Of a stretch of DNA of 64,000 nt, positions 1-64,000 are shown one piece after another (the stretch's first letter is position 1; every line of letters starts with the position of its first letter). The notes beneath the pieces were generated by a model, which saw only the letters and a program-made list of their open reading frames with translations, was not told the DNA's origin and did no database searches. Source of the DNA: Blastococcus litoris. GTDB lineage: Bacteria; Actinomycetota; Actinomycetes; Mycobacteriales; Geodermatophilaceae. The stretch covers positions 1-64,000 of the forward strand of contig NZ_QCZF01000013.1 of the NCBI RefSeq assembly GCF_003075095.1, in the 5' to 3' direction. The position numbers and the translations under genes were made by a program.

Positions 1-525
1 CCCGCTGGCGCCGAAGCCGCGGGCGGTCAGCAGGGCGGCGACCTGCGCCGGGGTCCCGCCGTCCGACCCGAGGACGAGCAGCCGGCGACCGGGCTGCACG
101 TGCGGGTGCAGCAGCTCGACGGGGCGGCCGACCAGGGTGACCACGGTGGTGTCCTCGACCGGCCAGCCCAGGCGCGCGCAGGCCAGCGACACCGACGACG
201 GCGCCGGCAGCACCCGCACGCGGTCGGCGCCCAGCAGCCGGGTGAGCGTCGTGCCGATGCCCGACAGCATCGGGTCCCCGCTGGCCAGCACCACGACCGC
301 GCGTCCGGCGAATCCCTCCACCAGCCCGGGCAGCGCCTCGCTCAGCGCGGACGGCCAGGGCACCCGCTCGGCGCCGACGGAGCCGGGCACGAGGCGCAGC
401 TGGCGGGCGCTGCCCAGCAGCACCCCGGCGCGCTCGACCTCCGCGCGGGAGGCGGCCGCGAGCCCGTCCCAGCCGTCGGCGCCGATGCCGACGACGACGA
501 GTCGCGACGAGCGGTCGGCAGGCAC
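1..525 (-). CDS. cobL: Precorrin-6Y C5,15-methyltransferase CobL/CbiE-T (C-terminal part outside window)
   Basis: The reading frame on the minus strand starts at a GTG (523-525) and runs off the left edge, giving about 175 residues. It opens with a Rossmann-like strand (LVVVGIGADG) and carries the tetrapyrrole methylase motif ASGDPMLSGIG, which fits the CbiE half of CobL. CobL methylates C5 and C15 and decarboxylates precorrin-6Y in aerobic corrin synthesis, using S-adenosylmethionine. The CbiT decarboxylating half would lie beyond the window. It is divergent from cobQ with 42 bases between the starts, so the two may share a promoter region. The family call is firm; whether the CbiT half is fused cannot be seen. 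Confidence 0.85.
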   Translation of the reverse strand, partial: MPADRSSRLVVVGIGADGWDGLAAASRAEVERAGVLLGSARQLRLVPGSVGAERVPWPSALSEALPGLVEGFAGRAVVVLASGDPMLSGIGTTLTRLLGADRVRVLPAPSSVSLACARLGWPVEDTTVVTLVGRPVELLHPHVQPGRRLLVLGSDGGTPAQVAALLTARGFGASG

Positions 526-567
526 GGGCGCCGATCCTAGGGAGGCGCTCCGACGGCGGTCGGCATC

Positions 568-2088
568 ATGTCCGCCGTGAGCACCAGCGGAACCCGTGGC
601 GCGTTGCTCGTCGCGGGCACGACGTCCGACGCCGGCAAGTCGGTCGTGACCGCCGGCATCTGCCGCTGGCTGGTGCGCCAGGGCGTGTCCGTGGCGCCGT
701 TCAAGGCGCAGAACATGAGCAACAACTCGATGGTCACCGCCGACGGCGCCGAGATCGGCCGGGCGCAGGTCATGCAGGCGGCGGCCGCCCGCGTCGAGCC
801 CGAGGCCGCGATGAACCCGGTGCTGCTCAAGCCCGGCGGGGACGACGCCAGCCAGGTCGTGGTCATGGGCCGGCCGGTCGCCGACGTGACCGCGCTGTCC
901 TACCGCCCGATGAAGGCCGCCCTCCTCGAGCAGGTGCTCGCCTCGCTGGCCGACCTGCGCTCGCGGTTCGACGTCGTCGTCTGCGAGGGCGCGGGCTCCC
1001 CCACCGAGATCAACCTGCGCGCCGACGACATCGCCAACATGGGGCTGGCCACCGCCGCGGACCTGCCGGTGCTCGTCGTCGGCGACATCGACCGGGGCGG
1101 CGTCTTCCCGGCGCTCTACGGCACGGTCGCCCTCATGCCGCCGGCCGACCAGCGGCTGGTCGCCGGCTTCCTGGTCAACAAGTTCCGCGGCGACGTCCGG
1201 CTGCTCCGTCCGGGCCTGGTCGAGCTGGAGCGGCTCACCGGGCGGCCGACGTTCGGCGTCCTGCCCTGGCTGCCCGGGGCCGCGGTCGACGTCGAGGACT
1301 CCCTCGACGTACCGGTGGCGTCGTCCGGCGGCAGCCCGCACGGCGAGGACGTGCTCCGGGTGTCGGTCGCCCGGCTCCCCCGGCTGTCCAACTTCACCGA
1401 CCTCGACGCGCTCGCCGCCGAGCCCGGCGTGCTGGTCCGCTACGCCACCCGCCCCGAGGAGCTCGGCGACGCCGACCTGGTGGTGCTGCCGGGCACGCGC
1501 GCGACCGTCGCCGACCTCGGCTGGCTCCGCGAGAGCGGCCTGGCCGAGGCCGTCGCCCGGCACGCAGCCGGGGGCCGCCCGGTGCTGGGCATCTGCGGCG
1601 GCCACCAGATGCTCGCCCGCACCATCACCGACGAGGTCGAGTCACGGGCCGGCACGGTCGCAGGGCTCGGCCTGCTGCCCGGCGACGTGCGTTTCGCGCG
1701 GGAGAAGACCCTCGGCCGTCCGACCGGGACAGCGCTGGGCGAGGTGGTCCACGGCTACGAGATCCACCACGGCGTCGTCGCGGTCGACGACGAGGCGGAG
1801 CCGTTCCTGGACGGCGCCCGGTCCGGCTCGGTCTTCGGCACCACCTGGCACGGCGCCCTGGAGAACGACGGCTTCCGGCGGGCCTTCCTCACCGAGGTCG
1901 CGGCCGTCGCCGACCGCCGGTTCGTCGCGGCCCCGGACACCGACTTCGCCGCCGTCCGCGAGCAGCGGCTGGACCGGCTGGGCGACCTGATCGCCGAGCA
2001 CGCCGACACCGACGCGCTGTGGCGGCTGATCGAGGGCGGCGCGCCCGCCGGGCTCCCGCTCCTCCCGCCGGGGTCGGCCGCCCGCTGA
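568..2088 (+). CDS. cobQ: Cobyric acid synthase (glutamine-hydrolysing)
   Basis: This 506-residue protein amidates the b, d, e and g side chains of adenosylcobyrinic acid a,c-diamide with ATP and glutamine. The N-terminal dethiobiotin-synthase-like ATP site is visible (GTTSDAGKS, about residues 17-25), followed by the conserved [11 protein letters not shown] segment. The C-terminal class I glutaminase-like domain has its nucleophile in GICGGHQM (Cys343) and the His pair in YEIHHG (His400-His401). Length is normal for CobQ/CbiP. The ATG at 568 places the P-loop where the family has it. The gene precedes the cobalamin riboswitch, so it is probably not under that element. Confidence 0.95.
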
Positions 2089-2119
2089 CCCGAGGGGGCT
2101 GTCGGCGCCGGGACCGGCT

Positions 2120-2250
2120 GTGGTCTGATGACCGCGCCACACGCGACGGCAGTGGAGGAAGCCCGGTGAGAATCCGGCGCGGTCCCGCCACTGTGAGCCG
2201 GCCCCCGGGCCGGTGAGTCAGGAACTCCCGCCGTCGCGCTCCTGCCACCT
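2120..2250 (+). promoter_or_regulatory. Cobalamin (B12) riboswitch
   Basis: The segment contains the conserved core GGAAGCCCGGTGAGAATCC, then GCGGTCCCGCCACTGTGA and GAGTCAGGA, the signature of adenosylcobalamin aptamers including the B12 box (GCCACTG). A perfect nine-base helix (CGCGACGGC at 2142-2150 with GCCGTCGCG at 2230-2238) closes the core. It lies between cobQ and the chelatase gene and would lower expression of the downstream cob/cbi operon when cobalamin is abundant. A short reading frame with a good Shine-Dalgarno follows at 2284. Confidence 0.95.
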
Positions 2251-2283
2251 CCGGGCGTGGACACCCGGGGAGAGGACTGCGCC

Positions 2284-2313
2284 ATGCGCGGCTGCCCGGT
2301 CAGCGACTCGTGA
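2284..2313 (+). CDS. Possible nine-residue leader peptide behind the B12 riboswitch
   Basis: An ATG at 2284 preceded by GGGGAGAG encodes MRGCPVSDS. Its stop overlaps the GTG start of the chelatase gene in a GTGA arrangement (2310-2313). The ribosome site here is much better than anything directly ahead of the GTG, so the peptide could be the ribosome loading point that couples riboswitch control to chelatase translation. It is too short to support by coding statistics and may be chance. Confidence 0.35.
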   Translation: MRGCPVSDS

Positions 2314-4301
2314 ACTTCCCCTTCGGCGCCGTCGTCGGCATGGACGACATGCGGCTGGCCCTCGTGCTCAACGCCGTCTCCCCGGCGGTCGGCGGCGTGC
2401 TGGTGCGCGGCGAGAAGGGCACCGCCAAGTCGACGGCGGTGCGGGCGCTCGCCGCCGTCCTGCCGCCGGTCGACGTCGTCGCCGGCTGCCGCTTCGCCTG
2501 CGACCCGGCCGCCCCCGACCCGGCGTGCCCGGACGGCCCGCACGACACCGGCGCCCCGGGCCTCACCCGCCCCGCGCGGCTGGTGGAGCTGCCGGTCGGC
2601 GCCTCGGAGGACCGCGTCGTCGGCGCGCTCGACCTCGAGCGGGCGCTCACCGAGGGCGTCAAGGCGTTCGAGCCGGGCCTGCTCGCGGCCGCTCACCGGG
2701 GCGTGCTCTACGTCGACGAGGTCAACCTTCTGCACGACCACCTGGTCGACCTGCTCCTGGACGCCGCCGCGATGGGCACCGCATACGTGGAGCGGGAGGG
2801 TGTGTCGGTGCGGCACGCCGCGCGGTTCCTGCTGGTCGGGACGATGAACCCCGAGGAGGGCGAGCTCCGGCCCCAGCTGCTGGACCGGTTCGGGCTCACC
2901 GTCCAGGTCGCCGCCCCACGGGATCCCGACCTGCGCGCCGAGGTCGTCCGCCGGCGCTTCGCCTTCGACGCCGACCCCGTGGGGTTCTCCGCTCGGTGGG
3001 CCGCCGAGGAGTCGGGGCTGTCCGAGCGCATCGCCGCAGCCCGGGCGCGCCTGCCGCACGTCGTGCTCCCCGACGACGCCCTCCGCCAGGTCACCGCCGT
3101 CTGCGCCGCGTTCGACGTCGACGGCCTGCGCGCCGACCTGGTCACCGCCCGCGCCGCGCTGGCCTACGCCGCCTGGTGCGGACGCGACGAGGTGACCGAG
3201 GAGGACGTCCGGGCCGCCGCCCGGCTCGCGCTCCCCCACCGGCGCCGGCGCAACCCGTTCGACGCCCCCGGGTTGGACGACTCCACGCTGGACCAGGCGC
3301 TCTCCGACGCGCGCCCGGACGACCCGACCGACCCCGACGACGACGGCCCGGGCACCGGCGGCACCCCCGAGGGCCCCGACGGCCGGAGTGACCACGATGG
3401 CCCCGACGGCGAGCCGACGACGGCACCGCGGGGTGAGGGGGGCGGGCACGCCGATGCCTCCCCCGCGCCGGACCGTGCGGCGGCCGCGCCCACCGACCCG
3501 TTCCGCACCCGCCGGCTCGAGGTGCCCGGCATCGGCGCGGGCGCGTCCGGCCGCCGGTCCCGCGCCCGCAGCGAGCGCGGCCGGGTCGTCGGCTCGGTCC
3601 GCCCGTCGGGCACCGTCACGAAGCTGCACCTGACCGGCACCGTGCTGGCCGCCGCGCCGCACCAGGTGGCCCGCGGCCGCACCGGTCCCGGCCTGCGGAT
3701 CGCCCGCGAGGACCTGCGTCAGGCCACCCTCGAGGGCCGCGAGGGCAACCTCGTCCTGTTCGTCGTCGACGCCAGCGGGTCGATGGGCTCGCGCTCGCGG
3801 ATGGGCGCGGTGAAGGGCGCCGTCCTCTCGCTGCTGCTGGACGCCTACCAGCGGCGGGACAAGGTCGGCCTGGTCACCTTCCGCGGCACCGACGCCGAGC
3901 TGGCGCTGCCGCCGACCTGGTCGGTGGAGGCCGCCGCCGCCCGCCTCGCGGACCTGCCCACCGGAGGCCGCACACCGCTGGCCGCCGGGCTGCTGCGGGC
4001 GCACGAGGTGCTGCGCGTCGAGCGGGTCCGCGACCCGCAGCGCCGCCCGTTGCTGGTCGTCGTCACCGACGGCCGCGCCACCGGCGCGCGAGGCGGCGGC
4101 TCGCTCGCCGACGCGCACGCCGCGGCCGGGCTGCTCGCCGCGAGCGGCACGGCGGCCGTCGTCGTGGACTGCGAGTCGGGGCCGGTGCGGCTCGGCCTGG
4201 CGGCCACGCTGGGCGCGCACCTCGGTGCGGAGACGCTCCGCCTCGAGGAGCTGGCCGCCGACTCGCTCGCCGCGACGGTGCGCAGCGCAAGGGCAGCCTG
4301 A
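2310..4301 (+). CDS. Fused ChlI/ChlD-type metal chelatase subunit (putative cobaltochelatase)
   Basis: The 663-residue protein joins an AAA+ ChlI-like module to a ChlD-like von Willebrand A module. Walker A is GEKGTAKST (about 34-42) and Walker B is GVLYVDEVNLL (about 131-141). A Pro/Asp-rich linker spans roughly 330-395, and the metal-binding MIDAS motif DASGS lies at 487-491. Such proteins are the ATPase and bridging parts that insert cobalt or magnesium with a CobN/ChlH partner, which is not in this window. First gene after the B12 riboswitch; it overlaps cobO by one base (TGATG). A role in cobalt insertion is inferred from context. The GTG start is taken because homology begins at once (NFPFGAVVG). 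Confidence 0.85.
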   Translation: MNFPFGAVVGMDDMRLALVLNAVSPAVGGVLVRGEKGTAKSTAVRALAAVLPPVDVVAGCRFACDPAAPDPACPDGPHDTGAPGLTRPARLVELPVGASEDRVVGALDLERALTEGVKAFEPGLLAAAHRGVLYVDEVNLLHDHLVDLLLDAAAMGTAYVEREGVSVRHAARFLLVGTMNPEEGELRPQLLDRFGLTVQVAAPRDPDLRAEVVRRRFAFDADPVGFSARWAAEESGLSERIAAARARLPHVVLPDDALRQVTAVCAAFDVDGLRADLVTARAALAYAAWCGRDEVTEEDVRAAARLALPHRRRRNPFDAPGLDDSTLDQALSDARPDDPTDPDDDGPGTGGTPEGPDGRSDHDGPDGEPTTAPRGEGGGHADASPAPDRAAAAPTDPFRTRRLEVPGIGAGASGRRSRARSERGRVVGSVRPSGTVTKLHLTGTVLAAAPHQVARGRTGPGLRIAREDLRQATLEGREGNLVLFVVDASGSMGSRSRMGAVKGAVLSLLLDAYQRRDKVGLVTFRGTDAELALPPTWSVEAAAARLADLPTGGRTPLAAGLLRAHEVLRVERVRDPQRRPLLVVVTDGRATGARGGGSLADAHAAAGLLAASGTAAVVVDCESGPVRLGLAATLGAHLGAETLRLEELAADSLAATVRSARAA

Positions 4302-4915
4302 TGCCGCAGGGACAGGTCACCGCCGTCCCGGACGACGGGCTCACCACCCGCCAGCGCCGCAACCGCCCGCTGCTCGCCGTGCACACCGGCGAGATGAAGG
4401 GCAAGTCCACCGCCGCCTTCGGCATGGCCATGCGCGCCTGGAACCAGGGCTGGTCGATCGCGGTCTACCAGTTCGTCAAGAGCGCCAAGTGGAAGGTCGG
4501 CGAGGAGAACGCGCTGACCGCGCTGGGCCGCCTGCACGAGCAGAGCGGCGAGGGCGGCCCGGTGGTCTGGCACAAGATGGGCAGCGGCTGGAGCTGGTCG
4601 CGCCGGCAGGGCACCGAGGTCGACCACGCCGCCGACGCCGCCGAGGGCTGGGCGCAGATCAAGCGCGACCTGGCCGCGCAGGCGCACCGCTTCTACGTGC
4701 TCGACGAGTTCACCTACCCCCTGACGTGGGGCTGGGTCGACATCGAGGACGTCGTGGAGACGCTGACGAACCGGCCGGGCAGCCAGCACGTCGTGATCAC
4801 CGGCCGCGACGCCCACCCCCGCCTCGTCGAGATCGCCGACCTGGTCGTCGAGATGACCAAGGTCAAGCACCCGATGGACGCGGGCCAGAAGGGTCAGCGG
4901 GGGATCGAGTGGTGA
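4301..4915 (+). CDS. cobO: Corrinoid adenosyltransferase (CobO/BtuR type)
   Basis: This 204-residue protein transfers the adenosyl group of ATP to cob(I)alamin or a corrinoid precursor. The P-loop GEMKGKST (30-37) and the downstream VYQFVKS, FYVLDEFTYPLTWGW and VVITGRDAH segments are typical of the CobO/BtuR family, and length is normal. It overlaps the chelatase stop by one base, and its own stop sits inside the GTGA start of cobB. No unusual residues were seen. Confidence 0.95.
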   Translation: MPQGQVTAVPDDGLTTRQRRNRPLLAVHTGEMKGKSTAAFGMAMRAWNQGWSIAVYQFVKSAKWKVGEENALTALGRLHEQSGEGGPVVWHKMGSGWSWSRRQGTEVDHAADAAEGWAQIKRDLAAQAHRFYVLDEFTYPLTWGWVDIEDVVETLTNRPGSQHVVITGRDAHPRLVEIADLVVEMTKVKHPMDAGQKGQRGIEW

Positions 4916-6306
4916 GCAGGGGCGGGCGGGGGATGGCACGGCTGGTCGTCGCCGCGCCGTCGAGCAACGCGGGCAAGACCTCGGTCGCCACCGGCCTGAT
5001 CGCCGCGCTCACCCACCGCGGGCTCACCGTCTCCCCGCACAAGGTCGGCCCCGACTACATCGACCCCGGCTACCACGGGCTCGCCGCCGGGCGTCCCGGC
5101 CGCAACCTCGACCCCTGGCTGGTCGGCGAGGAGCGCGTCGCGCCGCTGTTCCTGCACGGGGCGCGCGGCTCCGACCTGGCCGTCGTCGAGGGGGTCATGG
5201 GCCTGTTCGACGGCGCCACGCACCCCTCGGTCGAGCCGGGCTTCGCCTCGACCGCGCACGTCGCAGCCCTTCTCCGGGCACCCGTGGTTCTGGTCGTCGA
5301 CGCCTCGTCGCAGGCCCGCAGCGTCGCCGCGCTCGTGCACGGGTTCGCCACCTTCGACCCCGGGGTGCGGCTGGGCGGGGTGGTCCTCAACCGGGTCGGC
5401 ACCGACCGGCACGAGGCGATCCTGCGCGGGGCGCTGGACGCCGCCGGGGTCCCGGTCCTCGGCGCGATCCGCCGGCTCGACCAGCTGCACACGCCGTCCC
5501 GGCACCTGGGGCTGGTCCCGGCGGCCGAGCGCTCCGCCGAGGCGGTCGCCACCGTCGACCGGCTGGCCCACGTGGTGGCCGACGGGGTCGACCTGGACGC
5601 CGTCCTCGCCCTGGCCCGCTCCGCTCCCCCGCTGACCGCGGCGCCGTGGGAACCGGCGGCCGAGGTGCCGGTGGTGGCCGGCCGGCCGCGGATCGCCGTC
5701 GCGGGCGGGCCGGCGTTCACCTTCGGCTACGCGGAGAACGCCGAGCTGCTGGAGGCGGCCGGTGCCGAGGTGGTGACGGTCGACCCGCTCCGCGACGAGG
5801 CCCTCCCGGAGGGGACGGCGGGGCTCGTCGTCGGCGGCGGCTTCCCCGAGGTCTACGCCGCGGAGCTGTCGGCCAACGAACCCCTGCGGGCCGACGTCGC
5901 CGCGCTCGCCGCCCGGGGAGCGCCGGTCGCGGCCGAGTGCGCGGGGCTGCTCTACCTCGCCCGCGAGCTCGACGGCGTCCCGATGTGCGGCGTCCTCGAC
6001 GTCGCGGCCGCGATGTCGCCCCGGCTCACCCTCGGCTACCGGGCGGCGGTCGCGCCGGCCGATTCCGTGCTCGCCGCCGCTGGCACCCGGGTGCGCGGGC
6101 ACGAGTTCCACCGCACGCACGCCGAGCCCGGTGCCGGCACGACGCCGGCCTGGCAGTGGTCGAGCGCCGGACCGGAGGGCTTCGTCACCGGTGGGGTCCA
6201 CGCCTCCTACCTGCACCTGCACTGGGCCGGATCCCCGGGGCTGGCCGCCCGGTTCGCCGCCGCGGCCGCGCGGCTTCCGCAAGGGGTGCAGCATGCACAT
6301 CGCTGA
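4912..6306 (+). CDS. cobB: Cobyrinic acid a,c-diamide synthase
   Basis: This 464-residue CobB/CbiA enzyme amidates the a and c carboxylates of (hydrogeno)byrinic acid. The N-terminal ATP motif [10 protein letters not shown] lies at 15-24, followed by [13 protein letters not shown] and [10 protein letters not shown]. The C-terminal glutaminase domain has its cysteine in AECAGLLYL (Cys343) and a terminal [15 protein letters not shown] segment. The GTG at 4912 overlaps the cobO stop (GTGA); an ATG at 4933 is an alternative seven codons in. The end overlaps the cbiM start by 14 bases. A much longer upstream extension of this frame lies inside the chelatase and cobO genes and was not used. Confidence 0.93.
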
Positions 6307-6976
6307 GGGGTTCCTGCCGGCACCGCACGCCGTCGGCTGGACGCTGGTCGCAGCGCCGTTCGTCGTCCACGGCGCCCGCGCGGTGGTGACAGAGGTGCGG
6401 GAGAACCCGGAGTCGACCCTGCTGCTCGGGGCGGCCGGCGCGTTCACCTTCGTGCTGAGCGCGATCAAGCTGCCCTCGGTCACCGGCAGCTCCAGCCACC
6501 CGACCGGCACCGGGGCCGGAGCGATCCTCTTCCGGCCACCGGTCATGGCGCTGCTGGGCACCGTCGTGCTGCTGTTCCAGGCGCTGCTGCTCGCCCACGG
6601 CGGGCTGACCACGCTCGGTGCCAACGCCTTCGCGTTCGCCGTCGTCGGCCCCTGGGCCGGGTACGGCGCCTACCGGCTCACCCGAGCGCTGGGCGGCGGG
6701 CTCCTGCCCGGGGTGTTCGCCGGCATGGTGCTCGCCGACCTCGCCACCTACGTCACGACGTCGCTGCAGCTGGCGCTCGCCTTCCCCGATGCGAGCAGCG
6801 GGCTCGCCGGTGCCGCGGCGAAGTTCCTCGGCGTCTTCGCCGTCACCCAGATCCCCCTCGCGATCGGTGAGGGCCTGCTCGGGGTCCTGCTGTTCCGGGT
6901 GCTCACCGTCAACGCGCGGCCCGAGCTGGAACGCCTCGGCCTGCTGCGGCCCGCACCCGCCGGAGACGCCGCGTGA
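6293..6976 (+). CDS. cbiM: Cobalt ECF transporter substrate-specific membrane subunit CbiM
   Basis: The 227-residue integral membrane protein starts with MHIAEGFLP, whose N-terminal Met and His are the hallmark metal ligands of CbiM/NikM. Further family segments are [19 protein letters not shown] and [14 protein letters not shown]. Together with CbiN, CbiQ and CbiO it imports Co2+ for corrin synthesis. The ATG lies inside the last codons of cobB, which fixes the start because the ligand motif must be N-terminal. The gene overlaps cbiN by four bases (GTGA). Confidence 0.95.
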
Positions 6977-7269
6977 ACCGGCGGGTGGTGGTCAACGTGC
7001 TGCTGGTCGTCGCCGTCGTCGCGCTGTTCGCGGTCCCCCTGCTCGTCGACGGCGGCGCCTCCGAGTACGGCGGCACCGACGCCGCCGTCACCGAGGAGCT
7101 CGAGGCCGACGGCTACACGCCGTGGTTCGACTCGCTGTTCAGCCCGTCCGGCGAGGTGGAGTCGGGGCTCTTCGCGCTCCAGGCCGCCGTCGGCGGCGGG
7201 GTGCTCGGTTACGTCCTCGGGCGGCTGCGGGGACGGCGCCTGGCGCAGGAACCGGAGGCGTCGCCGTGA
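6973..7269 (+). CDS. cbiN: Cobalt transport accessory protein CbiN
   Basis: This 98-residue protein has an N-terminal membrane helix ([20 protein letters not shown]), an extracytoplasmic acidic loop with the family-like segments [14 protein letters not shown] and [25 protein letters not shown], and a second helix. CbiN assists Co2+ loading of CbiM. It sits between cbiM and cbiQ with four-base overlaps on both sides. Confidence 0.92.
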
Positions 7270-8003
7270 CCGGCCTGGCGGTCGACGACGCCGCCTGGGC
7301 CAGCGCCTGGCGGCACCGCTCCCCCGGCGACAAGCTGCTGCTCTGCGGCGGACTCGTGGTGTGCGCACTGCTGCTCCCGACCTGGCCGGGCAGCCTGCTC
7401 GTCGGCCTGGCCGCGGTCGGGCTGGCGCTCGGGCCCGCCCGGGTGCCGGCGCGGACGTTCCTGCGGGCGGTGCGGCTGCCGGCCGCCTTCGTCGCCGTCG
7501 GCGCCGTGACCGCCGTGGTCTCGGTGTCCGGCGGCGGCCTGGGCTGGGCGCCCGACGCCGCGGCCCGCGCCGGGTCGCTGGCCGGCCACTCCCTCGCCGG
7601 CGGGGCCGCCGTCCTGCTCCTGGCCACGACGACGCCGATGTCGGACCTGCTGCCCGCACTGCGCCGGCTCCGCGTGCCCGCGGCCGTGGTCGAGGTGGCC
7701 GCGGTCGTCTACCGCCTGCTGTTCGTGCTGCTGGAGAGCCTGCGCACCATCCGCGAGGCGCAGACCGCCCGGATGGGCCACTCGTCGCTGCGCCGCTCCT
7801 ACCGCTCGTCCGGGCTGCTGGCCGCCGCGGTGCTCACCCGCTCCTGGGACCGCGCCCGGCGGATGCAGGAGGGCCTCGCCGGCCGGGGCATGGAGGCGGG
7901 CCTGCGGGTGCTGCCCGAGGTCCTGCCGTCGTCCCGGGCCTTCCTGGCCTGCTCGCTCGCCGGGCTGGCCGCGCTCACCGCCACGAGCGTGGTGGTCGCG
8001 TGA
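7266..8003 (+). CDS. cbiQ: Cobalt ECF transporter T component CbiQ
   Basis: The 245-residue polytopic membrane protein has the CbiQ coupling features: [41 protein letters not shown], and an arginine-containing second coupling helix ([14 protein letters not shown]). It transmits ATP hydrolysis by CbiO to the CbiM substrate subunit. The GTG start at 7266 overlaps cbiN, and the end overlaps cbiO, each by four bases. In-frame sequence upstream of 7266 belongs to cbiM and cbiN and is not part of the gene. Confidence 0.92.
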
Positions 8004-8848
8004 GCCACCGGACGCTGACCGCCGCCGACCTCGTCGCCGGCTACGAGCGGGGCCACCCCGTGCTGGACGGCGCCTCGCTGACCGTCCCCGCCGGGCGCCG
8101 GCTCGCCGTGCTCGGCGCCAACGGCTCGGGCAAGACGACCCTGCTGCGCTGCCTCTCCGGGGCGCTGCGGCCCACGGGGGGCCGGGTCGCCGTCGACGGC
8201 GTGCCGCTGGTGCACTCCCGCTCCGGGCTACGCGCACACCGGCAGGAGGTGCAGCTCGTGCTCCAGGACCCCGACGACCAGCTGTTCAGCGCCTCCGTCG
8301 CGCAGGACGTGTCGTTCGGGCCGCTCAACCTGGGGCTCCCCGAGGACGACGTCCGGACGCGGGTGGCCGAGGCGCTGGAGCTGCTCGCCGTCGACGCCCT
8401 CGCCGGCCGGCCCACCCACCAGCTCTCGTACGGCGAGCGCAAGCGGGTCGCGATCGCCGGCGCCGTGGCGATGCGCCCCTGCGTCCTGCTGCTCGACGAG
8501 CCGACCGCCGGCCTGGACCCCTCGGCGGTCGCCGAGACCCTCGCCGCGCTCGCCCGCCTGCGGGAGCACGGTTCGACCGTCGTCATGAGCACCCACGACG
8601 TCGACCTGGCGCTGCGCTGGGCCGACGACGTCGCCGTCGTCGTGGACCGCAGGGTGGTGCAGGGCGCGCCCGGCGACCTGCTCGGCGACGACGCGCTGCT
8701 CGCCCGGGCCCGGCTGGAGCGACCGTGGGCGCTGACCCTCGGTGCCCGGCTGCGGGCGCTCGGCCTGCTCCCCGACGACGCCGCCCTGCCGCGCGACGTC
8801 CCCGGGCTGCTGTCCGCCCTGCCCGACCGCCCGGGGGTGCCGACGTGA
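8000..8848 (+). CDS. cbiO: Cobalt ECF transporter ATPase CbiO
   Basis: The 282-residue ABC ATPase shows Walker [10 protein letters not shown] (39-47), a Q-loop ([13 protein letters not shown]), signature LSYGERKR (near 141), Walker [13 protein letters not shown] (near 163) and the switch His in MSTHDVD. The QDPDDQLF segment is typical of ECF-type CbiO. It energises CbiMNQ. GTG start overlapping cbiQ by four bases; overlaps the next gene by four bases. Confidence 0.95.
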
Positions 8849-9201
8849 CCGTCGTGGGCATCGGCACCACCTCGGGCGTCGGAGCCGACGAGGTGCTCGC
8901 CGCGGTCGACGCCGTCCTCCCGCCCGGCAGCACCGACGTGCGGCTGGCGACGCTGGACGTCCGGGCGGCCGAGATCGGGGTGGTGGCGGCCGCAGCCACC
9001 CGAGGCTGGCCACTGACCGGGCACCCCGCGGCGGAGCTCGCCCGCGTCCCGGTGCCTTCGCCGTCCGGACGGGTCGCCGCCCGGGTCGGGACGCCGTCGG
9101 TGGCCGAGGCCGCGGCTCTCCTCGGCGGCGGGACGCTCGTGGTGCCGAAGACGGTGCACGGCCGGGTGACGGTGGCGGTGGTCGTGGAGGGAACGCGGTG
9201 A
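8845..9201 (+). CDS. CobE/CbiG C-terminal-domain cobalamin biosynthesis protein
   Basis: The 118-residue protein begins [21 protein letters not shown] and has the CbiG-C features [14 protein letters not shown] and [15 protein letters not shown]. This domain occurs as stand-alone CobE in aerobic pathways and as the C-terminal half of CbiG, where it is linked to ring contraction and acetaldehyde release. Its exact role as a stand-alone protein is not settled. It overlaps cbiO and the next gene by four bases each. Confidence 0.85.
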
Positions 9202-10967
9202 CCGATCTGCGTCACCACGGCGACGCCGAGGTCGGGCCCGGGCTCGTCGACCTCGCCGTGAACGTCCGCGCCGACGCGCCGCCCGCCTGGCTGCGCGCGG
9301 TCCTGCACGACGCGCTCGACCGGAGCGCGGCCTATCCGGACGCCGGTCCCGCCCGGGCCGCCGTCGCCGCAGCACACGGCCGTGACCCCGCCGAGGTGCT
9401 GCTGACCGCCGGGGCGGCGGAGACGTTCACCCTCGTGGCCCGGGCGCTCGCGCCGAGGCGCGCCGTCGTCGTCCACCCGTCCTTCACGGAGCCGGAGGCT
9501 GCGCTGCGCGCGGCCGGGCACCCGGTCCAGCGGCTGCTCCTGCGGGCCGAGGACGGGTACCGGCTCGACCCCGACGCCGTCCCGGACGACGCCGACCTCG
9601 TCGTCCTCGGCAACCCGACCAACCCCACCTCGGTCCTGCACCCTGCGGCGCTGGTCGCGAAGCTGGTTCGGCCCGGCCGCCTGGTGGTGGTCGACGAGGC
9701 GTTCGCCGACACGGTCCCGGGCGAACCCGAGTCGCTGGCCGGGCTGGCCGACCTCTCCGGCCTCCTCGTGGTGCGCAGCCTGACCAAGACCTGGGGGCTG
9801 GCCGGCCTGCGGGTCGGCTACGCCCTCGGGGCGCCCGACCTGGTCGCCGCGCTCGCGGCCCAGCAACCGCACTGGCCGGTGTCCACCCCGGCGCTGGCCG
9901 CCCTGACCGCCTGCTCCACGCCGGCCGCGCGGGCGGAGGCCGAGGCCGGCGCCCGGGACCTGGCTGCGGACCGGGCCGCCCTGCTGGCCGCGCTGCCCAC
10001 CGGGGTCGTGGTCGAGGGGCGGCCGGAGTCGTCGTTCGTGCTGCTCCGCGTGCCCGGCGGCGCGCGGGTCCGGGAGCGGCTGCGCGACCTCGGGTGGGCG
10101 GTGCGCCGCGGGGACACCTTCCCCGGGCTGACGTCCGACCACCTCCGCGTCGCCGTCCGCGACCCGGGGACCTCGCGCGCCTTCGCGGCGGCGCTGACCG
10201 ACGTGCTCGGTGGGCGACCCGGGTCCTCCGCGCCAGGACGACCCGGGCGGGTGGTGCTCGTCGGTGGCGGGCCGGGCGATCCGGGACTCCTCACCGTGCG
10301 GGGGCGGCAGGCGCTGGCCGAGGCCGACGTGGTCGTCGCCGACCACCTCGCGCCGCAGGAGGTGCTCTCGTGGCTGGCCCCGCACGTCGAGGTCGTCGAC
10401 GCCTCGAAGCTGCCGCGGGGCCGGGCGATGGCGCAGGAACGGATCAACGGGCTCCTGGTCGAGCACGCCCGCGCCGGGCGGCGGGTCGTCCGCCTCAAGG
10501 GCGGCGACCCGTTCGTCTTCGGGCGTGGCATGGAGGAGGTCGAGGCGTGCACGGCCGCCGGCGTGCCGGTCGAGGTGGTGCCGGGGGTGACCAGCGCCGT
10601 CGCCGTCCCGGCGCTGGCCGGCGTGCCGGTGACGCACCGGGGGCTCACCCACGAGTTCGTCGTCGTGTCCGGCCACGTGCCGCCGGACCACCCCTCGTCG
10701 CTGGTCGACTGGGCAGCGCTGGGCCGGCTGCGCGGGACCCTCGTCGTCCTGATGGGCGTCGAGACCGCGCCGGCCATCGCCGCCGCGCTGGTCGCGCACG
10801 GCCGCGCGCCGGACACCCCGGTGGCCGTCGTCGTGGAGGGCGCGAGCGACCGGCAGCGGGTGCTCCGGACGACGCTCGACGGGCTGGCCGCCACCATGGC
10901 CCGCGAGGCGGTGCGGCCGCCGGCGGTGTGGGTGGTGGGCGACGTCGTGGACCTCACGGCCGCCTGA
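9198..10967 (+). CDS. Fusion of CobC-like PLP aminotransferase/decarboxylase and uroporphyrinogen-III C-methyltransferase (CobA)
   Basis: One uninterrupted 589-residue frame holds two enzymes. Residues 1 to about 340 form a fold-type-I PLP protein of the CobC/Rv2231c type, with the Schiff-base lysine in SLTKTWGLAGLRVGY (Lys197) and the conserved LGNPTNPTSV segment. After a short Gly/Pro/Ser linker, residues from about 350 form a SAM uroporphyrinogen-III methyltransferase: VVLVGGGPGDPGLLTVRG, VRLKGGDPFVFGRGMEE, EVVPGVTSAVAVPALAGVPVTHRG. CobA makes precorrin-2; CobC-type proteins make the aminopropanol (phosphate) arm. The two activities stand far apart in the pathway, so the fusion is probably for co-expression. 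GTGA overlap with the preceding gene; last gene of the operon. Confidence 0.88.
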   Translation: MTDLRHHGDAEVGPGLVDLAVNVRADAPPAWLRAVLHDALDRSAAYPDAGPARAAVAAAHGRDPAEVLLTAGAAETFTLVARALAPRRAVVVHPSFTEPEAALRAAGHPVQRLLLRAEDGYRLDPDAVPDDADLVVLGNPTNPTSVLHPAALVAKLVRPGRLVVVDEAFADTVPGEPESLAGLADLSGLLVVRSLTKTWGLAGLRVGYALGAPDLVAALAAQQPHWPVSTPALAALTACSTPAARAEAEAGARDLAADRAALLAALPTGVVVEGRPESSFVLLRVPGGARVRERLRDLGWAVRRGDTFPGLTSDHLRVAVRDPGTSRAFAAALTDVLGGRPGSSAPGRPGRVVLVGGGPGDPGLLTVRGRQALAEADVVVADHLAPQEVLSWLAPHVEVVDASKLPRGRAMAQERINGLLVEHARAGRRVVRLKGGDPFVFGRGMEEVEACTAAGVPVEVVPGVTSAVAVPALAGVPVTHRGLTHEFVVVSGHVPPDHPSSLVDWAALGRLRGTLVVLMGVETAPAIAAALVAHGRAPDTPVAVVVEGASDRQRVLRTTLDGLAATMAREAVRPPAVWVVGDVVDLTAA

Positions 10968-11047
10968 GCCGCCCGCGCCCCGGGGCGCTCCCGCGCCGGA
11001 TGGGAGACTGCACGTCGTCCGACCGCCGCCCGAGGAGCACACCCGCG

Positions 11048-12283
11048 ATGGCCCAGCACGTCGACCCGCCGGCCGACCGGATCCTCGAGGTCTCGGCACG
11101 CATCGCCGACCACCTGCTCGACGTGCAGCGCCAGGTGAACCGGCGGATCGACGAGATGCACGCGGAGCTGCTGCCGGGCGTCCGTGAGCAGCTCGGCCTG
11201 GCCGACACCCAGACGGTGGACGTGGCCGGGCTGATGAACGCCCGGATCGCCGGCCAGAGCCTCGTCGTCACCCCGGAGGCGGTGGCGTCGGTGGTCCCGC
11301 TGTCGGAGGAGTCGGCCGCCACCACCCGGGCCGGCCGGCGGGACATGACCGCGATCATCGGCGAGGAGGACGACCGGCTCGCCGTCATCGCCGGGCCCTG
11401 CTCCATCCACGACCCGGCGGCCACGATCGAGTACGCCGGCTTCCTGCGGGAGATGCGGGGCCGCTACGCCGACGACCTCGAGATCGTCATGCGGACCTAC
11501 ACCGAGAAGCCGCGCACCGAGGTGGACTGGAAGGGCTTCGCCTACGACCCCTACCTCGACGGGTCCAACCGGATCAGCGTCGGGCTGGTCGCCACCCGCA
11601 TGCTGATGTGCCGGATCACCGGGCTCGGCGTCCCCGTGGCGGCCGAGCCGCTCAACGCGCTGACGCCGCAGTACGTCGACGGGCTGGTGACCTACAACGG
11701 CGTCGGCGCGCGGAACGTCACCGACCAGACCGCGCGCGAGCGGGTCTCCGGCTTCTCCGCCGTCGTCGGCTTCAAGAACTCGCCGGAGGGCAGCATCGAC
11801 GCCGCGATCTCGGCGGTCATCGCGGCGCGCGCGGCGCACGAGTTCCTCGGCGTCGACCGGCACGGCATCTCCGCCCAGCTGTCGACGACGGGCAACGACA
11901 CCGGTCACGTCATCCTGCGCGGCGACAAGGACGGCCCGAACTACTCCGCCGCGCACGTCGCCGACACCCGGGCCAAGCTGCGGGCGCGGGGCCTGCCCGA
12001 GGTCCTGGTCGTCGACGCCTCGCACGGCAACAGCCAGAAGAACCACCTGCGGCAGATCGACGTCGTGAAGGACCTCGCCGGCCAGATCGCGGGCGGCGAG
12101 ACGGCGATCCGCGGCGTGATGATCGAGAGCAACCTCGTCGCCGGCCGGCAGGACCTCGACCAGGAGCACCCCGAGGCGCTGGTGTACGGCACGAGCGTCA
12201 CCGACGCCTGCGTCGACCTCGACACCACCGCCGCCCTCTTCGAGGAGCTCGCGGGCGCGGCGCGGGTCCGCCGCGCCGGCTGA
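11048..12283 (+). CDS. 3-deoxy-7-phosphoheptulonate (DAHP) synthase, class I
   Basis: The 411-residue enzyme condenses phosphoenolpyruvate and erythrose-4-phosphate, the first step of the shikimate pathway. The family blocks are present: AGPCSIHDP (115-123), MRTYTEKPRTEVDWKG, AAEPLNALTPQY, GFKNSPEGSIDAA, LRGDKDGPNYSAAHV, DASHGNSQKNH, MIESNLVAGRQ and YGTSVTDACVDLD. The GPCSIHD block lies roughly 55 residues later than in E. coli AroG, because of a helical, charged N-terminal extension of unknown role. A region of about 80 bases separates it from cobC-cobA, and it ends four bases before convergent helR. Confidence 0.92.
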   Translation: MAQHVDPPADRILEVSARIADHLLDVQRQVNRRIDEMHAELLPGVREQLGLADTQTVDVAGLMNARIAGQSLVVTPEAVASVVPLSEESAATTRAGRRDMTAIIGEEDDRLAVIAGPCSIHDPAATIEYAGFLREMRGRYADDLEIVMRTYTEKPRTEVDWKGFAYDPYLDGSNRISVGLVATRMLMCRITGLGVPVAAEPLNALTPQYVDGLVTYNGVGARNVTDQTARERVSGFSAVVGFKNSPEGSIDAAISAVIAARAAHEFLGVDRHGISAQLSTTGNDTGHVILRGDKDGPNYSAAHVADTRAKLRARGLPEVLVVDASHGNSQKNHLRQIDVVKDLAGQIAGGETAIRGVMIESNLVAGRQDLDQEHPEALVYGTSVTDACVDLDTTAALFEELAGAARVRRAG

Positions 12284-12287
12284 CCGG

Positions 12288-14498
12288 TCAGCTCGTCAGG
12301 ACGACCAGCCGCTGCGTCGCCCGCGTCATCGCGACGTAGCGGTCCACCGCACCCTCGATGCCGGTGCCGAACGACTCCGGGTCGACCAGCACGACGAGGT
12401 CGAACTCGAGGCCCTTCGCCAGCACGGGGGTCAGCGACCGGACGCGGGACGTCGGCCGGAACGCCGGGGCGCCGATGACGCAGGCGGTGCCCTCGGGGTG
12501 CTCGGCCAGCCAGCTGCCGACGACCACCTCCAGGTCGCCGGCCGCGCCGTGCGCGACGGGGATGCCGCTGCTGCGGATGGAGGTCGGCACGTTGGCGTCG
12601 GGCAGCGCGGCCCGGATGACCGGTTCCGCCTCCGCCATGACCTCCTCCGGCGTGCGGTAGTTGATCGTCAGGGACGCCACGTGGACCCGGTCGAGCCCGA
12701 CCCGCGCCAGCCGCTCCTGCCACGACTCGGTGAACCCGTGCCGTGCCTGCGCGCGGTCGCCGACGATCGTGAAGCTCCGGGACGGGCAGCGCTGCAGCAG
12801 CATCTGCCACTCGGCGTCGGTGAGCTCCTGCGCCTCGTCCACCACGACGTGCGCGAACGGGCCGGCGAGCACGTCGGGGGCGGCGGTGGGCAGCGCGGCG
12901 TCGTCCACCAGGGCGCCCCGCAGGTCCTGCCCGCGCAGCATCGACATGATCATCATGTCGGAGTCGTCGGTCGCGATCAGGTCGGAGACGACGTCGGCCA
13001 TCCTCAGCCGGTCGGCGGCCACGACGGCTTCCTGGCGTCGGCGGCGGCGGGACACCTCCGGGTCACCCAGCCGCAGCCGCGCCGCGTCCAGGAGGGGCAG
13101 GTCGGCGACCGTCCAGGCGGCCGGTTCGGCGCGCTGGAGCAGCGCGACCTCGCCGGCGGAGAGCCACGGTGCGCACCGCCGCAGGTACGCGGGCACCGAC
13201 CAGAGGTCCGCGACGAGATCGGCGGGCTCGAGCAGCGGCCAGGCCCGGCCGAAGGCCCGCACGAGGTCGCGGTTGGCGGCCAGCGACCGCCGGTAGCCCG
13301 CGTCCGGGTCGTCCCGCGCGAGGCCGTAGGCGTCGAAGTCGTCGTCGGCCCCGGGGCCGTCGTCCTCGTCGTCCAGCTCGTGCCGGAGCTTGTCCACGAG
13401 GATGCGCAGCAGCGCCTCCCACACCTGGTCGCGGGCCTCGTTGTGCTGCGCGCCCGGATCGCGGGCGCCGAACGCCTCGGCCCAGTCGCCGGCGTCGAGC
13501 GGCACGGTGGCCCACGGCGTGACGACCTCCAGGCGTCCGGTCGGCGGCTCCTCGTAGAAGCGCACCGCCGCCTCGACCGCCTCCGGCCAGAGCGCGGACG
13601 ACTTCAGCCGGGCGACGTCGGGGTCGGTCTCCGGCACGGCGACGGCGCCCTCGGGGACCAGGTCCCGCAGGGTGCACGTCGGCACCCCCTCCTCCCCGAG
13701 GCTGGGCAGGACGTCGGCGACGTAGGCCAGGTAGGGCTCGTGCGGGCCGACGAACAACACCCCGCCGCGGTGGTGCCCCAGGCGGGAGTCCGCGTAGAGC
13801 AGGTAGGCGGTGCGGTGCAGGGCGACGACGGTCTTCCCGGTCCCCGGGCCCCCGTCGACGACCAGGGCGCCGCCGGACCCCGCCCGGATGATCGCGTCCT
13901 GGTCGGACTGGATGGTGCCCAGGACGTCGCGCATCCGGGCCGACCTGGTGCTGCCCAGGCTGGCGATGAAGGCCGACTGGTCGTCGAGCGCGGCGGCGTG
14001 TCCGGCGAACCCCTCGGCCGTGAACACCTCGTCCCAGTAGTCGGTGACGCGTCCGCGGGTCCAGCGGTACCGGCGGCGGGCGGCCAGACCCATCGGGTCG
14101 GCGTGCGTGGCGCCGAAGAACGGCTCGGCAGCCGGGGAGCGCCAGTCCAGCAGCAGCCGCCGTCCGGCGCTGTCGGTGAGGCCGAGCCGCCCGACGAACA
14201 CCGGCGCGGAGCCGTCCGCGGGGTCCATGCGGCCCAGGCACAGGTCGAGGCCGAACCGGCGGAGAGTGCGCAGGCGCCCGGTCAGCCGGTGGACCTCGAG
14301 GTCGCGGTCCAGCGCCTCCTGCCCGGTGCCGCCGGGCGCACGACGCTCCACGTCGAGGCGCTGGGACAGCTCGGCGATCGTCTCCTGCAGGCTCTCCGCG
14401 ATGACGGCGAAGTGCTGCTCGTCGGCCGCGATCAGGGCCGGGTCGTCCTTGGCGGAGAGGTGGTCGGGAAGGGCGAAGACGCTGGTCAGACCGTTCAC
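12288..14498 (-). CDS. helR: HelR-type HelD-like RNA polymerase recycling ATPase (rifamycin protection)
   Basis: The 736-residue superfamily 1 helicase-like ATPase belongs to the HelD group that strips stalled RNA polymerase, and its N-terminus (ALPDHLSAKDDPALIAADEQ) fits actinobacterial HelR, which displaces rifamycins from polymerase. An N-terminal coiled-coil (about 25-90) precedes Walker A GGPGTGKT (216-223); later motifs include FAHVVVDEAQELTDAEW, the TIVGDRAQARHG block and a C-terminal VYVAMTRATQR-like motif. The start is uncertain: GTG at 14498 (used) or TTG at 14537. The latter would lie inside the rifamycin-associated element, which favours 14498. The HelR identity is strengthened by that element. 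Confidence 0.85.
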   Translation of the reverse strand: MNGLTSVFALPDHLSAKDDPALIAADEQHFAVIAESLQETIAELSQRLDVERRAPGGTGQEALDRDLEVHRLTGRLRTLRRFGLDLCLGRMDPADGSAPVFVGRLGLTDSAGRRLLLDWRSPAAEPFFGATHADPMGLAARRRYRWTRGRVTDYWDEVFTAEGFAGHAAALDDQSAFIASLGSTRSARMRDVLGTIQSDQDAIIRAGSGGALVVDGGPGTGKTVVALHRTAYLLYADSRLGHHRGGVLFVGPHEPYLAYVADVLPSLGEEGVPTCTLRDLVPEGAVAVPETDPDVARLKSSALWPEAVEAAVRFYEEPPTGRLEVVTPWATVPLDAGDWAEAFGARDPGAQHNEARDQVWEALLRILVDKLRHELDDEDDGPGADDDFDAYGLARDDPDAGYRRSLAANRDLVRAFGRAWPLLEPADLVADLWSVPAYLRRCAPWLSAGEVALLQRAEPAAWTVADLPLLDAARLRLGDPEVSRRRRRQEAVVAADRLRMADVVSDLIATDDSDMMIMSMLRGQDLRGALVDDAALPTAAPDVLAGPFAHVVVDEAQELTDAEWQMLLQRCPSRSFTIVGDRAQARHGFTESWQERLARVGLDRVHVASLTINYRTPEEVMAEAEPVIRAALPDANVPTSIRSSGIPVAHGAAGDLEVVVGSWLAEHPEGTACVIGAPAFRPTSRVRSLTPVLAKGLEFDLVVLVDPESFGTGIEGAVDRYVAMTRATQRLVVLTS

Positions 14499-14522
14499 GA
14501 CGAGCGAGTGTGCGGCCGGACC

Positions 14523-14543
14523 GGGGTCTTGCCGCAAGCCCCC
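14523..14543 (-). promoter_or_regulatory. Rifamycin-associated element (RAE)
   Basis: The minus strand reads GGGGCTTGCGGCAAGACCC (14542 to 14524), an inverted repeat that matches, from memory with about one difference, the 19-base RAE that makes actinobacterial genes rifamycin-inducible. It lies 26-45 bases upstream of the chosen helR start and immediately downstream of a TATAGC -10 box. Confidence 0.8.
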
Positions 14544-14549
14544 GGCTGC

Positions 14550-14555
14550 GCTATA
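14550..14555 (-). promoter_or_regulatory. helR: -10 box of the helR promoter
   Basis: TATAGC on the minus strand is the only good -10-like hexamer ahead of helR and ends about seven bases before the RAE, so transcription would start near or within the RAE. No clear -35 element was recognised. Confidence 0.5.
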
Positions 14556-14635
14556 CGTTGAAGTGGGAACGGAGGTGGGTGCTCCCCCGTCCCCATCCGC
14601 TGACCGACCGCGGCACGGCGCCCATCACCGACGAA

Positions 14636-14668
14636 GGCCCCCGACCGAGTTGCTACTGGTCGAGGGCC
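14636..14668. terminator. Hairpin beyond the tRNA 3' fragment
   Basis: GGCCCCCGACC and GGTCGAGGGCC pair across a short loop, with one imperfect pair. The hairpin sits just past the 3' end of the truncated tRNA sequence, so it is probably the original terminator of that tRNA gene. Confidence 0.55.
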
Positions 14669-14672
14669 TGGA

Positions 14673-14712
14673 TGGCTCCCCCGACTGGACTTGAACCAGT
14701 AACCCTGCGATT
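14673..14712 (-). other. tRNA 3'-half, probable attachment site of an integrated island
   Basis: The minus strand carries a normal tRNA 3' half: TCGCA anticodon-stem arm, a T-arm with GGTTCAAGTCC, acceptor strand GGGGGAG and GCCA end. Upstream there is no matching CTCCCCC acceptor strand, D-arm or anticodon loop, so the gene is not functional here. A tyrosine integrase starts 132 bases to the right. This is what is left at one end when an island inserts in a tRNA gene and restores the tRNA at its other end. The 3' half resembles actinobacterial tRNA-Asn, but the identity is a guess. Confidence 0.7.
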
Positions 14713-14843
14713 GTCTGGTCGCGTGCCTCCGCTGGTCACTCTGAATCGCCGAGTCTGCCCTCTGACCTGCCATTAGCCGTCGGAGTAAGGCACCTTTGGA
14801 GACCCTTCCACACCCTTGGTGACCCCGATTTCCTGGGGGTTAA

Positions 14844-16007
14844 ATGGGGCTATGGTGCGGTGGCATGGGACGTCCCCCGCTGGCTCTGGGCACCGCCGGC
14901 GCCATCCGCTGCTACAAGACTGGCACCGGCTACCGCGCCCGCGTCCTCGTCCGTGACCTCGACGGCGCGGTGCGCGCCGTCGAACGGCGCGGACCCACCA
15001 AGGCCGCCGCGGAGCGGGCACTGAAGTCGGCCCTGCGTGATCGAGTGCCCGGTGGCGCTGGCGGCGACATTGCTGCCGACAGCCGCGTGTCGGCACTCGC
15101 CGAAACCTGGTACGCCGGGCTGGCCGACCTGTCACCGGTAACCATGCAGGCCTATCGCGACCGGCTCGATCGGCAGATTCTGCCCGGGCTGGGTCAGCTT
15201 CGGGTCCGTGAGCTCAGTGTCGGCGTCCTCGACCGACACCTGCGGCTCATCGCCGATAAGCACGGCACCGCCACCGCCCGAACCTGTCGCTCCGTGCTGT
15301 CCGGCATGTGCGCATTGGCCGCACGCCACGACGCCCTTGCCCACAATCCCGTGCGGGCCGTCGGCCCCGTCCGTGGCGGCCCGAGAAGGGCTCCGCGTGC
15401 GCTGTCACTCCCTGAACTGCGACAGCTTCGCGCCGCACTCACGTACGACGACAGGGCGATCGCTCGCGACCTGCCCGACCTGGTCGGCTTCCTCATGGCC
15501 ACCGGGCTGCGCATCGGCGAGGCATGCGGTCTGGCGTGGAACGCCGTGGACCTGGAGGTCAGCGTGATAGAGGTCCGGGCGGCGGCGATCCGCGTTCGGG
15601 GACAAGGACTCGTCGTGAAGTCGACGAAGACCGACGCCGGCACGCGGAGCCTCCAACTACCGCGCTGGTGTGTGGCGAACCTGCGCGAACGCGCCTCGTC
15701 GCTTGACCTGCCGGTCAAGGACCTTGGCGCGCAACCGGTCTTTCCCGCTCCCTTGGGCGGCTGGCGCGATCCCTCAAACACTCAGGCCGACCTGAGGGAT
15801 GCCTTCACCACCGCCGGATTCGACTGGGTCACGTCGCATGTCTTCCGGAAGACGGTTGCCACCCTGATGGACCACGCCGGCCTTTCTTCGCGCGCAGCGG
15901 CCGACCAACTGGGCCACGCCAACACGTCCATGACCAGCGACGTCTACTTCGGTCGGAAGATCGCAGCAACAGGCGCGGCGGCGGTTCTCGAGGCATTGGA
16001 CGCATAG
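14844..16007 (+). CDS. int: Tyrosine recombinase / integrase of the island
   Basis: The 387-residue protein has an N-terminal arm-binding region, a core-binding SAM-like domain (about 82-165) and the C-terminal catalytic domain. The active-site residues are all visible: Arg223 in ATGLRIGE, a Lys in VKSTKTD (near 262), His332 and Arg335 in SHVFRKT, His358 in LGHAN, and the nucleophile Tyr368 in SDVYFGRK. It therefore looks active. It lies 132 bases from the tRNA 3' fragment, the usual place for a tRNA-integrating enzyme. An ATG at 14865 is an alternative start. No excisionase was recognised next to it. Confidence 0.9.
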   Translation: MGLWCGGMGRPPLALGTAGAIRCYKTGTGYRARVLVRDLDGAVRAVERRGPTKAAAERALKSALRDRVPGGAGGDIAADSRVSALAETWYAGLADLSPVTMQAYRDRLDRQILPGLGQLRVRELSVGVLDRHLRLIADKHGTATARTCRSVLSGMCALAARHDALAHNPVRAVGPVRGGPRRAPRALSLPELRQLRAALTYDDRAIARDLPDLVGFLMATGLRIGEACGLAWNAVDLEVSVIEVRAAAIRVRGQGLVVKSTKTDAGTRSLQLPRWCVANLRERASSLDLPVKDLGAQPVFPAPLGGWRDPSNTQADLRDAFTTAGFDWVTSHVFRKTVATLMDHAGLSSRAAADQLGHANTSMTSDVYFGRKIAATGAAAVLEALDA

Positions 16008-16492
16008 ACGGTGGACGTTCCAGAAGGCGACCTGAGGGCGAGCTGCCGAGCCGCGGATCTTTCGCCTGAAGTCATTCGGAACCGGCGACCGTCGCAGCCG
16101 GGCTCGAAGTCCTTGAAGCCTGGTACACATCAGCGTGCCCCGTCCGGCCGGAGACAGAGGGTTCTCCGAACCTAGGGCGCTTCGACCGGACGGGGTCAGC
16201 CTGCAGGAACATTGCCGGTGAGGTCGCTCCCACGGGTGGATGATCCGGCCGCGCGCGGCCGCGAACACGACAACGGACCCCAGAGGCGACTCGAAGAAGC
16301 GGTGGGTGCGTCGCCTAAAAGGCGGCTTCAGGGACGCCAGCCGTTTCCCGGCTCGCCGATGTTCGGTGCCTCCCTCAGCTCGGGTTCCCGGCATGTCACC
16401 ACCCGCCGAGACGGCCCCCCGCCCGGGGGGGCCATCGGGCCAAGCATCAGGGCCATCACTCGCACCGCGGGCTGGCCGTGGGTCCCCAGCGC
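16008..16492. other. Gene-free region between int and nuoN
   Basis: No supported gene was found in these 485 bases. They contain an inverted repeat with ten-base arms CCCCGTCCGG (16138-16147) and CCGGACGGGG (16186-16195), and a strong GC hairpin at 16413-16432. The first may be the int terminator or an element-related site. Confidence 0.5.
16413..16432 (-). terminator. Terminator of the nuo-like operon
   Basis: GGCCCCCC, a GCCC loop and GGGGGGCC form a perfect hairpin about 60 bases past the nuoN stop on the minus strand. No T-run follows, as is usual in very GC-rich actinobacteria. Confidence 0.55.
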
Positions 16493-17968
16493 TCACCCCG
16501 GTACGACGAGGGCCAACCAAACGCCCGCACCGACGCCGAGGAGCACTGAGACGAGTGCCGCTGCATGGAGGACGACAAGAGGGGCGGTGGCAGTCCGGCG
16601 GCGCAGCTTCGTCGCTCCCCCAGGCTCCCCCGGTTCTGCGGTGCCAGGCGACTCCAACTGGCCTGAGCTTGCAGCAGGCGCGATCCAGCGGAGGTAGTAG
16701 AAGAGGCTGGCCACGGTGTTCACCGCGGCGAGGACCACGAGCCAGATTAGTGCGCCGTCCCAGGCAGCACTGAACACCGCCAGCTTGCCGACGAAGACCG
16801 CTGTGGGGGGCGTGCCGACGAGGCCGAGGAGGCACACGACCAGGCTGACGACTGCCCACCGGTTCCGGCGGGCCGCTGCCGCCCACTCGCGGATCGAGCG
16901 GGCTTCGGGAAAGGCGGCGACTGCCGCGAAGGCGCCGAGGTTCGTGAGGGCGTAGCCGGCGAGGTAGATGGCCAACGCCGGAACGGCCAGGTCGGTACGT
17001 CCGGCGACCGCCACCACCATGAACAGGTACCCGACCTGGCTGACCGTCGAGTACGCGAGCAGGCGAAGGACGTCGGTCTGGTTGAAGGCGGCGAGGTTAC
17101 CCAGCGTCATGCTCAGCGCGGCGATGACCGCCACCAGCAGAGACAGGTCGAGCGAGACGCCGGCGAACGGCTCGGCCAATAGCCGGAAGGCGGCGGCCAC
17201 GGCGCCGACCTTGGGGATCGTGGTGATGTACGCGGCCATCGCCGGCGTGGTTCCGGCGGTGACGTCGGGAACCCAGAAGTGCACCGGGACGGCGCCTGCC
17301 TTGAAGCCGACGCCGGCAAGGACGCCGATGACGCCCATCGCGAGCAAGGCGACTGGGGCCTCCGGGAGAAGCGTGGCCAGATCGGGGTAGCCCGTGGTGC
17401 CGGTGGCCAGGACCAGAGACGTGACCCCGATCATCATGAGCACACCGACGAAGGCCCCCATGAGGTAGTACTTCAGCGTCGCCTCGGTGCCCGACGAGTC
17501 CTTGGCGAACCCGGCAAGGGCGTACAGCGGAATGCTGGCCAATAGGTAGGCGGCGACCAGGAGCAGCAGGTCGCCACTGGCCGCGAGCGCGATGGTGCCC
17601 AGGGCGCCCAAGACCATGAGGACGTAAGCCTCCGTCTCCCGAGGATGTCCTGCGAGCGACGAGGAGGAGAGGACGACGGCCACCGCCGCGGACAGCGCGA
17701 CCACGATCCGGACGGTCTCGGTGGTGCCGTCGATGACCCAGGTCTCCTCGAACACCCGTGTCGCGGTGTCATCGAGCGCCAGGACCGCTACGGCCGCGCT
17801 CGCCACGCAGGAGAGGATGACAACCGCGCGCACCCGCCACTGCCGGTGCTGTGGGGTCCACAGCCCCAGCAGCAGCCCGCCGACCGCACCGAGGAGCAGC
17901 AGGAGCTCCGGCAGCAGTGCCAGCGCCTCCTCCCCCGCGCCGGTCATCCCGCCCATCGGGTCGTTCAC
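16493..17968 (-). CDS. nuoN: NuoN-like antiporter subunit of a complex-I derivative
   Basis: The 491-residue protein has about 13-14 predicted membrane helices and the Mrp-antiporter fold. The helix-7 lysine is kept in GVGFKAGAVPVHFWVPDV, and the later lysine in TIPKVGA; FNQTDVLRLLAYSTVSQVGYLF is the usual broken-helix region. The TM5 glutamate found in canonical NuoN (IELLSLPLY) is missing here (YLLASIPLY, Leu at the position), so one proton-channel coupling residue appears lost. GTG start overlapping nuoM by four bases. Last gene of the operon nuoA-B/D-H-J-K-L-M-N. The subunit identity is firm; that it works in an ordinary NADH dehydrogenase is unlikely. Confidence 0.88.
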   Translation of the reverse strand: MNDPMGGMTGAGEEALALLPELLLLLGAVGGLLLGLWTPQHRQWRVRAVVILSCVASAAVAVLALDDTATRVFEETWVIDGTTETVRIVVALSAAVAVVLSSSSLAGHPRETEAYVLMVLGALGTIALAASGDLLLLVAAYLLASIPLYALAGFAKDSSGTEATLKYYLMGAFVGVLMMIGVTSLVLATGTTGYPDLATLLPEAPVALLAMGVIGVLAGVGFKAGAVPVHFWVPDVTAGTTPAMAAYITTIPKVGAVAAAFRLLAEPFAGVSLDLSLLVAVIAALSMTLGNLAAFNQTDVLRLLAYSTVSQVGYLFMVVAVAGRTDLAVPALAIYLAGYALTNLGAFAAVAAFPEARSIREWAAAARRNRWAVVSLVVCLLGLVGTPPTAVFVGKLAVFSAAWDGALIWLVVLAAVNTVASLFYYLRWIAPAASSGQLESPGTAEPGEPGGATKLRRRTATAPLVVLHAAALVSVLLGVGAGVWLALVVPG

Positions 17969-19587
17969 CGGGCCACCAACTGCGCCACCGCCTCCGCGGC
18001 CGGCTCGATGACGTCCAACAATGCGCGCGGGAATAGTCCCAGCAGCACGGCCAGTACGAGAAGCGGGACGATGGCCGCCAGTTCGGAGCCGTCCACGTCA
18101 CGCATTCCCGTGTCCGTGCGCGATCGCACGGCGGTCGCCGTCGCGCTGTCCGCGGTCGGGGAGGACGACCGCGCCGCGTCTGCTCCCTCGTCGTCCGGGC
18201 TGCTGTCGTCGAGGGCCGCCGGGACGACGGTCGGTCCGGTGAGCAGGCGCTGCAGTGCCACCAGGAACAGACCGGCCGTTACCAGGATGCCCGTCACGGC
18301 GAGCACGGCCCCGACCGGTGCAGCCTGCAGAGCTCCGGTGAAAATCTGGAACTCGGCGATGAAGCTGACGAAGCCCGGCAGTCCCAGAGAGCCGAACGCG
18401 GCCACCGCCAGCAGCGCCGCGAACACCGGCGCCGGCCGGCCGAGCCCGCCCCAGCGGTCGAAGGCGTAGGTCCGCCCGCGCGACCACAGCACCCCGCTGA
18501 GCAGGAAGAGCGCGCCGGTGAGCAGGCCGTGGCCGACCATCTGGTAGACGGCGCCCACCATGGCGACGGTGCGGGACTGCTCGTCGGCCGATCCGACCAG
18601 GCCGGCGGCCCCGAGCCCGAGGAGGACGTACCCCATGTGGTTGACCGAGGTGTAGGCGATCATCCGCTTGACGTTGGTCTGTGCCAGGGCGACGAAGGCG
18701 CCCCACAGCACGCTGAAGACTCCGACGACGACCACGACCATGGCCCAGCGCTGCCAGGCGTCAGGCAGGATCGGCATCGCGATGCGGACGAAACCGTAGG
18801 TGCCCAGCTTCAGCAGGATCCCGGCGAGGATGGCCGATCCGGCGGCAGGCGCGTCGGTGTGCGCGTCGGGCAGCCAGGTGTGAAACGGGACCAGCGGTGT
18901 CTTGACCGCCAGGCCCAGCCCGATGGCCAGAAGGACGAGACCGCCGGCCAGCGGGGAGTCGGTCAGCGGGGGGTTCTGGGCGAGCGCGACCATGTCGAAC
19001 GTCCGCTCCTCGCTGCCGAGGAACAGCCCGATGAAGCCGACGAGCAGGGCGAGTGACCCCACGAAGGTGTAGAGGAAGAACTTCAACGCGCTGCGCCGGG
19101 CGTCACCGTGCCCCCACCCGGCGATGATGAAGTACATCCCGACGATCGTCAGGTCGAAGAAGACGAAGAACAGGATCAGATCCAGCGCCGCGAACGTGCC
19201 CATGCAGGCCGTCTGCAGGAAGAGGAAGAGCGCGGCCTGCGTGCGCGGGCGGTCCGGCTCGCGCAGCGACCAGATGGCACAGGCCAGGAAGAGCACGCCC
19301 GTCAGGGCCAACAGCGGCAGCGACAAGCCGTCGACGCCGATGTGAAACCCGGCGTCGACCGTCGGGATCCACCGAACGTCCACCTCGTAAGCGATATCGC
19401 CGACGACGCCGGTGGCGCCCTGACCGGGGTCGTACCGCCACCACATCCAGGCCACGAGAGCCAGGTCGGCGACCGAGGCCGCTATCCACAGCCGGACGGC
19501 CGCGCGACCGGTCAGCGCGGGAATCGCCAAGAGCACGACGGCGACAGCCAGGGGCAACAGGATTCCTACGGTCAGCAGCACGGTCAC
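17965..19587 (-). CDS. nuoM: NuoM-like antiporter subunit of a complex-I derivative
   Basis: The 540-residue polytopic protein has the NuoM signature GLAVKTPLVPFHTWLPDAH and LAGILLKLGTYGF, with the helix-7 lysine intact, and TNVKRMIAYTSVNHMGYVLLG. The key TM5 glutamate of NuoM (VFWELMLIPMYF) is replaced by aspartate (VFFDLTIVGMYF), which keeps the charge with a shorter side chain. A loop of about 35 residues rich in Ser, Asp and Ala (near 460-495) is inserted before the last helices. Overlaps nuoL and nuoN by four bases each. Confidence 0.9.
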   Translation of the reverse strand: MTVLLTVGILLPLAVAVVLLAIPALTGRAAVRLWIAASVADLALVAWMWWRYDPGQGATGVVGDIAYEVDVRWIPTVDAGFHIGVDGLSLPLLALTGVLFLACAIWSLREPDRPRTQAALFLFLQTACMGTFAALDLILFFVFFDLTIVGMYFIIAGWGHGDARRSALKFFLYTFVGSLALLVGFIGLFLGSEERTFDMVALAQNPPLTDSPLAGGLVLLAIGLGLAVKTPLVPFHTWLPDAHTDAPAAGSAILAGILLKLGTYGFVRIAMPILPDAWQRWAMVVVVVGVFSVLWGAFVALAQTNVKRMIAYTSVNHMGYVLLGLGAAGLVGSADEQSRTVAMVGAVYQMVGHGLLTGALFLLSGVLWSRGRTYAFDRWGGLGRPAPVFAALLAVAAFGSLGLPGFVSFIAEFQIFTGALQAAPVGAVLAVTGILVTAGLFLVALQRLLTGPTVVPAALDDSSPDDEGADAARSSSPTADSATATAVRSRTDTGMRDVDGSELAAIVPLLVLAVLLGLFPRALLDVIEPAAEAVAQLVAR

Positions 19588-21455
19588 CTCACGATCAGGA
19601 GGAAGGCGAGCAGGACGCCAACGCCGGCGACCGCCTGGACGTAGTACTGGTGCAGCAGCCCGGTCTGCGGACGGCGGGCGGCTGCACCTGCCCGTCGGAA
19701 GGCGCGCGCCGTGCCGCGGACGGCGCCGTCGATCACGCCGGTGTCGGCCCGCGCGAATACGGCGGCGGCCCGGGTGACCCCTCGTGCGACGCCGCGCACG
19801 GCGCCGTCGATGACGCGGTCGTCCACGGCGGCGGCCGCTCGGGCCACCGCCATTGCCGGCGCCGGCGACAACAGTCGCCGCAGGCCGGCCCAGAAGCCGA
19901 GCGGGCCGCGCTCAAGGGCCCTGGCCACGCCGGGCCGCGCCCGGACCACGACAACCGACACCGCGAACGCGGCGACCGCCAGGACACCGCCCAACAGGAG
20001 GCCGGCGGGGTCCACCGGTTGCGCCTCGACACCGAGCACGTCCTCGAGCGCACCGGCCACCGCGGGCAACGCCAGCGCCCCGAGGCCGGCTGCCGCGATC
20101 GCGAACACGGCAGCTGTGGCGGTGGCCGGCATCCTGACCCGCCGGGTGCCGGGCTCCTCGTCGTCGAGCTGCTCCTCACCGGTGGACGGGGCGAGGACGA
20201 TCGTGACGATCTTCGCGGCGTACACCGCCGAGAGGACTGCGGCCGCGAGGGCAACCAGGTACAGCGGTGCGCTGTCGACCCCCGCGAGCACGCCCTCCTT
20301 GGTCGCCCACAGGGACAGCGGGGGGACCCCGGCCAGCGCCAGCGCTGCCACGGTGGCCGCGGCGCCGACCCCCGGATAGCGTCGTGCGGCACCGCGCAGT
20401 CCGGGGAGCTGCTTGGTGCCGAGCGCGGTCAGCCACGATCCCGCGGCGACGAACAGGCCGGCCTTGACCGCAGCGTGCGCGACCAGCTGCCCTGTGCCCC
20501 CCGCGGTAGCGCCGACTCCGGCGGCGAGGACGACGAAGCCGATCTGCGCCGCGGTGCTGGCCGCGAGCAGTTGCTTGAGGTCCCGCTGGGCCACGGCGAC
20601 CGCGCCGAGAACCAGCGCGGTGAGGGCGCCGGCCCAGGCAGCGGCAGTGGCCGCCCACCCGGCGTCCGCCAGGAGAGGCTGTGTCCGGAGCAGAAGGTAG
20701 CCGCCGGCCGCGACCATGGTGGCCGAGTGGAGCAGGGCACTCACCGGGCTGGGCCCCGACATCGCGCCGGAGATCCACGCCGAGAAGGGCAGCTGTGCGG
20801 ACTTGCCCAGCGCTGCGAGCAGCACACCGGCGGCGGCCAGGTCGAGCCAGCCGCCGCCGGCGGCCCCCAGGTCCTCGAGGACCAGTCCTCCCGTCCCGGC
20901 GAGTGCCGCACCGGCTGCGACGTAGAGCCCGAGGTCGCCGGCGCGGGTGGTGAGGAATGCGCGGGTGCCGTCGTTGAGCTTGCCCGGGTCCCGCCACTGG
21001 TACCCGATCAGCGCGTACGAGGTCGCCCCCATCACCTCCCACGACAGAAGCAGCGCCGGGAAAGTGGTGGCGGTGACCGTGGCCAGCATCGCCGCGATGA
21101 AGAGCAGGAAGTATCCGAAGAAGCGGGCGCGGGCCGCCTTCGGCGGAAGGTCGACGACGGCGAAAACGGTGGTCAACAGCCCCACGGTGGCGACGAGGAC
21201 CACGAGGACGGCGGACAGCCCGTCGACGGCGAGCCCCAGCTCCCCGCCCCTCACGATCCCCAGGAACGGGGCCGCGAGCCGGGGACGGGCAGCGGCGACG
21301 ACCACCGCTGAGGCGAGGGCACCGGCGGTGACCAGCACGGCGGCCGGACCGGCAGCGCGATCGGCACGCCGGCCCATGAGGAGCAACAGCACCCCGAGCG
21401 TGGCCGGCAGGAGAACGAGAACCCCCAGCGCGCTCGTCGCCAGAGTTCCGCTCAT
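19584..21455 (-). CDS. nuoL: NuoL-like antiporter subunit of a complex-I derivative
   Basis: The 623-residue protein retains the TM5 glutamate (LLSWEVMGATSYALIGY), the helix-7 region KSAQLPFSAWISGAMSGPSPVSALLHSATMVAAG, and AQRDLKQLLAASTAAQIGFV. A C-terminal extension of about 110 residues includes Arg/Ala repeats of the form DRVIDGAVRGVARGVTRAAA and DTGVIDGAVRGTARAFRRA, perhaps the lateral helix region. The start is the ATG at 21453-21455, which overlaps the nuoK stop (ATGA); a longer upstream frame lies inside nuoK and nuoJ and was rejected. Confidence 0.9.
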   Translation of the reverse strand: MSGTLATSALGVLVLLPATLGVLLLLMGRRADRAAGPAAVLVTAGALASAVVVAAARPRLAAPFLGIVRGGELGLAVDGLSAVLVVLVATVGLLTTVFAVVDLPPKAARARFFGYFLLFIAAMLATVTATTFPALLLSWEVMGATSYALIGYQWRDPGKLNDGTRAFLTTRAGDLGLYVAAGAALAGTGGLVLEDLGAAGGGWLDLAAAGVLLAALGKSAQLPFSAWISGAMSGPSPVSALLHSATMVAAGGYLLLRTQPLLADAGWAATAAAWAGALTALVLGAVAVAQRDLKQLLAASTAAQIGFVVLAAGVGATAGGTGQLVAHAAVKAGLFVAAGSWLTALGTKQLPGLRGAARRYPGVGAAATVAALALAGVPPLSLWATKEGVLAGVDSAPLYLVALAAAVLSAVYAAKIVTIVLAPSTGEEQLDDEEPGTRRVRMPATATAAVFAIAAAGLGALALPAVAGALEDVLGVEAQPVDPAGLLLGGVLAVAAFAVSVVVVRARPGVARALERGPLGFWAGLRRLLSPAPAMAVARAAAAVDDRVIDGAVRGVARGVTRAAAVFARADTGVIDGAVRGTARAFRRAGAAARRPQTGLLHQYYVQAVAGVGVLLAFLLIVR

Positions 21456-21769
21456 CCGCGCAGGTCCGCGGCCATGTCGACCATGTCCACCTGACGTGCC
21501 CGGTAGATGGCCACGGTCACAGCGAATCCCATGGCCATCTCCACCGCCATGACGACGAGGGCGACGACGACCAGCATCTGCGCGTCCGGCAACTCCGGGG
21601 CCAGGAAGTACCAGGCCGCTCCCCCGGCGAGAAGGACGCCGTTGAGGAGGAGTTCGAGGCCCATCATGACCATCACGATCGACTGCTGTGACAGGGCTCC
21701 GAAGAGTCCGACCCCCATGAGGCCGGCGGCAACGGTGAGCACGATCTGGAGGACGACCTCGGCCGTCAT
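21452..21769 (-). CDS. nuoK: NuoK-like subunit of a complex-I derivative
   Basis: The 105-residue three-helix protein keeps both membrane glutamates of NuoK: SIVMVMMGLELLLNGV (first) and VVMAVEMAMGFAVTVAIYR (second). These residues carry protons in the E-channel of complex I. The sequence is methionine-rich (MVMMGLE, MAVEMAMG, VDMVDMAAD). Four-base overlaps with nuoJ and nuoL. Confidence 0.9.
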   Translation of the reverse strand: MTAEVVLQIVLTVAAGLMGVGLFGALSQQSIVMVMMGLELLLNGVLLAGGAAWYFLAPELPDAQMLVVVALVVMAVEMAMGFAVTVAIYRARQVDMVDMAADLRG

Positions 21770-22347
21770 CGCGGCAACCCTCCCGGCACCGGGTCGTCCG
21801 GCCGCTTCGCAGTGAGGTCCGCGCCGAAGCGGTCGTAGCGACCGCGCGCAGTGGCAAGGACGGTGCCGGCCAGGATCGTGGCGAACAGTCCGATGCCGAT
21901 GACCAGCATGACCAGCATGTGACTGCCCATGATGGCTTCGCCCAGCTGACGGGTGCTGTCCTCCGGCCGCTCGGCCCGCCCGACCGGCCAGTCCACCGTC
22001 CAGATCCCCACCACCAGGACGACGAACGCGACGGCGCCTGTGATGGCCGAACCGCGGGCGTTGTGCACCATCGTCATCGGCATGAGCCCGGCAGGGTTCA
22101 TCATGAACATGATCATGAAGACCGCCATGATCGCCATCTCGATGGTCATCATCAGCGCGGTGACCACGGCGAGATACACCAAGTCGAAGGCCAGCAGCAC
22201 GCCGGCCACCGCCAGGAACGAGCCCAGAAGCGCGAACGTCGCCCGGGCCATGGAGTCCACGACGAAGACGGCGATCCCCGCTGCCACCGACAGCACGCCG
22301 AGCAGCACGATGGCCGCCAGAGCCCAGCTCGAGAGTTCCATCAGCAC
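21766..22347 (-). CDS. nuoJ: NuoJ-like subunit with a methionine-rich third helix
   Basis: The 193-residue membrane protein occupies the nuoJ position and has the NuoJ topology. The helix that in normal NuoJ reads like VVYAGAVMVLFLFVVM is here replaced by LMMTIEMAIMAVFMIMFMMN followed by PAGLMPMTM, with 11 Met in about 29 residues and an extra Glu inside the helix. The remainder resembles NuoJ (MGSHMLVMLVIGIGLFATI). It overlaps nuoK by four bases and lies 16 bases after nuoH. nuoI, normally between nuoH and nuoJ, is absent. Two in-frame starts (GTG/ATG) lie within the first three codons. Confidence 0.85.
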   Translation of the reverse strand: MLMELSSWALAAIVLLGVLSVAAGIAVFVVDSMARATFALLGSFLAVAGVLLAFDLVYLAVVTALMMTIEMAIMAVFMIMFMMNPAGLMPMTMVHNARGSAITGAVAFVVLVVGIWTVDWPVGRAERPEDSTRQLGEAIMGSHMLVMLVIGIGLFATILAGTVLATARGRYDRFGADLTAKRPDDPVPGGLPR

Positions 22348-22363
22348 GCTTCCTCCTTCCCCA

Positions 22364-23305
22364 TCAGGCCGCGTAGAAACCGGAGAGCAGGAGCACGGCG
22401 ACGACGAGCGCCTGGAGCAGCGTCAGTGGCACCAGAACGGTCCACGCGACCTCGACCACTCGATCGGGGCGCAGCACCGGGAGTCGCCGGCCGACCCAGA
22501 CGAGAGCGATAACGACCGCGACGGTCTTCAGGAGGTGCCACATCAGGCCAGGAAGCACGGGCCCGGACCCGCCGCCGAGGAAGAGCGCGGCCGCCATGGC
22601 AGCGGTAGCACCGAGGAAGATCGCGCGGCCGGCCTCGACGAGGAGTCGGTCGACGCCCGAAAGCTCCGAGGTCACCCCGCCGGCGATGTCGGATCCCGTC
22701 GGCGCGCCGAACGGCCCCCAGAACGCGAACGCGGCGGCACTGGCGAGGAACACCACGAACGCCACCGGCATCGACGCCACGAACCACAGCCCTTCCTGCG
22801 CGGAGACGATGTCCGCCGTCCGCAGGGACCCGGCCGCCACCCCGACTGCGATCAGCGAGAACATCAACGGGAGCTCGTACGCCAGTCCCTGAGCCAGGAA
22901 CCGGTATCCGCCGTTCAGCGCGTGCACCGCGTTCGGTCCCCATCCGACCAACCAGACGGCGGCCCACAGCAGCGCTTCCATGGCGTTGAACCAGACGAGG
23001 TCCGCGTCGGTGGACCACAGCGTGCGGCCGCCGACCGGAACCACCGCCAACGACAGGACCGCCAGGACCGGGACGGCTGTGACGCCCAGCCGCCACAACA
23101 ACGCGTCCGGGGCGAGTGTTGCGCGCCGCTGTTCCAGGAGCAGGCGGACGCTCGAGCGCGCCGGCTCGATGACCGCGCGCGCCCCCCTGCCAGAGAGCAC
23201 CATCTGGTCCACCACGGCTACGACGAGGCCCAACGCCGGACCCGCCAGCGCGACGACGAGTACGGCGGGAAGGAGTCCCCACGCCGCGACAGCGGTCTCA
23301 GGCAC
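22364..23305 (-). CDS. nuoH: NuoH-like subunit of a complex-I derivative
   Basis: The 313-residue protein has about eight predicted helices and NuoH landmarks such as LNGGYRFLAQGLAYELPLMFSLIAVGV. The loop that in standard NuoH is RAPFDLPEGESELVSG (quinone cavity and E-channel entry) is altered to GPFGAPTGSDIAGGVTSELSG, so several of the conserved acidic residues are missing. This argues against ordinary quinone chemistry. GTG start, overlapping the end of the NuoB/D-like gene by eight bases. Confidence 0.87.
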   Translation of the reverse strand: MPETAVAAWGLLPAVLVVALAGPALGLVVAVVDQMVLSGRGARAVIEPARSSVRLLLEQRRATLAPDALLWRLGVTAVPVLAVLSLAVVPVGGRTLWSTDADLVWFNAMEALLWAAVWLVGWGPNAVHALNGGYRFLAQGLAYELPLMFSLIAVGVAAGSLRTADIVSAQEGLWFVASMPVAFVVFLASAAAFAFWGPFGAPTGSDIAGGVTSELSGVDRLLVEAGRAIFLGATAAMAAALFLGGGSGPVLPGLMWHLLKTVAVVIALVWVGRRLPVLRPDRVVEVAWTVLVPLTLLQALVVAVLLLSGFYAA

Positions 23306-24935
23306 GGACGGCCTCCGGCTCAGCGTGCGCCACCGACCGCTGTAGCTCGAGACTGGCGACGACGAGGCGTGCGGCGGCCACTTCCGCGCCCTGGAGCAGG
23401 GGTGCGGCCTCGTCGAGGGACAGCACGCGGAACCTCGTTTCGGTGACGCCGTCGGCGATGTCGCACCAGCGGAGCAGCCTGTCGACCACGTCGCTCGTCG
23501 TGCCGTCCGGGTCGGTCAGCTGGCCGATTCCTCGAAGGGACCACGCCAAGGTCCGTGACCGTCGCAGTCGCCGGAGCACACGCCGAGCCCGCCGCTCACC
23601 CGCAGCCCGCTCGCGGGGATCGGACGAGGCGAGGCCGTCCCGGGCCTGGCGGAGCTCCCGCGCAGCCGTCGGCCATCCCGCCACCGACAGCAGGGAGCCG
23701 AGGTGGTCGAGGGCCGCCGGGCGCAGGGCCACGCGCTCGTCGGAGCCGACGTCCTCGCCCGCATCGAGCCAGCTGAGCTCGGCGCGGGTGACGACGTCCC
23801 CCTGCAACTGCGCCCGCATCTGCAAGCCTGCGGGCCAGTCCGGGAGGATGGGTCCCAAGGAGACGCGCAGGAGGTCCAACTGCAGGCCGTCCCGGTCCGG
23901 CGCGGTGTCAGCCATGGGGAGGCCGGCGACTTCACCTCCGTGCTGCATGTGGTGACCACCGTTACCGCCACCCATGCCCGAGTGGTCCATGCCCCCGTGA
24001 CCGGAGTGGTTCATGCCCCCGTGACCCGAGTCGTCCATCTCCCCGTGACCCGAGTGGTCCATCTCCCCGTGACCCGAGTGGTCCACGCCCCCGTGACCGG
24101 AGTGGTCCATCTCCCCGTGACCGGAGTGGTCCATGTCCCCGTGACCCGAATGGTTCGTCCCCGTCATCGCACCGTGGCCCGAGTCGTCCATCCCCTCGTG
24201 ACCCGAGTGGTCCATGCCCCCGTGACCCGAATGGTTCGTCCCCGTCATCGCACCGTGGCCCGAGTCGTCCATCCCCTCGTGACTCGAGGGGTCCACGTTC
24301 CCGTGACCCGAGTGGTCCACGCCCCCGTGACCGGAGTGGTCCATCTCCCCGTGGCTCGAGTGGTCCATGTCCCCGTGACCCGAGTGGTCCATCTCCCCGT
24401 GACCCGAGTGGTCCATGTCCCCATGACCCGAGTGGTTCATCCCCGTCATCGCACCGTGGCCGGGGTGGTCCATCCCGGCCATCGCACCGTGGCCGGCGTG
24501 GTCCCTGCCCCCGGGAGGCGAGCCGTCCATCCCCGTCATCGCACCGTGACCCGAGCGATCCATCGGCACAGGTCCGTCCGGCCGCGGAGCTTCCTCGGCG
24601 GTGACGCTGCCCGACTCGGCCTCGTGCTGCGATGAAGTGGCGAGGTCGCGGACCGCCGCGGTCAGGCGTTCCCCGATGTCTTCTCCGGGCAGCAGGCTGA
24701 CGCGGTGCCGAGGGCGGGGGATCTGCTTCCACACGGTGTCGACGGCGTCGGAGAGCTCGGGACCGGGCGCGCCGATCACCACGAGCACATCGGCGCCGGA
24801 CGGCGAGAGAGCCTGCGTCCATCCCCGGCGATCGAGCTCCGCCTCCACCCTCCAACGCAACGCGCGATTACCAGGGGCGTCGATCAGCAGAACCCGCGGA
24901 GAGGCGAGAGACCAAGCGCGGAGCCGGCCGATCAC
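23298..24935 (-). CDS. NuoB/NuoD-like hybrid protein with His/Met-rich repeat domain
   Basis: The 545-residue protein lies where nuoB, C and D belong. Residues 1 to about 115 resemble NuoB's fold (LDRRGWTQALSPSGADVLVV, IGAPGPELSDAV, KQIPRPRHRVSL) but contain no cysteine, so the N2 iron-sulphur cluster cannot form. Residues about 125-334 are some 22 imperfect units of DHSGHG type, mostly with eight-residue period, very rich in His, Met, Asp and Gly; such motifs bind copper or nickel in other proteins. Residues about 350-395 resemble the NuoD N-terminus (VSLGPILPDWPAGLQMRAQL, QGDVVTRAELSW); the rest is Arg/Ala/Leu-rich and matches NuoD only loosely. The only cysteine is at 491. GTG start overlaps nuoA (GTGA). 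The NuoB/NuoD kinship is from reading, not from a search. Confidence 0.75.
   Translation of the reverse strand: MIGRLRAWSLASPRVLLIDAPGNRALRWRVEAELDRRGWTQALSPSGADVLVVIGAPGPELSDAVDTVWKQIPRPRHRVSLLPGEDIGERLTAAVRDLATSSQHEAESGSVTAEEAPRPDGPVPMDRSGHGAMTGMDGSPPGGRDHAGHGAMAGMDHPGHGAMTGMNHSGHGDMDHSGHGEMDHSGHGDMDHSSHGEMDHSGHGGVDHSGHGNVDPSSHEGMDDSGHGAMTGTNHSGHGGMDHSGHEGMDDSGHGAMTGTNHSGHGDMDHSGHGEMDHSGHGGVDHSGHGEMDHSGHGEMDDSGHGGMNHSGHGGMDHSGMGGGNGGHHMQHGGEVAGLPMADTAPDRDGLQLDLLRVSLGPILPDWPAGLQMRAQLQGDVVTRAELSWLDAGEDVGSDERVALRPAALDHLGSLLSVAGWPTAARELRQARDGLASSDPRERAAGERRARRVLRRLRRSRTLAWSLRGIGQLTDPDGTTSDVVDRLLRWCDIADGVTETRFRVLSLDEAAPLLQGAEVAAARLVVASLELQRSVAHAEPEAVRA
23934..24563 (-). repeat. In-frame tandem repeats of about 24 bases coding for DHSGHG units
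   Basis: About 22 imperfect copies of a unit like CCGTGACCCGAGTGGTCCAT (plus-strand view) run head to tail, with some longer units inserting AMTG(T/M). All keep the reading frame of the hybrid nuo gene. A larger repeat of several units is duplicated within the array (around 24130-24190 and 24210-24280), which suggests expansion by slippage or unequal recombination. Confidence 0.9.
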
Positions 24936-25273
24936 GCCCACCGGAGGGCGCCTTCCCGCCAGACGTAGACCACACCGACGAGTAGCACGGCGAGGAAGCC
25001 GAACATCTCGACCACGGCTCCGGGCCCCATGTCGGCCACCACCACTGCCCAGGGGTACATGAAGATCATCTCCATGTCGAAGGCCAGGAACAGGATCGTG
25101 ATCGCGTACCAGCGAGCGTGGTACCGGGACACCGCGTGCTGCTGCGGCGCAATCCCTGACTCGAACGGCATGAGACCCGTGACCAAGCGCGCCCTGCCCA
25201 ACAGGGACGACAGGCCGTAGAGGGTGCCGACGAGTGCGACCAGCAGTGCGAGGAGCGCGAGTACAGCAGTCAC
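24932..25273 (-). CDS. nuoA: NuoA-like subunit of a complex-I derivative
   Basis: The 113-residue three-helix protein retains the NuoA motif with both acidic residues (FLAFDMEMIFMYPWAVV) and the helix-1/2 loop (LMPFESGIAPQQ..SRYHARWY). It is the first gene of the operon and is followed with a four-base overlap by the NuoB/D-like hybrid gene. The operon promoter should lie in the 168 bases to the right. Confidence 0.92.
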   Translation of the reverse strand: MTAVLALLALLVALVGTLYGLSSLLGRARLVTGLMPFESGIAPQQHAVSRYHARWYAITILFLAFDMEMIFMYPWAVVVADMGPGAVVEMFGFLAVLLVGVVYVWREGALRWA

Positions 25274-25352
25274 GCCGCTCCTCCTCTCGGCTGTCGGTCA
25301 CCACTCGGACGCTCGGGCCGTGAGGCGGCGGACGGGAAACATCCGCACTATC

Positions 25353-25370
25353 ACACGGATATACGGGTGT
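25353..25370. promoter_or_regulatory. Dyad ahead of the nuo-like operon, possible metal-regulator site
   Basis: ACACGGATATACGGGTGT is a partly symmetric sequence 80 bases upstream of nuoA, in the 168-base gap between the glutaredoxin-like gene and nuoA. It shares the CGGGTRT core with the CsoR-type site ahead of the Csp gene, but it is not a clean CsoR operator. Assignment is tentative. Confidence 0.3.
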
Positions 25371-25441
25371 CGCAGTGGACAGACGGTGACGGGAAGCCCG
25401 GGTACCCACGAGGGGCGGCACCAGACACGCCCGCCGGTCGG

Positions 25442-25720
25442 CTATCCGCGCGCGATGCCCAGGAAGTCAGGGAGCTCGGTGTCGCCGGGCTCCACGGTGT
25501 GGCTGCCGTCGGCTCGGACCAGAGTAGGGATCCATCGCCGGCCGTGCTGCAGCTCCCGGACGTAGGCCGTGGCGGCGGCGTCCTGTTCGACGTCGACGTA
25601 CCGGTACGGCCGCCCGGGCCGCTCGAGCAGGACCCGGCTGCGGGGCACGTCCAGGCACCAGCCGCTCCCGTAGACCAGCAGCGTTACCCCGCCGGACTCC
25701 CCGTCGCCCGTCGGGGTCAC
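25442..25720 (-). CDS. Glutaredoxin-like protein, single cysteine
   Basis: The 92-residue protein has a thioredoxin-fold start ([23 protein letters not shown]), a cis-Pro segment (RRWIPTLV) and a C-terminal [11 protein letters not shown] helix. Only the first cysteine of the glutaredoxin pair is present (CLDV), so it could act in a monothiol manner or in copper transfer to CopA. It overlaps copA by four bases and closes the copper operon. The function is inferred from fold and context. Confidence 0.75.
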
Positions 25721-28083
25721 GAGCGGACGGGACCTCCGGCCAGCGCCTGCTCCTCCACGGAGGCCGGGCCGCGGTCCACCGCCGCTCCCCCGTCGGTCCG
25801 GTTGGACGCCAGCGCCTTGAACCGCCGCAGCCGCAGGCTGTTCGAGACCACGAACACCGACGAGAAGGCCATCGCCGCACCCGCCAGCAGGGGGTTGAGC
25901 AGGCCGGCTGCGGCGAGCGGCAGCGCCGCGACGTTGTAGGCGAAGGCCCAGAAGAGGTTGCCCTTGATGGTGCTCAGGGTCTTCCGGGACAGCCGGATCG
26001 CATCCGCTGCGGCCCGCAGATCACCGCGGACCAGCGTCAGGTCGCTCGCCTCGATCGCGGCATCGGTTCCGGTCCCCATGGCCAGCCCCAGATCCGCCTG
26101 CGCGAGCGCGGCGGCGTCGTTGACGCCGTCCCCGACCATCGCGACGACCTTGCCCTCGGACTGAAGCCGCTTGACGACGTCGACCTTGTCCTGCGGCAAA
26201 ACCTCGGCGATGACCTCGGTGATGCCCACCTGGGCGGCCACCGAGCGGGCCACGGCCTTGTTGTCGCCGGTCAGCAGCACCGGCGTCAGACCGAGGTCGC
26301 GGAGCTGACCGATGGCCTCGGACGACGTCTCCTTGATCGCGTCGGCCACGACGAGGATCCCGCGGGCCGCGCCGTCCCAGCCGGCCACGACCGCCGTCCG
26401 GCCCTCCGCCTCAGCGGCGGCCTTGGCGCTCTCGAGTTCGGCGGGCAGGTGCTGCGACCACTCGGCGAACAGCCGGGACCGGCCAACGATCACCGCGTGC
26501 CCCTCGACGACGCCCTGGACGCCCAGCCCCTCGACGTTCGTGAACCCGTCCACGGCAGGGAGGGCGCCCGTGCGCTCGGTGGCCCCCTTGGCGATCGCCT
26601 GGGCGATGGGGTGTTCGGAGGCGTCCTCCAACGCACCGGCCAGCCGCAGCAGCCGATCCACGTCCTCCCCGGCGGCGGGGATGACGTCGAGCAGGGTCAT
26701 CCGCCCGGTGGTCACGGTGCCCGTCTTGTCCAGGACGACGGTGTCGACCTTGCGGGTGGACTCCAGGACCTCCGGGCCCTTGATGATGATGCCGAGCTGC
26801 GCGCCGCGACCGGTGCCGACCATCAGCGCGGTTGGCGTTGCCAGCCCGAGGGCGCACGGGCAGGCGATGATCAGGACGGCGACCGTGGCGGTGAACGCCG
26901 CCGCGATACCGGCTCCCGTGCCCAGCCAGAAGCCCAGGGTGGCGACGGCGAGGGCGATAACGATCGGCACGAAGATGCCCGACACCCGGTCGGCCAGCCG
27001 CTGGACCTCGGCCTTGCCGTTCTGGGCCTCCTCCACCAGCCGCGCCATCTGGGCGAGCTGGGTGTCGGAGCCGATGCGGGTCGCCCGGACGACGATGCGG
27101 CCACCGGCGTTCACGGTGGCACCGACCACGCTGTCCCCGGGACCGACCTCGACCGGGACGGACTCGCCCGTGAGCATCGAGGCGTCGACGGCCGAGGAAC
27201 CCTCGGTGATCACGCCGTCGGTCGCGATCTTCTCCCCCGGGCGGACGACGAACAGGTCACCGACGGCGAGCCGGTCGACGGCGATCCGCTCCTCGCGCCC
27301 ACCGCGCAGGACGGAGACCTCCTTGGCCCCCAGTTCCAGCAGTGCACGCAACGCCGCTCCGGCGCGGCGCTTGGACCGCGCCTCGAAATACCGGCCGGCG
27401 AGGATCGCCATGGTGACCCCGGCAGCGACCTCCAGGTAGATGTTGGCCGTGCCGTCGGTCTGCGCGATGGTCAGTTCGAACGGGTGCTTCATGCCCGGCA
27501 TGCCGGCCGTACCGAAGAAGAGCGCGTACAGCGACCAGCCGAAGGCGGCCAGCGTGCCCATCGAGATGAGCGTGTCCATGGTGGAGGCGCCGTGGCGAAG
27601 GTTCGTCCACGCGGCCCGGTGGAAGGGAAGGGCACCCCAGACCACCACCGGGGCCGCGAGGGTCAGCGACAGCCACTGCCAGTAGTCGAACTGCAGCGCC
27701 GGGATCATCGCCATCGCGATGACGGGAACGGTCAGCGCGGTGGACACCAGGAGGCGCTGGCGCAGCGGCGCGACCGGATCGTTCCCGTCGGACTCCCCGC
27801 CGTCCGTGCCGGCCGTTTCCGGGCGCGGCGGCTCCGGCAGCCGGGCGCTGTAGCCGGCCTTCTCCACAGCCGCCACCAGGTCGTCGGGCGTGACGCCGTC
27901 GGCGAAGGTCACCTTCGCCTTCTCGGTGGCGTAGTTCACCGTGGCGGTGACCCCGTCGAGCTTGTTGAGCCGCTTTTCGATCCGCATGGCGCACGACGCA
28001 CAGGTCATGCCGCCGATCGCGAGCTCGACCTGGTCACCGCCGTTCGGAGTCGGCGCTGTCGTGCTGTTCGTCGCGGAGCTCAC
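25717..28083 (-). CDS. copA: Copper-exporting P1B-type ATPase CopA
   Basis: The 788-residue ATPase exports Cu(I). It has one N-terminal heavy-metal domain with GMTCASC (Cys28, Cys31), the transmembrane CPC ligand motif ([16 protein letters not shown]), the phosphorylation motif DKTGT, the nucleotide-domain His-Pro (ASEHPIAQA) and [10 protein letters not shown]. The last helices carry [23 protein letters not shown], the Met/Ser signature of the Cu(I) subgroup. Length is normal. It lies downstream of csoR and copZ on the same strand, 89 bases after the small membrane protein gene, and overlaps the glutaredoxin-like gene by four bases. Confidence 0.95.
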
Positions 28084-28172
28084 TGGTTCTCCTCAAAATC
28101 GCTGTGGCGCTTCCTCCGGCGCGGGCCCCCGGAGGCCCGCCCGGACCAGGGCGCACACTCCGGGGGATCCGG

Positions 28173-28355
28173 TCAGCTGCCGGTGTCGCGGTCCATGTCC
28201 ATGCCGTCGTGGCCTACGTCCGCCGGTGCCGGCGACTCGTTCCCGTCGGCTCTTGGCCCGACTGGGCCTACGGCACTCCCAACGCCGAGTGCGGCAACGA
28301 ACACGACGGCCAGGCCGACTAGGTAGGCGCCGACCTTGGCGGCAGTGCTGTTCAT
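28173..28355 (-). CDS. Small single-helix membrane protein with acidic His/Met tail
   Basis: This 60-residue protein starts at an ATG with a perfect GGAGGAG ribosome site six bases upstream. It has one membrane helix (VGAYLVGLAVVFVAALGVGSAVG) and an outward tail ending GHDGMDMDRDTGS, which could bind copper. It lies between copZ and copA on the same strand. I do not recognise a named family; its position suggests a copper operon accessory. Confidence 0.75.
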   Translation of the reverse strand: MNSTAAKVGAYLVGLAVVFVAALGVGSAVGPVGPRADGNESPAPADVGHDGMDMDRDTGS

Positions 28356-28416
28356 GCCTACTCCTCCGCGATCGCGGTGCCAGGACGGCCGTTCGGTGTC
28401 CCGACCCGCCGTTTCG

Positions 28417-28677
28417 TCACTTGCAGCCGCAACCACAACCGGAGGACGTCGCCGCCGCGGGCTGCTCGACGGGGGTCTCGACCTCGTAGCCGGCCTCCTC
28501 GACGGCGGCCCGCACGGCGGCGTCGTCGACCGCGGCGTCACTCGTGACGGTGAGGCCGCCGGTGGCGAGGTCGACGTCTACGCCCGTGACACCGGGCACC
28601 TGCGTGACCTCCTCAGTCACGGAGCTGACGCAGTGCCCACAGGTCATGCCGACGACGGTGTAGGTGGAGGTGCTCAT
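28417..28677 (-). CDS. copZ: Copper chaperone CopZ with Cys-rich tail
   Basis: The 86-residue protein is a single heavy-metal-associated domain with the Cu(I) motif GMTCGHC (Cys13, Cys16) and a beta-alpha-beta pattern (GVTGVDVDLATGGLTV, AVEEAGYEV). It ends in an added GCGCGCK tail with three cysteines, which may add metal sites. It delivers copper to CopA or CsoR. It lies 96 bases downstream of csoR. Confidence 0.92.
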   Translation of the reverse strand: MSTSTYTVVGMTCGHCVSSVTEEVTQVPGVTGVDVDLATGGLTVTSDAAVDDAAVRAAVEEAGYEVETPVEQPAAATSSGCGCGCK

Positions 28678-28773
28678 AGGGGTGTCCTCTCGGATCTCGT
28701 GTCGTTCTTGCTCTTCTTCTCGTACGCCGGGGCCGGTTCGGTCCCGGGAGTCCTCACGAACGCGGCGGGTGAC

Positions 28774-29079
28774 TCAAGACCGGACGAGGCGAGCGATGGC
28801 CTCGGTGGCCTCGCGAAGCTTCGTCTCCGCCTCCGGCCCTCCCGCCGCGGCCGCCTCGACCACGCAGTGACTCATGTGCTCCTCGAGCAACCCGAGGGCG
28901 ACCGACTGCAATGCCTTAGTCATGGCCGAGACCTGCGTGAGGATGTCGATGCAGTACTTCTCGTCCTCCACCATGCGCTGCAGCCCCCGAGCCTGGCCCT
29001 CGATGCGCCGCAGTCGCTTGAGGTAGTCGTCCTTGCGGTGGATGTAGCCGTGGGAGCCGACGCTCTCGATGTCTGCCAT
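28774..29079 (-). CDS. csoR: Copper-sensing repressor CsoR
   Basis: The 101-residue all-helical DUF156 regulator has the Cu(I) ligand set Cys43 (KYCIDI), His68 and Cys72 (EEHMSHC). The N-terminal HRKDDYLKRLRRIEGQARGL segment contributes to the DNA-binding surface. Apo-CsoR represses the copper operon and is released by Cu(I). First gene of the csoR-copZ-copA group; an operator-like dyad lies just upstream. Confidence 0.93.
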   Translation of the reverse strand: MADIESVGSHGYIHRKDDYLKRLRRIEGQARGLQRMVEDEKYCIDILTQVSAMTKALQSVALGLLEEHMSHCVVEAAAAGGPEAETKLREATEAIARLVRS

Positions 29080-29107
29080 GACTTACCGCCTCGGTGTCTG
29101 CTTAGGT

Positions 29108-29124
29108 GTACCCGGTAGGGGTAT
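29108..29124. promoter_or_regulatory. CsoR operator
   Basis: GTACCCGGTAGGGGTAT is a pseudo-palindrome of the TACCC-N5-GGGGTA type bound by CsoR proteins. It lies 29-45 bases upstream of the csoR ATG, so the operon is probably autoregulated. Confidence 0.75.
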
Positions 29125-29226
29125 GCCGCGACCAACATAGGCCGGCTTCTGCGTGGACGCAACCCGGGCTGAGGCCGGGAGGATGTCGGCGCCTGCTCGC
29201 CGCTGGGTGCCGGTCAGATGTCTCCT

Positions 29227-29241
29227 ACTAAGAACGTTAGT
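29227..29241. promoter_or_regulatory. ACTAN-N5-NTAGT inverted repeat, copy 1
   Basis: ACTAA-GAACG-TTAGT, a perfect five-base inverted repeat, stands ahead of the DUF305-like remnant in the gap between csoR and the Csp gene. Confidence 0.6.
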
Positions 29242-29411
29242 CGCACAGTGACCCGGGTAGGCGCGCTAGGCAAGCCAGCGCGTCCACCACCGCAGGGATG
29301 CGCCACTACCGAGGGCAGCCGCATGGAATCCGTCAAGCGCGCGATAGCCGAGGTCACACCGTCCTCGGACGCAGCCGCCACGGAAGTGGGTGACCCGTCC
29401 ACGACAATTGC

Positions 29412-29606
29412 CATGTCGGCGGCGATCCTGATTCCCACCATCGCAGCGGCATCGAGATGCTCGAGATGGCTGAGAGCAGTGCCGCGACCGCGGCGCTGCG
29501 GCACCTGACAGCTGGGCCCAGACCGATCAGGAGAAGGACCTTCCCGGCTCGAACAGATCATCAGCGCCACAGCGCGTCGGCCCATGCGCCTGGAGAGCCA
29601 GATTGA
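29412..29606 (+). pseudogene. Remnant of a DUF305-type gene
   Basis: One frame reads DPDSHHRSGIEMLEMAESSA then ATAALRHLTAGP, close to the DUF305 pattern PHHxxAIEMAxxA, then loses similarity and stops at 29604. A neighbouring frame continues TDQEKDL, which suggests a frameshift. No start or signal peptide joins up. Two intact DUF305 genes lie at 31853 and 34529. Short and degenerate, so uncertain. Confidence 0.4.
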
Positions 29607-29730
29607 GCGCATGGAAACGCACCAGATGCAGACGCTGAGAGCGCGGCGTCGGCACGTGGTTCGAGCCGGTAGGGACGCACCTTCTCCATCGGGGATTCAC
29701 CAGACCGCAAAGAAGCTGTGCACTATCCGC

Positions 29731-29746
29731 GTACTCGTACGGGTAT
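29731..29746. promoter_or_regulatory. Second CsoR-like site, ahead of the Csp gene
   Basis: GTACTCGTACGGGTAT shares both ends with the csoR operator (GTAC and GGGTAT) with a one-base shorter spacing. It lies 70-85 bases upstream of the copper storage protein gene. Confidence 0.5.
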
Positions 29747-29815
29747 GCGACCGAGATCGGCGCTTTTCGGCGGTGGAGATGGCCGCCCGCGCCGCCGTCG
29801 AGAGGAGTGAACGTC

Positions 29816-30223
29816 GTGAGCGTTGTTGCACAGATGCTGGAGACCTACCCGAAGGACCTGGGAGGGATCGACCGTCAGAAACTGCAGGAGTGCATCGAGG
29901 CCTGCTTCGAGTGCGCCCAGGCCTGCACGGCCTGCGCAGACGCCTGTCTCAGCGAGGACATGGTCGCCGAGCTCACCAAGTGCATCCGTAGCAACCTCGA
30001 CTGTGCGGACGTCTGCGAGACAACGGGACGGGTCCTCTCCCGGCACACCGGCTACGACGCCAACCTCACCCGCGCCGTCCTGGAGGCCTGTGCCGCGGCA
30101 TGCAAGGTCTGCGGCGACGAGTGCGACCGGCATGCCGGGATGCACGAGCACTGCCGCGTCTGCGCCGAGTCATGCCGCCGCTGTGAGGCGGCCTGCCGCG
30201 AGCTCATCAGTTCGCTCGGCTGA
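29816..30223 (+). CDS. Four-helix-bundle copper storage protein (Csp type)
   Basis: The 135-residue protein has 18 cysteines, mostly as CxxC and CxxxC pairs on predicted helices (QECIEACFECAQACTACADAC, KCIRSNLDCADVC, LEACAAACKVCGDEC, HCRVCAESCRRCEAAC). This is the pattern of Csp proteins, whose helix bundles store many Cu(I) ions. There is no signal peptide, as in cytosolic Csp3. The GTG at 29816 is chosen because GAGGAG ends nine bases upstream; a GTG at 29807 overlaps that ribosome site. Confidence 0.9.
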   Translation: MSVVAQMLETYPKDLGGIDRQKLQECIEACFECAQACTACADACLSEDMVAELTKCIRSNLDCADVCETTGRVLSRHTGYDANLTRAVLEACAAACKVCGDECDRHAGMHEHCRVCAESCRRCEAACRELISSLG

Positions 30224-30237
30224 GACGTATCGCGAGG

Positions 30238-30280
30238 GCGTCCCCCGGCTCCGCACCGTCGTGGCGGTGGCGGGGGACGC
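30238..30280. terminator. Bidirectional terminator between csp and the channel gene
   Basis: GCGTCCCCCG and CGGGGGACGC form a perfect ten-base stem between the 3' ends of two convergent genes. Confidence 0.7.
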
Positions 30281-30287
30281 ACTGTAG

Positions 30288-31202
30288 TCAGGCTTGATCT
30301 TCCAGGCCTGTGGCGTCGGCACGGCCGAGGATCGTCGTCTCGCCGTGTTCTCGAGCGTAGGCCGCCAGCACCTCTTCGACGTCGCCGTCCGCCTGCACGA
30401 ACTCCCGGCGCAGATGTTCAGCGAGGTCCTCCAGCGCACACGCTAGGTGTGTCGCCGCCAGGCGCACGTCGGCGCGGCCGCTGCGGCGACCGGCGGAGAC
30501 CAGGTCCAGGGCGTACGGCAGGGTCGCCGGCATAGACGACCGGGCATCCTGGGATCGGAAGTAGTAGGTCTCCGCGTACTGGGTGAGGTCGACGCGCATC
30601 TGAGCCACCTGCCCGGCGAGGTCGGACAGCAGGATCGCCGCCATCGCGGAGTCCGCGTGCGGCAGGGCCTCGCGAAACCCGGACTGGTCCAGAGTCGTAA
30701 GCCGGGTGGCCAACGTTCGCCGGCGGTTGAGTGCGGGGTAGACCTGAAGCACCCATGTCACGGCGGCCGTCAGCAGCGAGAACCCAAGTAGGGCTTGGAT
30801 CGGTGTCGCGACGCGGAGCCATCCCTCCGTCGGGACGAGGTCACCGAATCCCAGCGTGCTCGTAGTCGTCAACGACAGATAGAGGGCGTCCAGAAAGTCC
30901 GCACGCGCATCCGGGTTCAGCCCGGCGGAGTAGGAGAACTGGTCGATGTACGGCCAGTAGACCAGCGCGCCACCCAGGACCACTGCGCCGCCCCATGTGC
31001 CTATGACGGCCACCACGCCCAGGGGCCCGGCCAGCTCTGCGAGGCGCGTGGGTCCGCCAACCCACCGAGCCACCCGCCACGTCCCGGAGAGGATGAGCCG
31101 GCTGAGGCTCCCTTGACCCGCAGGATGGAAGAGCGTGTGGAACACGTCCCGGAGGACCAGCACCAGGAGCACGGCACCTAGAACGGGCGCCAGCATCACC
31201 AT
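30288..31202 (-). CDS. Two-helix potassium channel-like protein
   Basis: The 304-residue membrane protein has N-terminal helices and a pore loop with the selectivity-filter pattern TTTSTLGFGD (112-121), followed by an inner helix (PIQALLGFSLLTAAVTWVL) and a soluble C-terminal domain of about 150 residues that is not a recognisable RCK/TrkA domain. It fits the Ion_trans_2 family. The gene is convergent with csp. An ATACCCC half-site on the minus strand lies upstream, hinting at metal control. Confidence 0.8.
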   Translation of the reverse strand: MVMLAPVLGAVLLVLVLRDVFHTLFHPAGQGSLSRLILSGTWRVARWVGGPTRLAELAGPLGVVAVIGTWGGAVVLGGALVYWPYIDQFSYSAGLNPDARADFLDALYLSLTTTSTLGFGDLVPTEGWLRVATPIQALLGFSLLTAAVTWVLQVYPALNRRRTLATRLTTLDQSGFREALPHADSAMAAILLSDLAGQVAQMRVDLTQYAETYYFRSQDARSSMPATLPYALDLVSAGRRSGRADVRLAATHLACALEDLAEHLRREFVQADGDVEEVLAAYAREHGETTILGRADATGLEDQA

Positions 31203-31322
31203 GGAGGACCTCCCGCTTCACACCGGTCGTGGCCATCCATCCTCGACGGGGCGCCGAGGGGTATGCGACGCAGGGCCGGCGCAGTCGGTGCTGCCGGCCG
31301 GGCCCGGCGCCAACCGGCTGGA

Positions 31323-31703
31323 TCAGGCGTCTAACGGAGGCTGCCGCGAGAGCTCGATCAGTTGCCTGAGGCAGTGGTGTCTCAAAGGCTCGGGAAAGCC
31401 CTCGGCAAGGCGGTAATAGACGACCCGGCCCTCCTTACGACTGGACACGAATCCCGCCGTCCGCAGGAGTCGCAGCGCGTAGCTGACCGCATCCTCGCTG
31501 GCGTCGAGCGCCAGGGCCATGTCGCCCACGCACAGTTCGTCCACCTCGTCCAGCGCGTACAGGACCCGCGCCCGGGTCGGGTCGGCCAGCAAGCTGAGGA
31601 CGCTCGTGAGCCGTGCGGCGTCCTCGCGGCCCGGAAGGCGACGACGCGCACGCGCCACCCGCTCCGGATCGACCGGATGCGCATGGGCGCTTCCCTCCGT
31701 CAC
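31323..31703 (-). CDS. ArsR/SmtB-family transcriptional regulator
   Basis: The 126-residue winged-helix protein has the ArsR pattern LLADPTRARVLYAL, then DELCVGDMALALDASEDAVSYALRLLRTAGFV and the wing RKEGRVVYYRL. ELCVGD is a variant of the alpha-3 metal motif ELCVCD, with one of its two cysteines. The C-terminal RHHCLRQL adds His-His-Cys, another possible metal site. The metal cannot be told from sequence. It is divergent from the DUF305 gene at 31853. Confidence 0.85.
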   Translation of the reverse strand: MTEGSAHAHPVDPERVARARRRLPGREDAARLTSVLSLLADPTRARVLYALDEVDELCVGDMALALDASEDAVSYALRLLRTAGFVSSRKEGRVVYYRLAEGFPEPLRHHCLRQLIELSRQPPLDA

Positions 31704-31852
31704 ACGGCGAGGCTAGGCCTTCGGACCGCGAGAGGCGTGTTCCTGAGGCGGGACGCCACACGGTTGTCCGCACATCCGTGCGGGTATCCGCGCGACATCG
31801 ATCGGGAGGTAGACGACTTCACCGACGAACGGACCGGTATGGAAGGACGTTC

Positions 31853-32485
31853 ATGTCGCATTCACGGAGTGCGCTTGGCCGACGTCGCGGAGCACGCAAG
31901 TCCAGGAACCTGTACCTGATTGCATTCGGGCTATTGCTCTCCACAGGAGTGCTGGTCGGATGCGGAGGCGACGACGGCGACTCGGCTAGTGCCTCGACGA
32001 CGGCGTCCGACACATCAGGGTCTGAGTCCTCGGACGAGGAACCGGCCATGACCGACGCCATGTGGGCGGCCATGATGGTTCCTCACCACCGGATGGGCGT
32101 CGAGATGGCTCAGATGGCGGTCGAGAAGGCGGTCACGCCGGGAGTGCGCGAGGTCGCGCAACAGGCGGCCGAGGAACAGCGGGCGCAGATTCCGACGCTG
32201 CAGGAAATCGCCGACTCGGGTGGCCAGGAGGCGATGCCGCCCGAAGCCCCCTTGGAGGCTTTCAACCAGGAGCAGATGGCTCAACTGGAGGCGCTCTCCG
32301 GTGAGGAATTCGACCGCAAGTGGCTCGAGACATTCCGTAGCCACCACATGTCCGCGATCATGATGACGGACATCGCCATGTCGGGTACCGCAGGAGGCGA
32401 GGCCAAGACGCTCCAGCAGAAGATCCACGACGGCCAGCTGGAGCAGACGGAGACGATGAACGAACTCAGCCAGCAGCTGCAGTGA
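31853..32485 (+). CDS. DUF305 lipoprotein
   Basis: This 210-residue protein has a lipoprotein signal (LYLIAFGLLLSTGVLVGC), a Ser/Asp-rich linker and the ferritin-like DUF305 domain with the paired motifs MVPHHRMGVEMAQMAVEKA and FRSHHMSAIMMTDIA. DUF305 proteins are often found with copper genes and are rich in Met and His; their biochemical role is not established. The ATG at 31853 follows GGAAGG. In-frame sequence upstream overlaps the arsR gene on the other strand and was not used. Confidence 0.88.
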   Translation: MSHSRSALGRRRGARKSRNLYLIAFGLLLSTGVLVGCGGDDGDSASASTTASDTSGSESSDEEPAMTDAMWAAMMVPHHRMGVEMAQMAVEKAVTPGVREVAQQAAEEQRAQIPTLQEIADSGGQEAMPPEAPLEAFNQEQMAQLEALSGEEFDRKWLETFRSHHMSAIMMTDIAMSGTAGGEAKTLQQKIHDGQLEQTETMNELSQQLQ

Positions 32486-32492
32486 GCGATAC

Positions 32493-32527
32493 AGCCGGGC
32501 CGCGCGTGTATTGCGGGCGGCCCGGCT
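32493..32527 (+). terminator. Terminator of the DUF305 gene
   Basis: AGCCGGGCCGC and GCGGCCCGGCT form a perfect stem eight bases after the stop codon. Confidence 0.7.
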
Positions 32528-32643
32528 CGCTTCGTTTGCGTTCCCAGCGGGGGCGCCAGGCCGCCACGAGGCGGTCGCGATCCGTCGCCGAATCTCCGGA
32601 CAGGCAAGGCCGGCGAGCCTTCCACCACCGGCAGACCATGGTT

Positions 32644-32658
32644 ACTAACGTGCTTAGT
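32644..32658. promoter_or_regulatory. ACTAN-N5-NTAGT inverted repeat, copy 2
   Basis: ACTAA-CGTGC-TTAGT, perfect, about 90 bases upstream of the C40 peptidase gene. Confidence 0.65.
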
Positions 32659-32745
32659 CGTGCGGCAACGCCAGGCGAAGCGCCCTCCCTGCAGCGGAGT
32701 CGAACACCAGGCCCCGAGGCCCGACGTGCTGCGGAGGGCGGTCCG

Positions 32746-33339
32746 ATGGAGGGGATGACCCAGGTCCTGTCTCGGATCGCGGAGATTCGCGCACAGTTCC
32801 CCACACCAGTTCAGCCGACAGCTACCAGGTCCGTTTCCGCCTGGTCGTCCGCAGCCGCGGACGCGGGCCTGACGACCACCGGCGGGCAAGCGAACGGAGC
32901 GTCGGCAACATCCCTGGCGACGGACCCCGTCAGCGGGCTGGGTGCCGCTACCGACGGCTCCCCGGCAGGCCGGGCAGCGGCCGCAAAGGCCGCCGAGTAC
33001 CTCGGCGTCCCCTATCTCTGGGGTGGGACGGACCCGACGAAGGGGCTCGATTGCTCGGGCTTCACCCAGCTGGTCTACAAGAGCCAGGGCGTCGACCTCC
33101 CCCGCGTGTCCGCCCAGCAGGCAACCGCGGGCCGAGCTGTCGCGTCGCTGAACGAAGCGCGCCCGGGCGACCTCCTGTTCTTCGACTACTCCCCCACTCG
33201 ACCGGGGATCGATCACGTCGGCATCTACGTCGGCAACGGGGACATGATCGCCGCGCCACAGCCCGGCGACGTCGTCAAGGTGCAGCCCGTCGGCCAACCG
33301 ACAGTCATCCGACGCGTTGTGCCAGACGGATCCGGCTAA
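32746..33339 (+). CDS. C40 (NlpC/P60) peptidase
   Basis: The 197-residue protein has a short N-terminal helix (MEGMTQVLSRIAEIRAQF), a low-complexity Ala/Thr/Ser region and a C-terminal NlpC/P60 domain with Cys103 in LDCSGFTQLVY and His157 in IDHVGIYVGNG. Such enzymes cut D-Glu/DAP bonds in peptidoglycan. No signal peptide is visible, which is odd for a wall enzyme; similar N-termini occur in flagellum-associated or phage-like wall hydrolases. The ATG follows GGAGGG. The frame extends upstream without a stop, but that part looks non-coding. Confidence 0.85.
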   Translation: MEGMTQVLSRIAEIRAQFPTPVQPTATRSVSAWSSAAADAGLTTTGGQANGASATSLATDPVSGLGAATDGSPAGRAAAAKAAEYLGVPYLWGGTDPTKGLDCSGFTQLVYKSQGVDLPRVSAQQATAGRAVASLNEARPGDLLFFDYSPTRPGIDHVGIYVGNGDMIAAPQPGDVVKVQPVGQPTVIRRVVPDGSG

Positions 33340-33459
33340 TGATCAGCCGACACCGCCTGCTCGACGGCTACACCCCGGGGGGACCGCGACGCAATCCTCG
33401 AAGAGGATGTTGTCGTGGCCTGCTGATCACCTCCCTGTGCTGACCCGCCGGCTACGCCG

Positions 33460-34368
33460 TCAGTGCTCCATGAGGACATCGAAGACCTGACCGCCGTCCA
33501 CCGACTCCAGCAGCGCAGTGGTGGTGACAACGAGGATCCGCCAGGAGCCCTGTTCGAGACTGGCGGCGATGGCCTGAGGGGCAGCTCCGAGCCGGGGGCC
33601 CTCGTACCACGTGGCGCCCGCATCCGCACTCCTCCAGACCTGGCCGGAGGGATCGACCCCTACTACCGATATCGCGTCGGCCCAGTCGACGATCTGCAGC
33701 AGCGGTGCGCCGTCGACCGGATTCCACGACGCCCCTCCGTCCGGAGACCTGAGCAGGCCCTGCTGTGTGGTGGCCAGCACCGACCGTCCGTCCGGAGAAG
33801 CCGCCAGGGACGCCGGCTGGGCGGGGATCGTCAGCTCCTCCCACTCGTGGCCGTCGGCGCTCCGCACCAAGGTCCCGTCGTAGCCGAGGACGCCCGCCTC
33901 ACCCACGGTCAGGGCGTGGAAGTCGGATTGCCCCTGTCGGGACAGCTCTCGCCAAGTACGCCCCCCGTCGGTGGACTCGATGAGTCCTACCGGCTGTGGA
34001 AGGTCCACGTCCGGTCCCGGGTGCCCTGACGCGACGAAGTGGTCGGGGCCGCGGACGGCGAATCCCATGAGATCGATGACGGGGCCGATGTGGGTGGTGT
34101 CCCCGTCGTCGCCGACTTCGAAGAGACCGTCGTGCGTGGCCAATAGGACCCGATCGCCCGAGGGATCGATCGCGACGCCGTGGATGTGCTCGAAGGCTGG
34201 GCCGTCGGCGTGCTCAGCTGCTTCGTGCTCCTCACTGGACGCGTCGGTGCAGGCGGCCAATGTCAAAGAGATCGCAGCAAGGCAACTCGTCCAGAGCAGG
34301 ATTCGACGCTTGCGACGGGGCACGACAGGACTGAGGCGGCTCACATGGACCACTGTCCCCTTCCCCAT
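33460..34368 (-). CDS. BNR/sialidase-repeat-like secreted lipoprotein
   Basis: The 302-residue protein has a lipoprotein signal (RRKRRILLWTSCLAAISLTLAAC) and a beta-propeller-like body with repeated Asp-box motifs (STDGGRTWREL, SPDGGASWNPV, SADAGATWYEG) and an N-terminal HIHGVAIDPSGDRVLLATHDGLF segment. Related proteins are labelled F510_1955-type or exo-sialidase-like, without proven activity. GTG codons a few residues downstream of the ATG are possible starts. It lies downstream of a DUF305 gene on the same strand, separated by a double hairpin. Confidence 0.75.
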   Translation of the reverse strand: MGKGTVVHVSRLSPVVPRRKRRILLWTSCLAAISLTLAACTDASSEEHEAAEHADGPAFEHIHGVAIDPSGDRVLLATHDGLFEVGDDGDTTHIGPVIDLMGFAVRGPDHFVASGHPGPDVDLPQPVGLIESTDGGRTWRELSRQGQSDFHALTVGEAGVLGYDGTLVRSADGHEWEELTIPAQPASLAASPDGRSVLATTQQGLLRSPDGGASWNPVDGAPLLQIVDWADAISVVGVDPSGQVWRSADAGATWYEGPRLGAAPQAIAASLEQGSWRILVVTTTALLESVDGGQVFDVLMEH

Positions 34369-34432
34369 TGATGCGAGTTGGGCGCGGAGCGAAGACAAGG
34401 GGCCTCCTCGAGACCGGCGACGATGATGGAAG

Positions 34433-34519
34433 GCGGGTGGCGCCGCCGACCCACGGCGACAGCGCCACCCGCCGGCGAAACGGGTGGCGCCGCCGACCCA
34501 CGGCGACTGCGCCACCCGC
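34433..34519. terminator. Duplicated terminator-like hairpin
   Basis: Two nearly identical units, 34435-34470 and 34482-34517, each pair GGGTGGCGC with GCGCCACCC around GCCGACCCACGGCGA. They follow the stop of the DUF305 gene at 34529 (minus strand). The head-to-tail copy is unusual. Confidence 0.65.
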
Positions 34520-34528
34520 TGACGGAGA

Positions 34529-35140
34529 TCAGCCGCCGAGCTCGCTCAGCAGCGTCTCCATGTCCTCGATCTCGGCAGTCTGGGAGGCGACGATGTCCTC
34601 GGCCATCTGGACCGCATCGGGGTAGCTGCCGTCCTCGACCTCGGTCTGCGCCATCTCGACCGCGCCCCGGTGGTGCTCGATCATCATCTTGAGGAACATG
34701 CGGTCGAACTCGGCACCAGAGGCGGAGTCCAGGGCGGTCATGTCCTCTTCGGACATGCCCTCCATGTCCATGCCGCCGGAGCCGTGGTCCATGCCTCCCA
34801 TGTCGTCCTCGGGCATGGGCTCACCCCACTCCTCGAGCCAGCCGGTCATGGTTGCGATCTCCGGTCCCTGCGCCGCCTCGATGCGGTCGGCCAGGTCCAC
34901 GACCCTCTGGTCAGAGGCCCGGCCGTCCGCGAGCTGAGCCATGGCGACAGCGCCCTCGTGGTGCGGGAGCATCCCTTGGACGAACGTGACATCAGCGTCG
35001 TTGTGCTCGGCCGAGTCACTGGCCGAACTGCTGGCGTCTGCGCTGGAGGTCTCGCCGCCGTCGGAACAGCCGGCCAGAACAACGGCGCCTGCCAGGAGTC
35101 CACCGACGAGGCGGACGAGTCGTGCGGTTGTGCGGGTCAT
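34529..35140 (-). CDS. DUF305 lipoprotein, second intact copy
   Basis: This 203-residue protein has a lipoprotein signal (LVGGLLAGAVVLAGC), the DUF305 motifs FVQGMLPHHEGAVAMAQLA and FLKMMIEHHRGAVEMAQTEV, and between them a Met/His/Gly/Asp stretch (DDMGGMDHGSGGMDMEGMSEEDM) that looks metal-binding and recalls the repeats in the NuoB/D-like protein. The ATG follows AGGAGA. It lies 83 bases downstream of the DUF6153-like gene on the same strand. Confidence 0.9.
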   Translation of the reverse strand: MTRTTARLVRLVGGLLAGAVVLAGCSDGGETSSADASSSASDSAEHNDADVTFVQGMLPHHEGAVAMAQLADGRASDQRVVDLADRIEAAQGPEIATMTGWLEEWGEPMPEDDMGGMDHGSGGMDMEGMSEEDMTALDSASGAEFDRMFLKMMIEHHRGAVEMAQTEVEDGSYPDAVQMAEDIVASQTAEIEDMETLLSELGG

Positions 35141-35223
35141 CAAAGTCTCCTGTGGTTGCGGTCTGAGGCGTGCGCTTACGACCCCGACCAGGCCCTTGGG
35201 CGGGCGGGGTGAAGGCGTTCGGC

Positions 35224-35661
35224 CTAGATCCGCAGGAGACAGAGAGCAGAGAGATCCGGTGGTCGCGGAAGTGTCGACCACGCTGCGCTCCACCGTGATG
35301 CGGGCGCTCGGGCCTGAACTGTGCGCGCCCAGGACGTGTTGATCATGGCGACGAGCCCCAGCAGGACCACACCGGTCAGCAGGACCGCGAGGCAGACGGC
35401 CCAGAAGGCGACGCCAGCCCCCGGCAGCGCGCCACCGTCCGCATCGGTGGCGACAACATCTGCCAGCGCCATCCCATGAAGAACGTTGCCGGCAACACCG
35501 AGGCCCACGTCCAGAGTGGCGGTCTCGGCAGGGGCGGCAACCCGCGCGTGCGCTGCCGCCGACATCCCGTGGCCGGAGTCGGCGTCGGCTGCTACGCACT
35601 GGACGCCGTGCATGGAGAACACGGCTGCGAGCAGCAGCAACGCCCACATGCGTCGCGCCAA
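35224..35661 (-). CDS. DUF6153-like small secreted/membrane protein
   Basis: The 145-residue protein begins with a hydrophobic segment containing SMHGVQC, followed by a His/Met-containing region (SGHGMSAAAHA, LHGMALAD) and a second membrane helix (FWAVCLAVLLTGVVLLGLVAMI). This matches the small DUF6153 proteins often found with DUF305 and copper genes. The start may be TTG at 35661 or ATG at 35649. An ACTAN-N5-NTAGT dyad stands 33 bases upstream. Confidence 0.65.
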   Translation of the reverse strand: MARRMWALLLLAAVFSMHGVQCVAADADSGHGMSAAAHARVAAPAETATLDVGLGVAGNVLHGMALADVVATDADGGALPGAGVAFWAVCLAVLLTGVVLLGLVAMINTSWARTVQARAPASRWSAAWSTLPRPPDLSALCLLRI

Positions 35662-35693
35662 CGTGCCACCCCCTTCACGGCTGCACCCAGATT

Positions 35694-35708
35694 ACTACGC
35701 CCCGTAGT
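35694..35708. promoter_or_regulatory. ACTAN-N5-NTAGT inverted repeat, copy 3
   Basis: ACTAC-GCCCC-GTAGT, perfect, upstream of the DUF6153-like and DUF305 pair (minus strand). Confidence 0.65.
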
Positions 35709-35778
35709 ACTGCATCGTCGGAAGCCGCCGGGCCGGGGCGGGCGCCCCTCCGCTCCCGTTCGTCGACGCGACCTTCGG

Positions 35779-36810
35779 TCAGACGATCCGCCGGGCCCCG
35801 GCGTATCCGGACATGTCGACCGACCCGACCTTCACTGGTTCGCCGAACGTCGACGCGTGCACCATCTGCCCGCCACCGATGTAGATGCCGATGTGGCTCA
35901 CCGGGCTGTAGAAGTAGACGAGGTCACCGGGCTGCAGATCCGCCCTCGACACGGCCTGCCCCATGGCGGCCTGCAACCTGCTGGAGTGCGGGAGCGAGAT
36001 GCCTGCGGCCGCGAAGGCGTACTGGGTCAGCCCCGAGCAGTCGAAAGAGTCCGGTCCCGCCGCGGCCCACACATAGGGATCCCCGAGCTGTGCCATGGCG
36101 GTGTCGACGGCGGTCTGTGCCGCGGCACTGTTGGCTACGACGACGCCGGGCGACGGGGCCGCTAGGGTCTGACCGCCATGCGCGGCGTCCGCCGCCTCCT
36201 GCTGGTCAGCGTTCAGTGCGGCGTACTGGGCCCGGTAGTCGGCAATTTCGGCCTGTAGCTCCGACTGCTGGGCCGCCACCTCGTCGACCTGCTGTTGGGC
36301 GTCTGCGGCAGCTCGCGCGGCCGTCGCCCGCGCTTCTTCAGCCGCAGCCTGAAGGGCGGACACCCGGTCGACCACGTCGCTGTGGTGACCGGCAACCGAT
36401 TCGAGCAGAGCGACTCGGTCGACAAACTCCTCCGGCGATCCACTGGTCATGAACGCTTGGAGGGCGCTGAGTCCATCGCCGGCGTAAGCGGTTTGAGCGA
36501 CAGTTGCCAGCTGGTCACTGAGCGCGGCCAGATCGGCCTCGGCGTTGGCGATGTCGGCCGTTGCCGCGGCAGCGGCGGCCTGCTGGATCTCCAGGTTCTC
36601 GCGCGCTTCGTTGAACGCCTCCGTCAGGACCTCGAGCTGGTGTCCGCGCTCGGCAACGAGCGACGCGGCGTCCTCTGCGGTGACGGGGTCGGCCGCTGCG
36701 GGGGCGGACGCGAGATCGACTCCGACCACGGCAACGACCGCCAGCAGCAGCGTCCGCTTCCTGAAGTGACGGGGCGACACGGACATGCGGATGCGATCGG
36801 TAGTCGCCAC
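35779..36810 (-). CDS. RipA-like NlpC/P60 peptidoglycan endopeptidase
   Basis: The 343-residue protein has a signal peptide (KRTLLLAVVAVVGVDLASAPAAA), a long Ala/Glu coiled-coil (about 45-210) and a C-terminal NlpC/P60 domain with Cys258 in FDCSGLTQYAF and His306 in SHIGIYIGGG. The architecture is that of secreted RipA-type cell-separation hydrolases. The GTG start has GGAGA ten bases upstream and directly follows a c-di-AMP riboswitch. Confidence 0.92.
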   Translation of the reverse strand: MATTDRIRMSVSPRHFRKRTLLLAVVAVVGVDLASAPAAADPVTAEDAASLVAERGHQLEVLTEAFNEARENLEIQQAAAAAATADIANAEADLAALSDQLATVAQTAYAGDGLSALQAFMTSGSPEEFVDRVALLESVAGHHSDVVDRVSALQAAAEEARATAARAAADAQQQVDEVAAQQSELQAEIADYRAQYAALNADQQEAADAAHGGQTLAAPSPGVVVANSAAAQTAVDTAMAQLGDPYVWAAAGPDSFDCSGLTQYAFAAAGISLPHSSRLQAAMGQAVSRADLQPGDLVYFYSPVSHIGIYIGGGQMVHASTFGEPVKVGSVDMSGYAGARRIV

Positions 36811-36837
36811 GGCGGGCGGCTCTCCTGTCTTCCAGTA

Positions 36838-36985
36838 GCCGCCTACCGAGTTAGCTGACGGGTTCGGGCTGGAAGACGCCCTACCTGCGGCCGTTGGCGC
36901 GCAGGATTCACCCCAGTACTCCGGTGGGTCCCCGGCCCCGGACGGTTACCCGTCGCGGGTTCGGCGGCGCCCGGACGGGCCCTCC
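36838..36985 (-). promoter_or_regulatory. c-di-AMP (ydaO/yuaA) riboswitch, copy 1
   Basis: The minus strand carries the two conserved ydaO blocks: GGGGTGAATCCTGCG after GGGGACCC, and near the 3' side CCGAACCCGTCAGCTAACTC followed by GGTAGGCGGC. It controls the NlpC/P60 gene; c-di-AMP binding normally turns such genes off. It ends about 28 bases before the start codon. Confidence 0.92.
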
Positions 36986-37033
36986 TCTGGCGGGAGGGAC
37001 GACTGCCGAACCGGACCACGCCAAACTAGGACC

Positions 37034-37075
37034 GTGACTCTCTCGTGACAACTATGTGGGACGGATAGTTGTCAC
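37034..37075. promoter_or_regulatory. GTGAC direct repeat and long inverted repeat in a divergent promoter
   Basis: GTGAC-TCTCTC-GTGAC (37034-37049) overlaps a perfect 11-base inverted repeat, GTGACAACTAT (37045-37055) and ATAGTTGTCAC (37065-37075). The region lies between riboswitch 1 (minus) and the BlaI gene (plus). The direct repeat recalls MtrA-type boxes; the dyad may be a BlaI or Crp-like operator. Confidence 0.5.
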
Positions 37076-37246
37076 GCGTTCGCGCCCCATCCCCAGCCGC
37101 CCCACAGGCCACAGGAGGCGAGCCGGCGCGGAGGCGCCCGTTAGTGTGCAGCGACCGAGCACCTGGGAAGTGCCCGCCCTAGCTTGGGAACCGGCGCACC
37201 GGTGGCGCTGCCATTGGGCGCGACTGCAGTCATAGAAGGAGAGCCC

Positions 37247-37609
37247 GTGCCACCGCTGGGCAAGCTCGAAGCGGCCGTCATGGGCCTTCTGTGGTCGGCG
37301 GGCCGCGCACTGACCGTTCGCGAGGTCCTGGAGCAGCTCCCCGCGCAGCGCAACCTCGCCTACACGACGATCATGACGGTGCTGAGCAATCTGCATCGCA
37401 AGGGCATGGTGGAGCGACAGCCGGTCGGCCGCGCGTACAGCTACTCCCCCGCGCTAAGTCGAGAAGCGGCCGCTGCGGCGTCCCTGCGCGAGATCCTCGA
37501 CGCGTCGGAAGATCCGCGGTCCGTGCTGCTGCACTTCGCCGAGAATGCTTCGGACGAGGAATCCGAGGTGCTCCGGACCGGACTCAGCAAGCGGGATCCC
37601 GCGCCATGA
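37247..37609 (+). CDS. BlaI/MecI/CopY-family transcriptional regulator 1
   Basis: The 120-residue winged-helix repressor has the family pattern LEAAVMGLLWSAGRALTVREVLEQL, then NLAYTTIMTVLSNLHRKGMVERQPVGRAYSY. Family members repress until a partner membrane protease of the M56 group is triggered. The next gene, overlapping by ATGA, is such a protease. The GTG at 37247 follows AAGGAGAG. Confidence 0.9.
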   Translation: MPPLGKLEAAVMGLLWSAGRALTVREVLEQLPAQRNLAYTTIMTVLSNLHRKGMVERQPVGRAYSYSPALSREAAAAASLREILDASEDPRSVLLHFAENASDEESEVLRTGLSKRDPAP

Positions 37610-38541
37610 CGCCTCTCGTGGCGCTCAGTGTCGGCGGCATTCTGCTCGCCTGGCGCGGCCACCGGCTCCTGTCGTGGCTCGCGGGACGTCGCGTGGACCC
37701 GACGATCCTCCTCACTGGCTGGACAGCGTCGACTGTCGGCCTCGTCGCATCGCTGCTCGCCACGCTCAGCCTGGTGGCTCTCCCGGTCGGCGACCACCAT
37801 TCGGGCGCTCTACGACTGGCCGGGGAGTGCTGGACAGCCATCTCTTCTGGCGTTGCGCCGGGCGCAGCCGCGACGATGGGTGGCATCGGCGTGATGACCG
37901 CCGCTGTCGTCGTCGTCAGGATCGCCTACGTCGTCCACGGCAGGTTCCGTCGTCGGCGTCGCAACGCCCCACACCTGCGACAACTACGAGCACTGGCCGC
38001 GGATTGCCGCGGGCAGGAGCCTCTGTGGATCGAGGACGAGCGCCCGATCGCGCTGTCCATCGGGGGGCGGGCCGGTCTGATCATCTTGAGCCGCGCGCTG
38101 CAGACCCATCTGACGCCGGCCGCCGTACGCGCGACTCTCGAGCACGAACGGGCGCACCTTCGGGGGCGCCACCACCTCATTCTGGCGGTCGTCGACACCT
38201 TGGCGACGGCGCTGCCCTGGTGCCCGCTCCTGCGAGCGGCGCCGGAAGCCGCGCGCGACCTCGTGGAACTGGCAGCGGATAGTCAGGCGGCGCGCCGCTG
38301 CGGAAAGCCTGCCGTGCGGGAAGCGCTGTCCCGGCTGACAGGCCATCCGATGCCCGCCGCAGCGCTTGCGATGGCCGGACGCCTGACGGAGGCGCGTCTC
38401 CAACGACTCTCTTCGGGGAGCCTGGGCGCCAGCGGGCTGAGCCGGCTAGCGGGCTGCTCGGCGATTGCGGCCGGCGCGCTCGTGTTGCCCGCCGCCACTG
38501 CCGGTCTGGCCGCCCGCATCGTGCTGTGCGCCTTCGGTTGA
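37606..38541 (+). CDS. M56 BlaR1-like membrane metalloprotease 1
   Basis: The 311-residue protein has three or four N-terminal helices, a cytoplasmic zinc-protease core with HERAH (LEHERAHLRGRHH), the downstream acidic ligand region (ELAADSQAAR) and a final helix. There is no penicillin-binding sensor domain, so the signal is unknown. It is coupled to BlaI 1 by a four-base overlap and probably cleaves it on stimulation. Confidence 0.88.
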   Translation: MTPLVALSVGGILLAWRGHRLLSWLAGRRVDPTILLTGWTASTVGLVASLLATLSLVALPVGDHHSGALRLAGECWTAISSGVAPGAAATMGGIGVMTAAVVVVRIAYVVHGRFRRRRRNAPHLRQLRALAADCRGQEPLWIEDERPIALSIGGRAGLIILSRALQTHLTPAAVRATLEHERAHLRGRHHLILAVVDTLATALPWCPLLRAAPEAARDLVELAADSQAARRCGKPAVREALSRLTGHPMPAAALAMAGRLTEARLQRLSSGSLGASGLSRLAGCSAIAAGALVLPAATAGLAARIVLCAFG

Positions 38542-39329
38542 CCCGTCCCGGCCCCACCGTGCGCATCCGGTGGCCTGAGCGCGCCCCTGACATTGAGCAG
38601 GCAGACCCGAGCGCACCGGCCACTCGGAAGGCGCGTTCGGGTTGGGCGTGGATTCGCCTCGGGGGGCTGACCGTCTTGCTGCTCGGCGCGGTGGTCGCGT
38701 CGACAGTCGCGGATCTTCCCAGCGTCCCGGTGATGCGGACGTGGCTGGAGGACGCCGGACCAGGGACGTGGCTCCTTCTGGCTCTGGGGCAGGCCCTTGC
38801 GCTGATGACCCCGATGCCGCGCTCGGCGATGTCCGTTCTGGTGGGCGCCGCGGCCGGATTCTGGGCCGGCCTTGCCCTGGTGGTCGCCGGTGGCTTGCTC
38901 GGTGGGTTTGGCGGCTTCGTTCTCAGCCGCGGGCTCGGGCGTGAGGCCGTTTCACGTGCGGGCAGCGAGCGTCTGCGCAGATTCGATGAGGCCCTCGATG
39001 AGCGCGGCTTCACCGCAGTGCTCCTCGCTCGCCTCATGCCGATGATCGCCTTTATGCTGGTGAGCTATGCCGCTGGGCTGAGTCGAATCCGACTGCTCCC
39101 CTACTTGCTCGGCACGGCGCTTGGCATCGTGCCCGGCTCCGTCATGTACGTGGCATTGGGAGCCTCGATGCCACTGTTCGTTTCGCGGGTTGGTCGCGAA
39201 GGAGTCGCAGGCTTCCTCGTCGCCGTTGTCGTCATAGCTCTCGGGTGCGCAGCCCTGAAACGTCGCGGCAGGCCGACAGGAGCTGGCGACAGAAAGCTCA
39301 GGACTGTGGGCGGAGTCCCGAGAGCGTAA
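38526..39329 (+). CDS. TVP38/TMEM64 (VTT domain) membrane protein
   Basis: The 267-residue polytopic protein shows the VTT/DedA-like pattern: TPMPRSAMSVLVGAAAGFWAG, GGLLGGFGGFVLSRGLGREA, then FTAVLLARLMPMIAFMLVSYAAGLSRI and LGTALGIVPGSVMYVALG. Such proteins are linked to lipid scrambling or transport; the substrate is unknown. The GTG at 38526 overlaps the M56 gene by 16 bases; later starts (e.g. GTG near 38560) are possible. Its 3' end overlaps the convergent TetR gene by 32 bases. Confidence 0.8.
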   Translation: MRLRLTRPGPTVRIRWPERAPDIEQADPSAPATRKARSGWAWIRLGGLTVLLLGAVVASTVADLPSVPVMRTWLEDAGPGTWLLLALGQALALMTPMPRSAMSVLVGAAAGFWAGLALVVAGGLLGGFGGFVLSRGLGREAVSRAGSERLRRFDEALDERGFTAVLLARLMPMIAFMLVSYAAGLSRIRLLPYLLGTALGIVPGSVMYVALGASMPLFVSRVGREGVAGFLVAVVVIALGCAALKRRGRPTGAGDRKLRTVGGVPRA

Positions 39330-39876
39330 CTTCCACCAGTCGGTGGACGGCGTCCTCCGATGGGAGACCGCCTGCGGCCGTGAGGGCGTGAACGCAGAAG
39401 CTGGCGAGTTCCTCAGGGGATACGTCTCTCCTGAGTCGCCCGGCCTCAGCGACCTCGACGAGCAGGCCTTGGAACAGGCCGCCGATCTGCTGTTCCGCTC
39501 GGTCGACGATTTCATGCCGATGCAGAAGGGCGCCGAGCTCCTCGGTGCCGTGTTGTCCCCGGTGGTGACAGATGAGGGCGTACGCCGCCAGTACGGCCCT
39601 CAGTCGGCTCTCCGCCTCCCCTGGTTGATTCCCCAACTCGGCGAGATGACGAAGGTGCTCGGAGACGTGGCGCTCGTGGCGGGCGAACAGGATCGACTCG
39701 ACGTCAGGGAAGTACTTGTACAGCGTCGCCCGGCCGATGCCGGACCTCTCGGCGATCTGGGACATGGTCACCGCCAGGAGCCCACGCTCGGTGACCAATC
39801 CCCACGTGGTGTCGAGGATCGTCTCCCGCACCACGTGGCGGTGCGCCTCGATCGTGTCTGTCCACAGCTTAGGCAC
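39298..39876 (-). CDS. TetR-family transcriptional regulator
   Basis: The 192-residue protein has a TetR helix-turn-helix (TWGLVTERGLLAVTMSQIAERSGIGRATLYKYFPDVESIL) and an all-helical ligand domain. The GTG at 39876 is chosen because homology begins about 12 residues later; frame further upstream crosses a likely operator. It is divergent from two small membrane protein genes, its likely targets. Confidence 0.88.
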   Translation of the reverse strand: MPKLWTDTIEAHRHVVRETILDTTWGLVTERGLLAVTMSQIAERSGIGRATLYKYFPDVESILFARHERHVSEHLRHLAELGNQPGEAESRLRAVLAAYALICHHRGQHGTEELGALLHRHEIVDRAEQQIGGLFQGLLVEVAEAGRLRRDVSPEELASFCVHALTAAGGLPSEDAVHRLVEVTLSGLRPQS

Positions 39877-39914
39877 CGGGAAAGCATACGGGTCGGCACG
39901 CCAGTGACACGATG

Positions 39915-39941
39915 TATCGAAATAGACAGATTGTCTCGATA
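39915..39941. promoter_or_regulatory. Probable TetR operator
   Basis: AGACAGATTGTCT (39924-39936) is a perfect inverted repeat, flanked by TATCGA (39915-39920) and TCGATA (39936-39941). It lies 39 bases upstream of the tetR start and before the divergent membrane protein genes. Confidence 0.65.
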
Positions 39942-39990
39942 AGGTCGCTCCGTCCGCTACCGAGCGGACATGACAGCGAAGGAAACGCAG

Positions 39991-40221
39991 ATGACCGAGC
40001 CGACCCCTCTTTCCGACGCCGACCGCGGGACGCCGACACGCATGCCCCGCTGGGTGAGGGTCGCCGCCATCGTCGTTGGCCTCTTGATCCTGCTGTTCGT
40101 CGTCCTGCAGCTCACTGGCATCGGCGGGGAGCACGGTCCCGGCCGGCACATGTCGGGGTCCACGGCACCCGCGGTCCCGCTGTTGGCCGCCAGCTCCTCG
40201 GCCATCGGCACCGCGGTATGA
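39991..40221 (+). CDS. Small single-helix membrane protein
   Basis: The 76-residue protein has one membrane helix (WVRVAAIVVGLLILLFVVLQL) and an outer tail with His and Gly (GIGGEHGPGRHMSG). Start at 39991 behind AAGGAAA; an ATG at 39970 is an alternative. It overlaps the next gene by ATGA. The family is not recognised; the pair with the following gene is probably controlled by the divergent TetR regulator. Confidence 0.65.
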   Translation: MTEPTPLSDADRGTPTRMPRWVRVAAIVVGLLILLFVVLQLTGIGGEHGPGRHMSGSTAPAVPLLAASSSAIGTAV

Positions 40222-40751
40222 CTCTGGCCCCTCGCCCCCGCAAGGCGGTGTTGACGGCCCATGTCGCGTCGTCGGTGGGCTGGCTGGGCGCCGTCTTCGC
40301 CTACATAGCCCTCGATGTCACAGCTGTCCTCAGCCGTGACATCGAACGAGTTCGCTCGGCCTATCTCGCAATGGAGTTGACCGTCATCTACGCCATCGTT
40401 CCGCTGGCCCTCGCATCAGTGATCATCGGAATAGTCAACGCACTGGGCACGTCCTGGGGCTTGTTCCGTCACTACTGGGTGGTTGTGAAGCTCCTGCTCA
40501 CCCTCGTGGCGACAACCGTCCTGTTGCTCGAGACCCGAACCATCCGCTCGTTGGCCGAAGCCGCGGGGACGGTTGCCGATCCTCGCGGACTGCCGGGCTC
40601 CCTCCCCCACTCCATCGGCGGTTCGGTGCTCCTCGTCGTCGTCACGATCCTCTCCCTCTACAAGCCGAGAGGGCTGACCCGGTACGGCTGGCGCAAGCAG
40701 CAAGACCAGAGGCGCAATCGGCGTGACCCAATTGATGCCGTGCCGGCGTAG
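40218..40751 (+). CDS. DUF2269-like four-helix membrane protein
   Basis: The 177-residue protein has about four membrane helices (VLTAHVASSVGWLGAVFAYIAL, then AIVPLALASVIIGIVNALG, HYWVVVKLLLTLVATTVLLL and SVLLVVVTILSLY) with conserved HVASSVGWLG at the start, as in DUF2269-type proteins. Function unknown. ATGA overlap with the small membrane protein gene. Confidence 0.7.
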   Translation: MTLAPRPRKAVLTAHVASSVGWLGAVFAYIALDVTAVLSRDIERVRSAYLAMELTVIYAIVPLALASVIIGIVNALGTSWGLFRHYWVVVKLLLTLVATTVLLLETRTIRSLAEAAGTVADPRGLPGSLPHSIGGSVLLVVVTILSLYKPRGLTRYGWRKQQDQRRNRRDPIDAVPA

Positions 40752-41080
40752 AGCTCCATGCCCTGACTCGCCCAAGGTCGTGCAGACAGGCAGTGCTGAC
40801 TCGTGGGGTCGCCGACTCTCCGGTGGCACAGATGGATGAGGACCCTGCGATCACATCGCGCCCGGGGCTCCCTACAGGCGGCTCGGGTCGCCAGGCCCCG
40901 ACTGCGACTCCGTTGTGCACCCTGATCGCCTGAGCCAGCCGACACGAGGTGAGCATGGTGTTCGCACTCTGCCAACGGGGCGGGTCGATGGCGACGACAT
41001 CTGGGCCGGGATGCACTGCAAGTTCCAGGCCGGTGGCACGTCATTGGCGACAGGCGCTGCCCATAGCCAAATGGCGCGGC
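40752..41080. other. Gene-free intergenic region
   Basis: No supported gene, hairpin or repeat was seen in these 329 bases between convergent genes. Confidence 0.5.
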
Positions 41081-41983
41081 TCAGCCCCGGTAGTTCACGT
41101 GCGGGTGGTCCATGTGATTGGCCGTGGCGTCCCCTCGGTCCTCCATGGACTTCCACGCGCCACCCGGCGAGTTGAGGATCCGCTGGCGATAGATGATGTA
41201 CTCCACGCCCAGCGCGTCCCAGTTGGCGATGTGGTACTCGACGATCGCATTGCCCAGCGGGACGTTGCTGGTTCCCACTATGTAGTCCAGGGCGAGACCC
41301 GAGGGGTGACCACCCGGGTCCGTCGCGCTGGCTCGGGTGCCGCCGATGGTGATGCCGGCCGTCCCCGGAACGTTCGAGACCACCGCGTTCGCGGCGTTCT
41401 GGGCCACAGCCTTGACGGCGCCGGCACTATTGCTGATCTTGGCGAGGACGCTGGCAGCCACGGACGCGGCCGGCGCAGCGGGCGCAGCAGCGGCCGACGC
41501 AGCCTGTGCCGCGGCCTCCGCAGCCGCGGCCTCCGCAGCCGCAGCCGCCTCGGCGGCGGCCTTCGCCTCGGCCTCCGCCTGAGCTTTGGCGGCGGCTGCG
41601 GCCTCCTCGGCCTGGGCCTGAGCGGCCACGGCAGCGGCCTGCTCGGCATCGCGCTCGGACCGGCTGGCGGCCAGCTGCTCGAGCAGGTGGGGCTCCTCCA
41701 TGGCCGGCGTGTCGACGCCCGATCCGTCGATACCAAGGGCGGCTGCGACCGCCACCGACGGCGAGTCGGTGGCGTTGGCGGCGGGTTCGCCTGACAGGAG
41801 GTTCACCAGAGCCAGCGAGCAGACGGTCGCCACGCCGAGGGCGTACGCGACCCGAGAGCTCGGGGCGGACCGAAGCCCGATCCTGCGGCGCCTGCCGTGA
41901 CGCGTGCGCGGGGAAACGAGGAGGACCTCAGTGTCGACGGACTCGTCGAGGGGCTGTGCAGTGTGCGTGTTCAGGGGCGCCAC
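41081..41983 (-). CDS. Secreted Ala-rich coiled-coil protein with M15-like C-terminal domain
   Basis: The 300-residue protein has an N-terminal signal-anchor (VAYALGVATVCSLALVNLLSG), a long Ala/Glu coiled-coil (about 95-175) and a C-terminal domain with GHPSGLALDYIVG, LGVEYIIYRQRI and MDHPHVNYRG. The His/Asp and HPHV motifs are those of the ARB-07466-like/M15-related fold found in wall-active proteins. The GTG start has GGAGA upstream and directly follows the second c-di-AMP riboswitch, so it belongs with the wall hydrolases. Confidence 0.82.
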   Translation of the reverse strand: MAPLNTHTAQPLDESVDTEVLLVSPRTRHGRRRRIGLRSAPSSRVAYALGVATVCSLALVNLLSGEPAANATDSPSVAVAAALGIDGSGVDTPAMEEPHLLEQLAASRSERDAEQAAAVAAQAQAEEAAAAAKAQAEAEAKAAAEAAAAAEAAAAEAAAQAASAAAAPAAPAASVAASVLAKISNSAGAVKAVAQNAANAVVSNVPGTAGITIGGTRASATDPGGHPSGLALDYIVGTSNVPLGNAIVEYHIANWDALGVEYIIYRQRILNSPGGAWKSMEDRGDATANHMDHPHVNYRG

Positions 41984-42007
41984 AGTGGGCGGCTCTCCGT
42001 TTCTTCC

Positions 42008-42150
42008 TCGCCGCCTACCGAGTTAGCTGACGGGTTCGGGCCGGAAGTTGCCCTACCCGCGCGCCGTCCGGCGCGCAGGATTCACCCCAGAGGAACCATG
42101 GGTCCCCGGTCTGCAGCGGCATCGGCCGCACGCAGTTCGGCGGTGTCCAG
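42008..42150 (-). promoter_or_regulatory. c-di-AMP (ydaO/yuaA) riboswitch, copy 2
   Basis: The minus strand has GGGGTGAATCCTGCG after GGGGACCCATGG, and CCGAACCCGTCAGCTAACTC then GGTAGGCGGC, as in copy 1. It ends about 25 bases before the M15-like gene. Confidence 0.92.
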
Positions 42151-42189
42151 CGGGGTCCTCATGTTCGAGGAGCGGGGCCCGGCAGACAG

Positions 42190-42205
42190 GTCACGAAATT
42201 ATCAC
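42190..42205 (-). promoter_or_regulatory. GTNAC-type direct repeat ahead of riboswitch 2
   Basis: On the minus strand GTGAT-AATTTC-GTGAC, the same 11-base period as the repeat ahead of riboswitches 1 and 3. It may be an MtrA-type site. Confidence 0.45.
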
Positions 42206-42365
42206 GACACGCCCGCCAGAGAGGGACGCTTCGGTCACATTTCCACGAGCAACGGGTGTCGAGGCAGTGATGTCTGGCGGTCGCCGAGACTTCTGGGATG
42301 CGTGCCGCGCCCATCGTGATGCCATCCGCGCAGGTCTCGCCTCGTTTGACATCTGACACCGTTCG

Positions 42366-42587
42366 ATGTCGCATGTCCTAGTGCGAGTAGTAGAGGACGT
42401 CGACCCCTGGATCCCAGCCTCCGATTCGGTGCTCGCTGTAGACGGCCTCGCCGTCATCGGGACCATCGGCTTCTTCGGACCTGCCGCCGCCCTCCTCGCC
42501 ATCGTGACCGTCGCGGTCATCCGCGATCGCCGCCTGGTTGCCCGCGACAACGAGGAAGCCGAGCAGCGCGAGAACCCCCTCGACTGA
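42366..42587 (+). CDS. Small hypothetical membrane protein
   Basis: The 73-residue frame has one good membrane helix (AVIGTIGFFGPAAALLAIVTVAVI) and charged ends. No family was recognised. The start is uncertain because an ACTAN-N5-NTAGT-like site lies inside its first codons. It is followed by the cupredoxin lipoprotein gene 43 bases on. Confidence 0.4.
   Translation: MSHVLVRVVEDVDPWIPASDSVLAVDGLAVIGTIGFFGPAAALLAIVTVAVIRDRRLVARDNEEAEQRENPLD
42377..42391. promoter_or_regulatory. ACTAN-N5-NTAGT-like site, copy 4 (one mismatch)
   Basis: The minus strand reads ACTAC-TCGCA-CTAGG. It lies upstream of the cupredoxin lipoprotein and the 434-residue membrane protein. Confidence 0.45.
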
Positions 42588-42630
42588 AGATCTGCCGCGA
42601 GCCACCGTCGTCGATTCTTGGAGTCAGTTC

Positions 42631-43086
42631 ATGCTTGCCTTGACCACGCGGTCCGGCCGTCTGCATGCCGCCCTTCTCATTGCGACCACCGTCGTGCTCA
42701 CTGGCTGCGCCGGGACGGACGAGCCGGACGCGGGCGCCGAAAGCAGCGCCCGTTCCTCGACCAGCGCACCGACGAGTGCGCCCCCCTCGGCGACGTCGGC
42801 CAACCCCAGCAGCGCGGCGCCCGCGGGTACGAACATCGCGGTCACGTACACAGGCGGCCAGGCCACCGGGAACACCGGCCGGATTCCGGTCACCGCCGGC
42901 GAGCAGGTGAACATCACCGTCATCAGCGATGTGGCTGACGCGCTCCACCTGCACGGCTACGACCTCTCCGCCCCCGTCGGCCCAGAGGCTCCCGGCACGT
43001 TGACGTTCCAGGCCACGATCCCCGGGGTCTTCGAGGTGGAGCTGGAGCAGCTCGGCACGCTCCTGTTCACCGTCCAGGTCGGATGA
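42631..43086 (+). CDS. Cupredoxin-like lipoprotein
   Basis: The 151-residue protein has a lipoprotein signal (LHAALLIATTVVLTGC), a Ser/Ala/Thr-rich linker and a beta-rich cupredoxin-like domain (GEQVNITVISDVADALHLHGYDL, then ATIPGVFEVELEQLGTLLFTVQV). HLHGY supplies histidines, but no Cys-His-Met copper loop is visible, so a type 1 copper site is doubtful. ATGA overlap with the following membrane protein gene. Confidence 0.78.
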   Translation: MLALTTRSGRLHAALLIATTVVLTGCAGTDEPDAGAESSARSSTSAPTSAPPSATSANPSSAAPAGTNIAVTYTGGQATGNTGRIPVTAGEQVNITVISDVADALHLHGYDLSAPVGPEAPGTLTFQATIPGVFEVELEQLGTLLFTVQVG

Positions 43087-44387
43087 CACTCCTCGCCCAC
43101 GGGGTCGGCTCGAGAACCGACCTGCCGATCCCACTAGGGCTCGCGCTGTACGGCGGCGGGGCCGCCGTCCTGATCAGCTTCGCGGCGCTCCTGCTCTTCT
43201 GGCGCAAGCCCACGTTGGGCGACTCGTCCTCCGGCCGACCACTGGCGGCCGCAGTGCAGCGCGCCGCGGAAAGCCCGGCCCTGCGCCCGGTGCTCCAGAC
43301 CATCGCGCTGACCGTCGCCACCTTTGTCACGGTCGTCGCCTTCGCCGGCCCGGACGAGACTTCCCGCAACATCGCGCCGTGGGCCGTCTACGTCACCTTC
43401 TGGGTGGGTCTCGTGCCCGCCAGCCTCTTGCTCGGACCTGTGTGGCGGATCGTCAACCCGCTGCGACTCGTCCACCGGGTGCTTCGGGGCATCGCAGGTC
43501 CTCCCCGCGGAGCGCGGGCCCTGCCCCGGCTGGGCCTCTGGCCCGCTGCCGCGTTCCTGGCAATCTTCGTGTGGCTCGAACTGGTCCCGCCGCAGCGGGC
43601 CGAGCCATCAACGGTCGCCTGGTTCCTGGTGATGTATGCCGCGGTCCAAACGGCAGCCGCGCTCTGGTTCGGCGAGGGCTGGTTCGCCCGTGGTGACGGG
43701 TTCGAGGTGTACTCGACGCTGCTGGGCCGCCTCTCGCCGTTCGCACGACGGGAAGACGGGCGCCTGGTGTTCCGCAACCCGCTGACCAACGTCCTCACCA
43801 CGCCCGCCGAGCCGGGCCTCGCCGCGGTCGTCGTCGTGCTGCTCGGCTCCACCGCCTTCGACGGCCTGTCCCGAACGGTCTACTGGCAGACCGGCCCGGG
43901 CGAAGCGAACGACGCCCTGTCCGGCACCCTGGGGCTGGTCGCGATGATCGCGCTCGTCGCCCTGCTCTACCTGGTGGGTACCCGCCTGTCCGGTCGCCTC
44001 AGTCACCTGCCCCTAGGACCGCAACCACGCCTCTTCGCCGCGACGGTGATCCCGATTGCTCTCGGCTACACGATCGCGCACTACTTCAGCCTCCTGCTTC
44101 TCGACGGTCAGACGACGTGGATCCTCGCAAGCAACCCGCTCGGCCTCGACGGGGTCGATCTGTTCGGGACCTACGACAACCGAGTTGACCTCACCGCCGT
44201 GTCCGCGGACACGATCGCCTACGTCCAGGTCGGCGGCGTGGTCACCGGACACGTCCTGGGCGTGACACTGGCACATGAGCAGGCTCTACGCGTGGCACCG
44301 CGAGCGCCGGCCTCCGACCAACTGCCATTGGTGGTCGTGATGGTGATGTTCACTTTCGGCGGCCTCGGGCTTCTCTTCGGCTTCTGA
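43083..44387 (+). CDS. Multi-helix membrane protein of unknown function
   Basis: The 434-residue protein has about ten predicted membrane helices with short loops, including FWVGLVPASLLLGPVWRIVNPLR, WPAAAFLAIFVWLELVPP, IPIALGYTIAHYFSLLLLDGQ and a final VVVMVMFTFGGLGLLFGF. Several database relatives are labelled fenitrothion hydrolase, a label I recall but cannot check and which does not suit a polytopic membrane protein. It overlaps the cupredoxin lipoprotein by four bases, so the two probably form one module, perhaps for copper or electron transfer. Confidence 0.75.
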   Translation: MTLLAHGVGSRTDLPIPLGLALYGGGAAVLISFAALLLFWRKPTLGDSSSGRPLAAAVQRAAESPALRPVLQTIALTVATFVTVVAFAGPDETSRNIAPWAVYVTFWVGLVPASLLLGPVWRIVNPLRLVHRVLRGIAGPPRGARALPRLGLWPAAAFLAIFVWLELVPPQRAEPSTVAWFLVMYAAVQTAAALWFGEGWFARGDGFEVYSTLLGRLSPFARREDGRLVFRNPLTNVLTTPAEPGLAAVVVVLLGSTAFDGLSRTVYWQTGPGEANDALSGTLGLVAMIALVALLYLVGTRLSGRLSHLPLGPQPRLFAATVIPIALGYTIAHYFSLLLLDGQTTWILASNPLGLDGVDLFGTYDNRVDLTAVSADTIAYVQVGGVVTGHVLGVTLAHEQALRVAPRAPASDQLPLVVVMVMFTFGGLGLLFGF

Positions 44388-44669
44388 CTCCCGGCGCGTA
44401 CCATGCACCTGCACGAAGCTCCGGCCCCTTGGACTGCGGACGGCGAGTGCCGGGTCCGCCGCAGGTCGCCTGAGAGGCGGACCCAGTCGTTCCTCCTTGC
44501 GTGCCGACGTGGAGCGGGAGCTGATGGGGAGCCTCGCCTACCCAGCCGGCGATGCCGAGCACGAAGGCGGTGGCTCCTACCGGACGCTCCCGCAGCGCGC
44601 TATCAGCGGGATCGCCTGAGGCGCGCTGACGTCGATGGCACGGCGTGCGGGTGGTGGACGCGTGTCGGA

Positions 44670-45470
44670 TCAGCCCTCCCGGTGAAACACCGACGTCATC
44701 CCCATGACCGCCAGCATCTGGTCGAAATAGGCGCTCTCGCCACGGATGACCGGGCGGCCTCCGGCTGCGAGGCTGCGCTTCGCCCATCGCTGTAACGGTG
44801 GGAAGGCCTGGGAGTCGATGTAGGTCAGGCCCCGGACGTCGATCGCCAGGACCGCCAGCTCCCGCAGGCGTCGCTGGAGCCCCATCCGATCGACGACTGA
44901 CGCGTCCACCTCACCGCGAAGATGGAGGACCCAACCGCCCTCTTCCTCCACGGCGGAGATGGAGCCTTGCGCCGCGGGGCTGGTGGCGGCGGCTTCTTCG
45001 GTCCGCCCGACATGGGCCGGCAGCTGGGCCAACTCAACGTCCACGACTCCTTGCACCACGCGCTGCATCGCCTTCCGTCGAATCGCGTGCAGCAGCCGGT
45101 TGCCGCTCTTCGGCTCGTGCGTCACGGTCACCGTGACGTTTGTGCGACCTGTCTCCGCGTCGGCGAGTTCGATGCGGGTCTCCCACGTCTCCGGCCGCCA
45201 TTCGAGCCGAGTCGCGACGCATCGCTGTTCGACCAACTCGACGATCTCCCCACGGACCGCATCGTCCGGCGGCGGCCCGCCGTTCAACTGTCCCCGGACA
45301 CACACGAACACGGTCCCCTTGGACAGAACGGCGCCGGCCGGGGCATCCCGGTCCTCCGCGAAGACATAGGAGACGTCGCAGACGGGGCAGTACGGGGAGC
45401 GAGCGGTCAGGGCCTCCCACACCGCCTGCCGAGCGAATGGAACCTCGCGTGCACCTGAGGCGGTCGTCAT
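44670..45470 (-). CDS. SRPBCC-like plus STAS two-domain protein
   Basis: The 266-residue protein has an N-terminal half of SRPBCC/START type (FARQAVWEALTARSPYCPVC, ATRLEWRPETWETRIELAD, VTVTVTHEPKSGNRLLHAI, MQRVVQGVVDVELAQL) and a C-terminal STAS domain (GWVLHLRGEVDASVVDRMG, LAVLAIDVRGLTYIDSQAFPPLQRWA), including the DSQAF segment where anti-sigma antagonists carry their phosphorylated Ser. It could link ligand binding to partner switching. An ACTAN-N5-NTAGT dyad lies 45 bases upstream. The domain calls are by reading. Confidence 0.72.
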   Translation of the reverse strand: MTTASGAREVPFARQAVWEALTARSPYCPVCDVSYVFAEDRDAPAGAVLSKGTVFVCVRGQLNGGPPPDDAVRGEIVELVEQRCVATRLEWRPETWETRIELADAETGRTNVTVTVTHEPKSGNRLLHAIRRKAMQRVVQGVVDVELAQLPAHVGRTEEAAATSPAAQGSISAVEEEGGWVLHLRGEVDASVVDRMGLQRRLRELAVLAIDVRGLTYIDSQAFPPLQRWAKRSLAAGGRPVIRGESAYFDQMLAVMGMTSVFHREG

Positions 45471-45514
45471 CCCGTGCGCTCAACTCCAACGATCGTCCGA
45501 CGTCCCGACGGCTT

Positions 45515-45529
45515 ACTAGTGAGACTAGT
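45515..45529. promoter_or_regulatory. ACTAN-N5-NTAGT inverted repeat, copy 5
   Basis: ACTAG-TGAGA-CTAGT, perfect, upstream of the SRPBCC-STAS gene. Confidence 0.65.
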
Positions 45530-45596
45530 AGGACCGGGTGCCGACCGAATCGGCATGCCAGCACGAGGCTGTGCCGCCCCGCAGTCGATGGAGACG

Positions 45597-46970
45597 TCAG
45601 CCCCCGCAGGCACCCAACTGGATACCCCGGGCGTTCAGCCACGGCACCGGATTCGCCGCTCCGCTGTACATCGCTCCGCTCGGATGGACCTCGAAGTGCA
45701 CGTGCGGACCCGTCGAATTGCCCCGGTTTCCCACCTCCGCGATCTGCTGACCTGCTACGACACGCTCGCCGGCGCGGACGAAGTAGTCGTTGATGTGCCC
45801 GTACACGTACACGGCGCCGTCATCGCCCAGCAGGTAGACGGCCAGCCCGAAGCCGGTCGCTGATCCTGCGCGCTGGACGGTCCCGGAGATGGGCGCGTAC
45901 AGCGGCGTGCCGATCGGAGACGCCACGTCCAGGCCGTTGTGCGAGGTGCCCCAGCGGGCACCGAAGCAACTCGTGATGCGTCCGGAGAAGGGCGCGACGT
46001 AGGCGGTCGACCGGCCGACTGCACCACCGTTGCTGTTGTTCCGCGCCGCCGCAGCCGCCTCGGCCGCCGCGGCGGCGGACCTCTGCGCTGCCGCCAGTGC
46101 AGCTGCCTCTTCGGCCTGCTTCTGCGCCATGTACTGCTCGTAGGCGTTGCGGGCGCCCTGCAGCTCGAGCAACTTGATCTGCGCGGCCTGCAGCTCCGCT
46201 TCGTGCGCAGCCTTCTGCTCGGCCACTGCGGCGTAGGCCGTCTCCTGGGCGGCCAGCTGAGCGTCGGCCTGCGCCTTGGCGACCCGCGCCACCTCCTCGG
46301 CTGCCACCGTCTCGTCGCGAGCCGCGCGCGCGGCGGAGTCGGCGTTGGCCTGAGCCACCTTGGCGACCTGGAGCTGACCGAGCACGTCCACCTCGTTGGC
46401 CGCGACGTAGTCCAGCAGCGCGGCCCGCTGGATCAGCTCCCCCGGGCCGTCGGCGTCCAGCAGCGCGGCCGTCGTGGAGAGCATCGACCCGTTCATGTAG
46501 CTGTCGCGGGAGAACTGTTCGATGCGAACCTTCGCAGCCGAGACCGCATTCGCGGCCTCCTGCAGTTCCGACGCGGTTCGCTCAGCCGCCGACTGCGCCT
46601 GCAGAAGGGCCTCCTCGGCCAGCAGGTAGGCGGTTCCGGCAGCCTCGGCCTCGATACCGACCCTCTCGAGCTCAGCCTCCGCGACCGCGACCAGGCCGGC
46701 GATGCGGCCGACTTCGGCGGCTGCGGACTGCTGCTCCGTTTGTGCGGCGCTGATCTGCCCATCTGTGGGGTTCGGAGGTGGAGGCGCGGCGAGCGTGGGC
46801 GCCGCGGACCCGACCTGGACAGCGCCGATCAGCACTGCGCTGGTCAGCGCACCGACCAGCGCGGTCCGCATTCGCAGGCGACGGGCAGGCCGACCCACCG
46901 TCGGCAAGTGTCGGCGGGGCCGGCCTGGGCTGCCGGAGGCAGCAGACCGGAACGCACGGCGGTGGGACAT
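45597..46970 (-). CDS. Secreted M23 peptidase with coiled-coil (RipB/EnvC-like)
   Basis: The 457-residue protein has a signal peptide (MRTALVGALTSAVLIGAVQVG), a long Ala/Glu/Gln coiled-coil (about 70-310) and a C-terminal M23 domain with the zinc motifs HNGLDVASP and HVHFEVH and the core TSCFGARWG, YGHINDYFVRAGERV. M23 enzymes cut peptidoglycan cross-bridges. The ATG follows AGGGAG. No c-di-AMP riboswitch precedes it; an ACTAN-N5-NTAGT site lies 49 bases upstream instead. Confidence 0.9.
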   Translation of the reverse strand: MSHRRAFRSAASGSPGRPRRHLPTVGRPARRLRMRTALVGALTSAVLIGAVQVGSAAPTLAAPPPPNPTDGQISAAQTEQQSAAAEVGRIAGLVAVAEAELERVGIEAEAAGTAYLLAEEALLQAQSAAERTASELQEAANAVSAAKVRIEQFSRDSYMNGSMLSTTAALLDADGPGELIQRAALLDYVAANEVDVLGQLQVAKVAQANADSAARAARDETVAAEEVARVAKAQADAQLAAQETAYAAVAEQKAAHEAELQAAQIKLLELQGARNAYEQYMAQKQAEEAAALAAAQRSAAAAAEAAAAARNNSNGGAVGRSTAYVAPFSGRITSCFGARWGTSHNGLDVASPIGTPLYAPISGTVQRAGSATGFGLAVYLLGDDGAVYVYGHINDYFVRAGERVVAGQQIAEVGNRGNSTGPHVHFEVHPSGAMYSGAANPVPWLNARGIQLGACGG

Positions 46971-47018
46971 GGGGCTCCCTGGGGAAGAGGGCGGGCAGAA
47001 GAGCCCGTGCAGAGTCCC

Positions 47019-47033
47019 ACTATCACCGGTAGT
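47019..47033. promoter_or_regulatory. ACTAN-N5-NTAGT inverted repeat, copy 6
   Basis: ACTAT-CACCG-GTAGT, outer four bases of each arm perfect, upstream of the M23 gene at 45597-46970. Confidence 0.55.
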
Positions 47034-47166
47034 AGCAAAGGCAACACGCTGCACAACCGCCACACCGGGTTGGTCACGTTCTGATGCAGGCCCGTCTCCG
47101 GAGCGTCACCTTTCAGCTCCGTCGCGCACGGGTCGCTTCCTGTTCCCCACGCGCCTCAGCCGACGT

Positions 47167-48423
47167 TCAGCAGCCGCCACCGAGCGTGATTCCGCGAGCA
47201 CTCAGCCAGGGCGCAGGGTTGACGCGGTTCTGGTACAGCCCGCCCTGGTGGGTCTCGAAGTGCAGGTGGGAGCCCGTCGACTGCCCTCGGTTGCCGACCT
47301 CGGCGACCTGCTGGCCTGCGGCCACCTGTTGGCCTGCACTCACGAAGTACTGGTTGATGTGGCCGTACAGGGTGATGGTCCCGTCGGCATGCTGGATGTA
47401 CACGGCGAGGCCGAACCCGTTGGCCGGCCCCGCGTCCAGAACCACCCCGGAGGCAGGGGCGTAGATCGGGGTTCCGATGGGGGCGGCGATGTCCACACCG
47501 TTGTGCATGGCGCCCGATCGGCTGCCGTAGCAGGAGGTGACCCGACCGGCGACGAGGGCGGCGCTACCCGCGCGGGCCGCGGCGAGTTCCGCGCGCTGCT
47601 GCGCGTCCCGCACAGCCGACGGATCCGCTACTCCCTGCGCGGCCAGCAGACTGATCTCCGCGTCACGGAGTTGCTGGTCGAGGGCCGCCTTCTGGCCGGC
47701 GACGGCGTCGTAGGCCTGCTGCGATGCGACGAGCTGCGCCTGCGCCGCAGCCTCAGCCTCAGCTGTCGCCCGCGCGGCCGCATCGCGTTCGGTGACCGCA
47801 GTCCGCGCCACCTGCTCGGCCCGCTGCTGTCGACCCTCGATGACCTCGAACTCCTCGAGCCGCTGAGCTCGACTCTCGCCAAGGATGTCCAGCGTCGCGG
47901 CGCGATCCATCAACTCTTCGGGACCGCCGGCCGCCAAGAGCGCAGCTGCCTCCCCAAGGGGGTCGGCGCCCATGAAGGCTTCCCGACCCAGAGAGGCGAC
48001 GTCCTCCTGAGCCGCGTCGACGGCCGCTCGCGCCGCATCAAGCTCGACTGCCGCGGTAGCCGCCTGCGTCTCCGCCTCCGAGAGAGCGGCCTGCGCGAGG
48101 CGGGATGCGTCGGCCGCGGCCTCCGCCTCGACGGTGAATCGCTCCAGGTCCCTCTCCGCCGCCGCCACCAACCCTGAGATCCGTTCGATCTCAACAGCCA
48201 GGACGTCCTGCTCGGATTGCCGAGTGGCCGGAGCAGACATCGCCGTCGCATCCGACAGACCGACGACCAGCAGTGTCGTGGCGACGACCAGGCAGGTACG
48301 CCGCTGATGAGTGCGGACGGTTCCGAACTCGAGGCGGCGCCTACGCCTCCTTCGCCGCGGGTCGGAGGCGTAGGCGGACGGGGCTTCGGGCGCGCCGACG
48401 GATGGGTTGAGCAGGGTCGCCAA
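47167..48423 (-). CDS. Secreted M23 peptidase with coiled-coil, second copy
   Basis: The 418-residue paralogue of the neighbouring M23 protein has a membrane/signal segment (RRTCLVVATTLLVVGLSDATAMS), a coiled-coil (about 70-270) and an M23 domain with HNGVDIAAP and HLHFETH. The TTG start is supported by GGAGA nine bases upstream, exactly as in the two other riboswitch-controlled genes. An ATG 16 bases upstream is out of frame. Confidence 0.88.
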   Translation of the reverse strand: MATLLNPSVGAPEAPSAYASDPRRRRRRRRLEFGTVRTHQRRTCLVVATTLLVVGLSDATAMSAPATRQSEQDVLAVEIERISGLVAAAERDLERFTVEAEAAADASRLAQAALSEAETQAATAAVELDAARAAVDAAQEDVASLGREAFMGADPLGEAAALLAAGGPEELMDRAATLDILGESRAQRLEEFEVIEGRQQRAEQVARTAVTERDAAARATAEAEAAAQAQLVASQQAYDAVAGQKAALDQQLRDAEISLLAAQGVADPSAVRDAQQRAELAAARAGSAALVAGRVTSCYGSRSGAMHNGVDIAAPIGTPIYAPASGVVLDAGPANGFGLAVYIQHADGTITLYGHINQYFVSAGQQVAAGQQVAEVGNRGQSTGSHLHFETHQGGLYQNRVNPAPWLSARGITLGGGC

Positions 48424-48445
48424 GGCGGCGAATCTCCATTCTTCC

Positions 48446-48592
48446 TCGCCGCCTACCGAGTTAGCTGACGGGTTCGGGCGGGAAGGCGCCCTACTCGTGT
48501 GCGCCGTCTCCGGGTCACACGAGATTCACCCCAGGAACCATGGGTCCCCGGTCTGCACGGCCGCGTGGCGCGGGCAGTTCGGCGGTGTCCGA
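48446..48592 (-). promoter_or_regulatory. c-di-AMP (ydaO/yuaA) riboswitch, copy 3
   Basis: The minus strand has GGGGACCCATGG, GGGGTGAATCTCG, and CCGAACCCGTCAGCTAACTC followed by GGTAGGCGGC. It ends about 23 bases before the M23 gene at 47167-48423. Confidence 0.92.
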
Positions 48593-48646
48593 CCGAGGCT
48601 CTCCGGTTGAGTCGCGCGGCTCGGTAGGACCGGACGAAACCGTAGT

Positions 48647-48661
48647 ACGAAGCAGCTTAGT
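48647..48661. promoter_or_regulatory. ACTAN-N5-NTAGT-like site, copy 7 (one mismatch)
   Basis: The plus strand reads ACGAA-GCAGC-TTAGT. It lies about 55 bases upstream of riboswitch 3 and adjoins the direct repeat at 48663-48678. Confidence 0.45.
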
Positions 48662-48662
48662 T

Positions 48663-48678
48663 GTCACGGCCCGATAAC
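48663..48678 (-). promoter_or_regulatory. GTNAC-type direct repeat ahead of riboswitch 3
   Basis: On the minus strand GTTAT-CGGGCC-GTGAC, with the same spacing as in the promoters of riboswitches 1 and 2. The sequence GTGACAACTA here is shared with the inverted repeat at 37045-37075. Confidence 0.45.
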
Positions 48679-48781
48679 GGTGCCAGAGGAACCGGTTCGC
48701 ACCCGTACCAGCGAGACAGATCCAGGCGAGATGGTTCGACGGGCTCGGAGTGAGGCTGAGGAGGGTCGGGCCGGCTGCCTG

Positions 48782-49738
48782 CTACCTGCGGCGAGAGCCC
48801 TCGGCCAGCCGCCGCAGATGAGCGTTGTAGGCCTCGAGGTCGGCGTCGACTCGACGATCACTCACCTTTGTCCGCGTCTCCTCCGAGCGGGTCCACTGCA
48901 GGTAGACGATGGCGAAGGCGATGATGCTGGGCACCTCGCCGAAGCCCCAGATGATGTTGCCGGCCGCCAGCTGGTCGGTCATGACGTCGACCCCCCAGCC
49001 CTGAGGCGGATTCGCAAAGGTCCGGACGACTGGACTGCTGGCCATCATGAGCGCCACCGCGAAAAAGGCGTGCAGCGGACCGGGCAGCACCAGCTCGACG
49101 ATGCGGATGGGAGGCGAGGCGCGGTGCGGCCACGGACCGAGCGCGAAGGCTCCGCCGAAGGCCAGCAGTCCGGTGCCGAGGAAGAAGAGCAGCATGAGGA
49201 CGTTCCCCCACCAGCTGCGCATCAGGTAGTCGAATGTGGGCGTGAAGTAGAAGCCGTAGAGGCTGCCCACGAAGATGACGGTCGTCACGACGGGATGGGC
49301 CAGCACGTGCGCCGTCCTGCTGCGCAGCGCCCGGTACAGGATTCCCCGAACGAAACCGCCCCAGCCGCGGCGCGGCAGAGCCCGGATCGCCAGGCTCAAC
49401 GGGGCGCCCAGCATCAGGAGCATCGCCGCGAGGACAGTCAGCGCCATCTTCTGGAGCATGTGGATCGAGAACAACATCATCGCGTAGCCCATGACCTGGG
49501 TGGCGGTGACGAGGAGCACGGTCATGACCCCGGCGACGAATGCCGCGGTGCGATGCCACGGCCAAGGGAGTCCCCGGCGCCGCAGTGCCCGGACACCCAG
49601 CAGGTACGCGATGAGCGCGAGCACCGCCAGCCCGGGCACGATCGACGTTGCGTCGAACTGCGGAGTGAGTAGCCGCAGCAGGGTGGGCGGCTCGGTGGGC
49701 ATCCGCATCAATCCGCCCGAGTGGGGATGACCTCCCAC
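48782..49738 (-). CDS. Caa3-type CtaG cytochrome c oxidase assembly protein
   Basis: The 318-residue polytopic protein has about seven helices and caa3-CtaG features: TATQVMGYAMMLFSIHMLQKMALTVLA, LGAPLSLAIRALP, SLYGFYFTPTFDYLM, PGPLHAFFAVALM and IIWGFGEVPSI. Conserved His and Met residues in helices fit copper delivery to oxidase. The cytoplasmic tail ends VDADLEAYNAHLRRLAEG, a motif shared with the protein at 53583. An ATG at 49708 is an alternative start. Confidence 0.85.
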   Translation of the reverse strand: MGGHPHSGGLMRMPTEPPTLLRLLTPQFDATSIVPGLAVLALIAYLLGVRALRRRGLPWPWHRTAAFVAGVMTVLLVTATQVMGYAMMLFSIHMLQKMALTVLAAMLLMLGAPLSLAIRALPRRGWGGFVRGILYRALRSRTAHVLAHPVVTTVIFVGSLYGFYFTPTFDYLMRSWWGNVLMLLFFLGTGLLAFGGAFALGPWPHRASPPIRIVELVLPGPLHAFFAVALMMASSPVVRTFANPPQGWGVDVMTDQLAAGNIIWGFGEVPSIIAFAIVYLQWTRSEETRTKVSDRRVDADLEAYNAHLRRLAEGSRRR

Positions 49739-49900
49739 GGTTCCGCCCTCTCCTACGCGCTACGCCTCACAACGGTGCGCGGCAGACGGCTCGGCAACTG
49801 GCCGGCCGCGACGACGACGCCACACCTCTGTGGACAGGCGACGCAGAGGGAGCCGACACTTCCGAGCCGAACACCCGCTGGCGAGCCTCCTGTATCTTCT

Positions 49901-49915
49901 CCTATGCAGCTTCGT
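49901..49915. promoter_or_regulatory. ACTAN-N5-NTAGT-like site, copy 8 (degenerate)
   Basis: The minus strand reads ACGAA-GCTGC-ATAGG, very close to the copy at 48647. It lies 89 bases upstream of the DsbA-like gene. Confidence 0.4.
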
Positions 49916-50003
49916 AGAGTAGGCCGTCCAGGCTAGGGGGCGGGAGCTGCCCCTTGGAAGCGGTCGCGCGTCGACCCGCCGGACGGATGATCGAGGAGAG
50001 CGG

Positions 50004-50651
50004 TTGAGCACCAACCTGAAGGTTTCCGCCGCACTGGTAGCCGCGTTCGTCGTGGCCGTCGCGGTGTTCCTCGGAGTGGCCAACCGTGGCGACGCTCCTG
50101 GGACCACATCAGACGGAGACTCGGTCGTCGTCCGTGAGAACAGCCACCGCCTGTCGACCGCGGCCGACGGGAAGGTGACGTTGGTCGAGTTCCTCGACTT
50201 CGAGTGCGAGAGCTGCCTGGCCGCTTACCCGTTCGTCGAGCAACTGCGCGAGGACTACGACGGCCGGGTGACCTTCGTCGCGCGGTACTTCCCGATGCCA
50301 GGGCACGCCAACGCCGAGAACGCGGCCGTCGCCGTCGAGGCCGCTGCGCAGCAGGGCCGGTTCGAGGACATGTACCAGCGGATGTACGAGACCCAGGCCG
50401 AGTGGGGCGAGCAGCAAGAGTCCAAGGCCACCCTCTTCCGCACGTTCGCCGAGGAGATGGGGCTCGACATGGACGAGTACGACTCCGCGGTCGAGGATCC
50501 CGCGACGCTCGAGCGAGTGCTGCAGGACCGCGAGGACGGTCTCGCGCTGGGGGTCGAGGGCACGCCGACGTTCTTCCTCAACGGGGAGAAGGTGGAGGTC
50601 GAGACCACCGACCAGTTCATCGAGCTGATCGATGCTGCGCTCGCCGGCTGA
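50004..50651 (+). CDS. DsbA-like thiol-disulphide oxidoreductase, membrane-anchored
   Basis: The 215-residue protein has an N-terminal signal-anchor (VSAALVAAFVVAVAVFLGVA) and a DsbA-type thioredoxin domain with the active site FECESC (Cys68, Cys71) and cis-Pro in GTPTFFLNG. TTG start behind GAGGAG. The next gene encodes a VKOR, so the two form an oxidative folding pair on the outer face of the membrane. Confidence 0.9.
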   Translation: MSTNLKVSAALVAAFVVAVAVFLGVANRGDAPGTTSDGDSVVVRENSHRLSTAADGKVTLVEFLDFECESCLAAYPFVEQLREDYDGRVTFVARYFPMPGHANAENAAVAVEAAAQQGRFEDMYQRMYETQAEWGEQQESKATLFRTFAEEMGLDMDEYDSAVEDPATLERVLQDREDGLALGVEGTPTFFLNGEKVEVETTDQFIELIDAALAG

Positions 50652-51297
50652 GCGGTTCGTAGCGGCGCCTGCAGCGAAGCTGCCGGCAGCCGAAGCGGAC
50701 GCGCGACCACCGGATTCTCGCGGCCTGGCCTGGCTCCTCCTCGTGGCCGGTCTTCTAGGACTCGTGGCGTCGTTCGTCCTTGCCGTCGAGAAGTACGCAC
50801 TCCTGGCCGATCCGGAGTACGTGCCGACGTGCAGCCTGAACCCGGTGCTGAGCTGCGGCCCGATCATGGCGAGCCCGCAGGCCGAGGCCTTCGGGTTCCC
50901 CAACCCCCTCCTCGGGATAGCCGGATTTGCGGTCGTGGCCGCCACGGGTGCCGCTCTGTTGGCAGGTGCCCGACTCGCCGGGTGGTACTGGGCGGGTCTT
51001 CAGCTCGGCGTCACCGCCGGCGTGATCTTCGTGCACTGGCTGATCTTCAGCAGCCTCTATCGCATCGGTGCGCTCTGCCCGTACTGCATGGTCGTGTGGG
51101 CCGTGACGATCCCCGTGTTCTGGTACGTCTCCCTACGCAACGCAACGGCAGCAAGCGGTCGGTGGCGTCCTGCAGCCGCGCGCACGGTGCACGGCGCTCG
51201 GAGCCTGCACGGCGTCGTGCTCACCCTCTGGTTCCTGCTGATCGCGGCCGCGATCCTGCAGCGGTTCTGGCTGTTCTGGAGCACCTCTCTTGGCTGA
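50632..51297 (+). CDS. VKOR-family disulphide-generating membrane protein
   Basis: The 221-residue protein has about five helices, the CxxC active site in IGALCPYCMVVW and the partner cysteine pair region PTCSLNPVLSCGPIM. VKOR proteins reoxidise DsbA-like partners using quinone. It overlaps the DsbA-like gene by 20 bases and the TlpA-like gene by eight, so the three genes are co-translated. Confidence 0.92.
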   Translation: MLRSPAERFVAAPAAKLPAAEADARPPDSRGLAWLLLVAGLLGLVASFVLAVEKYALLADPEYVPTCSLNPVLSCGPIMASPQAEAFGFPNPLLGIAGFAVVAATGAALLAGARLAGWYWAGLQLGVTAGVIFVHWLIFSSLYRIGALCPYCMVVWAVTIPVFWYVSLRNATAASGRWRPAAARTVHGARSLHGVVLTLWFLLIAAAILQRFWLFWSTSLG

Positions 51298-51901
51298 CAT
51301 CGCCTCACGCCGCCTGGCCCTCGTCCTCTGCGCCGCCGCCACAGCTGTGTCTCTGGCGGCATGCGGCGGGGAACCCGGGAGCAACGCCAGCACGGCGACC
51401 GAGAGCTCCGGCGACTTCGACTTCGAGGGCAGCACCCCGCTCGGGAAGGTGATCCCGATCGACGCCCGGGAATCGGCGCCCGCCTTCGAGGGCGAACTGC
51501 TCGACGGGACCGAGTTCACTTCTTCGAACCTGGCAGGGGATGTCACGGTCCTGAACTTTTGGGGCTCCTGGTGTGCGCCCTGCCGGATCGAAACCCCGGA
51601 GTTCCAGGCCGTCTACGCCGACGTCTTGGACTCCGGCGTGCGGTTTCTCGGTGTCGACGTCAAGGACGACCGACAGATGGCACAGGCGTTCGTCGACTCC
51701 GTCGGGGTCACCTACCCCTCGCTCTTCGACCCCCGCGGGGAAGTAGCCATGGCGTTCCGCGGCTTCCCCGCCAACGTCGTCCCCAGCACCATCCTCATCG
51801 ACCGCGCCGGCCGAGTGGCCGCGGTGTACGTCGCCGTCGTCCCTGAGGAGGACCTGCGCGGGGCCCTTGACCAGCTGGCAGCCGAGGAGACGCCACGGTG
51901 A
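51290..51901 (+). CDS. TlpA/ResA-like thioredoxin lipoprotein
   Basis: The 203-residue protein has a lipoprotein signal (LVLCAAATAVSLAAC, lipid Cys25) and a TlpA/ResA domain with WCAPC (Cys95, Cys98) and cis-Pro in NVVPSTILID. ResA-type proteins reduce apocytochrome c haem motifs using electrons from CcdA, which is the next gene (GTGA overlap). TTG start. Confidence 0.9.
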   Translation: MADIASRRLALVLCAAATAVSLAACGGEPGSNASTATESSGDFDFEGSTPLGKVIPIDARESAPAFEGELLDGTEFTSSNLAGDVTVLNFWGSWCAPCRIETPEFQAVYADVLDSGVRFLGVDVKDDRQMAQAFVDSVGVTYPSLFDPRGEVAMAFRGFPANVVPSTILIDRAGRVAAVYVAVVPEEDLRGALDQLAAEETPR

Positions 51902-52731
51902 GCGAACTGGGCGACGCGTTCGCCGGCATCGTCACCGACGGCTCCCTGCTGCTGGCCGCGGCCGTGGCCGCGCTGGTGGGCCTGATCAGCTTCGCGTCGC
52001 CGTGCGTGCTCCCGCTGGTGCCCGGCTACCTGGCTTACGTCGCAGGGCTCACCGGCGCTCAGGCCGGCATACCCGGTTCGGGAGCCCGACAGGAGGCGTC
52101 GGGCGTTGCCGAACCCGGGACCACCCTCACGACGCCTCGTGATCAACGGCGGCGAGTAACCCTTGGCGCCTTGCTCTTCGTGCTGGGGTTCACCGTCGTG
52201 TTCGTGTCGTTCGGCGCACTCTTCGGCGGCCTCGGGCGACTTCTGTACGAATGGGCGCCGCTGCTGACGCGACTGATGGGCGTTGTCACCATCCTCATGG
52301 GGCTGGCCTTCCTCGGCGGCCTTCACTGGCTGCAGCGCGAGCGGCGCATCACCCGCCGACCACCGGCCGGCCTCGTCGGCGCACCCGTCCTCGGTGTCGT
52401 CTTCGGCCTCGGCTGGACTCCGTGCCTCGGCCCGACGTTGTCGGCGGTCAATTCGCTGGCCTACGCGGAGGCTTCAGCCGGTCGAGGCGCAATCCTGGGC
52501 CTCGCGTACTGCCTCGGTCTCGGCGTTCCATTCGTGCTCGTAGCCCTGGGCGCCCGGCGCGCGCTCACGCTGTCCGCCTGGGCCCGGCGCCATGCTCCAA
52601 CCGTCATGCGGATCGGTGGCATCCTGCTCATCGTTCTCGGCGTCCTACTGGTCACCGGTGCCTGGGACTCGATCATGATGTGGCTCCGCTCCTGGCTGGC
52701 TGCCACGGGCTTCGGGACCTCGTCCTTCTGA
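51898..52731 (+). CDS. ccdA: CcdA cytochrome c biogenesis protein
   Basis: The 277-residue DsbD-beta-type membrane protein has the two redox cysteines in FASPCVLPLVPGYLAYVAG and FGLGWTPCLGPTLSAV, each in a helix. It passes electrons from cytoplasmic thioredoxin to the TlpA/ResA-like protein. A cytoplasmic loop of about 30 residues (about 55-85) is rich in Gly, Ser and Thr. Start overlaps tlpA by four bases. Confidence 0.93.
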   Translation: MSELGDAFAGIVTDGSLLLAAAVAALVGLISFASPCVLPLVPGYLAYVAGLTGAQAGIPGSGARQEASGVAEPGTTLTTPRDQRRRVTLGALLFVLGFTVVFVSFGALFGGLGRLLYEWAPLLTRLMGVVTILMGLAFLGGLHWLQRERRITRRPPAGLVGAPVLGVVFGLGWTPCLGPTLSAVNSLAYAEASAGRGAILGLAYCLGLGVPFVLVALGARRALTLSAWARRHAPTVMRIGGILLIVLGVLLVTGAWDSIMMWLRSWLAATGFGTSSF

Positions 52732-52766
52732 GCCTCGTGGGACTTCTGTGACAGGACACGCGCACT

Positions 52767-52781
52767 ACTAAGCAGCTTCGG
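52767..52781. promoter_or_regulatory. ACTAN-N5-NTAGT-like site, copy 9 (degenerate right arm)
   Basis: ACTAA-GCAGC-TTCGG lies 76 bases upstream of the M23 gene at 52857. Confidence 0.4.
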
Positions 52782-52856
52782 GGACCGAGCGGTGACCATC
52801 TGCTGTCATTGGCTCGATACACAACGAGGACGACGCGAGTCACGGGAGTCAGCCGA

Positions 52857-53555
52857 GTGCGCATGCCGCGGCCTGCACGACTGGGGCGACGCCCCGCACC
52901 GGGGCTCCGGCAGCGACCCCGCTTGCTCCTGAGCACGGTCGTCGTCGGCGGTATCGCCGCGAGCCTCGTCGAGGGCAACTGGTGGCTCGACACGCCCGTC
53001 GCCCACGCGCACGACGCGCCCGCCAACACGATCCTCGGCAGTGACGGCACCGCGGACGTTCTCGCCGAGTTCGATGCCCGGCCCCAGATCGCTGCCGCGG
53101 AGGTCGCGGCACGCAGTCAAGAACTGGCGGCGTCCCGGGCGGCCCGCGAGGAAGCTGCCCGACCGAAGGCCGTCATGCCCGTCGAGGGGCGTCTCACCAG
53201 TGCCTACGGGCGTCGATGGGGCGGGATGCACTACGGACTCGACATCGCGGCACCGATGCTGACGCCGGAGTACGCGGCCGCCGACGGCGTGGTTCTGCGG
53301 GCCGGTTCGGCTTCGGGGTTCGGCCTGGCCGTCTACATTCTCCACGACAACGGAGACGTCACCGTCTACGGCCACATGGAGCGGATCCTGGTCGAGGCCG
53401 GCCAGACCGTCCGGGCCGGCGACACGATCGCCCTCCTGGGCAACCGGGGCCAGTCGACAGGGCCGCACCTGCATTTCGAGGTGTTCGAGGGGGGCCTGGA
53501 CGGGCGTCGCGCCGATCCTGCGGCCTGGCTTGGCGAACGCGGTGTGGACATCTAG
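52857..53555 (+). CDS. Secreted M23 peptidase, short form
   Basis: The 232-residue protein has an N-terminal signal region (RPRLLLSTVVVGGIAASLVEG), a short helical spacer and an M23 domain with HYGLDIAAP and HLHFEVFEGG. It lacks the long coiled-coil of the two larger M23 proteins. GTG at 52857 with GGGAGT upstream is preferred; TTG at 52809 in frame lacks a ribosome site. It is convergent with the next gene. Confidence 0.87.
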   Translation: MRMPRPARLGRRPAPGLRQRPRLLLSTVVVGGIAASLVEGNWWLDTPVAHAHDAPANTILGSDGTADVLAEFDARPQIAAAEVAARSQELAASRAAREEAARPKAVMPVEGRLTSAYGRRWGGMHYGLDIAAPMLTPEYAAADGVVLRAGSASGFGLAVYILHDNGDVTVYGHMERILVEAGQTVRAGDTIALLGNRGQSTGPHLHFEVFEGGLDGRRADPAAWLGERGVDI

Positions 53556-53582
53556 CCGACGGCTCGTCCACCACCCAGCCCG

Positions 53583-54008
53583 TCAGTTGCGGCGCTGGCG
53601 CAGCACCTGCTCGTTGAGCCCGGCGAGGTAGGCGTTGTAAGCAGCGAGGTCCGGATCCCCGGTCGTGTCGATGCGAGCCGGCCGATAGAGGACCAGCGAC
53701 GATCCTGGCTCCTCAGCGTCCGGGTCGCGCTCGAGCTCCATCCGCATCATCTTCGTGTAGAACCACAGCCCCATCAGGCCGTAGACCGGCCACTGAAAGG
53801 CGTACGACGTGTTCTGCGCGTTCCACCCGCGGGCCGCCGACCGCTCCCACTGCCACCACCCCAGTTGCAGGGTGGCCACGAACAACAGCAGGACGACGGC
53901 GTGCATGAGCAGGTACCAAGGGCGCAGCAGGCGCGGCCAGTAGAGCGGCGAGCCGGTCGCAGTCTCCGACCCGTCGTCCCGCATCTCCGACTCGCCCATG
54001 ATGATCAT
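53583..54008 (-). CDS. Two-helix membrane protein, CtaG/oxidase-associated
   Basis: The 141-residue protein has helices LLMHAVVLLLFVATLQLGWWQW and FQWPVYGLMGLWFYTKMM with WERSAARGWNAQNTSYAF between them, and a tail ending DPDLAAYNAYLAGLNEQ that resembles the CtaG tail. Such proteins occur near CtaG and SCO genes in actinobacteria, but I know no assigned function. It is divergent from the SCO gene. Confidence 0.7.
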   Translation of the reverse strand: MIIMGESEMRDDGSETATGSPLYWPRLLRPWYLLMHAVVLLLFVATLQLGWWQWERSAARGWNAQNTSYAFQWPVYGLMGLWFYTKMMRMELERDPDAEEPGSSLVLYRPARIDTTGDPDLAAYNAYLAGLNEQVLRQRRN

Positions 54009-54070
54009 CTCCGTCAGCCGCTCACCGCCGTCGGCCCCTCGCCCTCGCCGAACCGGTCAGCACCTAGACT

Positions 54071-54085
54071 ACTAACGTGCTTAGG
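54071..54085. promoter_or_regulatory. ACTAN-N5-NTAGT-like site, copy 10, overlapping the SCO start codon
   Basis: ACTAA-CGTGC-TTAGG includes the GTG at 54077. The first 13 bases equal the copy at 32644. A repressor here would block both transcription and translation start, or the real start is at GTG 54104. Confidence 0.5.
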
Positions 54086-54733
54086 CGACGCCCTCTCCGC
54101 GCAGTGCTCACCGGCCTCGCCACGGCGGCGATGGCCGCCGTACTGCTCGGCTGCAGCAGTACGGACGCCGCCGACCACGGCGAGGGGCACGTCGCGACGG
54201 TGTCCGGCGGAGGCGACGCCGGGCCGTACGCCGGCCGCGAGATCAGCGACCCGAAGCCCCGGCCGGAGTTCACGCTGACGGCCCAAGACGGCACGTCGTT
54301 CGACTTCGCCGCTCAGACCGCGGGTCGGCCCACGTTGCTCTTCTTCGGGTATGCGAACTGCCCGGACGTGTGCCCGACGACGATGGCGGATGTCGCCCTC
54401 GCCCTCCAGTCGGTCCCCATCGAGGTCGCCCAGCGCACGCAGGTGGTCTTCGTGACCACCGACCCGGCCCGGGACACGGCCGAGTTCCTCGGTGAATACC
54501 TCGCCCGGTTCGACCAGGGGCTGCCCAACCGCTTCATCGGCCTCACCGGCACACAGGCCGAGGTGGAGAACGCCCAGACCGTGGCCGACGTGCCGCTCGC
54601 CGAGGGCGACGGAACGATGCACGCGACGAGCCTCTACCTGTACGGCGCCGACGACCTGGCCCGCGTCATGTTCTCGGCCGGGGATACCCAGGACGAGATC
54701 GCACAGGACCTCGAGACGGTGGCCGCCGCCTGA
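54077..54733 (+). CDS. SCO1/SenC/PrrC-like copper lipoprotein
   Basis: The 218-residue protein has a lipoprotein signal (RRRPLRAV...AVLLGC, lipid Cys26), and a thioredoxin-fold SCO domain with the copper ligands CPDVCP (Cys95, Cys99) and His182 in TMHATSLYLYG. SCO proteins load or reduce the CuA site of cytochrome oxidase. GTG 54077 keeps the positively charged signal; GTG 54104 would remove it. An extra HGEGH motif follows the lipid cysteine. Confidence 0.9.
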   Translation: MLRRRPLRAVLTGLATAAMAAVLLGCSSTDAADHGEGHVATVSGGGDAGPYAGREISDPKPRPEFTLTAQDGTSFDFAAQTAGRPTLLFFGYANCPDVCPTTMADVALALQSVPIEVAQRTQVVFVTTDPARDTAEFLGEYLARFDQGLPNRFIGLTGTQAEVENAQTVADVPLAEGDGTMHATSLYLYGADDLARVMFSAGDTQDEIAQDLETVAAA

Positions 54734-54750
54734 TGGGATGAGACAGGTCT

Positions 54751-54776
54751 TGCTGTATTCAGCCTCGGCTGTATTG
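54751..54776. promoter_or_regulatory. Candidate CmtR operator
   Basis: CTGTATT occurs twice (54753-54759 and 54769-54775) around CAGCCTCGGCTG, giving a partly symmetric site just ahead of the cmtR-like start. TGTATT also resembles a -10 box. Confidence 0.4.
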
Positions 54777-54784
54777 TCGGCAAC

Positions 54785-55114
54785 GTGATGCCAGTCCTGC
54801 ATGCCGAAGTGCTCGCCCGCTTCGGTCACGCTCTCTCCGACCCGACACGCACCCGGCTGCTGCTAGCCCTGCGCGAAGGGCCCGGCTATCCCTCGGAACT
54901 CGCGGAACTGCTGGGTGTCACGCGGCAGAACCTCTCGAACCACTTGGCGTGCCTTCGCGGCTGCGGACTCGTCGTCACGATCCCGGAGGGCAGGCGCTCC
55001 CGCTACGAACTGGCGGACCCGCGGCTCGCCCACGCGCTCGGCGACCTGCTGGGCGTCGTACTCGCCGTCGACCCGGACGCCTGCAACACCCCTGAGACGG
55101 CGGAGGGCTGCTGA
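54785..55114 (+). CDS. CmtR-type ArsR-family metal regulator
   Basis: The 108-109-residue winged-helix protein has the CmtR metal pattern: NLSNHLACLRGCGLVV (Cys55 and Cys59 counted from the ATG at 54788) and a C-terminal DPDAC (Cys99), matching Cys57, Cys61 and Cys102 of mycobacterial CmtR, a Cd/Pb sensor. A further Cys ends the protein. Starts GTG 54785 and ATG 54788 are adjacent. The downstream CDF transporter is the likely target. Confidence 0.9.
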   Translation: MMPVLHAEVLARFGHALSDPTRTRLLLALREGPGYPSELAELLGVTRQNLSNHLACLRGCGLVVTIPEGRRSRYELADPRLAHALGDLLGVVLAVDPDACNTPETAEGC

Positions 55115-55246
55115 TGAGCGCCAGCTCCCGCGGCGGCGGGGAGACACGTCCTGCTCCCCCGCCTCGGTGCTTCCCCGCTCCACCCGGAGCGGCGATGCCG
55201 ACTGCTCACCGGCGTGCGACCGCTTCACGCACGGGAAGGCCGCGCG

Positions 55247-55867
55247 ATGACCGTCATCGCCCTCATCGTCTATCTGGCCGGGCTCGCACTGGCGTTCGGG
55301 GTGCGCACCTGGCTGCAGATCCGCCGCACGGGCAGTTCGGGCTTCCACGGCATCTCCGGCACGCCCGGCTCTCTGCGTTGGTGGGCAGGCGTCCTCTTCG
55401 TCGTTTCGCTCATCCTGGGGGCGTCGGCACTTGTTCTGGCGGTCATGGACCTGGTTCCCGCGTCGGCTGAACTCGACGACTGGGCCATCGCCGGACTGGT
55501 CGTCGCGGTGACGGGCTCCCTCGGTGTGCTGGCAGCGCAGACCGGCATGGGGGCGTCGTGGCGGATCGGCGTGAAGGAGACCGAGCGCACCGACCTGGTG
55601 ACCGATGGCTGGTTCGCTGTCGTCCGCAATCCGATCTTCACGGCCATGGTGGCCGTCCAGATCGGTCTCGCCCTGATGGTGCCCACCTGGCTTTCCCTCG
55701 CGGCGCTCGCCTGCCTGACCGTGGCCGTCGAACTGCAGGTCCGGCTCATCGAGGAGCCCTACCTGTTGCAGGTCCACGGCACCACCTACCGCGACTACGC
55801 GGGGAGGACTGGCCGGTTCGTACCCGGCATCGGGCGGCTCAGCCAGAAGAGGGTAGCGGCCCGATGA
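55247..55867 (+). CDS. Isoprenylcysteine methyltransferase-like membrane protein
   Basis: The 206-residue protein has about five helices and the ICMT/PEMT C-terminal pattern VRNPIFTAMVAVQIGLALM, then EEPYLLQVHGTTYRDYAGRTGRF. Bacterial members are probable SAM methyltransferases of unknown substrate, often next to heavy-metal efflux genes. ATG at 55247 follows GGAAGG; an in-frame ATG at 55214 is possible. ATGA overlap with the CDF gene. Confidence 0.82.
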   Translation: MTVIALIVYLAGLALAFGVRTWLQIRRTGSSGFHGISGTPGSLRWWAGVLFVVSLILGASALVLAVMDLVPASAELDDWAIAGLVVAVTGSLGVLAAQTGMGASWRIGVKETERTDLVTDGWFAVVRNPIFTAMVAVQIGLALMVPTWLSLAALACLTVAVELQVRLIEEPYLLQVHGTTYRDYAGRTGRFVPGIGRLSQKRVAAR

Positions 55868-56799
55868 GCGGCGGGCACTCGCACGACCACGGTGGCGGCG
55901 GCGCGAAAACGGCCGACCACCGTCGGCGGCTCGTCATCGTCCTCGCACTGACGGGGACGGTGCTGGTCGTGGAGGTGATCGGCGCCCTGGTCTCCGGCAG
56001 CCTCGCGCTCCTCGCCGACGCGGGCCACATGCTCACCGACACCGCCGGCCTCGTGATCGCGCTGATTGCCGCAACGCTTGCGCTGCGACCGGCGACGCCG
56101 AGGCGCACCTGGGGCTATCGGAGGGCGGAAGTCCTGGGCGCCACGCTGCAGGCTGCGGCGCTCCTGGCGGTCGGCGCCTATGTACTGATCGAAGGCGTCC
56201 GCCGGCTGTTCGAGCCCGAGGAGATCGCGACCACGGCAGTTCTCATCTTTGGGGTCGTCGGCCTGGTGGCGAACGCAATCGGCATCTTCATCCTCACGCG
56301 GGGCGGCCGCAGCTCGAACGTCAACATGCGGGCCGCCTTCCTGGAGGTTCTCAACGACACGCTCGGCTCGGTCGCCGTCCTGGTCTCCGCCGTCGTCATC
56401 ATGCTGAGCGGGTGGCAGCAGGCGGACGCGGTCGCATCCATCTTCATCGCGATCCTGATCATTCCGCGGACCCTCAAGCTGCTCAGGGAGACGGTGTCCG
56501 TCCTCCTCGAGTCCACACCGCCGGGGCTCGACCTCGGCAAGGTTCGCGACCACCTCCTGGGTGTGCCACACGTGCTCGACGTGCACGACCTGCACGCCTC
56601 GCAGATCACCAGCGAGCTGCCCGTGCTCACCGCGCACGTGGTCATCGAGGACTCCTGCTTCCAGGACGGGCACGCGCCCCAGGTCCTGGACCAGCTGCAG
56701 GCATGCCTGTCCGAGCACTTTCCGGTCAGCGTGGAGCACTCGACCTTCCAGCTGGAGACGTCGACCCACCTGTCACACGAGGCCGCCGCGCACCACTGA
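55864..56799 (+). CDS. Cation diffusion facilitator metal exporter
   Basis: The 311-residue protein begins with a His-rich leader (MSGGHSHDHGGGG), has six helices and the helix-2 site ADAGHMLTD. In helix 5 the usual HxxxD reads EVLND, so one histidine ligand is glutamate, which could alter metal choice. The cytoplasmic C-terminal domain is ferredoxin-like (VLDVHDLHASQITSELPVLT) with a His-rich end. Context with the CmtR-like regulator suggests Zn, Cd or Pb export. Confidence 0.92.
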   Translation: MSGGHSHDHGGGGAKTADHRRRLVIVLALTGTVLVVEVIGALVSGSLALLADAGHMLTDTAGLVIALIAATLALRPATPRRTWGYRRAEVLGATLQAAALLAVGAYVLIEGVRRLFEPEEIATTAVLIFGVVGLVANAIGIFILTRGGRSSNVNMRAAFLEVLNDTLGSVAVLVSAVVIMLSGWQQADAVASIFIAILIIPRTLKLLRETVSVLLESTPPGLDLGKVRDHLLGVPHVLDVHDLHASQITSELPVLTAHVVIEDSCFQDGHAPQVLDQLQACLSEHFPVSVEHSTFQLETSTHLSHEAAAHH

Positions 56800-56919
56800 G
56801 CGTCGGCCAACGGCTGCGCCCGGCGCCGATCCGCCTCAGCGTGCCCACCACGGCTCGACGGCAGATGAAGATGCGGGTCGGCCCTCATGGCCATGGCGCT
56901 GCAACAGCACGCCCGTACT

Positions 56920-57402
56920 TCAGGCAGCGGTGACTGTCATCGTGCCGATCTGACCAAGGGCGACGTGGAACGAGCACTCGTACTGGTAGTCCCCGGGCTG
57001 CTCGACGGCGAACTCGACGGTCTCGCGCTCACCGGGCGCCACGATGGGGATCTCTTCCTCGATCTCCGCCGGCCCGCGGCCGGGTGTGAAACGGATGTTG
57101 TGCGTCAGCTCCTTGGCTTCGCTGGTCAACGTGAGCCGCACCCGGCCGGTCGTCACCGCGAAGGCGGACGGCCGGAAATCGTAGTCGTCCTGCACCAGGA
57201 CGGTGATCTCCTGCGTCCCGTCGGGGGCCACCGTCACCTGGCCTGCGGATGCCGCGTCGTTGGTATCGCCCGATTCCTGCTCGGGATCGTCGCCACAGGC
57301 GGCCAGTGCCAGCGCGCCGGCTCCCGCGAGGCCGGTGAGCAGGACTGCTCGCCTACTCAGGTTGGAGGGACTAGATCCCAGCGCATTCCGCTGGCTCGTC
57401 AC
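56920..57402 (-). CDS. Cupredoxin lipoprotein/Tat-exported copper protein
   Basis: The 160-residue protein has a twin-arginine-like signal ending in a lipobox (SRRAVLLTGLAGAGALALAAC), an acidic linker and a plastocyanin-like domain with likely type 1 copper ligands: His in ELTHNIRF and Cys and His in YECSFHVALGQIGTM, the last having Gln and Met as candidates for the axial ligand. It overlaps the M56 gene by four bases and so shares the BlaI 2 operon. Confidence 0.87.
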   Translation of the reverse strand: MTSQRNALGSSPSNLSRRAVLLTGLAGAGALALAACGDDPEQESGDTNDAASAGQVTVAPDGTQEITVLVQDDYDFRPSAFAVTTGRVRLTLTSEAKELTHNIRFTPGRGPAEIEEEIPIVAPGERETVEFAVEQPGDYQYECSFHVALGQIGTMTVTAA

Positions 57403-58343
57403 GTGATGTTGCAGAGGTCGCTGAGGGCGGCACAGAAGGCCGGATAGCCGGCGATCAGCAGAGGTGCTGCCACCACAGCCATGGCCCCGAAGACCGCAAC
57501 GCGGTACCGCCAGGGCTCCAGAGGCGGCTGCGGCGAGAGAAGGCGGGCGATCCGGACGACGGCAGCGTCCTGCGCCATCGCCATGGCGGCGGCTGGCGCC
57601 TTCATCTCGGCCAGACTGACGATGGCGGATGCCAGGTCCACCCGGTTGACGCGACGCAGGGCGGCATCATCCGCGAGCAGTTCGATCAACTCGCGGGTCT
57701 CCTGGGTAGCCACTTGGAACAAGCGGATGCCCGGGAAGGCGCGGGCCAGGATCTGGGACAGGGCGACGGCCAGGTTGTGGTGCCCGCGGAGATGGGCTGC
57801 CTCGTGCGCCAGCACGCCGTTCAGCTCATCGCGCGACAGGTGGTCGAGCGCGCCGCGCGTGACCACGATCTGAGCTCGGCGTCCGGGAACGCAGAAGGCG
57901 GCAGGCGCCGCCGAGTCGAGCACACTGACGCCCAGCCCGGAGTCGGTTTCGGTGACGAGGCGCAGCGAGCGGTGGAGACGGCGGCGGGTTCGCCAGCTGC
58001 CCAGAAGCACGCGGGCGCCGGTGAGCCCGACCCAGAGCGGAACCGCCCCGGCGAGGAACGTGCCGAGCAGCTTGGTGGGCAAGAACTGTGAGCTGCCGTA
58101 CGAGGTAGCGACACTCGTCGCGCAGGCCTGGATGAGTGCTCCGAGGTCACCGGCCAGGACAGTGATGGGGATCAGCAACGTCACACCGGCCAGGACAACG
58201 GCGGCCACCGCGCTGACCGTCATCGCCTGCCAGGCGATGATCGCCAGCCGCGGCGCCTGCTGCACCCAGGTCGCCGCCGCCAGCCGCGGGCCGACGACCA
58301 GGATCGCCGCCGCGACGGACAGCAGACCCAGGCTGGCGATCAT
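57399..58343 (-). CDS. M56 BlaR1-like membrane metalloprotease 2
   Basis: The 314-residue protein has N-terminal helices, a zinc-protease core HEAAH (VLAHEAAHLRGHHNLAVAL), ELLADDAALRR, and a last helix. No extracellular penicillin-binding domain is present. ATGA overlap with BlaI 2 and four-base overlap with the cupredoxin gene, so sensor, repressor and copper protein are one unit. Confidence 0.88.
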   Translation of the reverse strand: MIASLGLLSVAAAILVVGPRLAAATWVQQAPRLAIIAWQAMTVSAVAAVVLAGVTLLIPITVLAGDLGALIQACATSVATSYGSSQFLPTKLLGTFLAGAVPLWVGLTGARVLLGSWRTRRRLHRSLRLVTETDSGLGVSVLDSAAPAAFCVPGRRAQIVVTRGALDHLSRDELNGVLAHEAAHLRGHHNLAVALSQILARAFPGIRLFQVATQETRELIELLADDAALRRVNRVDLASAIVSLAEMKAPAAAMAMAQDAAVVRIARLLSPQPPLEPWRYRVAVFGAMAVVAAPLLIAGYPAFCAALSDLCNIT

Positions 58344-58717
58344 GAGCGGCTGCCCCGTGCCTGACGACGCGCAGCTTCCACTGCGGATCGGAGCTGGGCA
58401 ACACTGTCGGAGTCCAGATCGGCGACGAAGTGCATGAGCACTTCCTGGCGGTCCCCGGACTCGGCGAGCACGTCCTGCAGCAAGGCGGCGGCATGTTCGG
58501 CACGGGTACGGACCGGACGGTAGAGCCAGGCGCGCCCGCTCATCTCGCGGGTGAGCTGACCTTTGCGGTGAAGGTTGTCCATGACGGTCATGACGGTGGT
58601 GTAGGCGAGCTGTCGTGAAGCGCTGAGTGCGGCCAGTACGTCCCGGACGGTGGCCGGCTCTCCTCGCTCCCACAGCTCGCGCATGATGGCGGCCTCGAGG
58701 TCTCCGAACGGTCGCAT
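58340..58717 (-). CDS. BlaI/MecI/CopY-family transcriptional regulator 2
   Basis: The 125-residue winged-helix protein has LEAAIMRELWERGEPATVRDVLAAL, then LAYTTVMTVMDNLHRKGQLTREMSGRAWLY. It is a paralogue of the regulator at 37247. ATG at 58717 is chosen because homology begins there; a GTG at 58741 would add eight residues. An ACTAN-N5-NTAGT-like site 79 bases upstream suggests autoregulation. Confidence 0.9.
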   Translation of the reverse strand: MRPFGDLEAAIMRELWERGEPATVRDVLAALSASRQLAYTTVMTVMDNLHRKGQLTREMSGRAWLYRPVRTRAEHAAALLQDVLAESGDRQEVLMHFVADLDSDSVAQLRSAVEAARRQARGSRS

Positions 58718-58795
58718 GGGCCCTACTTTCTCTCGCCGCACGCCGTGCGCGGAAAGCGGCCCGGCGTCAGCTCGTGGCCATCGCTACTGCGGTCT

Positions 58796-58810
58796 ACGAG
58801 CAAGTTTAGG
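58796..58810. promoter_or_regulatory. ACTAN-N5-NTAGT-like site, copy 11 (degenerate), ahead of BlaI 2
   Basis: ACGAG-CAAGT-TTAGG lies in the gap between BlaI 2 (minus) and the secreted membrane protein gene at 58975 (plus). Confidence 0.4.
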
Positions 58811-58974
58811 AGATTCGCTCGCCGGGCCTTGCAGGCCGCCCGGCACAGAGCACGGGCGGAACGCGTCCCGCCTCACTTGACTCGACTGTCGCATCTGACC
58901 GCACGGTCCCGCGCTCGCCATGCAGGGTCGGCCGGCTCAACGTCCAACGCGTCCAGCACGCCTACGGTGTCGGG

Positions 58975-60066
58975 GTGGCATCGCGATCCGTCCGGGGTGT
59001 GCTCGCCCGCATCTCCTTGGTGGCGTCCGCCGTCGTCGCGCTGGCGCTGGCCGGGGCCGGGCCAGCGGCGGCCCACACCGACCGGGGCGTAGCCGGGAGC
59101 AACTACGCAGGCCGCGTGCTCACCATCTCGGAACCGATGCCGGGCGTCAGCGTGCAGGTCACGGAGTTCGGCGACAGCCTCGAACTGCTCAACGGGTCAT
59201 CGGTGACGGTCACCGTGTACGGCTACTCCGACGAGGAGTACCTCCGCATCGGACCGGACGGCGTCTGGCGCAACGCCAACAGCCCGGCGACCTACATCAA
59301 CCTTCGCCGGGACGGCGTCACGGACCTGCCCCCGAACGCCGACCCCCGGGCGACACCGGACTGGCAGCAGGTGTCCACGCAGCCCGAGTACTCCTGGCAC
59401 GACCACCGCACGCACTGGATGTCATCCACCCTCCCGCCGCAGGTCGCCGCCGATCAGGACTCCCACCACACCGTCTTCGAGTGGCAGGTGCCGCTCGCCT
59501 ACGGCGACGCGGCCGTACTCGTCGAGGGGGAACTGACCTGGTCACCACCGCCCAGCAAGGCGCTGTGGTGGCCCGTCTACCTGCTCATCCCGGTCGCGGG
59601 GCTGATGGCCGGGCTGCGCGGCCGCACGGCACGGCCGCTCGCCGCGCTACTGACCGCGTCCGCAGGAGCAGCTGTCTGGCACCTGCTGGCCACGCCTCAA
59701 TCGGGTCTTACCGCGGTAGACCGGGCGCTGTCCCTGGGCGCCGCGTCACTTCCCGCAATAGTGCTCGTCGCCGTGACGGCCGTAGGCGTCCGCGCAGCCG
59801 TGAGCGGCAAGGACCTCCTGGCGGCGATGCTCTCGGGCCTGGTCGGCTTCATGCTGCTCGTCCAGGGCCTGCCCGACGTCGATGTCCTGTGGGGCGCCAA
59901 CGTCATCACCGGCGGGCCCGTCGCGATAGCCCGTCTCAGCGCGGCCCTGCTCATCTTCGGTGGTGTGGGTCTGATGGCGGGCGCAACGGTGGCGGTCCGC
60001 AGGTTCCGTCCCGCCGTCCCCTCGAGCAGCGACCAACAGCAGGCCGAGCGGGCAAGGACTGCCTGA
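58975..60066 (+). CDS. Secreted membrane-anchored protein of unknown function
   Basis: The 363-residue protein has a signal peptide (ISLVASAVVALALAGAGPAAAH, with His directly after the cleavage site), an extracytoplasmic domain of about 170 residues (GVSVQVTEFGDSLELLNGSS, VTVTVYGYSDEEYLRIGPDG, YSWHDHRTHWMSSTLPP, VFEWQVPLAYGDAAVLVEG) and about five C-terminal helices. Mature His1 and the HDHRTHW cluster look like metal ligands, as in CopC-type proteins, though no named family is recognised. GTG start. Convergent with the DyP gene. Confidence 0.75.
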   Translation: MASRSVRGVLARISLVASAVVALALAGAGPAAAHTDRGVAGSNYAGRVLTISEPMPGVSVQVTEFGDSLELLNGSSVTVTVYGYSDEEYLRIGPDGVWRNANSPATYINLRRDGVTDLPPNADPRATPDWQQVSTQPEYSWHDHRTHWMSSTLPPQVAADQDSHHTVFEWQVPLAYGDAAVLVEGELTWSPPPSKALWWPVYLLIPVAGLMAGLRGRTARPLAALLTASAGAAVWHLLATPQSGLTAVDRALSLGAASLPAIVLVAVTAVGVRAAVSGKDLLAAMLSGLVGFMLLVQGLPDVDVLWGANVITGGPVAIARLSAALLIFGGVGLMAGATVAVRRFRPAVPSSSDQQQAERARTA

Positions 60067-60073
60067 GCCCGGG

Positions 60074-61366
60074 TCAGGGTTCGAACAGGGCCCTGCCCCA
60101 CCAGTCGTCGTCCTCACGGACCCCGGGCGGACAGGCGAAGACGGCGGACGACGTGTGCTGGATGAACCGGTTGAGCGCGTCGGCTGCCAGGTTGCGCTGC
60201 ACCTGGACGAAGCCGCGCTCCGGGTTGCGCTGATAGGCGATGAAGAACAGGCCTGCGTCGAGACGACCGGCCGCGTCCGTGCCGTCGACGAAGCTGTATC
60301 CACGCCGCAGCATGGCCGTACCGGCGTTGGCGGGATGCGACAGGAAGACGTGCGAGTCCCGCGGGATGGCCGGGGCACCGCGCCGGACGGCGGCGAAGTC
60401 GGTCGGATCGAACTCTCCCCGCTGACCCAGCGGCGCGCCCGCGGTCTTCGTGCGTCCGATGACCGCCTCCTGGTGCGACGCGGGCACCTGGTCCCAGTCC
60501 TCGATCAGCATGCGGATCCGGCGGGTGACGAGATAGGAGCCGCCTGCCAGCCAGGCTGCGTCGTCCTCCCCCACCCACAGGAACTGATCGAGTGCGCTGC
60601 CGTTCTCGGCCTTCAGGTTGGCCGTGCCGTCCTTGAAGCCCAGGAGGTTGCGGGGCGTGGCCTGCGCCGTACTGGTGGACGATGTGCGACCAAATCCGAG
60701 CTGTGTCCAACGAACACGCACGACGCCGGCGCCCAGCCGCACCAGGTTGCGCACGGCGTGCACAGCGACCTGGGGGTCGTTGGCGCACGCCTGGACGCAC
60801 AGGTCTCCCCCGCTGATGGCTGGATCGAGCACGTCGCCGGGGAAGATCGGCAACTCGGCGAGGGGTTCCGGGCGGCGACCCGCGAGTCCGAAACGATCGG
60901 CGCGGTCGGCCGTCATGAAAAGCGTTGGTCCGAAACCGACGGTCAGTGTGAGGCCGGATGGTGGGAGCCCCTGAGCCTCACCGGTGTCATGCGGGCCGAC
61001 GTCCTCACCGGCGGTCAGTCGCCGGGCGGCCTCCGTCCACGCCATCAGCATGGCCACGAGTTCTTCACGGCTGTCAGTCACGACGTCAAACGCGACGAAG
61101 TGCAGCCGGTCCTGCGCTGGCGTCACGATGCCCGCCTGATGACGTCCGGTGAACTCGACCGGCGCGGTGGAGTCCGGAGCTGCCGATGACAACCCGACCG
61201 GCGACGACGGCACTGCAGCCGTCGCGCGACCGAGCACTCCCCCGACACCCCCGGATGCCAGGACTCCGGCGGTCCCGAGACCAGCCAGGCCGAACAGCCT
61301 TCGTCGCGACAGGCCCCGCTCCTGCTCCCCCGCCGGCTGGTCGGCCGGTTCAGGGTCGTCCGTCAC
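60074..61366 (-). CDS. Tat-exported DyP-type haem peroxidase (EfeB-like)
   Basis: The 430-residue protein has a twin-arginine signal (LSRRRLFGLAGLGTAGVLAS) and the DyP fold with the GxxDG motif GFKDGTAN, the proximal His in DSHVFLSHPANAG, and the distal Arg region MLRRGYSFVDG. EfeB-type enzymes are peroxidases or take part in haem and iron use. The GTG at 61366 gives a normal Tat signal; the frame extends to 61444 without evidence. No EfeU or EfeO gene is adjacent. Confidence 0.9.
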   Translation of the reverse strand: MTDDPEPADQPAGEQERGLSRRRLFGLAGLGTAGVLASGGVGGVLGRATAAVPSSPVGLSSAAPDSTAPVEFTGRHQAGIVTPAQDRLHFVAFDVVTDSREELVAMLMAWTEAARRLTAGEDVGPHDTGEAQGLPPSGLTLTVGFGPTLFMTADRADRFGLAGRRPEPLAELPIFPGDVLDPAISGGDLCVQACANDPQVAVHAVRNLVRLGAGVVRVRWTQLGFGRTSSTSTAQATPRNLLGFKDGTANLKAENGSALDQFLWVGEDDAAWLAGGSYLVTRRIRMLIEDWDQVPASHQEAVIGRTKTAGAPLGQRGEFDPTDFAAVRRGAPAIPRDSHVFLSHPANAGTAMLRRGYSFVDGTDAAGRLDAGLFFIAYQRNPERGFVQVQRNLAADALNRFIQHTSSAVFACPPGVREDDDWWGRALFEP

Positions 61367-61423
61367 GACAGATCCCAGGGGCGCAGAGAGCTCAGCGGTG
61401 GAGGACACATCTCTGCACAGGCT

Positions 61424-61438
61424 ACTAGCCGAGATAGG
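61424..61438. promoter_or_regulatory. ACTAN-N5-NTAGT-like site, copy 12 (weak), ahead of DyP
   Basis: ACTAG-CCGAG-ATAGG lies 58 bases upstream of the DyP start. The right arm differs at two positions. Confidence 0.3.
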
Positions 61439-61574
61439 AGGCATCGGCGCGCCGCACCGGACGGTTCCGCGGGGCGCACAGCGAGGCAGCAGGCGTCGTC
61501 CGGTCGGCGAGCACGCCGTTGGCGACGACGACGCCCTGGCGACCTCGTGCCGAGCACGCTGGACCGGGCAGGTC

Positions 61575-62573
61575 CTATTCGACGCCGCCGTAGGAGTGCA
61601 GGCCCGTCGAGACGAGGTTCACGAAGAGCAGGTTGAACACCAGGCTGGCGAAGGCTAGGAGGTTGATCCAGGCCGCCGGCTTACCGCGCCACCCGGCGGT
61701 CGTACGGGCATGCAGGTACACGGCGTACAGCACCCAGGAGATGAAGGCCCATGTCTCCTTGGGGTCCCAGCCCCAGAAGCGACCCCACGCGCTCTCGGCC
61801 CAGATTGCCCCGGCGATGACGGCGAATGTCCAGATCGGAAAGCCGAAGACGGCGGTGCGGTGCGCGACGCGGTCCAGCGCCGCCACCGTCGGCAGCCTGC
61901 CCGCGAGTCCTGTCCGAGGCCGGGCGTCGTCGTCCGGGTTCCGCTTCTCATGGCGGATCCGGACGAGATAGAGGGCGCTGGCTACCCCACTGACCATGAA
62001 GATCCCGAAGGAGATGATGGCCGCGGAGACGTGCACTGCGAGCCAGTCCGACCGAAGCGCTGCGATCAACGGACCGGCGGCGGCGTACAGGTAGAGACCG
62101 ATCAACGCCAGGCCGAAAATCGCAAGGCCGAGGACGAAGGCGCCGATGCGGCGCACTCCAGGGACTCGTGTCGCTACCACGAGGTAGGCGACGACGCCGA
62201 TGAGCACCGACGCCGTTCCGAACTCGTACATGTTGCCCCAGGGGACCCGGCCCGTGGCAGCGCTCCGGGTGACGAGCACCCCCGCGTGGAGCACTGCGCC
62301 CAACGCTGTCAGCGCCAGACCCGCCAGCCCCCACCGATGCGTCGACGCGCTCCTCGCGTTCGGCGGCGGGGACTCCTCACCGATCCGGCGCTCGGCCCTC
62401 GGCAACGAAGCGCCGACAGGCACCTCGACAGTGGCGGGGTGCCTGCTGGCCCGCACGCTGCCGTGGCGCCCGAAGGCCAGTTCGGCACTGAACATCAGCA
62501 CCGCAATCGAATAGACGGCGATGGCGGCGCTGAACAGCGAGTCCGACATTGCGGACCACTCAGCGGGAGTCAT
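61575..62573 (-). CDS. CcsA/ResC cytochrome c synthase subunit
   Basis: The 332-residue polytopic protein has the haem-handling motif WGRFWGWDPKETWAFISW and PWGNMYEFGTA, LAVHVSAAIISFGIFMVSG, with conserved histidines in helices. It is the haem-ligating subunit of system II cytochrome c maturation with ResB, which is encoded divergently next to it. An ATG at 62549 is an alternative start. Confidence 0.93.
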   Translation of the reverse strand: MTPAEWSAMSDSLFSAAIAVYSIAVLMFSAELAFGRHGSVRASRHPATVEVPVGASLPRAERRIGEESPPPNARSASTHRWGLAGLALTALGAVLHAGVLVTRSAATGRVPWGNMYEFGTASVLIGVVAYLVVATRVPGVRRIGAFVLGLAIFGLALIGLYLYAAAGPLIAALRSDWLAVHVSAAIISFGIFMVSGVASALYLVRIRHEKRNPDDDARPRTGLAGRLPTVAALDRVAHRTAVFGFPIWTFAVIAGAIWAESAWGRFWGWDPKETWAFISWVLYAVYLHARTTAGWRGKPAAWINLLAFASLVFNLLFVNLVSTGLHSYGGVE

Positions 62574-62916
62574 GGCGGGCCTTTCCTTGCCGGGTGGCGC
62601 TACCTGTCGGTTTGCGAAGCGGGTGACCGAAGTCTGAGCGTGCGGCCGGTGCGGCGCCTGCAGTCACCGCCCAGGATCCCGGGTCACGCCCGCTGCTCGT
62701 AGCGGAGCAGCGGCCGGTCTGGCACTGTCTACTAGAGCAGCTAGTAGCGTGTCCAACCGGCCGTACTGGCCGGAGGCGACCACCGCTGGGTCGGGCGTCA
62801 ACCACTGGAACCCGCCCGGGTGCGGAGTCGCGTGAAGGGGCCGCCGTGAGCAAGCACTCGCGGACCCGGCCGTGTCCGGCGGCGCCTGTTCGGAGCCAGG
62901 CCGCAGAGAGGATGCC
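62574..62916. other. Divergent promoter region between ccsA and resB
   Basis: These 343 bases hold no supported gene. They contain the perfect ACTAN-N5-NTAGT dyad at 62731-62745 midway between the two starts, placed to control both cytochrome c synthase genes. Confidence 0.55.
62731..62745. promoter_or_regulatory. ACTAN-N5-NTAGT inverted repeat, copy 13
   Basis: ACTAG-AGCAG-CTAGT, a perfect inverted repeat in the divergent ccsA/resB promoter region. Confidence 0.65.
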
Positions 62917-64000
62917 GTGACCGACCTGCAGACGCGCGCGGTACGGCCGCCGATCACCTTTTCCCAAGGCCCGCTGCACCGGATGGGACGGTGGCTGCTG
63001 CGCCGTTGGCGGTGGTTGACGAGCATGCGGACGGCGGTGCTCCTGCTGTTCCTGCTGGCCTTGGCGGCTGTGCCCGGCTCGCTTTTTCCGCAACGATCTC
63101 TGACCCCCAGCGCGGTAGCGGGGTTCTTTCGAGAGAACCCTGACCTGGCGCCTGTCCTCGACACGATGGGGATGTTCGACGTCTTCTCCAGCCCGTGGTT
63201 CTCCGCGATCTACCTGCTGCTGTTCGTCTCGCTGATCGGCTGCCTGGTGCCGCGCTGCATCGAGCACCTGCAGGCCATGCGGGCCGATCCGCCGCCCGTG
63301 CCGCGGCATCTGCACCGGCTCCCGGTTCACACGGCCGACGAGGTGCGGCTGCCGATGGAGACTGCGGCCGAGCGGGTGGAGGCAGACCTGCGCTCGGCGC
63401 GGTTCCGGGTGTCCCGGCGCAGTACCGATGCGGGCGTGGAGATCTCGGCGGAGCGCGGCCGGGTGAAGGAGACCGGCAACCTGGTCTTCCACCTCTCGCT
63501 GCTGGCCCTGCTCGTCGCGCTGGCGGGGGGGAAGCTGTGGGGCTACGAGGGCAGCATCCTGGTCACCGAGGGGGATGGCTTCTGCAACTCCTTCCAGCAG
63601 TACGACCGGCACATCGCAGGGCCGTTGGTCGCCCCAGAATCCCTCTCGCCACTCTGCTTCGACCTGCAGGACTTCCGCGCCACGTACGAACTCAACGGAA
63701 CGCCGGCCTCCTTCACCGCCGACATCGGGGTCCAGGCGGAACCGGGGGCGGCCACGAGGCAGACGACCATCGGGGTCAACGACCCGTTCCGCTCGGACGG
63801 CGACCGCCTCTACATCACCGGACATGGCTTCTCGCCCTCGTTCACCGTGACCCTCCCCGGCGGCCAGGTCTTCGAGCAGCTGTCGGCCCCATTCCTGCCC
63901 CGCGACAGCACCACGTTCGCCAGCGAGGGAGTGGTGAAGCTGCCCGATCTCGGCGACGGCTCCGGTGACGGATTCGCCCTCGAAGGCTTCTTCGCACCGA
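62917..64000 (+). CDS. resB: ResB cytochrome c synthase subunit (3' end outside window)
   Basis: The frame starts at GTG 62917 and runs off the right edge after about 361 residues. It has the ResB pattern: membrane helix MRTAVLLLFLLALAAVPGSLFPQ, then FSSPWFSAIYLLLFVSLIGCLVPRCIEH, a cytoplasmic stretch, helix LVFHLSLLALLVALAGGKLWGYEG and an extracytoplasmic domain. With CcsA it exports haem and joins it to apocytochrome c. GAGAGGA precedes the GTG. Confidence 0.9.
   Translation, partial: MTDLQTRAVRPPITFSQGPLHRMGRWLLRRWRWLTSMRTAVLLLFLLALAAVPGSLFPQRSLTPSAVAGFFRENPDLAPVLDTMGMFDVFSSPWFSAIYLLLFVSLIGCLVPRCIEHLQAMRADPPPVPRHLHRLPVHTADEVRLPMETAAERVEADLRSARFRVSRRSTDAGVEISAERGRVKETGNLVFHLSLLALLVALAGGKLWGYEGSILVTEGDGFCNSFQQYDRHIAGPLVAPESLSPLCFDLQDFRATYELNGTPASFTADIGVQAEPGAATRQTTIGVNDPFRSDGDRLYITGHGFSPSFTVTLPGGQVFEQLSAPFLPRDSTTFASEGVVKLPDLGDGSGDGFALEGFFAP

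Follow-up and report, generated by a model that had tools for sequence, protein, structure and literature searches.

A recurrent inverted repeat as the probable operator of BlaI-type repressors in a copper and cell-wall island of Blastococcus litoris

Results

A 64,000-nucleotide stretch of the Blastococcus litoris genome (the first 64 kb of contig 13, NZ_QCZF01000013.1; hereafter the window) holds two genes for Penicillinase_R-type repressors, each overlapping by 4 bp the gene for an M56-type membrane metalloprotease. BlaI1 (37247–37609, plus strand; E = 3.8e-27) is paired with a partner of 311 amino acids (37606–38541, plus) and BlaI2 (58340–58717, minus; E = 2.1e-25) with one of 314 amino acids (57399–58343, minus); at 95.4 and 89.7 bits, both repressors exceed the cut-off of 22.6 bits for Penicillinase_R (PF03965). 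The window also carries 13 copies of an inverted repeat, predicted operators that precede up to 17 transcription units, the BlaI2 operon among them, with the nearest start codon 26–155 bp away at 11 of the 13.

The genes behind these sites serve copper handling, cytochrome c and disulfide biogenesis, and peptidoglycan hydrolysis. The site at 29227–29241 (exact ACTA-N7-TAGT; 24.4 bits on the matrix described below) lies 155 bp before csoR (28774–29079, minus) and not, as an earlier note on this DNA had it, ahead of a DUF305 gene. DUF305 is a putative target all the same, its gene at 34529 being second after DUF6153 in a minus-strand pair (35649 to 34529) that starts 52 bp behind the exact TACTA-N7-TAGTA site at 35694–35708 (18.3 bits); DUF6153 is preceded by a site in loci L120, L124, L126, L134 and L135 as well. 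The site at 54071–54085 (22.4 bits) separates the divergent gene 53583–54008 (minus) from an SCO gene (54104–54733, plus), and that at 58796–58810 (19.4 bits) occupies the promoter of the blaI2-M56-cupredoxin operon (minus), opposite a divergent gene (58999–60066, plus), which bears out the claim that one BlaI/M56 pair has a site in its own promoter. No site stands immediately upstream of the island's copA, copZ, DUF326 and CDF genes. Cytochrome and disulfide genes are represented by the divergent ctaG (48782–49708, minus) and dsbA-VKOR-tlpA-ccdA (50004–52731, plus), with a site at 49901–49915 (21.6 bits), and by ccsA (61575–62549, minus) and resB (62917 onward, plus), with an exact TACTA-N7-TAGTA site at 62731–62745 (20.9 bits).

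Peptidoglycan hydrolase genes follow the exact site at 32644–32658 (95 bp before a C40 (NlpC/P60) gene, 32746–33339, plus; 23.8 bits), the exact ACTA-N7-TAGT site at 47019–47033 (155 bp before an M23 endopeptidase gene, 45597–46871, minus; 17.4 bits) and the site at 52767–52781 (149 bp before an M23 gene, 52923–53555, plus; 19.4 bits). A further M23 gene (47167–48423, minus) has a c-di-AMP (ydaO/yuaA) riboswitch in its leader (48435–48594, minus; 79.4 bits) and a site 52 bp above it (48647–48661; 19.9 bits); all five riboswitch-led M23 genes that we found have an operator 44–53 bp above the riboswitch. The remaining sites lie 52 bp before a STAS-domain gene (exact TACTA-N7-TAGTA, 45515–45529; gene 44670–45470, minus; 23.5 bits), 65 bp before a DyP peroxidase gene (61424–61438; gene 60074–61366, minus; 19.5 bits) and 45 bp before a small gene at 42429 (plus; site 42377–42391, 17.1 bits), the last also lying 224 bp upstream of the c-di-AMP riboswitch that leads the gene 41081–41983 (minus).

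The motif is almost confined to this region. Exact ACTA-N7-TAGT occurs seven times in the 4.63-Mb genome (87 contigs), and six of these copies are those at 29227, 32644, 35694, 45515, 47019 and 62731, precisely where near-perfect copies had been reported; the seventh (contig 2, 137809) lies where two convergent genes end. With up to one mismatch, the window has 14 matches against a mean of 1.14 and a maximum of 4 in 100 dinucleotide shuffles, while TACTA-N7-TAGTA with up to one mismatch is found at 11 places genome-wide, nine of them between 29 and 70 kb of contig 13. Under uniform placement, the clustering has a probability of about 1e-12 for the exact shorter form and about 2e-17 for the longer one. 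One-mismatch matches at 16737, 36225, 56976 and 59748 were rejected as operators, each falling within a called gene.

A 19-bp matrix built from the 13 sites of the earlier note, the seven 'related' ones included, ranks exactly these first in the window (17.1–24.4 bits), the best other place, within nuoN, scoring 13.2 bits; every site left out of the matrix in turn still outscored all non-site places in the window. Gene calls put all 13 between genes, in a region (25–64 kb) where 17.8% of bases are intergenic. Outside the window, position 70363 of the same contig has another strong site (18.6 bits), upstream of a TlpA-like gene. The element had been described as a 15-base repeat; the inverted repeat and its spacer of 7 stand, and the full dyad is 17–19 bp, (C)TACTA-N7-TAGTA(G). 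When spacings of 0–20 were tried in 80 named loci, 77 exact half-site pairs fell at 7, 11 at 10 and at most two at any one of the others. Equal density of the motif inside genes across the genome, which the earlier note held to speak against a regulon, is not what is seen: beyond the island there is hardly a copy of the motif, and 72/74 sites in 20 relative loci and 214/218 in the 80 named loci are intergenic. By these sequence measures, the sites look like operators of a regulon limited to an integrated island.

Presence of the motif follows that of BlaI. Among 112 genomes of the family, a BlaI1/BlaI2-type gene is found in 36 of the 37 with an exact TACTA-N7-TAGTA and in 5 of the 75 without (Fisher 9e-23), leaving as exceptions those five genomes and G098, which has a site and no gene; in the 75 genomes outside the first set, 25 have both, 5 the gene only, 1 the motif only and 44 neither (6e-14). 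Among the exact sites listed, 63/72 have a BlaI1/2-type gene within 20 kb. The link is weaker outside the family: an exact site is present in 9 of 24 order-level genomes, at most about 15 kb from a BlaI gene in only four of them (G040, G044, G047 and G058), and in G057, which has three sites, the PF03965 search gave no match. Related BlaI genes with nearby sites occur in Streptomyces, Nocardioides, Amycolatopsis, Cryobacterium and others, and relatives of BlaI2 in 117 plasmid records.

All eight BlaI2-clade genes have a TACTA-type site in their own promoter, whereas the branch of a third paralogue has TTCTAC-N5-GTAGAA instead (32/34). Neither BlaI1 nor BlaI2 contains a cysteine anywhere in its sequence. 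The closest solved relative of BlaI2 is 2g9w, which we take to be Rv1846c, and the HF pair of BlaI2 (H96-F97, with F invariant in the alignment) appears by eye to sit at the position where S. aureus BlaI is cut (N101-F102).

The M56 partners retain the protease signature, with H180, E181 and H184 of HExxH invariant in 17/17. In profile scans of the longer open frames (37291–38541 and 57399–58673), the BlaI1 partner falls just below the Peptidase_M56 (PF05569) cut-off of 31 with 29.5 bits, and the BlaI2 partner matches M48 only (40.7 bits). No Pfam penicillin-binding sensor domain was found in either partner, and the sequence of the BlaI2 partner stops after its last predicted helix. Its predicted structure (model pLDDT 85.9) is placed nearest to BlaR1 8exs by VIA-align (Z 10.4, rmsd 5.1, 211 residues aligned across helices and protease), with BepA and ZMPSTE24 less than 1 Z behind; Foldseek gave BlaR1 8exp as its best match at E = 0.024 and nothing at E ≤ 0.001. 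The BlaI2 partner carries two cysteines, C74 and C311, whose outward position we assume from BlaR1 topology. A cysteine in the loop stretch is present in 17/17 partners, 26/35 named-locus ones and 0/26 third-paralogue partners, and one within the last 14 residues in 15/17, 29/35 and 1/26; BlaI1-type partners and 9/35 named-locus ones depart in part from one or the other rule, and in third-paralogue partners a different cysteine, at another place, is conserved (25/26).

Among genes behind sites, peptidoglycan hydrolases are the function most strongly enriched (M23 in 9 and NlpC/P60 in 8 of 145 genes, against at most 3 of 145 controls each). AhpC/TSA (9 versus 3) and ResB (6 versus at most 3) are also commoner than in control genes, CtaG (3 versus 3) and CopC (5 versus 4) are not, and DUF305 is commoner in the controls (at most 3 versus 5). 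The 25 commonest of 110 families behind sites include no beta-lactamase or transpeptidase family.

Alternative explanations

Sites of this kind could be devoid of a regulatory role and represent a repeat that arises in A+T-rich intergenic DNA by chance or for structural reasons. Their A+T content does exceed that of the window, as is usual for intergenic DNA of such genomes, but the fixed spacer, the near absence of the motif elsewhere in the genome, the 218 matrix matches in the 80 named loci against 48 with a reversed control matrix and the paralogue-specific second operator version leave this reading a negligible likelihood. The island also encodes ArsR (31323 and 54788), TetR (39298) and CsoR (28774) regulators, with ArsR-like genes in several islands of relatives too, so that BlaI might be a fellow traveller of a motif belonging to one of these. 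Across the 112 genomes, however, 13 of the 37 with the motif and 12 of the others have an orthologue of the TetR (E up to 1e-20), and for the ArsR at 31323 (E up to 1e-15) the numbers are 24 and 24; BlaI1/2 (36 and 5) predicts the motif better than these two and has the clade-wide autoregulatory site at BlaI2, which makes ownership by another regulator very improbable.

How the operator is shared between the two repressors is less clear-cut. The BlaI1 promoter lacks the N7 site here and in G026, G029 and G006, as do four of five genes in its family-level branch (1/5 with the site), and the divergent BlaI1 promoter here contains a perfect inverted repeat, GTGACAACTA-N11-TAGTTGTCAC (37045–37075), largely conserved in G026 and G029. 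BlaI1 might use that repeat and leave the N7 operator to BlaI2 (58340), yet G006, G008, G026 and G029 have N7 sites near a BlaI1-type gene and no BlaI2-type gene, G008 has one in BlaI1's own promoter, and the stretches that we take to be the recognition helices are almost alike (AYTTIMTVLSNLHRKG versus AYTTVMTVMDNLHRKG); on balance, we regard exclusive use by BlaI2 as rather unlikely. A response to cell-wall damage or beta-lactams, as in BlaR1/BlaI, with the copper and cytochrome genes as passengers, would suit the hydrolase enrichment and the best-known members of the family, which respond to beta-lactams. It accords poorly with the lack of beta-lactamase and transpeptidase families among the 25 commonest behind sites, the M56 partners' want of a penicillin-binding sensor domain and the thiol-redox and cytochrome genes that also lie behind sites, and we consider it unlikely.

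Discussion

Known systems share parts of this arrangement. Staphylococcus aureus likewise pairs a repressor gene with that of a membrane zinc metalloprotease, but its BlaR1, unlike the island M56 proteins, has an extracellular penicillin-binding sensor, its targets are resistance genes, and the classic operator core is TACA-N2-TGTA. Firmicute CopY is also a BlaI-family repressor in a copper setting and detects metal by a cysteine hook at its C terminus; because BlaI1 and BlaI2 have no cysteine, and hence no counterpart of the hook, sensing of that type is unlikely. The BlaI/Rv1846c–Rv1845c pair of Mycobacterium tuberculosis was reportedly treated by Sala in 2009, and two order-level loci, L045 and L046, whose BlaI is by eye closest to 2g9w, have weaker TACGAC-N5-GTAGTA sites. 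BlaR1 cleaves BlaI directly, and a sensor domain is missing from the BlaR1 homologue of M. tuberculosis, as it is from the island partners; how that homologue detects beta-lactams is called unclear (PMC9834060). Published targets, among them Rv1303, which shares a transcript with ATP-synthase genes, and Rv2151c, set M. tuberculosis BlaI apart from that of the island (PMC12565901). The Clostridium thermocellum study gives BlaI_0696 the motif GTCTAT-N5-ATAGAC (DAP-seq, EMSA); this BlaI-family protein is likewise autoregulated and shares the CTA-N7-TAG core, but has GT rather than TA flanking it, paired dyads per target and a three-operon regulon read as a beta-lactam response (PMC8457756).

The phylogenetic concordance, the autoregulatory sites of the BlaI2 clade, the distinct operator of the third paralogue and the published BlaI motif core single out BlaI, as the earlier note had proposed, and the motif is very probably where the BlaI-type repressors encoded in the island bind, with BlaI2 the best candidate binder and BlaI1 the second. 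Operators, island confinement, the BlaI link and the targets are supported computationally; for binding, repression, proteolysis, signal and direction of control, we infer the following course. A dimer of BlaI2, and probably of BlaI1 too, would bind the 13 window sites and repress the copper-handling genes (CsoR, DUF6153/DUF305, cupredoxin, SCO), those for cytochrome c and disulfide biogenesis (CtaG, DsbA-VKOR-TlpA-CcdA, CcsA/ResB), the DyP peroxidase and the C40 and M23 hydrolases. The co-transcribed M56 protease would detect an envelope signal, most likely copper, suggested by gene content alone, or thiol redox, via the two cysteines predicted to face outward, and would then cut BlaI so that the island comes on as a unit, one M23 hydrolase being additionally gated by its c-di-AMP riboswitch. 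As a whole, this explanation, with (C)TACTA-N7-TAGTA(G) as operator of the BlaI-type repressors, appears to us highly likely.

More tentatively, and on the doubtful side, actinobacterial M56/BlaI pairs without a sensor domain might constitute a family of switches that respond to copper or thiol redox in the envelope, in which loop C74 and C-terminal C311 replace the BlaR1 sensor domain and gate BlaI cleavage, and a mobile island-wide regulon couples metal loading of cytochromes with local opening of peptidoglycan, one hydrolase also being c-di-AMP-gated; TA or TT before CTA in the half-site would separate this wiring from that of the chromosomal BlaI paralogue.

BlaI/BlaR1 is chiefly known as a beta-lactam switch, and BlaI control of a copper and cell-wall island in a soil actinobacterium would be a variant of it, which appears to recur in related bacteria and on plasmids. 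Here, the operator of a pair without a sensor domain can be read from the sequence, and the regulon is large and well delimited, spanning copper, cytochrome, thiol-redox and cell-wall genes. A third paralogue with another operator provides an internal control, and two cysteines mark out one branch, so that the signal can be tested directly. The operator rule allows regulons to be read from sequence in relatives, and a predicted BlaI operator just above a c-di-AMP riboswitch would give one hydrolase two independent controls.

Results

A recurrent dyad, ACTA-N7-TAGT, lies ahead of copper, cytochrome and cell-wall genes between positions 29227 and 62745 of the window, where an earlier note had described six exact copies and seven relatives; these are confirmed, all six being exact and in place. 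With at most one mismatch allowed, the window holds 14 matches, against a mean of 1.14 and a maximum of 4 in 100 dinucleotide shuffles, and six of the seven exact copies in the 4.63-Mb genome fall inside it. The seventh, at position 137809 of contig 2 (C2), sits at the 3′ termini of a convergent gene pair and has a matrix score below 13.5; we read it as a chance occurrence rather than an operator. In scans with a 19-bp symmetric matrix, the top 13 scores in the window (17.1 to 24.4 bits) are exactly the 13 sites, and the next-best place, within nuoN, reaches 13.2 bits. Because the matrix was built from these same sites, its window scores are partly circular, which is answered by pattern-only searches and by leave-one-out matrices, under which no other place in the window outscored the left-out site. 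Genome-wide occurrence was judged by pattern counts, and the matrix was applied to the window and to loci from relatives and named taxa. Elsewhere in the genome, a place scoring 15.4 bits (C1:337662) sits before a TetR gene.

All 13 sites are intergenic, with intergenic sequence making up 17.8% of bases between 25 and 64 kb. The full form of the dyad is (C)TACTA-N7-TAGTA(G): in 80 named actinobacterial loci with a BlaI gene of related type, the gap from TACTA to its complement was 7 bp in 77 cases, 10 bp in 11 and any other given value from 0 to 20 in no more than two. The genome count, the shuffles and this fixed spacer all count against a chance origin. Across 262 oriented sites the conserved columns are the dyad's own, plus an A/T preference just inside and outside it; TAnnnT peaks fall within the dyad or at its edge, and no column beyond about 11 bp from the centre is conserved at a fixed distance as a separate promoter element would be. 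In 81 of the 262 sites the left arm is TACTAT-like (TAnnAT) and might also serve as a −10 box. From operator centre to the start of the gene behind it (n = 263), the distance is 25–99 bp in 121 cases and 100–199 bp in 82, with gene starts taken from our own simple gene finder, trained on the window and then applied to other taxa; these predicted distances fit operators over or near promoters.

Three BlaI-family genes occur in this genome, two of them in the window (BlaI1, 37247-37609, forward strand; BlaI2, 58340-58717, reverse strand). We searched a first set of 61 relatives separately for the exact 17-bp pattern and for the BlaI family, and among the 37 family genomes in that set BlaI1/2-type genes and the motif coincided without exception, both being present in the same 11. 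Over 112 family genomes, such a gene, called at 160 bits or more to profile A1 (all other matches listed scoring at most 101 bits), is present in 36/37 motif-bearing genomes versus 5/75 others (Fisher 9e-23). The earlier note had interpreted the sites as a probable regulon with the two BlaI/M56 pairs as leading candidate regulators, and the present results as a whole support that interpretation more firmly than a reader of the sequence could know. Since the genes used to build profile A1 stood next to sites in genomes of the first set, the 75 family genomes outside that set are the fairer test: 25 have both gene and motif, 5 the gene only, 1 the motif only and 44 neither (6e-14). The gene occurs without an exact site in G061, G070, G075, G076 and G120, and a site without the gene in G098. 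Among the 72 exact sites listed, 63 have a BlaI1/2-type gene within 20 kb and 4 sit on contigs that lack such a gene. The association weakens across the wider order, where a site occurs in 9/24 genomes and near a BlaI gene in 4 of the 9. One relative, G057, carries three TACTAC-N5-GTAGTA sites (C38:7604, C42:10513 and C139:4387) and no PF03965 match in its genome.

Two other island regulators predict the motif less well than BlaI does. Orthologues of the island TetR are found in 13/37 motif-bearing genomes and 12 others, and those of the ArsR encoded at 31323 in 24/37 and 24 others.

The BlaI paralogues appear to have operators of their own. The best upstream matrix match of 72 BlaI genes sorts with their tree, three labels needing 10 changes versus 31.9 when shuffled: the first version stands before 14 genes and the second before 32, the other 26 having neither. 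A TACTA-type site precedes all eight BlaI2-clade genes (clade support 100/98), some of the 14 lying outside that clade, and TTCTAC-N5-GTAGAA precedes 32/34 genes of the third-paralogue branch. In this genome, the third BlaI gene, on contig 2, is preceded by two perfect TTCTAC-N5-GTAGAA palindromes starting at C2:114732 and C2:114755, 23 bp start to start (C2:114732-114771, corresponding to 8733-8772 of locus L075); a second copA-copZ-csoR set is found a few kb away. Both versions have a CTA-N7-TAG core and differ in the bases preceding it. The same core is present in the operator GTCTAT-N5-ATAGAC of BlaI_0696 from Clostridium thermocellum, a regulator tested by DAP-seq and gel shift (PMC8457756).

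Promoters of BlaI1-type genes themselves mostly lack an N7 site, which is present in 1/5 of the family-level branch, yet four genomes with BlaI1 and no BlaI2 (G006, G008, G026 and G029) have N7 sites beside BlaI1. The simplest reading of these sequences is that both BlaI/M56 pairs of this genome share one operator set. Between BlaI1 and a riboswitch-led C40 gene lies a perfect inverted repeat, GTGACAACTA-N11-TAGTTGTCAC (37045-37075), with ACTA/TAGT arms as in the operator and a spacer of 11; it is largely kept in G026 and G029.

A phage-type integrase gene (14865-16007) adjoins a point, at about 14 kb, where G+C steps down from about 0.76 to 0.69. Together these suggest that an integrated element, likely beginning at the integrase, extends from there to the end of the contig at 79.4 kb; no tRNA marking an insertion point was found within the window. 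This island carries metal and copper genes (copA, copZ, csoR, DUF326, two DUF305, DUF6153, SCO, CDF, cupredoxin), cytochrome and thiol genes (ctaG, dsbA-VKOR-tlpA-ccdA, ccsA, resB), DyP, two C40 and three M23 hydrolases, and regulators including the two BlaI/M56 pairs. Its partial nuo set (A, H, J, K, L, M and N; 16493-25273) was named by similarity, NuoA with one Pfam check in addition and the other names being our labels. The adjoining 516-aa protein (23298-24848) has no Pfam or NCBIfam match, and relatives of it occupy the same place in loci L118, L119, L126, L134 and L135. An additional strong site lies outside the window, at position 70363 of the same contig, before a TlpA-like gene.

Several operators lie above c-di-AMP riboswitches, of which Rfam models found three in the window and eight more across 14 other loci (13 from relatives, one from this genome). 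In all five that lead M23 genes (in the window, L123, L124, L128 and L136), an operator sits above the riboswitch at a distance of 44 to 53 bp; of the five genes, four are closest to the M23 gene at 47167, and the one in L124 to that at 52923. In two more the operator is farther above, by 165 bp for a C40 gene in L124 and by 224 bp for the window gene 41081-41983, which is led by the riboswitch at 41998-42152 and encodes a 300-aa protein with no Pfam or NCBIfam match. No operator accompanies the remaining four of the 11, each of which leads the C40 gene next to BlaI1 (window, L121, L134 and L135).

In 20 loci beside relatives' BlaI genes the matrix found 74 sites, 72 of them intergenic, and the genes behind them, varying with the locus, include DUF6153, C40, M23, SCO, CtaG, cupredoxin, TlpA-CcdA, CcsA/ResB and BlaI2 itself. 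The 80 named loci, including 5 duplicate contigs of earlier loci, hold 218 sites, 4 of them inside genes, versus 48 in the reversed control, and 28 loci have a site before the BlaI gene. In 20 of these 80 loci, which are numbered L138-L217, a site recurs 1,324-1,399 bp past the BlaI match, close to the expected end of the M56 gene, and may mark the promoter of a third, conserved partner. We compared protein families in two samples of 145 genes, one taken from the 263 behind sites (11 of its members from the window) and the other from 634 controls, using proteins under 700 aa free of internal stops, loci chosen around BlaI genes and the first 25 Pfam families of each list, hence the values of 'at most 3'. 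Enriched behind sites were M23 (9 versus at most 3), NlpC/P60 (8 versus at most 3), AhpC/TSA (9 versus 3) and ResB (6 versus at most 3); CopC (5 versus 4) and CtaG (3 versus 3) did not differ between the 145 genes on each side, and DUF305 was commoner among the controls.

We found relatives of BlaI2 in 117 of 72,556 plasmid records. In three annotated examples (from Streptomyces, from Rhodococcus and from a plasmid of Mycobacterium gallinarum), BlaI-M56 is accompanied by DUF305 and M23 genes and by differing mixtures of C40, TlpA/CcdA, multicopper oxidase and heavy-metal ATPase genes; they hold 3, 1 and 4 matrix sites, respectively, versus 0, 0 and 1 in the reversed control. From these records and examples, the BlaI wiring appears mobile.

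Discussion

Both BlaI1 and BlaI2 have a Penicillinase_R domain, with 2g9w as the nearest solved chain to BlaI2, and each gene overlaps that of a membrane protease of 311-314 aa (37606-38541 and 57399-58343) in which HExxH is invariant (17/17 M56 proteins). The best structural match to the M56 model (pLDDT 85.9) is BlaR1, aligned over 211 residues at Z 10.4 and rmsd 5.1, and other zinc proteases are at most 1 Z unit away; Foldseek also placed BlaR1 first, at 0.024, with no match at an E of 0.001 or better. BlaR1 of Staphylococcus aureus cleaves BlaI directly (PMC9834060). Given that precedent, relief of repression here is likely to be proteolytic: the M56 protease would cleave BlaI and so free the operators. 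Riboswitch-led M23 enzymes would then require both BlaI release and the right c-di-AMP state.

Whereas S. aureus BlaR1 has a sensor domain, the M56 proteins here stop where it would begin. C74 of the BlaI2 partner is a cysteine in 16/17 and 26/35 aligned M56 sequences. In the subset of M56 proteins matched by sequence pattern (35 from named loci, two of these from duplicate loci, and 26 partners of the third paralogue), a cysteine in the C74 stretch occurs in 26/35 and 0/26, compared with 17/17 of the M56 proteins scored above for HExxH, and one within the last 14 residues in 29/35 and 1/26, compared with 15/17; a cysteine at another position, near residue 37, is conserved in 25/26 of the third-paralogue partners. 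By BlaR1 topology, we take C74 and the C-terminus to face outward. Since the regulon includes thiol-redox and copper genes, an outward dithiol or copper switch in the M56 protein is the candidate signal that we would test first. A cell-wall signal instead of copper or thiol is a fair rival, the hydrolases being the clearest enrichment behind sites. Direct copper sensing by the repressor, as in CopY, is unlikely because BlaI1 and BlaI2 contain no cysteine.

No operator sequence for mycobacterial BlaI was found in the available portions of PMC12565901, PMC8265638 and PMC4757040. Titles and abstract openings yielded no report of a BlaI regulon of such content in actinobacteria, a weak negative given thin coverage of subscription journals. 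The individual parts are of known kinds. Within the reach of our searches, the novelty lies in how large the regulon is and which genes it holds, in its restriction to an island that appears mobile, in operators that are paralogue-specific, in the added layer of c-di-AMP control and in a cysteine pair that may replace the missing sensor.
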